IMG/VR virus record: IMGVR_UViG_3300017992_000074
Coordinates: 1 to 26,626 of that record
Direction: 5' to 3' (one strand)
Length of the DNA: 26,626 bases
DNA from: a virus
Made by a program: the position numbers and the translations under genes. Positions 1 through 26,626 of this stretch are shown here, piece after piece; the stretch's first letter is position 1, and every line of letters begins with the position of its first letter. The notes beneath the pieces were generated by a model. It was not told the DNA's origin, made no database searches, and was given only the letters and a program-made list of their open reading frames with translations.

Positions 1-33
1 AGTTATGGCCATACTATCTAAACTAAAGGGCAA

Positions 34-366
34 ATGAAAATTCAAACTTACATACTCGCCCTCACGTTGCTCCTGGTCACATCATGCGAGGGTGACTTCA
101 TGCCCACAGAACTTGAGGGGAGATGGTACAGGTTCAATGTCCTGGGCAAAAGGACAGATTTCAACACATACCTCCAACTCAATACAGGGGGTACGGGATC
201 CCACAAGATCGGGAGCGCCTACCTTGACCTTTCCTGGCAGGTGGCCCGGGGAACTCTAATCCTTGAGTATGCGGATCATGTTGACCGGTATCCATACGAG
301 ATCAGCTACCCATACCTTTTTTTAAGCACCGACACAATCCATAAAATCGCATACATCCATCAATAA
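34..366 (+). CDS. Small predicted lipoprotein, lipocalin-like (hypothetical)
   Basis: A 110-residue protein with a typical lipoprotein signal: basic start (MKIQ), hydrophobic stretch over residues 5-15, and a lipobox VTSC with the modified cysteine at position 18. The mature part begins at acidic/polar residues (CEGD) and then reads E-x-x-G-R-W, a pattern seen at the start of small lipocalin-like beta-barrels, followed by alternating beta-strand-like sequence. It should be exported by Sec, lipidated and held in a membrane. It sits 12 bases upstream of the next gene and reads with the late genes. No phage morphogenesis role is apparent. A lysogenic-conversion or superinfection-exclusion lipoprotein is possible, but this is inference only. 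The start is the first ATG that gives the signal peptide; no clear Shine-Dalgarno sequence precedes it. Confidence 0.75.
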   Translation: MKIQTYILALTLLLVTSCEGDFMPTELEGRWYRFNVLGKRTDFNTYLQLNTGGTGSHKIGSAYLDLSWQVARGTLILEYADHVDRYPYEISYPYLFLSTDTIHKIAYIHQ

Positions 367-378
367 ATCGGTAGAGAA

Positions 379-582
379 ATGAAAACAATCAATCCAAAAA
401 AGGGGGACGTATATCACGACCTCGCCAGCACAGGAAAAAAATTCATGTTTAACGGAAAGGAGTGGGATGAAATTCCGAAGGATGAAACGCCACCGGCGCC
501 AAAGGAGGAGGAATCCAAACCCAAGCACCAATCCATAGGATCAGGGCCCTATAAGCAGTCAAATAGAGGGGAGGGGAAGTGA
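379..582 (+). CDS. Small hypothetical protein with charged disordered tail
   Basis: A 67-residue protein of unknown function. The first half has a compact motif, G-D-V-Y-H-D at residues 9-14 followed by K-F-M-F-N-G-K-E-W (22-30). This G-D-x-(Y/F)-x-D ... W pattern is common in beta-rich modules of phage fibres, and a similar one occurs near the end of the exported protein at 25415-26266. The second half is rich in Pro, Glu, Lys and Ser and is probably disordered. No signal peptide or membrane segment is present. It lies between the lipoprotein gene and the gene at 611 on the same strand, suggesting co-transcription. It may be a small structural accessory, but the sequence does not prove it. 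Confidence 0.6.
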   Translation: MKTINPKKGDVYHDLASTGKKFMFNGKEWDEIPKDETPPAPKEEESKPKHQSIGSGPYKQSNRGEGK

Positions 583-596
583 TCCATATACAGAAC

Positions 597-605
597 AAAA
601 GGAGG
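597..605 (+). promoter_or_regulatory. Strong Shine-Dalgarno sequence for the gene at 611
   Basis: The run AAAAGGAGG ends five bases before the ATG at 611. It is one of only two near-perfect Shine-Dalgarno sequences in the window and fixes the start of this gene. Bacteroidota genes usually lack such a motif, so it stands out. Confidence 0.7.
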
Positions 606-610
606 TTGAA

Positions 611-925
611 ATGAAAGGTTTACAGGAAAATGTTGACATACTTGCCAGGGAAATCAGTCGCATGAGCCCCACATTGAAAAAAGCGATGGAGGCTATAATT
701 AATCATTACGAGATATGTGAGACGGCTCCTAACCGGAAGCCGCCAGTAGATCAGATCATCGACATGTTCCGGGAGATGAATAAATTGGGCTGGACATTTG
801 AATCCACGGAAATATGTAATAGGCTCAGGCCCGTGACACCCGCCGACTCGGAATGGAACGAATATGTGAACTTTCAGGAAAAGCCGGACGGTACTTTTTT
901 AATCATCATAAAGGTCAGGAAATAA
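611..925 (+). CDS. Hypothetical protein, 104 residues
   Basis: I do not recognise a family. The N-terminal half is helical and polar (roughly residues 3-32, with a heptad-like pattern), followed by a Pro/Lys-rich turn and another helix. The C-terminal end (about residues 82-104) looks like a beta strand pair finishing in F-L-I-I-I-K-V-R-K. No signal peptide, membrane segment or metal motif is visible. The strong Shine-Dalgarno sequence at 597-605 defines the start. It precedes the sigma-like gene by 60 bases of apparently structured leader, so it may be an early or regulatory gene rather than a virion component; that is inference from position only. Confidence 0.6.
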   Translation: MKGLQENVDILAREISRMSPTLKKAMEAIINHYEICETAPNRKPPVDQIIDMFREMNKLGWTFESTEICNRLRPVTPADSEWNEYVNFQEKPDGTFLIIIKVRK

Positions 926-935
926 AAAAGCCCAC

Positions 936-988
936 CACAAGGGCAGGCTCTTTGAACGACCACTACAAAGATAAAAACCGCCCTTGTG
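936..988 (+). promoter_or_regulatory. Predicted nested stem-loop covering the GTG start of the sigma-like gene
   Basis: CACAAGGGC at 936-944 is perfectly complementary to GCCCTTGTG at 980-988 (9 bp). A second inverted repeat, TCTTTG at 949-954 with CAAAGA at 966-971 (6 bp), is nested inside it. The last three bases of the outer 3' arm, 986-988, are the GTG start codon of the following gene. A competing short hairpin, GCCC at 930-933 with GGGC at 941-944, uses the same 5' arm. Opening or closing the outer stem would expose or hide the start codon. Pairing is visible in the sequence; a regulatory role is inferred. Confidence 0.4.
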
Positions 989-1750
989 ATTTCCAAAGAC
1001 CTCGATAAACATATTTCCAACAGCTATACACGCTGGATGGACTATGCCAAGTACCAGGCACACCTGGCGGGAATCGCTGACCAAGCGGGTGACATACTCA
1101 ACACCGTTCTGGAGTCCCTTCTGAAAAAGGACCCCGAGCAAATCAACTCCCTACTTCAAAAAAAGAAAGGCCCCTACACCGAGCTCGACTTTTTCATCCT
1201 TCGAATGATCAAGCTCAATGCCCACTCCCCCACCTCCCCCTATAGACACCAAACCAGGACCGTTCCCACGGATGCAAACATAGACCCCATATCCATTGAG
1301 AGGGAGGACGCCCTCGAAGATGACCCGGACAGACAGGCCGATATCCTTGACAAATGCCATACCGCACGGGAAATACTGGAGGAAATCGATATCCCACAAA
1401 GGGACAAGGACATATTTTCATGGAAATTCTTTAGCGACAACGCGCTTCGATCATGGCCCGGGGAAGAATCTTATTCCTCCGTTTGTGCAACGTACAACCG
1501 CGTGAAAGCCCTCATGGCCGGCAAGATCCGAAACCCCAACAGCGGGAGGAAGCGGTGGACGCCAAGGGAATTGGCATACCTCAATGCCGAGTATCCACAT
1601 ATCGAAACTTTCCGGATTGCCCAATACCTGGGGCGTAATTACAAGGCCGTAACACGAAAGGCCGAGAGCTTGGGGTTAAGGAAAACCAAACTCACCAGGC
1701 GAAAAATAGCGAAAAAAAATGGGAGACGAACCGCTGCAAGCCAATACTGA
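986..1750 (+). CDS. Putative phage sigma-70-like factor with C-terminal Myb/SANT-like DNA-binding domain
   Basis: This 254-residue protein appears to have three parts. Residues about 33-87 resemble a divergent sigma region 2: a helix around D-I-L-N-T-V-L-E-S-L-L, then D-F-F-I-L-R-M-I-K-L-N and S-P-T-S-P-Y-R. Residues about 126-182 resemble a region 4-like helical segment (R-D-K-D-I-F-S-W-K-F-F, then S-Y-S-S-V-C-A-T-Y-N-R-V). Residues 190-232 look like a Myb/SANT or GcrA-like helix-turn-helix (R-W-T-P-R-E-L-A-Y-L, Y-P-H-I, I-A-Q-Y-L-G-R, A-V-T-R-K-A-E-S-L-G-L). The basic C-terminus fits DNA binding. The start is GTG because an in-frame stop at 953-955 leaves no upstream ATG. It lies directly before the small terminase gene and its TATATTTTAAG element, as expected for a regulator of late genes. 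The sigma assignment is by pattern only; a plain DNA-binding phage regulator is the alternative. Confidence 0.5.
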   Translation: MISKDLDKHISNSYTRWMDYAKYQAHLAGIADQAGDILNTVLESLLKKDPEQINSLLQKKKGPYTELDFFILRMIKLNAHSPTSPYRHQTRTVPTDANIDPISIEREDALEDDPDRQADILDKCHTAREILEEIDIPQRDKDIFSWKFFSDNALRSWPGEESYSSVCATYNRVKALMAGKIRNPNSGRKRWTPRELAYLNAEYPHIETFRIAQYLGRNYKAVTRKAESLGLRKTKLTRRKIAKKNGRRTAASQY

Positions 1751-1789
1751 AGGGCAATGCCCCATAAATGAATAGAATATTTTATCAGA

Positions 1790-1800
1790 TATATTTTAAG
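1790..1800 (+). promoter_or_regulatory. TATATTTTAAG late-gene element before small terminase
   Basis: Copy 1 of the six-copy 11-mer, with G in place of the final A. It ends four bases before the ATG at 1805, the shortest spacing in the set. A looser related run, AATATTTTATC, lies just upstream at 1777-1787. If this is a promoter core, the transcript would be leaderless or nearly so. Confidence 0.5.
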
Positions 1801-1804
1801 GTAG

Positions 1805-2401
1805 ATGGCAAAGAAAGCGGTAAACAAGAATGTCCCGGCACCGAGAAAAAAACGACCTCGGAAAAGGACGGCGAGCGCCCCCGGGGGGAACCTAACACCC
1901 AAGCAGGAGAAGTTTTGTCATGTCTATATGGAGACCGGAAATGCATCCGAAGCATACCGAAAGTCATACAACTGTGAGAAGATGAAGCCGGAATCGGTGA
2001 ACCGACTTGCCAAAGCACAGCTGGATCACATCAAGATAGCCTCAAGAATACAAGAGTTGAAGGAGGAGCTGAAAGAGGTCTCTACGGTCAAGAAGGAAAG
2101 GCTTCTATATGAACTGGAAGCCATCACCACCTCGAAGATCACGGATTATGTGGAGTTGAAGAACGGGATGCTCCAATATAAAGATTTCGATAAGCTAACC
2201 GATCAACAAATACGAGCCATTGAGGGGATCAAATATAACAAATACGGCATCGAATTAAAACTACACGGAAAGTCCTGGTCCACCGAGCGAATTGCCAAGC
2301 TCTTGGGATATGAGGCACCCAAGAAGCTCGACCATACCACCAAAGGAGATAAGATCGACCAGGATAAGATCATAGTCCTCCCAGCCAATGGCCGAGATTA
2401 A
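1805..2401 (+). CDS. terS: Terminase small subunit (Terminase_2 type)
   Basis: A 198-residue DNA-packaging protein that recognises the phage genome and hands it to the large terminase. Residues 1-25 are a very basic tail. Residues 30-54 carry the family signature L-T-P-K-Q-E-K-F-C ... T-G-N-A-S-E-A-Y-R-K-S-Y, the helix-turn-helix of the Terminase_2 family. Charged helices over about 70-110 fit the oligomerisation core. The C-terminal part (about 110-198) is longer than in minimal members and probably contacts the large subunit. The 14-base overlap with the large terminase gene supports translational coupling. The element at 1790-1800 sits immediately upstream and an in-frame ATG at 1805 follows. 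Confidence 0.9.
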   Translation: MAKKAVNKNVPAPRKKRPRKRTASAPGGNLTPKQEKFCHVYMETGNASEAYRKSYNCEKMKPESVNRLAKAQLDHIKIASRIQELKEELKEVSTVKKERLLYELEAITTSKITDYVELKNGMLQYKDFDKLTDQQIRAIEGIKYNKYGIELKLHGKSWSTERIAKLLGYEAPKKLDHTTKGDKIDQDKIIVLPANGRD

Positions 2402-3896
2402 GGCCATATCTGCCCAGGAAGGTTTTCAGTCTGACTTTCTATCCAGCCCTGCCGACCTCGCCATCGGTGGGGGCGCGGCGGGAGCCGGCAAGTCGTTTGC
2501 CCTCCTGATGGAGTCCCTCCGCCATACCGGCAACCCCGACTTCGGGGGGGCCATCTTCCGAAAAACATATCCACAGATAAAGGCCCCGGGCGCCCTGTGG
2601 GATACCTCAATGAAGATCTACCCGGTTCCGGGGGGGCAACCCATGGAGTCATCCTATGAGTGGCGCTTCCCCTCCGGATCAAAGATCAAGTTCTCACACT
2701 TGGAGTATGAAAAGAACGTGCTGGATTGGCAGGGGTCACAGATACCGTTCATCGGCTTTGATGAGCTCACGCATTTCACGGAATACTCCTTCTTCTACCT
2801 CCTTTCTCGTAACCGGTCCACCTGTGGGGTCAACCCGTATGTGAGAGCCACATGCAACCCGGATCCAGACAGCTGGGTGGCCAACTTTATTGAGTGGTGG
2901 ATCGACCAGGACCACAACTCCCCCGGTTATGGCTTCCCCATCCCGGAGAGGGCTGGGAAGATACGATATTACATCAAGGAGGCCAATGAGTACATTTGGG
3001 GAAACACCAAGAGGGAGGTGCTGGATCAGGCTTCCCATATTGTTAAGGTCCTCCAGGAGGCTGACCCGACCATAAAACCGGATGACCTGGTGAAGGGCGT
3101 CACGTTCGTCCCGGGAACGATCTATGGCAACCGGGAGCTCCTACGTGCGGATCCTGGCTACCTGGGCAACCTATTGGCACAGGATGAGGCCACACAGCAA
3201 CAACTCCTCCACGGGAACTGGAAGGTAAGGGTCGATGGCACCGATCTGATCAATATACACAAGCTAAAGGAGACTTTCAAAAACGACACCGTCCCGGGTG
3301 GCCAGAGATGGATCACTGCAGATATCGCCATGAAGGGATCCGATCTGTTGGTAGTCTATGTGTGGGATGGCTTCCGCCTGATCGATTGTGAGGTCTTACC
3401 CATAGCTAGGGGGGATGATGTAATTGACTTGCTCAAGCGGATGGCTTCCTCCTACAGCGTCCCCAATGGCTGTATCATCTATGATGATGATGGCGCCGGC
3501 TCATTTATCGATGGCTTTATCCGCAATGCCAAGCCGTTCAATAATGGCCGCAAAGCCGTGATGAGGGAAAACTATAAGAACCTCAAAACACAGATGTATT
3601 ACAAGATGGCCGACAGAATAAAACACATGGGATACTATGTCACCCCGGCTGTGGCCAAGAAGATGGTCGGCACTAAAACCATCGAGCAACACCTCATGGA
3701 AGAACGCCGTGCCATCAAGCGGGATAAGGTCGATGAGGATGGCAAGTTGTGCATCATCCCCAAAGACAAGATGAAGGAGATAATCGGACATTCGCCCGAC
3801 TTTATGGACGCTTTCATGATGCGTGAATATGCTGAATACCTGGAGCCCGGATCAACGTCCACGGGCCTCAACAAAGCGTCCATGGGCTTCAGATAG
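2388..3896 (+). CDS. terL: Terminase large subunit (packaging ATPase-nuclease)
   Basis: A 502-residue packaging motor. The ATPase has Walker A G-G-A-A-G-A-G-K-S at residues 28-36 and Walker B F-I-G-F-D-E at 121-126. A coupling motif, R-A-T-C-N-P, follows at about 153-158. The C-terminal RNase H-like nuclease has its acidic residues in order: D312 in W-I-T-A-D-I-A, the D366-D368 cluster in I-I-Y-D-D-D-G-A-G, and D471/D474 in P-D-F-M-D-A-F. Length and motif order are typical and both active sites look intact. It acts at the portal vertex, translocating and cutting DNA. It overlaps the small subunit gene by 14 bases and precedes the portal gene by 28 bases that contain a TATATTTTAAA element. Confidence 0.95.
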   Translation: MAEIKAISAQEGFQSDFLSSPADLAIGGGAAGAGKSFALLMESLRHTGNPDFGGAIFRKTYPQIKAPGALWDTSMKIYPVPGGQPMESSYEWRFPSGSKIKFSHLEYEKNVLDWQGSQIPFIGFDELTHFTEYSFFYLLSRNRSTCGVNPYVRATCNPDPDSWVANFIEWWIDQDHNSPGYGFPIPERAGKIRYYIKEANEYIWGNTKREVLDQASHIVKVLQEADPTIKPDDLVKGVTFVPGTIYGNRELLRADPGYLGNLLAQDEATQQQLLHGNWKVRVDGTDLINIHKLKETFKNDTVPGGQRWITADIAMKGSDLLVVYVWDGFRLIDCEVLPIARGDDVIDLLKRMASSYSVPNGCIIYDDDGAGSFIDGFIRNAKPFNNGRKAVMRENYKNLKTQMYYKMADRIKHMGYYVTPAVAKKMVGTKTIEQHLMEERRAIKRDKVDEDGKLCIIPKDKMKEIIGHSPDFMDAFMMREYAEYLEPGSTSTGLNKASMGFR

Positions 3897-3902
3897 TCTG
3901 TT

Positions 3903-3913
3903 TATATTTTAAA
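3903..3913 (+). promoter_or_regulatory. TATATTTTAAA late-gene element before portal
   Basis: Copy 2 of the repeated 11-mer, exact. It fills the short gap between the large terminase stop and the portal ATG at 3925, with 11 bases between element and start. An ATG at 3918 is immediately followed by TAG and cannot serve as the start of a protein. Confidence 0.55.
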
Positions 3914-3924
3914 AGAAATGTAGA

Positions 3925-5355
3925 ATGCCCTCCATCCACGAAATTTTTACAGCACACTCTGAAGACCCGCAGAAGCTGATTGAGGTGCTATGTGTTGATA
4001 CCGCCGAGAACAGGGTGCCAGAGGAATACAAAAACGAGTATGAGGGTGAGCGTACCCGCCGACTTCATTCCGTGGGCACAAGGGAAATCAAGACTATCAA
4101 GCTGGTAGATGATAATGGGAAGGAGACCGGGCAAACCAAAACAATTTACCCCTCCAAGCTCGTCTACCCATACCCACAGAAGATTGTAAGAACAGCCACC
4201 CACTTCCTGTTCGGGGGCAAAATGACCGTTTCGGCCGAGGAGAATGATGACGCATTGAATGAGTTCGCCCGGGTATGGGATAAGGACCTGAAGATGCAAA
4301 CAAACCTAAAGCGCCTGGCCCGTATATGTATGACCGAGACAAAGGCCGCCCTCCTATTCTATCCCCAGCCCATCAGGGATGAGACTTCCAGCACAAAGAA
4401 AACCAAGTATCTTAAGTTGAGGGTTGCCGTCCTGGACAATGAGTCTGGCGAGTTCTACCCCCACTTCGATGATTACGGGGATATGGACGCCTTCATCCGC
4501 AAGTTTCAGGTGGTGGATATCGAGGGTAAGAACACGGAGAAGGCACAGATCTACACCAAAGATCAGATCATCACCATAGTCAACGACTCGGGGTGGAATC
4601 ACGAGAAATCGGAAAAGAATCTTTTCGGTAAGATCCCCGTGGTATATGTGGAGCAGGATCTCCCCGAGTGGGAGGCCGTGGCCTCACTGATCGATGATTA
4701 TGAGATGCGTATATCCCGCCTGGCGGATACAAACGACTACTTTGCCGAACCCCTACTAAAAATATTTGGCAATGTACGCAAGGCCCCGGGGAAGGAAGAA
4801 GTTGGTAAGGTGATTGAGTTTGAGATGAAAGCTGACCTGGATGGTAAGATATCCCATGGTGATGCTGAGTATGCCACCTGGGACCACACCCCCGAGAGTA
4901 TCAAGCTGGAGATGGATGAAGTCAAGGAGGGAATATTCTCCATGACCAGCACCCCGGACCTTTCCTTCAACAATGTCAAAGGGGTGAACGTGACCTCCGG
5001 GAAAGCCCTTGAGTTCATGTTCATGGACGCCATCATGAAGAGGGAGGAGAAGGGTGAGATTTTCTACGATGCGCTCAAAAGGGCCATCTCCGTTGTAGTT
5101 GCCGGGATATCCGGATACACCACTGTAAAGCTGGATGGTAAACTTAATGCCGATGAGATCGATGTTGAATTCACCGACCAGCTGCCAGATGATATGCTCG
5201 ACACCATTGACTCCCTTGTGGCAGCCACAGGTGGTAAACCTATTCTGAGCCAGGAAACCGCCGCCGGCCTGAGCCCATTCACCAAGGACCCGAAGGAGGA
5301 GATCGAGAGGCTCAAGGCGGAACAGGTAGTACCAAACGAATCATTTCAAATATAA
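3925..5355 (+). CDS. Portal protein (SPP1 gp6-like)
   Basis: A 476-residue protein whose length and layout fit the SPP1 gp6-like portal family, the dodecameric ring through which DNA enters and leaves the head. The conserved N-terminal wing reads Y-P-Y-P-Q-K-I-V-R-T-A-T-H-F-L-F-G-G (about residues 82-99). It is followed by a long helical region (about 110-145) and a mixed segment containing the N-D-S-G-W-N-H-E and G-K-I-P-V-V-Y-V motifs, typical of the family. The C-terminal third has the long helix and tunnel-loop-like region, then an acidic tail. It lies between the terminase and the MuF-type protein, the usual order. It starts at 3925 under its own TATATTTTAAA element. Confidence 0.88.
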   Translation: MPSIHEIFTAHSEDPQKLIEVLCVDTAENRVPEEYKNEYEGERTRRLHSVGTREIKTIKLVDDNGKETGQTKTIYPSKLVYPYPQKIVRTATHFLFGGKMTVSAEENDDALNEFARVWDKDLKMQTNLKRLARICMTETKAALLFYPQPIRDETSSTKKTKYLKLRVAVLDNESGEFYPHFDDYGDMDAFIRKFQVVDIEGKNTEKAQIYTKDQIITIVNDSGWNHEKSEKNLFGKIPVVYVEQDLPEWEAVASLIDDYEMRISRLADTNDYFAEPLLKIFGNVRKAPGKEEVGKVIEFEMKADLDGKISHGDAEYATWDHTPESIKLEMDEVKEGIFSMTSTPDLSFNNVKGVNVTSGKALEFMFMDAIMKREEKGEIFYDALKRAISVVVAGISGYTTVKLDGKLNADEIDVEFTDQLPDDMLDTIDSLVAATGGKPILSQETAAGLSPFTKDPKEEIERLKAEQVVPNESFQI

Positions 5356-5357
5356 TT

Positions 5358-5750
5358 ATGGAAGCAAAGAAAATTTTAACCGAATTCTTACAGGCCTGGG
5401 TTGATCAGGACTACAAACTGATGTACAAACTATCACAGAAGACCTGGGCAGATAAAAATCCTGTCAAGCAGCTGGAGTGGTTATTCAGGGATTCCATTTT
5501 GAAGGATTTCAACATCTTTTCCACAAGCTATGTGAGCGGATCCAGCATGAAGTATGGTGTTGACCTGACCCTGAACGATGATACTAAGCTTATGAGCCTA
5601 ATCAACGTGATTTGTGAAGCCGCTCCACTAAAACCGGCTCCATGGGGTGAATGGGGTGTTAATCCCTCTTCAGTGCTGAATATAGTGCAGAAAGTTACCC
5701 CAAAGGCTGCCAGCAAAGAAGTAAAGGGCAAATCGAATGCCAAAAAGTAA
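5358..5750 (+). CDS. Hypothetical protein, possibly NTF2-like, between portal and MuF genes
   Basis: A 130-residue protein starting two bases after the portal stop and overlapping the next gene by 14 bases, so it is clearly part of the portal operon. Residues 1-50 form amphipathic helices with several Trp residues (F-L-Q-A-W, K-T-W, L-E-W-L-F). Beta strands follow (about 50-85), then a W-G-E-W-G motif near 106-110 and a lysine-rich tail. The helix-then-curved-sheet pattern resembles the NTF2-like/SnoaL fold, but this is a guess from sequence pattern. A role in head assembly is suggested only by context. No signal peptide or membrane segment is seen. Confidence 0.6.
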   Translation: MEAKKILTEFLQAWVDQDYKLMYKLSQKTWADKNPVKQLEWLFRDSILKDFNIFSTSYVSGSSMKYGVDLTLNDDTKLMSLINVICEAAPLKPAPWGEWGVNPSSVLNIVQKVTPKAASKEVKGKSNAKK

Positions 5751-7938
5751 ATGGGATCCTCGCGAATGGGAACGAAAGCTCATGCAGATGATCCGCGACC
5801 AGGAGGCCGGTGTCGCACAAATATTCAATGAGTTTATCAATGCCTCCTCCCCCACCCTTGCCCGTTACAAACCGCCAAAGACAGGCGGTGTGTGGTATCG
5901 TAATAAGTCCATTGAGAAGGTATTGGATGATCAATTGCAGGATCTTCATCTAAAGCTCTCCAGGTATCTCAAAGCACAGTCAACCACCGCATGGGAGCTT
6001 TCTTCCAGGAAGACGGACCTGTTGGTAGCCGACTATGTCCATGGTATGAACATCTCCGAGGTAGCCCGTGAAGGGCTCTTTGATCGCAATGCAAAAGCAT
6101 TGGAGGCGTTCCAGAAACGACGGGTAGGGAACCTGGATCCATCAGCCAGGATCTGGAAGGTATGCGATCAAGCGAAGGAGAACATTGAGTACTATCTCCA
6201 GAGCGGTATCGGGGCCGGTCAGGGTGCATCACAGATCTCCCGCGATGTGCGTGGTATGATGAAGGACCCGGACAAGCTATTCCGGAGGGTGCGGGATCCG
6301 GAGACGGGCAAGCTCAAGCCCTCCCGGCCGATGAAGAACTACCACCCGGGACGAGGCAAATACCGCTCTAGCTATAAGAACGCACTTCGAATGGTCCGCA
6401 CGGAAACAAACATGGCCTATCGCTTTGCCGATCAGGAGCGATGGAAGAAGATGGACTTCGTGATTGGGTATGAAGTCAGGCTGTCCGGATCCCACCCGGA
6501 GTTTGATATCTGTTTTACAGCATGGAACGTAAAAGTGATGACATCAGAAGGTCCGAAGAATATCGTGAGCGTAAAGGTGGGCGACCTTGTCCTTACACAT
6601 AAGGGTAAATATCAAAGAGTTACTAAGCTATATAGATCGACCATATATGAGGTGAAAAAGACTGAAATATCATATAAATGGATGTATGATAATAGAGGAA
6701 AGGAGCATTTAATTAGCGCAACATATAATCATCCATTTCTGGTGAATGGTGAGTGGAAGAGGATATCTGAAATAAAAGAGGGGGATAAAGTTAAAGTTCT
6801 GGCTAATAAATGTAAAAGTTGCGGCACCCTTATTCCCCACCATAGAGAATATTGCTCAAAATCATGTGCAAGCCTTAATACAGCCACAAACCAATGGAAA
6901 AATGAAGATCACAGGAAAGGTGTTTCAAAAAAAAGACAGAAGGTTATTGCCGAGAATAATGGCAGGATTCCCTGGCTAAAAGAGTATGTAGCATCAGGAA
7001 AGAATATAGATAATCTTTTAAACCCATATACTATCAAAAAAAGAGTCGCCACGCTTAAGAAGAATATTGCTAAAAAAGTTGCTAAAGGAGAGTTCCACTT
7101 TCAGGATCCAGAAGTGCATAAAAGGGCAAACCAAGCTCTCGGCAAATACCACAATTCCACATTTATTGAGAAAAAGATTGAGTGGTTGCTTGGGGAAAAG
7201 GGTATTGATTTTGAAAAGGGAGTTGTTCTGGAGCGTAAAGCGTTGAATAAGTTTGGCCGCCCACGGATATTTAAGCCTGACTTTGTATTACCCGGATATG
7301 ATATCGTGATTGAATGTGATGGGGAGTATTGGCACCAGGACAAAGAGGCCGATTTAGCGAGGCAGAAAGAGATTGAAGATATGGGATATCGGGTCCTGAG
7401 ATTTCCGGGAAAGCGTATTAGAGAAGATCTGAAATCGTGTAGCGAAGAGATAGATAGAGTATTAATGAACCATAATGGTGAGTATGAATTCATGGACGTT
7501 GAGATATCCCACGTTCGTCACTATACGCAGAAACAATCTACTCCCATTACCAAATATAATCTTGAAGTTGAAAATGACAACAGCTATATAGTAAATGGTT
7601 TTGTTGTACACAATTGCGACTCCATGGTCGGGAAGTACCCGAAAACTTTCGTTTTCGGAGGTTGGCATCCAAACTGCTATTGCCACACAGTACCCATCCT
7701 TGCCGAGCCGGACGCCTTCGTGGAACAATTAGTGTCGGACAAACCCGTCAAGGGTCATATACGATCTATCCCAGGACAGGCCCGTCAGTATATCCAGAAC
7801 AACACGGTCCAAATTAAAAGACTATCCACCACACCCTATTGGGTCAAAGACAACTTCACACTTAAGGATGGGAAGTATATTCCACGAAAGGCACTTAAGA
7901 TTATTCCTAAAGGTGTGCTGAAAGCTAATGTAAAATGA
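5737..7938 (+). CDS. MuF-type phage head morphogenesis protein interrupted by an intein
   Basis: The 733-residue precursor consists of a MuF-like (SPP1 gp7-like) head protein of 365 residues split by a 368-residue intein. The N-extein (1-258) is largely helical and ends in the conserved H-P-E-F-D-I. The C-extein (627-733) resumes with C-D-S-M-V-G and reaches H-P-N-C-Y-C-H-T, the His/Cys signature that closes the MuF domain. Such proteins sit near the portal and may be ejected or help head assembly. Reading stays open across the intein with no stop. The start at 5737 is supported by continuous coding and the 14-base overlap with the upstream gene; the ATG at 5751 is out of frame. It ends with ATGA coupling to the next gene. 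Splicing is needed to rebuild the His...Cys-Asp...Cys motif, so function depends on it. Confidence 0.85.
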   Translation: MPKSKWDPREWERKLMQMIRDQEAGVAQIFNEFINASSPTLARYKPPKTGGVWYRNKSIEKVLDDQLQDLHLKLSRYLKAQSTTAWELSSRKTDLLVADYVHGMNISEVAREGLFDRNAKALEAFQKRRVGNLDPSARIWKVCDQAKENIEYYLQSGIGAGQGASQISRDVRGMMKDPDKLFRRVRDPETGKLKPSRPMKNYHPGRGKYRSSYKNALRMVRTETNMAYRFADQERWKKMDFVIGYEVRLSGSHPEFDICFTAWNVKVMTSEGPKNIVSVKVGDLVLTHKGKYQRVTKLYRSTIYEVKKTEISYKWMYDNRGKEHLISATYNHPFLVNGEWKRISEIKEGDKVKVLANKCKSCGTLIPHHREYCSKSCASLNTATNQWKNEDHRKGVSKKRQKVIAENNGRIPWLKEYVASGKNIDNLLNPYTIKKRVATLKKNIAKKVAKGEFHFQDPEVHKRANQALGKYHNSTFIEKKIEWLLGEKGIDFEKGVVLERKALNKFGRPRIFKPDFVLPGYDIVIECDGEYWHQDKEADLARQKEIEDMGYRVLRFPGKRIREDLKSCSEEIDRVLMNHNGEYEFMDVEISHVRHYTQKQSTPITKYNLEVENDNSYIVNGFVVHNCDSMVGKYPKTFVFGGWHPNCYCHTVPILAEPDAFVEQLVSDKPVKGHIRSIPGQARQYIQNNTVQIKRLSTTPYWVKDNFTLKDGKYIPRKALKIIPKGVLKANVK
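6511..7614 (+). mobile_element. Intein with zinc-ribbon, DNA-binding repeats and Vsr-like (EDxHD) homing endonuclease
   Basis: In precursor numbering the intein spans C259 to N626. Splicing motifs are complete: Cys1 (C259), block B T-Y-N-H at 329-332, block F Y-N-L-E-V-E-N-D-N-S-Y near the end, block G V-V-H-N with H625-N626, and C627 as the +1 nucleophile. This is a standard class 1 intein. The middle holds a possible zinc site (C359, C362, C373, C377) and then three basic helical segments of about 30 residues resembling NUMOD-like DNA-binding repeats. A nuclease domain follows at about 475-575. It has F-K-P-D-F (512-516), I-E-C-D-G-E-Y-W-H (525-533) and G-Y-R-V-L-R-F, as in very-short-patch-repair-like/EDxHD homing enzymes, with E478, D515, D528 and H533 as candidate active residues. 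A 60-base sample inside (6601-6660) is 32% GC versus 63% just upstream (6301-6360), consistent with transfer from another genome. Confidence 0.9.
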
Positions 7939-8195
7939 AAAAACGCTTGTACTTGATAAAATGGGTGGACTCCTATCAGGATACCATGAATGTATGGACG
8001 GGAATCAAAATGATCAAACCCCCTAAGAATATGATTTGCCTTTCTGTTGGGTGGATTGAGAAAGAGACAAAAGACAACATCACCATAATCCCCCATATCT
8101 CATGCGTGAACTTTAAAAAATCGGAAAGGTCCGGCACAGGCATGATGACTATTCCTGTGGTATCCGTTTTGGAAAGGATCAAATTGGAATACTAA
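7935..8195 (+). CDS. Small hypothetical protein downstream of MuF gene
   Basis: An 86-residue protein coupled to the MuF gene by an ATGA overlap. The sequence is beta-rich: K-W-V-D-S near the start, then P-P-K-N and I-C-L-S-V-G-W-I-E-K-E at about 29-43, followed by I-I-P-H-I-S and a C-terminal I-P-V-V-S-V-L-E-R-I. This strand pattern around V-G-W is reminiscent of small conserved proteins of Bacteroidota phages, but I cannot name a function. There is no signal peptide. Its place between MuF and scaffold genes suggests a head-related or accessory role; the transcript may end near here, as a new TATATTTTAAA element follows at once. Confidence 0.6.
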   Translation: MKKRLYLIKWVDSYQDTMNVWTGIKMIKPPKNMICLSVGWIEKETKDNITIIPHISCVNFKKSERSGTGMMTIPVVSVLERIKLEY

Positions 8196-8202
8196 ACCGA
8201 GA

Positions 8203-8213
8203 TATATTTTAAA
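8203..8213 (+). promoter_or_regulatory. TATATTTTAAA late-gene element before small membrane protein
   Basis: Copy 3 of the repeated 11-mer, exact, seven bases after the stop of the preceding gene and seven bases before the ATG at 8221. Its presence is the strongest support that the very short downstream reading frame is a real gene. Confidence 0.55.
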
Positions 8214-8220
8214 GTAAAAG

Positions 8221-8358
8221 ATGCAAGATTTACCCAGATGGGCCGAGGCCGCACTGGCGATCGGGATCCCATTGAGTGCTCTGGCCCTCTCATTTTTCTT
8301 ATCCCGTAAGGAAACCAGGACGAAGGCCAAGAAGCGGGGCAACAAATACCACCTCTAA
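8221..8358 (+). CDS. Small single-pass membrane protein, 45 residues
   Basis: A short frame easily missed by length filters. Residues 1-8 are polar, residues 9-28 form one hydrophobic segment (A-E-A-A-L-A-I-G-I-P-L-S-A-L-A-L-S-F-F-L), and residues 29-45 are strongly basic (R-K ... R-T-K-A-K-K-R-G-N-K). By the positive-inside rule the tail should stay in the cytoplasm, with the N-terminus out. It has its own TATATTTTAAA element and is followed after 18 bases by the element of the scaffold gene. It could be a holin-like, antiholin-like or membrane-modifying protein. Its place inside the head module is odd for a lysis gene, so function is open. Confidence 0.6.
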   Translation: MQDLPRWAEAALAIGIPLSALALSFFLSRKETRTKAKKRGNKYHL

Positions 8359-8368
8359 AAAAATCTGA

Positions 8369-8398
8369 GGCGCTCTTATATTTTAAAGAGAAAGCGCC
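8369..8398 (+). repeat. Inverted repeat enclosing the scaffold-gene TATATTTTAAA element
   Basis: GGCGCT at 8369-8374 is complementary to AGCGCC at 8393-8398, and CTT at 8375-8377 can pair further with AAG at 8386-8388. The 11-mer element lies in the loop. This could be an operator-like dyad or an RNA hairpin just before the ATG at 8400. The arms are plain to see; the function is not. Confidence 0.35.
8377..8387 (+). promoter_or_regulatory. TATATTTTAAA late-gene element before scaffold
   Basis: Copy 4 of the repeated 11-mer, exact, 12 bases before the ATG at 8400 and only 174 bases after copy 3. Two elements this close would give the scaffold and capsid genes an extra boost of expression if they are promoters. 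Confidence 0.55.
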
Positions 8399-8399
8399 A

Positions 8400-9065
8400 A
8401 TGAAACAAAAATTGTTAGAGGCCCTGAAAACCAAATTCAATGGGGTTCAGGACTCAATCCTTGACAGGCAGGCCACCAAGATGGCTAAAACTGTCACCTC
8501 AGAGGATCAGATCGAGACCGCAATCAGCGGGGTCACTTTTGACACTCTCCTCCAATCAGAAACAGATCGCCGGGTTTTAGAAGCTTCCGAAACCGCAGTC
8601 AAGAACTACGAGAAGAAGCACAAACTGAAGGACGGCAAAACCACCGAAAAGCCAAAGGATCCAGATCCGGACCCAGACACAGAAACGGGGGACGGCAAAG
8701 AAAAGATCCCTGCCTACATGAAGGAATTCATGAGGGAGCAGAAGGAGCTCAAAGAGCGATTGGAGAAACAAGAAAAGGATCGGGAGATTTCAAGTAAGAG
8801 GGCCGAGGCCAAGGAGCTGTTAAAGGCTTCCAAGATTCCGGACAAGCTCAAAGAGAAATGGCTCAAAAGGGTTGACCTCAGCGATGAGGAAACATCCCTG
8901 GAGGACCAGGTGAAGGAGCTTGAAACGGAGTACCTGGATTTGAAGCAGGAGCATATCAATGATTCTGTGGATGGCGGCCAAGGGGAAAAAGGCGGCGAGG
9001 TCGCCGACTCGGACATGAATGATTTCCTAAGCAGTGAGTTTCCTGAGACGCCAAAAGAATCCTAA
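8400..9065 (+). CDS. Capsid scaffolding protein (predicted)
   Basis: A 221-residue, highly charged, low-aromatic protein in the scaffold position between portal/MuF genes and the capsid genes. Residues 1-75 are helical and amphipathic. Residues 84-95 form a Pro/Asp-rich linker (D-P-D-P-D-P-D). Residues about 102-187 are a long Lys/Glu-rich predicted coiled coil. The tail is Gly/Glu-rich and ends in an acidic short helix (D-M-N-D-F-L-S-S-E-F). These are usual features of phage scaffolds, which guide procapsid assembly and are then lost. No protease motif is visible. Assignment rests on composition and gene order, not on a specific sequence signature. Confidence 0.75.
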   Translation: MKQKLLEALKTKFNGVQDSILDRQATKMAKTVTSEDQIETAISGVTFDTLLQSETDRRVLEASETAVKNYEKKHKLKDGKTTEKPKDPDPDPDTETGDGKEKIPAYMKEFMREQKELKERLEKQEKDREISSKRAEAKELLKASKIPDKLKEKWLKRVDLSDEETSLEDQVKELETEYLDLKQEHINDSVDGGQGEKGGEVADSDMNDFLSSEFPETPKES

Positions 9066-9086
9066 TCATTAACAAAAAAATTCGTC

Positions 9087-9677
9087 ATGTACGTAAAAGA
9101 AACTTCTGATACCGAAAGATCCCTGGCCGTTGAACTCGTGCTGGAGGATATTCCCGGTGGGGGTGTCGTAGATCCGGATGACTTCAAGGCAGCCACCACC
9201 TCCGTTGGAGAGGGTGCTCTTCTTGGGGTCGATTCCAGTGGAATCTACCACATCTTCAAAACGGCCGAGCTCTATGAGGATGAGGCCGATGATGAGACTG
9301 GCTACAAGGTCCTGAAGGGCCATGAGTTCAAGGTGGGTGATTTTATCACCGATTCTGGCCTTGTCGGTGCGGCTTATGCCATTACCGAAATCACTACCAC
9401 GGAGGATGATTATGACACCATCACTGTGGGTACCACCCTGGGTCATGCCATGCTTGATGGCGAGTGCCTTGTACAGGCAACGGCGCAAGCGGCTGCCGGA
9501 AGTGCGGCGTTTAAATACACCCCCGTGGGTATTTCAAGGAACTCCGTTGATCTGGCCAATGACAACCTGGGCTGTGGAATCATGGTCCGTGGAAGGGTTA
9601 GGGAATCACTGCTCCCCTACTCTGTGGATGCAAATATCAAGGCACTTTCCGCTTTGTCCTTAATCAGATTTGTGTAA
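9087..9677 (+). CDS. Putative capsid decoration / head-stabilising protein
   Basis: A 196-residue, beta-rich, acidic protein between scaffold and major capsid protein. It is rich in Gly, Thr, Ala and Asp, with strands such as G-A-L-L-G-V-D, Y-H-I-F-K-T-A-E-L-Y and G-H-E-F-K-V-G-D-F-I-T. The latter resemble small beta-tulip or barrel decoration proteins. The region around residues 135-160 is Ala-rich, as a loop or trimer interface might be. No signal peptide or coiled coil is seen. Position is the main evidence that it binds the capsid shell; a head fibre protein is an alternative. It starts 21 bases after the scaffold stop without a clear Shine-Dalgarno sequence. Confidence 0.6.
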   Translation: MYVKETSDTERSLAVELVLEDIPGGGVVDPDDFKAATTSVGEGALLGVDSSGIYHIFKTAELYEDEADDETGYKVLKGHEFKVGDFITDSGLVGAAYAITEITTTEDDYDTITVGTTLGHAMLDGECLVQATAQAAAGSAAFKYTPVGISRNSVDLANDNLGCGIMVRGRVRESLLPYSVDANIKALSALSLIRFV

Positions 9678-9696
9678 CCCTTAAAAAAGAGACAAA

Positions 9697-10788
9697 ATGG
9701 AACGTACACTTTTGAAAGAACTGAACAAGAAGAACCTTGAGGCTTACATCAATAAGAAGCGTGAAGCTCTTCTGAGAACCCTGTACTGGCAGCTGTTTTT
9801 CGGGCTGAAGTACACGACCCAACTCACATGGGAATCACTATCCGGCTCGGGCGGCGCCCCGGTGATGGCTGACGTTGTCGAGTACAATGCCAGCGCCCCC
9901 CTGAAAACCCGCAGGTCCGTAACAAAGATCAGCGGTGATATCCCCAAGATCACCCTGAAGAGGCAAATGGATGAGAAGGATCTGAATGACTATAACACCA
10001 TGAAGGCCATGGCCGGCGGTGGTAGTAAGGCGGATCTTTTGAAACTGGTCTTTGATGATGTCGACTTCTGCTACACCGGCGTGATGGCGCGTACAGAGCA
10101 CCTATGTATGCAGGCATTATCCTATGGATCCCTGGCCCTGACCGCCGCCAATAATAACGGCATCGTGACAGAGACCACCGTGGACTTTGGGATTCCCTCG
10201 GCGAACAAGACCGCAGTAGACACCATCTGGTCCACTGCCGCCTCGGCTACGCCGATTGCCGATATCAAGGAGAAGGTTGAAGATGCAAGGGAAAATGGAC
10301 ACGTTATCACCAAGATCATCATGGACCTGGCCACCTTCAACTATCTGGCGGCCACAGACGAGGCCAAGGAAACATTCGCCGGATGGCGGGGAGTAACCTC
10401 CAAGACCAAGCAATACCTGGATCTTGCTTCCGTGAATATGCTGCTTGAGGGTCACCTCTTGCCGCCCATCCAGATTGTGAACTCAGCCGTGAGGTTTGAG
10501 TCCCTGGCTCACGCCATGACCTCCGTGGCCCCCTGGAAAACGGGCTATGTCACCTTTGTGACCGACCAGCGCGTGGGGCAGGTGAAGCATGGGCCCATTG
10601 CCGAGGAGAACCTGGCTGCCGCCAAGAAGATAGCGGTCATGAATAAGCGTGATCATGTGCTGATCTCCAAGTGGAGCTCTCTGGATCCGGTGGCTGAATT
10701 CACCAAGGGTCAGGCCAATGCGTTCCCCACTTTCAATGATGTGGATTCGATCTACATCCTGAAAACAAACGCCACCTCCTGGTCATAA
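9697..10788 (+). CDS. Major capsid protein
   Basis: A 363-residue protein of the right length, composition and place for the HK97-fold shell protein, probably in the lambda gpE-like group. The N-terminal helix (about residues 1-35, Lys/Leu-rich) fits the N-arm. An E-loop-like stretch follows around 50-90 (P-V-M-A-D-V-V-E-Y, then I-P-K-I-T-L-K-R). The A and P domain patterns include D-I-K-E-K-V-E-D-A-R-E (about 190-200) and I-M-D-L-A-T-F-N-Y-L (about 208-217), followed by the G-H-L-L-P-P-I-Q-I-V motif. The late motif G-Y-V-T-F-V-T-D-Q-R-V-G (about 283-294) is typical of the final strands. It follows scaffold and decoration genes and precedes connectors. Confidence 0.85.
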   Translation: MERTLLKELNKKNLEAYINKKREALLRTLYWQLFFGLKYTTQLTWESLSGSGGAPVMADVVEYNASAPLKTRRSVTKISGDIPKITLKRQMDEKDLNDYNTMKAMAGGGSKADLLKLVFDDVDFCYTGVMARTEHLCMQALSYGSLALTAANNNGIVTETTVDFGIPSANKTAVDTIWSTAASATPIADIKEKVEDARENGHVITKIIMDLATFNYLAATDEAKETFAGWRGVTSKTKQYLDLASVNMLLEGHLLPPIQIVNSAVRFESLAHAMTSVAPWKTGYVTFVTDQRVGQVKHGPIAEENLAAAKKIAVMNKRDHVLISKWSSLDPVAEFTKGQANAFPTFNDVDSIYILKTNATSWS

Positions 10789-10806
10789 TTAACTGATGCG
10801 TAAAGC

Positions 10807-11136
10807 ATGACGATCAAAGAAGCAATATTATCTTATCCGGGTCTCTCCGATATTCCCGATAACTATATCTCTAAGGTGTTGGTGGACCGCTCTATCGCAA
10901 ACGATGGGGCGGCCACTTATGCCATTGAGTCGAACACCACCGTGGCGTTGTGTGCTGCTGATTGCTATATGGCCATTGTCGCGTCCCCTGATTTCTCTGA
11001 GGGAAGATTCTCAATGAAATTCAGCCGTGGTGCGATGAGGTCCCTGGCCGAACAGCTTTATCGAAATAATGGTGAGCCGGAAAAGGCAAACGCTTCTATG
11101 ATTGGAACAGGAAACGCAAAACCAAATTGGTGGTAA
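10807..11136 (+). CDS. Head-tail connector / head completion protein (predicted)
   Basis: A 109-residue protein just after the capsid gene. It begins T-I-K-E-A-I-L-S-Y-P-G-L and is mostly helical, with A-A-D-C-Y-M-A-I-V-A-S-P-D-F-S-E-G-R at about 51-68, a pattern I associate with small adaptor proteins of Bacteroidota phages. Such helical adaptors dock under the portal. The C-terminus (P-N-W-W) overlaps the start of the next gene. The assignment depends mainly on gene order and fold-like helicity. Confidence 0.65.
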   Translation: MTIKEAILSYPGLSDIPDNYISKVLVDRSIANDGAATYAIESNTTVALCAADCYMAIVASPDFSEGRFSMKFSRGAMRSLAEQLYRNNGEPEKANASMIGTGNAKPNWW

Positions 11137-11426
11137 AACGATATCCCCATACAGCCACCATCAAGGTGATCACTGATGTGATTACCAATGGTGAATATGC
11201 CGGGAAGAGTGAATCGCAATCCACCATTATTGGCCGCCTGGAACCCTCGGAGGGGGGCACCACCAGGGTAAAGCACCCCGATGGTGACATTATCGAGGTG
11301 GCCGCTAAGTTCTTTACCAAGTCTGATGTGATAGCGGGAGCGGATGAGCTGACCGTAGATGGTCGCACCTGGAAGATTGTGTACTGGCCCCCATTACAGA
11401 GTTACTCTGAGATATGGCTGGCCTGA
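11127..11426 (+). CDS. Head closure (stopper-like) protein (predicted)
   Basis: A 99-residue, beta-rich protein: T-A-T-I-K-V-I-T-D-V, then S-T-I-I-G-R-L-E-P-S, and ending in T-V-D-G-R-T-W-K-I-V-Y-W-P-P. This final D-G-x-x-W-x-I motif is typical of small beta-barrel stopper/head-tail joining proteins such as SPP1 gp16-like members. The start is TTG at 11127 or GTG at 11130; no in-frame ATG lies near. The gene overlaps its upstream neighbour by 7-10 bases and the downstream one by 13, pointing to translational coupling. Function is inferred from pattern plus location. Confidence 0.65.
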   Translation: MVVKRYPHTATIKVITDVITNGEYAGKSESQSTIIGRLEPSEGGTTRVKHPDGDIIEVAAKFFTKSDVIAGADELTVDGRTWKIVYWPPLQSYSEIWLA

Positions 11427-11857
11427 CACCAATGTTCGGCGATGCCGATCTGTTGCGATGGAACCTAAAGTTCCAACGAAACGCCACGGAGAAGATCATC
11501 GAGGCCCTTACTTATGCTGGCGAATATTTCGTCAAGCTGGCAAGAGAGAACGGCGCCTACAACGACATCACCGGGAACCTCAGATCCTCGATCGGATATG
11601 TGGTTATTGTTGATGGTGACGTTGTGTCGGATGATTTTCAGGGTGTGGCAAACGGACCGGATGGGGTGATAAATGCCAGGCGGCTGGCCACAAAGCTGGC
11701 ACAGGTACACAGCAAAGGGTTCGTCCTGATCGGAATGGCCGGGATGGATTACGCCATGAAGGTTGAGCAGATCAACGGGAAGGACGTGATCGCCTCAAGC
11801 CAGGTAAAGACAAATGATCTGTTGGTTAAACTGTTAAAGAAAGCGATTGATGGCTGA
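11414..11857 (+). CDS. HK97 gp10-like tail completion protein
   Basis: A 147-residue protein with the family hallmark: a long N-terminal helix (about 18-45) followed by G-A-Y-N-D-I and T-G-N-L-R-S-S-I-G-Y at residues 53-62. Then come beta strands with a G-F-V-L-I-G-M-A-G-M-D-Y-A motif (about 100-112), where members usually have a Y-A-x-x-V/H. These proteins bind at the head-tail junction and help terminate or attach the tail. The gene overlaps both neighbours (13 bases upstream; 8 bases downstream if the next gene starts at 11850), so it is translated in a coupled set. Confidence 0.8.
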   Translation: MAGLTPMFGDADLLRWNLKFQRNATEKIIEALTYAGEYFVKLARENGAYNDITGNLRSSIGYVVIVDGDVVSDDFQGVANGPDGVINARRLATKLAQVHSKGFVLIGMAGMDYAMKVEQINGKDVIASSQVKTNDLLVKLLKKAIDG

Positions 11858-12227
11858 CGGTTTTGATAGCGAGGAGATACTGCACGAGATGATAGAGTCC
11901 GTAGGCGTGCCGGTCTATAAAGGCCCGGCACCGCTGAATCTTAAGGCGGAGCACATCGTAATTCGTGCCATAGTGACCACCTCTCTTGATGTTGTCAATG
12001 TGATCCCGGTGGCTATTAATATCTACGTACCCAAACCGGATAACGGGATGGTGAATCGTGACCGCTTAAAAGCCATCAGGACGCTTGTGCGGGGGCTTAT
12101 AGCCAACGGATCAAGCCCGGAGGGGTATTACTGTGTTATTGACCCTGCTTTCTCACAGATTATGGAAGAGGCCAAGAAAGGCTTTGACTGTTTCACAATG
12201 CGATATGAACTCACACAAAATCAATAA
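11850..12227 (+). CDS. Tail terminator-like protein (predicted)
   Basis: A 125-residue protein starting at the ATG at 11850 (a TTG lies one codon upstream). The fold pattern is helix (about 5-15), strands (I-V-I-R-A-I-V-T-T and I-P-V-A-I-N-I-Y-V-P), a helix with charged residues (R-D-R-L-K-A-I-R-T-L-V-R-G-L-I), and a final strand with F-T-M-R-Y-E-L. This alternation is usual for lambda gpU-like terminators, and the gene is placed just before the tail tube gene. It stops three bases before the tube gene. Identification is from order and secondary-structure pattern. Confidence 0.6.
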   Translation: MADGFDSEEILHEMIESVGVPVYKGPAPLNLKAEHIVIRAIVTTSLDVVNVIPVAINIYVPKPDNGMVNRDRLKAIRTLVRGLIANGSSPEGYYCVIDPAFSQIMEEAKKGFDCFTMRYELTQNQ

Positions 12228-12230
12228 AAT

Positions 12231-12743
12231 ATGAAAGCGATTGGAATTGAAAAAATTGAGTATGGCACCGTAGGAGACGGAGTACCCGCCGTTTCATTCA
12301 CGGAGCTTGCCGAGTCCATCGTGGAGGGATCGCTGGGTTTCAATAACTCTGAACCCAGTGACGAGAACATGATGACTGAAACCTCTGACACGCCGTATCA
12401 CACCATCACCACGAAGGATGATCCGGACTATGTCGAATTCTCTTTGTATGCCCCCTCTGCCGCCAATTTGTTGGTGCTGATGGGTGGGGCTGTTTCAAGT
12501 GGTGAATGGTCCGCCCCCACCACCATCCCCGAGATTAACAAGACGTGGAAATTTACCACCTCAACCATTAATGGAGAGTATGTTGAACATCTTATTGTCA
12601 ACGGTAAAACAGTGGCCCGTTTTGGTAATGCTCCCGGAAAGAAGTCCTCCGAGACAGTGATCGTGCGCGTGTACGTCCAGGAGGCCCGTACCGCTGCCGG
12701 TGTCGTGAACACCCCCTATAAGCGCACCGTGGTTAGTACATAG
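12231..12743 (+). CDS. Major tail tube protein (predicted)
   Basis: A 170-residue beta-rich protein. The start (I-G-I-E-K-I-E-Y-G-T-V-G-D-G) and the E-F-S-L-Y-A-P-S-A-A-N-L-L-V-L-M-G-G segment (about 66-83) fit tube subunits, as does the final strand with T-V-I-V-R-V-Y-V-Q-E. Size and place, between the terminator-like gene and the chaperone/tape-measure genes, are as expected for a siphovirus tube that stacks in hexameric rings. It is followed by a strong intrinsic terminator, so tube mRNA can be made at high level independently of the tail genes beyond. Confidence 0.75.
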   Translation: MKAIGIEKIEYGTVGDGVPAVSFTELAESIVEGSLGFNNSEPSDENMMTETSDTPYHTITTKDDPDYVEFSLYAPSAANLLVLMGGAVSSGEWSAPTTIPEINKTWKFTTSTINGEYVEHLIVNGKTVARFGNAPGKKSSETVIVRVYVQEARTAAGVVNTPYKRTVVST

Positions 12744-12778
12744 CGGGACACCGTTTTTTACTATCATACTTCCACAGA

Positions 12779-12807
12779 AGAGGTCACCCCATAAAGGTGG
12801 CCTCTTT
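12779..12807 (+). terminator. Intrinsic terminator after tail tube gene
   Basis: AGAGGTCACC at 12779-12788 pairs with GGTGGCCTCT at 12796-12805 over 10 bp, one of them a G-U wobble, with a 7-base loop and a following T-run. The T-run merges directly into the next TATATTTTAAA element. Confidence 0.85.
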
Positions 12808-12818
12808 TATATTTTAAA
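12808..12818 (+). promoter_or_regulatory. TATATTTTAAA late-gene element before tail chaperone
   Basis: Copy 5 of the repeated 11-mer, exact, touching the T-run of the terminator at 12779-12807 and five bases before the ATG at 12824. A terminator followed at once by this element argues that the element restarts transcription for the tail module. Confidence 0.6.
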
Positions 12819-12823
12819 TTAAA

Positions 12824-13450
12824 ATGTTCAACGAGCTTCAAGACCTCCTTGGGCTACAAGCTGACACCATCGCCGATGTGCCCTTAGTAGTGCCTTTTGT
12901 GATCAATGACAGATCGATGCTTCCAAAGGAATTCCCCATTTCAAAGACAGAAACAGAAGAGGAGCTTAAACGCTTCTCCCTCCCATGGATCCGCGCCAAG
13001 ATCACCCGAAAGAAGACGGTTAAAAAAGAATATCGCACGGAGATCATCATTGAGCCACAAAAGACCGGCACCGTCATGCGTCTACACCCCCTCATTACCA
13101 AGATAGACCAGGAAGACCTGGAGAAGATATCGGTCAACCAAGACAGGCCGTTTGATGAGGCAGCCCCGGGCATCATGGCTAAGTATCATGACGTGATTGT
13201 GGAGGCCATATGCATTGGGATTTATAACAGAAAGGGCCCGTTCCCTGAGTATATGCCCGAGTTCTTAAGGGAGAATTGCACATGGAAGGACCTGCACTAT
13301 TTCCTTAACGCCATCCTTTTTCGGATGGGGACATTGTCTTTCATAAACTCTACCACTCTTCTGACGAAGATGGGCCCGGGAGCAGCGGAGATAATAGCCC
13401 TGCAGGAGAACCTGGAGAGCCACGGGAAGGAAAGGCTGATGACAGGCTGA
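12824..13450 (+). CDS. Tail assembly chaperone, short form (gpG-like)
   Basis: A 208-residue protein in the slot between tail tube and tape measure that holds lambda G/GT-like chaperones. These coat the tape measure during tail assembly and are absent from the finished tail. The N-terminal half is mixed with many Lys/Glu residues; the middle has L-H-P-L-I-T-K-I and a helix-rich region (about 105-185). Near its end it contains the heptamer GGGCCCG in the right frame for a -1 slip, and the -1 frame is open from 13309 to a stop at 13684-13686. Without slipping, translation stops at 13448-13450. Family assignment is from context and the overlapping frame, since these chaperones vary greatly in sequence. 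Confidence 0.75.
   Translation: MFNELQDLLGLQADTIADVPLVVPFVINDRSMLPKEFPISKTETEEELKRFSLPWIRAKITRKKTVKKEYRTEIIIEPQKTGTVMRLHPLITKIDQEDLEKISVNQDRPFDEAAPGIMAKYHDVIVEAICIGIYNRKGPFPEYMPEFLRENCTWKDLHYFLNAILFRMGTLSFINSTTLLTKMGPGAAEIIALQENLESHGKERLMTG
13372..13378 (+). promoter_or_regulatory. Candidate -1 frameshift site GGGCCCG
   Basis: The heptamer fits X-XXY-YYZ in the zero frame of the chaperone gene: G, then codons GGC (13373-13375) and CCG (13376-13378). After slipping, the codons would be GGG and CCC. It falls within the stretch 13309-13450 where both frames are open. GC-rich YYZ is not the most slippery type, so CTT-TTT at 13316-13321 remains an alternative. Confidence 0.45.
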
Positions 13451-13686
13451 TAAACCCCTTCTCGCTCCTTGAAATAGTAAACAAGGCCTTTGGATTTGAT
13501 CCACATTACACCCTGTGGGGGATGAGCTATCAGATGCTCAACTCCATGATGATTGAAGCCGGCTTCCGACAAAAGAATAGTGAGATCCTGCGCGATGAGC
13601 ACGGTGAATTCGAATGGATAGAGCATGAAGATTTTGATGGTAAGATGCAAAAGATCAAAAAATACAAAGACCCAAAAGCCGTATAA
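13378..13686 (+). CDS. T-domain of frameshifted tail assembly chaperone (gpGT-like)
   Basis: This -1 frame extends the chaperone gene. A slip at 13372-13378 would join the first 185 residues to 102 more, giving about 287 residues. The first part of the extension is a Gly/Ser/Pro/Glu-rich linker. It is followed by a folded-looking domain, I-N-P-F-S-L-L-E-I-V-N-K-A-F-G-F and Y-T-L-W-G-M-S-Y-Q-M-L-N-S-M-M-I-E-A, like the T domain that links the chaperone to the tail tube. A charged tail ends at the TAA 13684-13686, three bases before the tape-measure ATG. No plausible independent ATG start precedes the conserved-looking part. This explains the otherwise empty 240 bases between the neighbouring genes. 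Confidence 0.7.
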   Translation, partial: GSSGDNSPAGEPGEPREGKADDRLINPFSLLEIVNKAFGFDPHYTLWGMSYQMLNSMMIEAGFRQKNSEILRDEHGEFEWIEHEDFDGKMQKIKKYKDPKAV

Positions 13687-13689
13687 GCC

Positions 13690-16600
13690 ATGCCGATACC
13701 CACAGGAAGCAATGACCTGTATTTTGCCACAGGGATAGACAACACCGGATTAATGCGTGGATCTCAGCAGGCCATTGGGATCATACGCGGTATGACCTCA
13801 CAGATCACCAAGGCAGATGTTTTCGCCGGTCTGGCGGCTGGCGCTGCAATAGCTTTCGCAAAGGCATCGGATGCCGTGAAAGACTTCGCCATTGAGTATG
13901 AGCACTCGATGAAGGAGGTGCAGACCATCTCCGCGGCCGTGCAGGGCAATTTTGACGGTTATGCAGACGCCATTGTTCGTATGTCCACCGAGGTGCCTCA
14001 ATCAGCTAATGAGCTGGCCAAGGCCTATTATCAGATCGTCTCTGCCGGATACGATGGTGCTGAGGGGCTCAGGCTTTTGGAGACCTCCGCCAAGGGGGCC
14101 GTTGGGGGCGTCTCTGATGTGGCAACCGTAGCCGACGGTATCACCACGGTGATGAACGCGTGGAAGCTATCCGCCGCACAAGCAGGTGAGGTTTCTGATA
14201 CGTTTTTTAATACGGTTAAGCTGGGTAAGACCACAATTAGTGAGCTGGCCAGCAATATAGCCCAGGTAGCCCCTCTGGCCGCCGCATATGGGGTGAGCTT
14301 CGAACAGATCGCCTCCGCTACGGCCACCCTGACCAAGCAGGGAACCTCCACATCCATGGCTATGACACAGTTGCGTCAAGCCCTTATCGCCGTAAATGAG
14401 CAGCTGGGGCAGGGATGGAGTGAATCATATACCCTCCAAGAGGCCTTTGACCTGGTTGCCGAAAAGGCCTCCTCTGCGGGAGTGGATATCAAAGAACTCA
14501 CCGGAAGGGTTGAGGGTGCGCTGGCCATCATGGCCACAACTGGGCAGAACGCCAGGGGTGCAGCTGAGGACCTTGAGACTTATGCCAAGGCGGTGGGTGC
14601 CTCAAGCGACGCCTTTAATATTATGATTGAGGACTCCGTGAATCAAAGCCAGCTGCTTAAGAACAACCTCCTGGCGGCCCTCAAACCCCTGGGTGACTTC
14701 TTTGCCGGCAAGGGGACTGATTTTGCCAAGACAATGAATGAGGCGTTTGCCTCTGGCAGGATTGAAGAGTTCACCAAGTATCTGGCCATTGCCACAACGG
14801 CCCTGGTTGCCTACAAGGTTACCACCAAGGCGGCGGCGGTCAGCAAGATTTCATTCATGCGGGCTATTGTGCGAACGCGTAAAGCACTACAAGCGTTCAA
14901 TGTGGTGGCCAAAGCCAATCCGATCGGGCTGGTGGTAACGGCCATCACGGCGGCCGCCACGGCCTTCCTGTTGTTCAGACAGAGGGCAGCCGAAGCCTCC
15001 AAGGAATTCAGGGAATTCACCGCAGAGTCGGCTCGTCAGAAAATAGAGATGGAGGGGCTGTTCAGGATCCTGGGAAAAACAGCAAAAGGGACTGATGCAC
15101 ATAAGGAAGCCCTGGAGAGAATCAATGAGAAGTACGGGGACTATCTGCCCAACCTGCTTTCCGAGAAAAGCACCCTGGAGGATATCAAAACGGCCCACGA
15201 AGAGGCTCAGAAAGCCATGGAGAATCGGCTTACCTCCGCGGCCATGACTGAGGCCCTGGAGAGTGCTACTAAAGAGGCTATCAATGCCCAAGCCGGAATA
15301 AAGGGCAAGCTATTGGAGGGGCTGGCTGATAGGCTGGGTGACGAAGCGGCCGGCTTGGCGGTAAACAATTTTGATGTCCTGGTCGGAAAATTCAAGGAGC
15401 TGGATGAGGCCTACAAGAAGCTCATGTCGGAGGGCAACACCGCTGAGGCGGGGAGAAAATGGGCGGAGCTACAGAAGGGTGTACGTGAATTTGTTGACAC
15501 GTTCACGGGTGGGAAGGATTATAACCTGGTGTTCAATCTGGCGGAGCAAATGGTCATTGAACAGGGAAACCTGGAAGCAAAAGCACAGGAGATCCGGGAC
15601 TTATACAAAGGATTTTTTACTGATGACAATCTTTTCGGTGGGACATCCGGCTTTTTTAATGGTGGTGGCCCCGGAGGGAAGGGTGGCTTTCAGATTCTGA
15701 ATGTAGAAGATCTGGAGAAGCAGCTGGACGCGGCGAAAAAAGCCTTTCAGGAGCTTGCGCGCCTTCGTGCAGCTGGCCTTGAGGGGGAGTCAGGTGATCA
15801 ATATGATGTCTTCACCCAGTATGGGGATTCGTTTGATGAGTACCTGGCCTATATGAAAGGCCAGTACAGGGAGTTTGGTGCTCAGCTGAAGATTATCAAC
15901 CTGGAGTTATCAGAGGGGATCATTGAGGCCAACCGCAAGATCCAGGAATGGTATAAGGATATGGCCGATGAGGCAAAGGATGAGTGGGATGAAGCATATC
16001 AGTCAATGGCCAAAAATCTTGACAAGCTGACCTCCCAAATCGAGAAGGACATCCAGATCAGCGTCAATAAGGAATCCTTTGATGAGGTTGACAAGGTGTT
16101 CCGGTTTTTGGGAAAGACATTTGAGTTCAAGCAGTCGGAGATAGAGGGCCTGGAGCGTGACATGAACTACTTCGGACAGACCATGGGAAAGCTGTCGGGG
16201 GTCATCGGTAAATTTAGTGATGAAACAGGTCAAGCAGTGGCCTCCATGGGGCAGATCGTTTCCAATGCGGGCGCTATCGCCAATTATATAGCTACCGGAG
16301 ACACGCTCACCCTGATCAATGGGATCATTGGTATTGTGGATGGATTGGTAGATTTCTTTAATGAAATTGCCGGAAAGAAGGCGGCGGCCCAGGCGGAGCA
16401 GATGGCACAGCAGGCGGAACGCATTTCTTATGCCGTGGATAGGATAAACAAATCCCTTCAGGATCAGTACTATTATATTCAGCGGATCAACGGGGTGCCC
16501 GTCTTCAAAGATGCCGAGCAATCCATAGATCGGATGCGGGACGGCATTGACTCCTTGGTCGCCTCACTAAACAATGTGGACATCACCATTGATCTGCCGG

Positions 16601-17382
16601 GGAGCGATATCGTTCCCACCCTAGACACTTCCAACTGGGATCTGGCCGATTATTATGACGCACTACGGAAGTGGGGCTCTATCATGAACGATGAGGTCAG
16701 GGATCAGATCCAGTCGACCCTCGATCAGATCTATGATTATGAAAAAGCCATCGAGGAGATGGAGTTACAGATCAAGATCGACCTGGTAGGCTTTGACATC
16801 AACACATTAGTGGATGATGTGATGGGTATGTTTCAAGAGATGGAGCGTGGGGCCCATGATTTCGGCGCCACCTTCGAGGAGATCATGCAAAAGTCCCTTC
16901 TCAACTCCTTCCAACAGACACATGTCGCCCGCATTATGCAGGAGTTCTATGATGAGCTGTACGCCGCCATGGAGTCCCCGGCTAAAAGGGCTGACGCGAG
17001 AAACTCATATGGGAATATTGACCCAGGCGAGTATGAGGATCTGGAGGCTTCCTGGCAGGCGAAGAGCGAGGCCCTGCAGAACCAGTATGAGTTCATGCTC
17101 AGATTCATGGAGAATATGGGGATGGATATCAGCAACCTGACAGGTGCCGGTGGGGAGGATCCCAACAGCCTGTCGGGCGCCATCCGCAGGAGCCTGACCG
17201 AGGAGACGGGCACCATCCTGGCCGGACGTATGAACACCATCATGCTTGACACCAGGGCGATGGCCGAGGGGATGCAATTAATGACCTCCCATCTGGAACG
17301 AATAGAGGCAAACACCTATCACAACAGACATTTGGATTATATACGGGCAGACATTGCAGACATTAAAAGGCAATTTACCTGA
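13690..17382 (+). CDS. Tail tape measure protein (TP901-type)
   Basis: At 1230 residues this is the second-longest gene here. It has the TP901-like tape-measure core over about residues 60-330: Y-E-H-S-M-K-E-V-Q-T-I, A-K-A-Y-Y-Q-I-V-S-A-G-Y, and S-E-L-A-S-N-I-A-Q-V-A-P-L-A-A. Hydrophobic segments at about 412-429 and 858-890 could insert in a membrane during ejection. Long charged helices fill the rest, with a Gly-rich break near 650-665 and a C-terminal coiled coil (E-R-I-E-A-N). At about 0.15 nm per residue the tail would be near 185 nm, so this is a long-tailed siphovirus; that is an estimate from family knowledge. No lytic-transglycosylase or peptidase motif is evident. The start is three bases after the frameshifted chaperone; the stop overlaps the next ATG by one base (TGATG). 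Confidence 0.93.
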   Translation: MPIPTGSNDLYFATGIDNTGLMRGSQQAIGIIRGMTSQITKADVFAGLAAGAAIAFAKASDAVKDFAIEYEHSMKEVQTISAAVQGNFDGYADAIVRMSTEVPQSANELAKAYYQIVSAGYDGAEGLRLLETSAKGAVGGVSDVATVADGITTVMNAWKLSAAQAGEVSDTFFNTVKLGKTTISELASNIAQVAPLAAAYGVSFEQIASATATLTKQGTSTSMAMTQLRQALIAVNEQLGQGWSESYTLQEAFDLVAEKASSAGVDIKELTGRVEGALAIMATTGQNARGAAEDLETYAKAVGASSDAFNIMIEDSVNQSQLLKNNLLAALKPLGDFFAGKGTDFAKTMNEAFASGRIEEFTKYLAIATTALVAYKVTTKAAAVSKISFMRAIVRTRKALQAFNVVAKANPIGLVVTAITAAATAFLLFRQRAAEASKEFREFTAESARQKIEMEGLFRILGKTAKGTDAHKEALERINEKYGDYLPNLLSEKSTLEDIKTAHEEAQKAMENRLTSAAMTEALESATKEAINAQAGIKGKLLEGLADRLGDEAAGLAVNNFDVLVGKFKELDEAYKKLMSEGNTAEAGRKWAELQKGVREFVDTFTGGKDYNLVFNLAEQMVIEQGNLEAKAQEIRDLYKGFFTDDNLFGGTSGFFNGGGPGGKGGFQILNVEDLEKQLDAAKKAFQELARLRAAGLEGESGDQYDVFTQYGDSFDEYLAYMKGQYREFGAQLKIINLELSEGIIEANRKIQEWYKDMADEAKDEWDEAYQSMAKNLDKLTSQIEKDIQISVNKESFDEVDKVFRFLGKTFEFKQSEIEGLERDMNYFGQTMGKLSGVIGKFSDETGQAVASMGQIVSNAGAIANYIATGDTLTLINGIIGIVDGLVDFFNEIAGKKAAAQAEQMAQQAERISYAVDRINKSLQDQYYYIQRINGVPVFKDAEQSIDRMRDGIDSLVASLNNVDITIDLPGSDIVPTLDTSNWDLADYYDALRKWGSIMNDEVRDQIQSTLDQIYDYEKAIEEMELQIKIDLVGFDINTLVDDVMGMFQEMERGAHDFGATFEEIMQKSLLNSFQQTHVARIMQEFYDELYAAMESPAKRADARNSYGNIDPGEYEDLEASWQAKSEALQNQYEFMLRFMENMGMDISNLTGAGGEDPNSLSGAIRRSLTEETGTILAGRMNTIMLDTRAMAEGMQLMTSHLERIEANTYHNRHLDYIRADIADIKRQFT

Positions 17383-18248
17383 TGGCATATAGCATTAATA
17401 CCATACCATTCGAGAATTATAACCTGGTTCCGCTTTCCTCTATCGGGGCTATGGACATCCCCAAAAGGCTTGGAAAGACGGAGCATGATTGGCAGGACGG
17501 GAATGGGGTGGAGCCATATGTTGAGGCGGCAGATCTATCTTGGGATGGCCGAGAGATATCCATCCTGTTCTTTTACAATGGATCCAACCTGTTCTATGAT
17601 CTAAACCTTCTCAGGAGCCTATATGAGGGACAGGATGTTACCCTCATCACCTCATATGGAACACATTCGGCCAGGATGAAAAGTATAAAGGAGAACGCCA
17701 CATTCAGCCCGAACGGGAAGGCCGTCGTGGTGATACAGTTCTGGGAAACCACCGTTCCCGTGCCAACCCCCGCGTCGCCCTCGGGGGGTAATAACCCCAC
17801 CCTGGACGGGTACTCTTTCTGGTCGGATTTTTCAATGGTGGTACAAGAGATGAAATTACTCTATGACAACTCATACCATAAGCGGGAGCTTACCTACGGC
17901 AACACACCGCCCCAGTACTCCGCCTACCGCCCGGTGCGTAAGTGCAGCATCACCCTATATGGCAAATACCCAACCTCATCGGCGATGTTAACGGCGGTAA
18001 ATAATCTCCACGGGGTGGTCCGGCAACCGGGCATGAAGGTCCTGGAATATCACTCAATCACAGCCAACACCTACTATGCGGACACAACAAGGGTGAAAGC
18101 AGATATTAAGCGGGCAAACGCCCTGGTTCGTCTCAACCTTCGGATCGCCGACATAGGGGTGGATGTTGAAGGTGGCGGAGCAATCATATTCCCAACAGCC
18201 GGCATAGTTGAGTTCCCGGCAAGCGGGGTGGTAACATTTGAAAACTAA
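17382..18248 (+). CDS. Distal tail protein (Dit-like, predicted)
   Basis: A 288-residue protein in the distal tail position between tape measure and tail-tip genes, with one-base overlaps to both. The N-terminal region (about 1-130) is beta-rich, with I-S-I-L-F-F-Y-N-G-S and V-V-V-I-Q-F-W-E strands that fit the ring-forming belt domain of Dit proteins. A Pro/Gly-rich hinge (P-V-P-T-P-A-S-P-S-G-G) near 128-138 separates a second domain with K-R-E-L-T-Y-G and L-H-G-V-V-R-Q-P-G. The last 20 residues show short repeats of the form I-x-F-P-x-x-G. Dit proteins join the tube end to the tip complex. The assignment relies on order and domain shape; sequence identity to known members is not obvious. 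Confidence 0.6.
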   Translation: MAYSINTIPFENYNLVPLSSIGAMDIPKRLGKTEHDWQDGNGVEPYVEAADLSWDGREISILFFYNGSNLFYDLNLLRSLYEGQDVTLITSYGTHSARMKSIKENATFSPNGKAVVVIQFWETTVPVPTPASPSGGNNPTLDGYSFWSDFSMVVQEMKLLYDNSYHKRELTYGNTPPQYSAYRPVRKCSITLYGKYPTSSAMLTAVNNLHGVVRQPGMKVLEYHSITANTYYADTTRVKADIKRANALVRLNLRIADIGVDVEGGGAIIFPTAGIVEFPASGVVTFEN

Positions 18249-20722
18249 TGGCAACGATAACGATTCAAAGAGGCGCCGGAACGGTATTAACACCAAACAT
18301 CGATGATAGCTCCAGGCTGCATAAGAAATTGAACGGTGAGGATTACATTATCCTCGACTTCACTTATGACTCATTTGTTGAGATCCTTGTTGGTGATTTC
18401 ATCACATGGCGCGGTATAACCTACACGGTGAAGGAGGGCCCCGATTTTCGAAAGATCAGCGGGGCAGAGTATAAATACTCCATTCGCTTCGAGGGTCCGT
18501 ATATCGGCCTTGATGAGGCCTATTTCTTGCTTGATGGGGAGGCAGACTTTCCATTAACCGGTAAGGCGGCCGATTTCCTGGATCTGATCATCACCAATCT
18601 CAACCGCGTTCATGGCGCGGGCACCTATTCCGCCGGCACGGTTGCGGCTACCGAGTTTCGAGATCTTACTTTTAACATAGAGTCGTGCCTTAATGTTCTT
18701 CAGCGCCTATGTGAAGAGTATGAGCTTGAATATACCATCTCCCCGTCCGGCGTGATTGACCTGGTTCCCTCCGTGGGTAATGCCACCGGGTTAAACCTGG
18801 AATATACCGAAGGACTATATAACATCAACCGCAGAAAAGTTGGGGATAAAAACCTTATCACCCGGTTGTATGCCTATGGCTCTGAGAAGAACCTGGAGTA
18901 CTCGTATGGAGCCAAAAGGCTCAAGCTGGCATCGCCTGGTTACCTGGAGGCGAATGTGGGGCTGTTTGGGATTCGTGAGGGGGTGAAGATGTTTGATGAT
19001 GTGTATCCGCATTTCAACGGGTCAGTGGACAGCGTTCCGGAGATAACCTCAATAGTTGATGCCGGGATAAACTTTGATCTCAATGATTACCTCCTGGAGG
19101 GCCTTATTGCAAAGATCGTATTCAAAACCGGGGACCTGGCGGGGATGGAGTTTGAAATACAGTCCTATAATCATACTACTCATACGGTTGTTTTCAATGA
19201 ATATACGGACGAGAATGATTTAACCCTCCCAAGCTCCACTTTTGCACCGGCACCCGGGGACGAGTTTACTTTTGTGGATATCAAGATGCCACAGGCGTAT
19301 ATCGATGGCGCCGAGGCCACGCTGGCCAGCAAGGCTCAGGATTACCTTGATCAGATGTCCACGGTCAACGTTCAATATGATGTTGAGACAGACTCACATT
19401 ATCTACAATCCCATTCCACCATCTTGGATGTGGGCGATCTTGTTATGATCTCAGATCCAGAGCTGGCCACCGGTGGGCTGAACTTCCGGATACTGGAATT
19501 AAATCAATCAATAGCCGACCCATATGACTACAATATCACCATCGGTGAGCATGTCCTGATAAGCTATATATCCAAGGTGACCACCGAAAGGGAGAAGATG
19601 CGGGAGACCATCACCGTCGCGGACAAGAAGATGTATAAAGAGATCCGGAGGCGCTATTTAGACCTGGAAGAATTACAGGGGATGATCTTTGACCAGGATA
19701 ACTATTTCGATCCCGATCGCATTAGGCCCCTTTCGATTCAAACATCCATGCTAGCTGTAGGCAGCAAGAGCACACAGATGCATCTCAATGGCGTGGTTGC
19801 TGAGCCAAACTATGGGGGTAATGCCAACGCACTGCATTTATCCACCGGGTCGCTTACTCACTATTCTATCGATGAGGAGGGGCCCAGAACATGGGATATC
19901 GCCGCCGCATACACGAATAGCAGCCTTGTCCCGGGGACGGCCTACTATATATACGTGATGTGCTTCGACGCCAATGATAATGGCGCCTGGCTTGTTACAC
20001 CATCGCAATATGATATCAGCGACGGCCTGGGGACATACTACTTCCTGGTGGGAATACTCTCCTCCGTGGCTGATGACATCCGGGGCCTTGCGTGGCTGTA
20101 CGGCCAAACCACCATCAATGGGGGATTTATAAAGACCGGCCGTATAGAATCGCTGGACGGTCAGACGTGGATAGACCTCGACTCGGGCCAGGCCATGCTC
20201 TCGAATGCGGTGTTTCGCACATCGATCGGCGGAGACCGAGTAGAAATTTCCGGGCAGGATATTAAGGTTTACGATCAAGGGGACATTGTCTTTGAGCTAG
20301 TCCAAGACGGGTATAAGGGGGGCTCAACCATAAAGCTATATGATGATTATGGCAATTACATGTGTATCACGGGTGATGGGATTTCCTCCAATAAGATACC
20401 CATACTCTACCCGGACATTTCTTTCAACAATGATTTTGTCCTTATGCGCGGGAAGGGCCTCTACGTGGAGGAGGATGTGAATATTGACGGGGATCTTACC
20501 GTGGGAGGAACGTACCCCTCCGACTTCGCCATAAAAGATAAACAACCACCCTTGGGCGCCTACTGGCGACAAACCAAAAGGCTAAACCGCCTCCCGGCCT
20601 TTAAAAAGGATGAGCGAACGAATATCACCAAGTATATCGGGGGCCTTGAGGAGACATGTGAGCGGTTGCTTCGATATATGTGGGATCAGGAAAAGAGAAT
20701 TAGAAAACTTGAAAGGAAATAG
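18248..20722 (+). CDS. Tail-tip / baseplate hub protein (Tal-like)
   Basis: An 824-residue protein directly after the Dit-like gene. The N-terminal ~430 residues look like a hub: strands such as I-L-V-G-D-F-I-T-W-R-G-I-T-Y, a helix near L-N-V-L-Q-R-L-C-E-E-Y-E-L-E-Y, and a D-V-G-D-L-V-M-I-S motif common to gp27/gp44-like hubs. Charged helices at about 440-480 may form a trimeric stalk. The C-terminal part has fibre-attachment-like sequence (W-L-Y-G-Q-T-T-I-N-G-G-F-I-K-T-G-R-I, L-D-G-Q-T-W-I-D-L-D-S-G) and ends in a short coiled coil (C-E-R-L-L-R-Y-M-W-D-Q-E-K-R-I). No endopeptidase motif is apparent. It probably anchors the large fibre encoded next, one base downstream of its stop. Confidence 0.8.
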   Translation: MATITIQRGAGTVLTPNIDDSSRLHKKLNGEDYIILDFTYDSFVEILVGDFITWRGITYTVKEGPDFRKISGAEYKYSIRFEGPYIGLDEAYFLLDGEADFPLTGKAADFLDLIITNLNRVHGAGTYSAGTVAATEFRDLTFNIESCLNVLQRLCEEYELEYTISPSGVIDLVPSVGNATGLNLEYTEGLYNINRRKVGDKNLITRLYAYGSEKNLEYSYGAKRLKLASPGYLEANVGLFGIREGVKMFDDVYPHFNGSVDSVPEITSIVDAGINFDLNDYLLEGLIAKIVFKTGDLAGMEFEIQSYNHTTHTVVFNEYTDENDLTLPSSTFAPAPGDEFTFVDIKMPQAYIDGAEATLASKAQDYLDQMSTVNVQYDVETDSHYLQSHSTILDVGDLVMISDPELATGGLNFRILELNQSIADPYDYNITIGEHVLISYISKVTTEREKMRETITVADKKMYKEIRRRYLDLEELQGMIFDQDNYFDPDRIRPLSIQTSMLAVGSKSTQMHLNGVVAEPNYGGNANALHLSTGSLTHYSIDEEGPRTWDIAAAYTNSSLVPGTAYYIYVMCFDANDNGAWLVTPSQYDISDGLGTYYFLVGILSSVADDIRGLAWLYGQTTINGGFIKTGRIESLDGQTWIDLDSGQAMLSNAVFRTSIGGDRVEISGQDIKVYDQGDIVFELVQDGYKGGSTIKLYDDYGNYMCITGDGISSNKIPILYPDISFNNDFVLMRGKGLYVEEDVNIDGDLTVGGTYPSDFAIKDKQPPLGAYWRQTKRLNRLPAFKKDERTNITKYIGGLEETCERLLRYMWDQEKRIRKLERK

Positions 20723-20723
20723 C

Positions 20724-23700
20724 ATGAAACGGAACATTTTTGCACTGCTGGCCATGATTTTTTTGGCGGCTACCACGGCGTTGGGACAAAACACACCCTT
20801 TGACTCATTGGATGTCACCACCTCCTCGGCCAACTCGGACCAGTTTGTAGTGGTAAGAGGTGAGGATACGTATCGGTCCACCAAGCAGGTGATATTCCAG
20901 GACGCAGAGGATGAGAGGGGGATCCTGGAGGATAGCATTGACTCAAACAGGGCCAAGATTGCCGGGAATGATGTGGATATTGCCTCCAATGCGGCCAACA
21001 TTACCACCAATACCAACCATCGGTTGGATGTGACAACGAACCCACATGAGGTGAATATCAACCAGGTGATACAAGGCACGTCTAATGGTCAGATAATCAA
21101 ATGGAACGGTTCCAATTGGTATCTGGGAACGGATGAATCTGGCGGCGGAGGAACCACATACACCTTCACCGAGGGGGTTGATGAGGCCTCCGGCACGGTC
21201 CGAATGGATGTGGATGGCCTCACGGAGGAAAATGTGTTGCAGGATTCTGACTTCGTGCCATTTTATGATGGGTCTGTCATGGGGCATAGGCGGGTGACGG
21301 TCGGTAATCTGGCCTCACATATTGAGTTCGACTCTACATACATACATAGCCGGGTGGACGGGGCGGAGGATTCGATCGCGGTCCATCGAACAGAGTTAAA
21401 TAATCTGAGTGATTCGATTTCAAAGCACACCGACACGCTTCAGGTGCATCAAGATCAGCTTGCGGGGCTAAATTTGTACTATGAAAATCAAACGGGCGAA
21501 GTAACTCTTATTGATACTCTTTATAGGGTATATATTTCACAATCAGGAAGTGATATTACCGGCGATGGGTCTTCTGGGGCTCCATTTCTGACAACCAAAA
21601 AAGCGGTTGAGTCAATCACGTCATATACAGCATCATACCCGGGAAGATTCGCCTTTATATATGGTGCAGGCACTTGGATGCAGGGGGACATATTTCCATA
21701 TTTGGACAGGGTAAATTCTCACAATACGCCCATTTATATAGTGGGGACATCTGTTATTGGTGATACAATCAATGTAACCCACCCGGGTGTTGGCACCCAA
21801 AGCTATTTCAGATTTACCACGGACTCCATTCTTGTGGGGGATCTAAGCAGGACGTTTTTGGGCGTTTCGGTGAACCCCGCACTTGGCGCTGTGGCGTCTT
21901 ATCCTATTATATCAAATACAGCATCAACCTTCATGGCTTGCGGCACAAGCACCCTTGTGGGGGAAGATAGGTTTCTCGTGACATTAGGGACTAAATTTCA
22001 GACCTCATCATCACAAACATCCTATAACTTTAGGAATGATGTCAATTTTTTTAACATCGAATTCATACAATCCGAAGCACAAGCCTCATGGCAATTTGGA
22101 AAAAACGGATCGGTGTCATTTTTCTCCTGTAAATTTACCTCAGATTACCAGGCTTACGATCAGTTGGGTATAGCCGGTCAGGGAGATGTCTGGAGGTGTA
22201 TTATAGAACACGACGGATCAGCAAGCAGTGGAGACGCGCTTGAGTTTTCGGGATCATCGACTAACACCGTTGCCTATTCCTATCTATACAGCCCCACGGA
22301 CCGAACGGGGGGAAGTCAGGGGCTGGAGGTTCGCCAGGGAGTAACTATAGACGTTTATTCCTGTGCTTTTGAGGGCTTTGACGAGGCAATTAAAAATGAT
22401 GGCAGTTCACCCATGGCATTGGGGGCAATATATGCCAAAGAGAATAATACCCTATTCCATATTCATGATCCCAGGAGACAGTTTATAACAGAAACCGAAA
22501 ATGTTTGGACCGCAGGCCTCGACTCGATAATATGTGAAGATGTTCTGAGGCTGTTTTATTTCAATGATGTGTATGACGCTGGGAGGGACATATATCTCCC
22601 ACATCTAAAGGCGGGGGGGTACGATAATTTCAGTGCATTGAGTAAGTTTAAAAACAACACCCTTGATCTTGAAAACCTCACCGCGGTTGCCGTTGGTGAT
22701 GGAATAAGAAAAATACTGGTTGACACCATACACACCGAGAATCTCAATCTTGATGGGCTCCCTGCCGGGAAACAAGCTTCTCAGCTATATTTTGATTCAT
22801 CCACTGGGGATGTAACTTATGGCGATACGATAACCGGCGGTGGCGGCGGTGGAAGCGGAACGGTTACTTCAGTGGCTGCCGGTAGTGGATTAGATTTTTC
22901 GACAATCACCACATCTGGGTCCGTGACCCTTGGGACGCCATCATCCATCTCCCCCTCCTCAACGAACAGTGTAACCAGCACCAGCCACACACACGCTTTA
23001 ACTGGTTTGGGTACCCTGGCAACACAAAACACCGTAAACCTTGGTACTGATGTAACCGGAAACCTTCCAGTAGGAAATCTGGCGGGGGGTAGTGGGGCCT
23101 CCTCTTCTACTTTTTGGAGGGGTGATGGTACATGGGCCGCTCCGGCAGGGGGGGGTACAGTAACGTCCGTAAGTGGTGGGAATGGGATGGATTTCACCAC
23201 GATCACCGGCAGCGGATCGGTAACCATGGGAACTCCCTCTACCCTTACCCTGGCCAGTACCAATGGACTCTCCGCCAATAGCCACACACATGCTCTGAGC
23301 ATATCGAATTTCTCTTCATCTGCCGCTGGTCTTGCGCCAGCCTCCGGGGGCGGGACTACAAATTACCTTCGCGCTGATGGATCCTGGGCGGCACCCCCCG
23401 GTGGGGGCATGGTATATCCCGGAGCGGGCATCCCCGTCTCAACCGGATCCGCCTGGGGCGCATCAATTACAGATAACTCAACCAATTGGAACACGGCTTA
23501 CGGCTGGGGAGACCATAGCGGGCTGTATGATGCAACCGGAACAGCATCGGGGCTTATTTCGACTCATGAGTCTACTTATAATCATGCCAATTACAATACC
23601 GCCTATGCTCATGTTTCCCTCACGAATAACCCCCACTCGGTTGATGAGACGGATGTATTGCCTTCTCAAGCCACTCATTCCGGAAAATTTCTCACAACTG

Positions 23701-24854
23701 ATGGGTCTAACACCTCTTGGGCTACCCCGCCCAGTTCTACTCTGTGGACGCGGACGGGAACAGATTTATCACCAACAACAGCGGGTGATAATATTTTGTT
23801 AGGCTCTGGCGATTTTATAAAGTTCGGAAGCTCTGCAACACAAATTTACGGCACAACAACATCAATGGTCGTTACCGTTAACAGCACGAACCGATTAACG
23901 TTTTCATCCGGTCTGTTATCATCCAATACAACGTTTTCACCGCTTATCAACAAATCGTATAGTTTAGGGTCTGGCTCAAGGTTTTGGCATCATGGTTATT
24001 TAGATACGTTATATGTAAGCGATGTAAGTACGTTAATGGGTAAAGACGGATCGAACAATTTGTTTTTCACGGATGCCGTTACCGGCACTAAAACCCTGGC
24101 AGAATTGGCCGCAAGTGGTGGAACGGTTGCTGATTCATCTTGGACATCAATATCAGCCGACACCATTAATTCACTTAACTATATACCGATCGGAACAGGT
24201 AAATTTGAATTGCGGGGTGGGTATTCTGGAAATAGCGGATTATTGATTGACTATGATGACGAAAGGTCTGAGTTATATGGTCCTGTATATTGGCTTGACA
24301 TGACGGGCCCGGACTTTAAAACCAGTGCGGAAGGGTCTATATTTTCGGTGAGGCAATCATCGCAAACCACCCACGGAGAAAAGGAAACAACAGTTTACGA
24401 AGTTTTGCGGATTGTGGGACTATCATCATTACCCGCATTTTCAGGTGATCCTGGAAGGCTTTCGGTAAGCACGGCCGATAGTGCTTTATATTATCATGAT
24501 GGTTCAGAGTGGAGCAGGCTAAACGGGATCCCTCTTTATGATACCATGAAGGTCGAAACGGGCTCTACCTATACATTAGTGCTTGGTGATGCGCAAGAAA
24601 TGGTCATTTCAGAGATTGATGGCGGTTCTGCCATAACAGTTCCGCCAAACTCAAGTGTTGCATTCCCGATAGGAACGCGAATCCGCATTTCAAAGATTGG
24701 GTCAACGGGAAATTGCAATATAAATGAGGGGTCTGGCGTAACTATTAATCATTGGGAAACGGCCCCAGCCGTGCGCAATTACGGCACAGGTGAACTGATA
24801 AAGATCGACACTGATGAATGGATGCTGACCGGTGACATCATAAATGATGCATAG
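20724..24854 (+). CDS. Large tail fibre / adhesin with N-terminal signal peptide and beta-helix
   Basis: A 1376-residue protein if started at the ATG 20724; an upstream in-frame ATG at 20610 would overlap the previous gene by 113 bases and bury the signal peptide, and AAAGGAAA precedes 20724. Residues 1-21 form a signal peptide ending A-L-G before Q22. Residues 22-267 carry fibre motifs (T-N-P-H-E-V near 102-107, N-G-S-N-W). From 268 to about 615 the sequence looks like a right-handed beta-helix (V-Y-I-S-Q-S-G-S-D, then P-F-L-T-T-K-K-A-V), as in pectate-lyase-like depolymerases and receptor-binding domains. Two diverged ~90-residue repeats follow (712-895), then shaft sequence and a C-terminal cap (R-I-R-I-S-K-I-G). 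The protein likely binds the host surface. A signal peptide on a tail fibre is unusual. GC falls in the beta-helix (32% at 22021-22080 versus 58% at 21181-21240), suggesting domain exchange. Confidence 0.8.
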   Translation: MKRNIFALLAMIFLAATTALGQNTPFDSLDVTTSSANSDQFVVVRGEDTYRSTKQVIFQDAEDERGILEDSIDSNRAKIAGNDVDIASNAANITTNTNHRLDVTTNPHEVNINQVIQGTSNGQIIKWNGSNWYLGTDESGGGGTTYTFTEGVDEASGTVRMDVDGLTEENVLQDSDFVPFYDGSVMGHRRVTVGNLASHIEFDSTYIHSRVDGAEDSIAVHRTELNNLSDSISKHTDTLQVHQDQLAGLNLYYENQTGEVTLIDTLYRVYISQSGSDITGDGSSGAPFLTTKKAVESITSYTASYPGRFAFIYGAGTWMQGDIFPYLDRVNSHNTPIYIVGTSVIGDTINVTHPGVGTQSYFRFTTDSILVGDLSRTFLGVSVNPALGAVASYPIISNTASTFMACGTSTLVGEDRFLVTLGTKFQTSSSQTSYNFRNDVNFFNIEFIQSEAQASWQFGKNGSVSFFSCKFTSDYQAYDQLGIAGQGDVWRCIIEHDGSASSGDALEFSGSSTNTVAYSYLYSPTDRTGGSQGLEVRQGVTIDVYSCAFEGFDEAIKNDGSSPMALGAIYAKENNTLFHIHDPRRQFITETENVWTAGLDSIICEDVLRLFYFNDVYDAGRDIYLPHLKAGGYDNFSALSKFKNNTLDLENLTAVAVGDGIRKILVDTIHTENLNLDGLPAGKQASQLYFDSSTGDVTYGDTITGGGGGGSGTVTSVAAGSGLDFSTITTSGSVTLGTPSSISPSSTNSVTSTSHTHALTGLGTLATQNTVNLGTDVTGNLPVGNLAGGSGASSSTFWRGDGTWAAPAGGGTVTSVSGGNGMDFTTITGSGSVTMGTPSTLTLASTNGLSANSHTHALSISNFSSSAAGLAPASGGGTTNYLRADGSWAAPPGGGMVYPGAGIPVSTGSAWGASITDNSTNWNTAYGWGDHSGLYDATGTASGLISTHESTYNHANYNTAYAHVSLTNNPHSVDETDVLPSQATHSGKFLTTDGSNTSWATPPSSTLWTRTGTDLSPTTAGDNILLGSGDFIKFGSSATQIYGTTTSMVVTVNSTNRLTFSSGLLSSNTTFSPLINKSYSLGSGSRFWHHGYLDTLYVSDVSTLMGKDGSNNLFFTDAVTGTKTLAELAASGGTVADSSWTSISADTINSLNYIPIGTGKFELRGGYSGNSGLLIDYDDERSELYGPVYWLDMTGPDFKTSAEGSIFSVRQSSQTTHGEKETTVYEVLRIVGLSSLPAFSGDPGRLSVSTADSALYYHDGSEWSRLNGIPLYDTMKVETGSTYTLVLGDAQEMVISEIDGGSAITVPPNSSVAFPIGTRIRISKIGSTGNCNINEGSGVTINHWETAPAVRNYGTGELIKIDTDEWMLTGDIINDA
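22857..23408 (+). repeat. Two diverged fibre repeat units within the large fibre gene
   Basis: Unit 1 spans 22857-23153 (99 codons) and unit 2 spans 23154-23408 (85 codons). Each opens with G-T-V-T-S-V, then F-(S/T)-T-I-T-x-S-G-S-V-T-(L/M)-G-T-P-S and S-H-T-H-A-L, and closes with D-G-(T/S)-W-A-A-P. A third partial ending, T-T-D-G-S-N-T-S-W-A-T-P, occurs further on. Such modules form extended phage fibre shafts. Confidence 0.8.
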
Positions 24855-24904
24855 GCGCCCATGATTATTCCTTTCACTAAGGGTTTTTCTTATCCCAGAT
24901 AACG

Positions 24905-24947
24905 GCCATTGTGGGGTCCTGAAATGGACCCTGTGATGGCTTTTTTT
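24905..24947 (+). terminator. Intrinsic terminator after the large fibre gene
   Basis: A 15-bp stem (24905-24919 with 24926-24940), six-base loop TGAAAT and seven T residues. Four consecutive pairs in the middle are G-U wobbles. These pair only in the + strand RNA; on the opposite strand they become A-C mismatches, so the terminator is directional. Confidence 0.85.
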
Positions 24948-24951
24948 CAAA

Positions 24952-24962
24952 TATATTTTAAA
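24952..24962 (+). promoter_or_regulatory. TATATTTTAAA late-gene element before small exported protein
   Basis: Copy 6 of the repeated 11-mer, exact, five bases after the T-run of the terminator at 24905-24947 and 11 bases before the ATG at 24974. It repeats the terminator-then-element arrangement seen at 12779-12818. Confidence 0.6.
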
Positions 24963-24973
24963 ACAAACGCATC

Positions 24974-25411
24974 ATGAAAAAACTATTGCTCATTTTTGGA
25001 TTGAGCGCCATCCTAATCGGAGCCAAAGCCCAAACCGGTACCATTGTAGATAATGGGCCGTATTTCACTGTAAACTATCCTTCCGGAGATACCGTTTCCG
25101 TGGGCAAAGACAACATTGTTCTCGTCAAACCAAATGGAGGTGAGGTCTTCATAATGACATCACACCAGTGGCGATCGGACCGCGTCACACGCATCATACA
25201 CCTGGATCCGGATGACTTCGGGTATGCCTCTACCAGCACGTTACGTGAATACCTGGCGGCGATAGCTTTTAGGGCATACAGGGAAGTATATGTTTACGAC
25301 GGGGGGAATCTTGATTCCGTGAAATACTACTATGGATCACAGCTGCAATACTCCATAGATTATGGGTACACCGGCACGGTGGTCACCTCAAAAACAATTG
25401 TAACGCAATAG
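24974..25411 (+). CDS. Small exported hypothetical protein
   Basis: A 145-residue protein with a clear signal peptide, residues 1-19 ending A-K-A before Q20. The mature part is beta-rich: Y-F-T-V-N-Y-P-S-G-D-T-V-S-V, N-I-V-L-V-K-P-N-G-G-E-V-F-I-M, V-Y-V-Y-D-G-G-N and Y-G-Y-T-G-T-V-V-T-S-K-T. There is one helical segment, T-L-R-E-Y-L-A-A-I-A-F-R-A-Y (about 88-101). I do not recognise the family. It is the first gene of the unit that follows the fibre terminator and has its own TATATTTTAAA element. It may be a virion tip accessory or a protein displayed or secreted by the infected cell. No lipobox or membrane anchor is present. Confidence 0.65.
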   Translation: MKKLLLIFGLSAILIGAKAQTGTIVDNGPYFTVNYPSGDTVSVGKDNIVLVKPNGGEVFIMTSHQWRSDRVTRIIHLDPDDFGYASTSTLREYLAAIAFRAYREVYVYDGGNLDSVKYYYGSQLQYSIDYGYTGTVVTSKTIVTQ

Positions 25412-25414
25412 ATT

Positions 25415-26266
25415 ATGAGGAGGCTACTGTTTTTCATTGGCCTGTTTGGAATCCTCCTGCAGGCCTACGGCCAGAATGATACCACGTATTATCTCTGGAA
25501 CCCTATCACCGGGGACCTGGATTACATCTCCCAGGTCAATGCGGTGAATGATTCGACCATCAATTATGGGACCAATAACACAGTCTCATCTGATACTCTC
25601 AATGGAGCGGTTGGCCATGGCAATGTGATCAATACCGACCGATCCATGGCCATCGGATACTACAACCAAACCACCAGGGCCAATAACATCCTGTTCGGCA
25701 CAAACCTGGAGGCCGATACCACCTACACCGTAACAATCGGGCAGGGTGTGACCGCTGTGAACCGCCTGGTCAATTCAAAGTATGGATCCATCGGTATGGG
25801 ATACTTTGCCACAGAGCCCGTTTTATATGTCCAGAGCGGATATGAGGCTGGTGAATCCTATGTGGCGGATATCGGCGGGGTCTCCATCGGGGGGCCGGAC
25901 CTTGATACCCTCACGGCCCTGCAGATCAATGAACACCTTTCCGGGGACGCATACTTTTTGAAAGCAAAAAAATGGGTGGATAACACCCTAACCGATGTGT
26001 TTACAGTCGACTATGATGGGGATGCCACCCTGACCGGCACGCTTACCGCCGACTCCGTGATCTGCACATACGTTCCCACGATACACCAGGCAGCCGGCGA
26101 TACCTCCAATTACAACACTCCGGATAAGATCGGTGATATGTTTATCGACACCTCCGCCGGTGAGACATACATCTCCGTGGAGGCAGCACGTGGTGGATGG
26201 GAGAAGCTGAACTGGTTCTGGCCACTGATGGCCATCCTGTCACTGAAACGAAGGAGGAGGCGATGA
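25415..26266 (+). CDS. Exported YadA-head-like repeat protein with basic C-terminal tail
   Basis: A 283-residue protein with a signal peptide, residues 1-19 ending A-Y-G before Q20. Residues about 27-38 read W-N-P-I-T-G-D-L-D-Y-I-S, matched in the next gene. Residues about 48-110 carry short repeats of the type G-x-x-N and A-I-G-Y (G-H-G-N-V-I, M-A-I-G-Y-Y-N, L-F-G-T-N, T-I-G-Q-G), resembling trimeric autotransporter YadA-like head repeats or fibre beta-rolls. A G-D-M-F-I-D-T motif lies near 240. The protein ends with a short hydrophobic run and six basic residues (W-P-L-M-A-I-L-S-L-K-R-R-R-R-R), like a tripartite sorting tail. The Arg codons also form the Shine-Dalgarno sequence of the next gene. 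Three bases separate it from the upstream gene; it overlaps the downstream gene by four (ATGA). Confidence 0.7.
   Translation: MRRLLFFIGLFGILLQAYGQNDTTYYLWNPITGDLDYISQVNAVNDSTINYGTNNTVSSDTLNGAVGHGNVINTDRSMAIGYYNQTTRANNILFGTNLEADTTYTVTIGQGVTAVNRLVNSKYGSIGMGYFATEPVLYVQSGYEAGESYVADIGGVSIGGPDLDTLTALQINEHLSGDAYFLKAKKWVDNTLTDVFTVDYDGDATLTGTLTADSVICTYVPTIHQAAGDTSNYNTPDKIGDMFIDTSAGETYISVEAARGGWEKLNWFWPLMAILSLKRRRRR
26251..26260 (+). promoter_or_regulatory. Shine-Dalgarno sequence of the last gene, inside the Arg-rich tail codons
   Basis: AAGGAGGAGG lies two to five bases before the ATG at 26263, depending on register. It is read as Arg codons by the upstream gene, so one stretch serves both as coding sequence and as ribosome binding site. 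Confidence 0.65.
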
Positions 26267-26626
26267 AAAAGCACATTTTATCAATCCTACTGGCCATTAT
26301 CCCCCTCTCCTGCTTCTCCCAGAAGCATGGCCGGATAGTGCAAGATCCGCTCACGGGTGAGATGGAGTATGTCTACAATCCGTATGCCCAGGGGGATTCT
26401 ATTGTCAGCCTTGGATATGGAAATACCTCCGGTGGCACCGAAGCGCTGGGAACAATTATTGGCTACGGTAACAAGATGGGGAGCACTGATGGCCTATCCA
26501 TTGGATGGGATAACCTCACCTCATGCAACATGGTTTTCACTCTTGGTCAGAACCTTGAATGTCATTCAAACCAGGCTTTGAGTGTTGGAATGTCTACCAG
26601 GAAGGTTGAACACAGTATGCCCGGAT
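26263..26626 (+). CDS. Exported repeat protein, paralogue of the preceding gene (cut by window edge)
   Basis: An open frame of 121 codons with no stop before the window ends. It has a signal peptide, residues 1-19 (P-L-S-C-F-S before Q20). A cysteine at 17 gives a weak lipobox-like look, but signal peptidase I cleavage before Gln fits better. The mature start, V-Q-D-P-L-T-G-E-M-E-Y-V-Y-N-P, parallels W-N-P-I-T-G-D-L-D-Y-I-S of the upstream gene. Repeats of the type L-G-Y-G-N, I-I-G-Y-G-N, S-I-G-W-D-N, L-G-Q-N and S-V-G-M-S follow, again YadA-head-like. This indicates tandem duplication and divergence. The strong Shine-Dalgarno sequence and ATGA overlap set the start. Confidence 0.7.
   Translation, partial: MKKHILSILLAIIPLSCFSQKHGRIVQDPLTGEMEYVYNPYAQGDSIVSLGYGNTSGGTEALGTIIGYGNKMGSTDGLSIGWDNLTSCNMVFTLGQNLECHSNQALSVGMSTRKVEHSMPG

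Follow-up and report, generated by a model that had tools for sequence, protein, structure and literature searches.

Genes and features of the window

The stretch of DNA analysed here (the window) comes from a virus record of 26.6 kb and has the gene order of a siphophage late region, running from terS and terL through the portal, a MuF-like head protein, the scaffold and the capsid to the tail and tape measure genes. The genes to which the analysis refers are listed below.

986–1750, + strand: sigma-factor-like protein of 254 aa with a GTG start, the proposed late sigma factor
1805–2401, + strand: terminase small subunit, terS (PF03592, E=2e-21)
2388–3896, + strand: terminase large subunit, terL, overlapping terS and without an element of its own (phrog_979, E=6e-95)
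3925–5355, + strand: portal protein, SPP1 gp6-like (PF05133, E=1.5e-51)
8221–8358, + strand: small ORF MQDLPRWAEAALAIGIPLSALALSFFLSRK..., 45 aa, with one hydrophobic stretch
8400–9065, + strand: scaffold-like protein (phrog_5824, E=2e-43; phrog_172 scaffold, E=1e-3)
12824–13450, + strand: first gene of the tail operon, upstream of the tape measure
13690–17382: tape measure (PF10145)
24974–25411, + strand: distal protein with a signal-peptide-like N-terminus

The gene at 9087 and the major capsid protein gene (9697–10788), both 3′ of the scaffold gene, likewise have no element of their own. At 5737–7938 an intein, comprising Hint splicing blocks and a Vsr/DUF559-like homing endonuclease domain, splits the MuF-like head morphogenesis protein.

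A six-copy element precedes the late genes

The 11-mer TATATTTTAAR is present in exactly six copies in the window, all on the + strand and none on the − strand, compared with 0.02 copies expected from dinucleotide shuffles. Every copy is intergenic, with none inside a gene, in line with the initial annotation. Allowing up to two mismatches yields 19 sites against 6.8 by chance, a smaller surplus than that of the exact copies, indicating that the signal resides in the near-exact copies. The copies, and the two hairpins that adjoin them, are as follows, with predicted transcription starts and leader lengths derived below.

1790–1800, + strand: probable late promoter −10-like element TATATTTTAAG of terS; predicted start ~1803, 2-nt leader
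3903–3913, + strand: probable late promoter element of the portal gene; predicted start ~3916, 9-nt leader containing AUG-UAG
8203–8213, + strand: probable late promoter element before the 45-aa ORF; predicted start ~8216, 5-nt leader
8377–8387, + strand: probable late promoter element of the scaffold gene, within the inverted repeat GGCGCT/AGCGCC
12776–12808, + strand: intrinsic terminator-like hairpin, 13 bp stem, overlapping the 12808 element by 1 base
12808–12818, + strand: probable late promoter element of the tail operon; predicted start ~12821, 3-nt leader
24904–24941, + strand: intrinsic terminator-like hairpin, 16 bp stem, before the 24952 element
24952–24962, + strand: probable late promoter element before 24974–25411; predicted start ~24965, 9-nt leader

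Each copy had been described as lying 4–12 nt before an ATG, and this range holds, with corrected gaps between the end of the 11-mer and the start codon of 4, 11, 7, 12, 5, and 11 nt. The ATG at 3918, 4 nt past the 3903 copy, reads ATG-TAG, however, and the portal starts at 3925 (gap 11). This start-stop AUG-UAG (3918–3923) would sit within the predicted portal leader, just 5′ of the true start. The gene past the 8203 copy is the 45-aa ORF, which starts at 8221. Two copies had been reported to follow terminators at once; those at 12808 and 24952 lie directly 3′ of the two strongest and longest terminator-like hairpins of the window.

Conservation across related phages

Relatives were retrieved through terL, the sigma-like protein, and the portal, with portal upstream regions picked by portal homology alone and no motif filter, and were sorted by eye into Bacteroidales-type and control, going by how similar the portals were and by the type of leader. 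TATATTTTA is present in all 34 distinct Bacteroidales-type portal upstream regions, 31 times exactly and three times with a single mismatch, and three further phages have TCTATTTTA in the same place upstream of the portal. In contrast, exact TATATTTTA is found in none of 19 homologous portal regions from non-Bacteroidota-type phages with Shine-Dalgarno-type leaders (AAAGGAG), 12 of which come within one mismatch, as their AT-richness predicts. By strand, there are 39 distinct sites on the gene strand (+) and none on the other in window-like phages, 114 and 17 respectively in Bacteroides-type phages, and 12 and 28 in control phages, where two sites lie near an ATG.

The genes found 3′ of the element in relatives are terS, portal, scaffold, tape measure, and the tail gene orthologous to 12824, with orthologous elements before terS in records L008, L040, and L081, and before the tail operon in L014, L076, L078, and L081. 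The sigma-like gene is present in most element-bearing phages and in none of eight Shine-Dalgarno-type control records (18–49 kb); in several element-bearing fragments, whose records are possibly or probably incomplete, no sigma-like gene was detected. As a check on new data, a prophage in genome G160 was found only through its sigma-like gene, the one new full-length match in the search of Bacteroidales genomes described below. This gene is followed by seven TATATTTTA sites on the same strand, and homologues of the portal, scaffold, tail, and tape-measure genes can be recognised after four of them. In three phages (G008, G009, and G011), by contrast, the sigma gene is on the opposite strand and distant from the late genes.

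A putative sigma factor encoded upstream of terS

The ORF at 986–1750, overlooked in the initial annotation, ends 40 bases 5′ of the first copy of the element, and its product comprises a sigma2-like part (residues 4–80), a sigma4-like part (residues 116–182), and an extra C-terminal HTH (residues 193–228). The HTH matches the D5-like family phrog_323 (E=8e-9); residues 1–160 match nothing in Pfam, NCBIfam, or PHROG, and no sigma family match to the protein was found in these collections. An AlphaFold2 model, built from an alignment of 41 relatives, shows three parts (pLDDT 87, pTM 0.40), with the top 12 Foldseek matches all being sigma factors or sigma-containing complexes, at weak or modest E-values (best 0.016). 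Structural alignment with VIA-align matches residues 1–95 to RpoE (Z 8.8, rmsd 2.8 over 80 residues) and residues 115–186 to region 4 of sigma-H (Z 9.4, rmsd 2.6 over 70 residues) and of SigR (Z 8.6). The Pfam models Sigma70_r2 and Sigma70_r4 weakly match one of the 41 family members (E 0.027 and 0.003), and a sequence search of the PDB gave no convincing relative. Because the Foldseek E-values are weak and the pTM is 0.40, the sigma assignment rests on the two separate domain matches together with gene context, and on these structural and contextual grounds we read the product as a putative ECF-like sigma factor with an extra HTH.

The family is phage-borne rather than a host sigma factor, as it is rare in a profile search of 393 Bacteroidales genomes (five at E<=1e-6, of which two are seed genomes and two are partial or weak), and a 395-genome sample of the phylum returned the seeds only. 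Annotated phages yielded only one unannotated gut contig, and no member was found in plasmids. In three Bacteroides-type records (L039:2990, L069:8073, L090:3036) the next late promoter (ATA TTT TAA) shares bases with the end of the sigma gene (...I-F-stop).

Anatomy of the probable promoters and predicted start sites

The initial annotation found no second box upstream of the element. This stands for the window's subgroup, where positional and k-mer tests of 33 distinct sites revealed nothing clearly above chance (no |z|>3), but not for the Bacteroides-type phages, in which an AAA box is strongly conserved at −16 to −14 from the element's first T, with a spacer of 13 (A at 71–77%; 245/336 versus a background of 28%). 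The sigma-like proteins of the two subgroups are most divergent in sigma4 (27% identity, compared with 53% in sigma2), and the C-terminal HTH is confined to the window's subgroup, the Bacteroides-type protein lacking it. Comparison of the subgroups thus pairs the conserved −10 element with sigma2, the better conserved domain, and a change in the upstream box with a change in sigma4.

Counting the first T of the element as index 0, no start codon falls at index 11–12, seven fall at exactly 13, and most lie at 15–25. The seven at index 13 mostly belong to terS and represent at least two protein families without a mutual match here, while a single start codon at index 10 (L014) is followed by a second in-frame ATG at 16. 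An A-tract occupies index 13–16 whether the ATG is near or far. Host −7 boxes lie 4–5 nt from the transcription start (PMC6847099), a spacing that predicts a start at index 12–13, and the lower bound on start codon position points to transcription starting at index 13, 5 nt past TATATTTTA. From this we infer leaders of 2, 9, 5, 10, 3, and 9 nt for the six window transcripts, implying late mRNA leaders of 0–10 nt in general. The lower bound on start-codon distance indirectly supports the suggestion, made in the initial annotation, that the transcripts would be leaderless or near-leaderless.

Probable late promoters served by a putative phage sigma factor

The element is very probably a −10-type late promoter box, with the phage's own ECF-like sigma factor (986–1750) as its reader. 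What the computation shows is the repeat itself, the conservation of the element before orthologous late genes, its presence in phages that encode a sigma-like protein and absence from non-Bacteroidota-type homologues, the G160 prophage, and the predicted fold, and this computational evidence supports the late promoter and phage sigma factor envisaged in the initial annotation. We infer that the sigma-like protein binds RNA polymerase and the element DNA, that transcripts start where proposed, and that they are late. The phage would make its own ECF-like sigma factor, which would displace the host primary sigma factor on host RNA polymerase and guide the polymerase to TATATTTTA(A) before the terminase, portal, scaffold, tail, and distal operons, with initiation ~13 nt from the element's first T, usually at an A, leaving a late mRNA leader of 0–10 nt. 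In the window's subgroup the element would work without a conserved −35-like box, with the Bacteroides-type phages adding the AAA box 13 nt upstream.

Recognition by the host primary sigma factor (sigma-ABfr) of the element as a relaxed TAnnTTTG, perhaps with the phage protein as an activator, is improbable. The element does share the TAnnTTT core of Bacteroidota primary sigma promoters (TTTG / TAnnTTTG), and its predicted start is as far away as the start from a host box. Promoters of F. johnsoniae also contain AT-rich motifs at ~−28 that are similar to the AAA box seen in Bacteroides-type phages (PMC6847099). However, in host −7 boxes, TAHHTTTG, the G is nearly invariant (PMC6847099); all 34 portal sites have a T at this position, and TAHHTTTG is found in none of those regions, which disfavours the relaxed host box put forward in the initial annotation as the main alternative. 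The element differs further in its extra A and in lacking a −33 TTTG, none being found at that spacing upstream of the six window copies; moreover, no upstream position is conserved in the window's subgroup, and TAHHTTTG occurs in the window at chance level. Within 320 kb of the B. ihuae chromosome, TATATTTTA is absent near host start codons (none of ten sites lies 9–30 nt before an ATG), and TATATTTG and TATATTTT are intergenic at 26 of 52 and 13 of 50 sites respectively, counts which argue against a relaxed host box and bear on that version rather than on a host sigma factor aided by an activator.

An RNA-level translation signal, such as an A/U-rich initiation enhancer, would explain the proximity of the element to start codons and the A-tract 3′ of it, and Bacteroidota, which lack Shine-Dalgarno sequences, prefer A-rich leaders (PMC6847099). 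Such a signal is nonetheless highly unlikely, as just six of the 12 gene starts preceded by a gap of at least ~18 nt have the element, the major capsid gene (9697) lacks it, and the distance to the ATG varies between 4 and 12 nt whilst the element is invariant. The A-tract keeps to index 13–15 from the element even where the ATG lies at index 24 or beyond, two copies follow terminators immediately, and Bacteroides-type phages couple the element to a box lying another 13 nt upstream. It is exceedingly doubtful that the element serves as a binding site for a phage activator, such as one acting via the extra D5-like HTH (phrog_323) of the window's sigma-like protein, since the same element accompanies a sigma-like protein without this HTH in Bacteroides-type phages and respects a minimum spacing from gene starts, as a −10 box does.

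Comparison with known systems

The late promoters of T4 (TATAAATA) are AT-rich and −10-only, and are read by the phage sigma factor gp55 with gp33/gp45, gp55 being a sigma2-only, clamp-dependent protein. The promoter proposed here resembles them in being an AT-rich, −10-only late promoter. The gp36 protein of phiEco32 (PMC8948821) is likewise a phage-encoded sigma factor that reads single-box promoters (tAATGTAtA) before middle and late operons, with the start 6–8 bp downstream, yet gp36 lacks region 4, whereas the window protein has a sigma4-like domain and an extra HTH. phiEco32 is also an enterobacterial podophage with a consensus unrelated to the window element, and near-leaderless spacing is not reported for it in the text consulted. 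The gp47 protein of phage 7-11 is a phage sigma factor with region 4 and bipartite late promoters, GTAAtg-(16)-aCTA, whose two boxes occupy genome positions similar to those of single-box relatives, paralleling the two subgroups seen here (PMC8948821). The consensus and host of 7-11 differ, however, and no sequence relationship was found here.

The kind of system is known, while the sigma family and its host group, the start codons that nearly abut the element, and the split between one-box and two-box promoters look new within the literature searched. No earlier description of such a sigma/promoter pair, or of late control in Bacteroidales temperate phages, was found in the open-access literature searched, and late gene control in these phages, whose hosts are dominant gut bacteria, seems undescribed. 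A sigma-promoter pair distinct from that of the host would provide a late-gene marker for finding and ordering gut-phage operons, and may serve as a tool for controlled expression in Bacteroides. It would also test how Bacteroidota ribosomes start on leaders of 0–10 nt; in B. thetaiotaomicron only ~3.7% of 5′ UTRs fall below 10 nt (PMC7366714).

The probable scaffold promoter lies within an inverted repeat

The inverted repeat GGCGCT (8369–8374) / AGCGCC (8393–8398) encloses the scaffold promoter, which alone among the promoters of the window's subgroup sits in such a repeat, with the 3′ arm ending at or just before the ATG. The arms vary among phages and stay complementary (GGCGCT/AGCGCC, AAGCTT/AAGCTT, AAAGCA/TGCTTT), giving a mean stem score of 14.1 versus 7.6 in shuffles, of which 0/3000 scored as high. 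Swapping arm partners between phages reaches the observed stem score in 144 of 5040 arrangements, so the covariation is only moderate. Read-through RNA could fold at this hairpin, hiding the start codon, and RNA begun at the scaffold element would have no 5′ arm, and hence the hairpin possibly silences read-through mRNA. The arrangement resembles that of the T4 genes e and soc, whose late promoters are nested in hairpins that silence read-through messages. Tentatively, and with a little less than even confidence, we suggest that a new phage sigma family, carried by Bacteroidales temperate phages, runs the whole near-leaderless (in some phages fully leaderless) late programme from a nearly invariant single-box promoter, and that in window-like phages the scaffold hairpin also silences read-through, such that only late-initiated RNA would be translated.

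Element variants in related phages

At the same late genes, a sister group (L010, L012, L013, L087, and L089) carries TTCTATTTTA or CTCTATTTTA instead of TATATTTTA. Covariation between element variants (TTCTATTTTA in L010, TATACTTTA in L090) and sigma region 2 through a change of R/K73 to N or A was considered and rejected, and no residue-73 rule is claimed, because L183–L186 have Q with a normal element and L188 has K with a variant. The distant terL relative L020 (11262 bases) carries the 10-mer TTTACATTTA in 36 copies on one strand.
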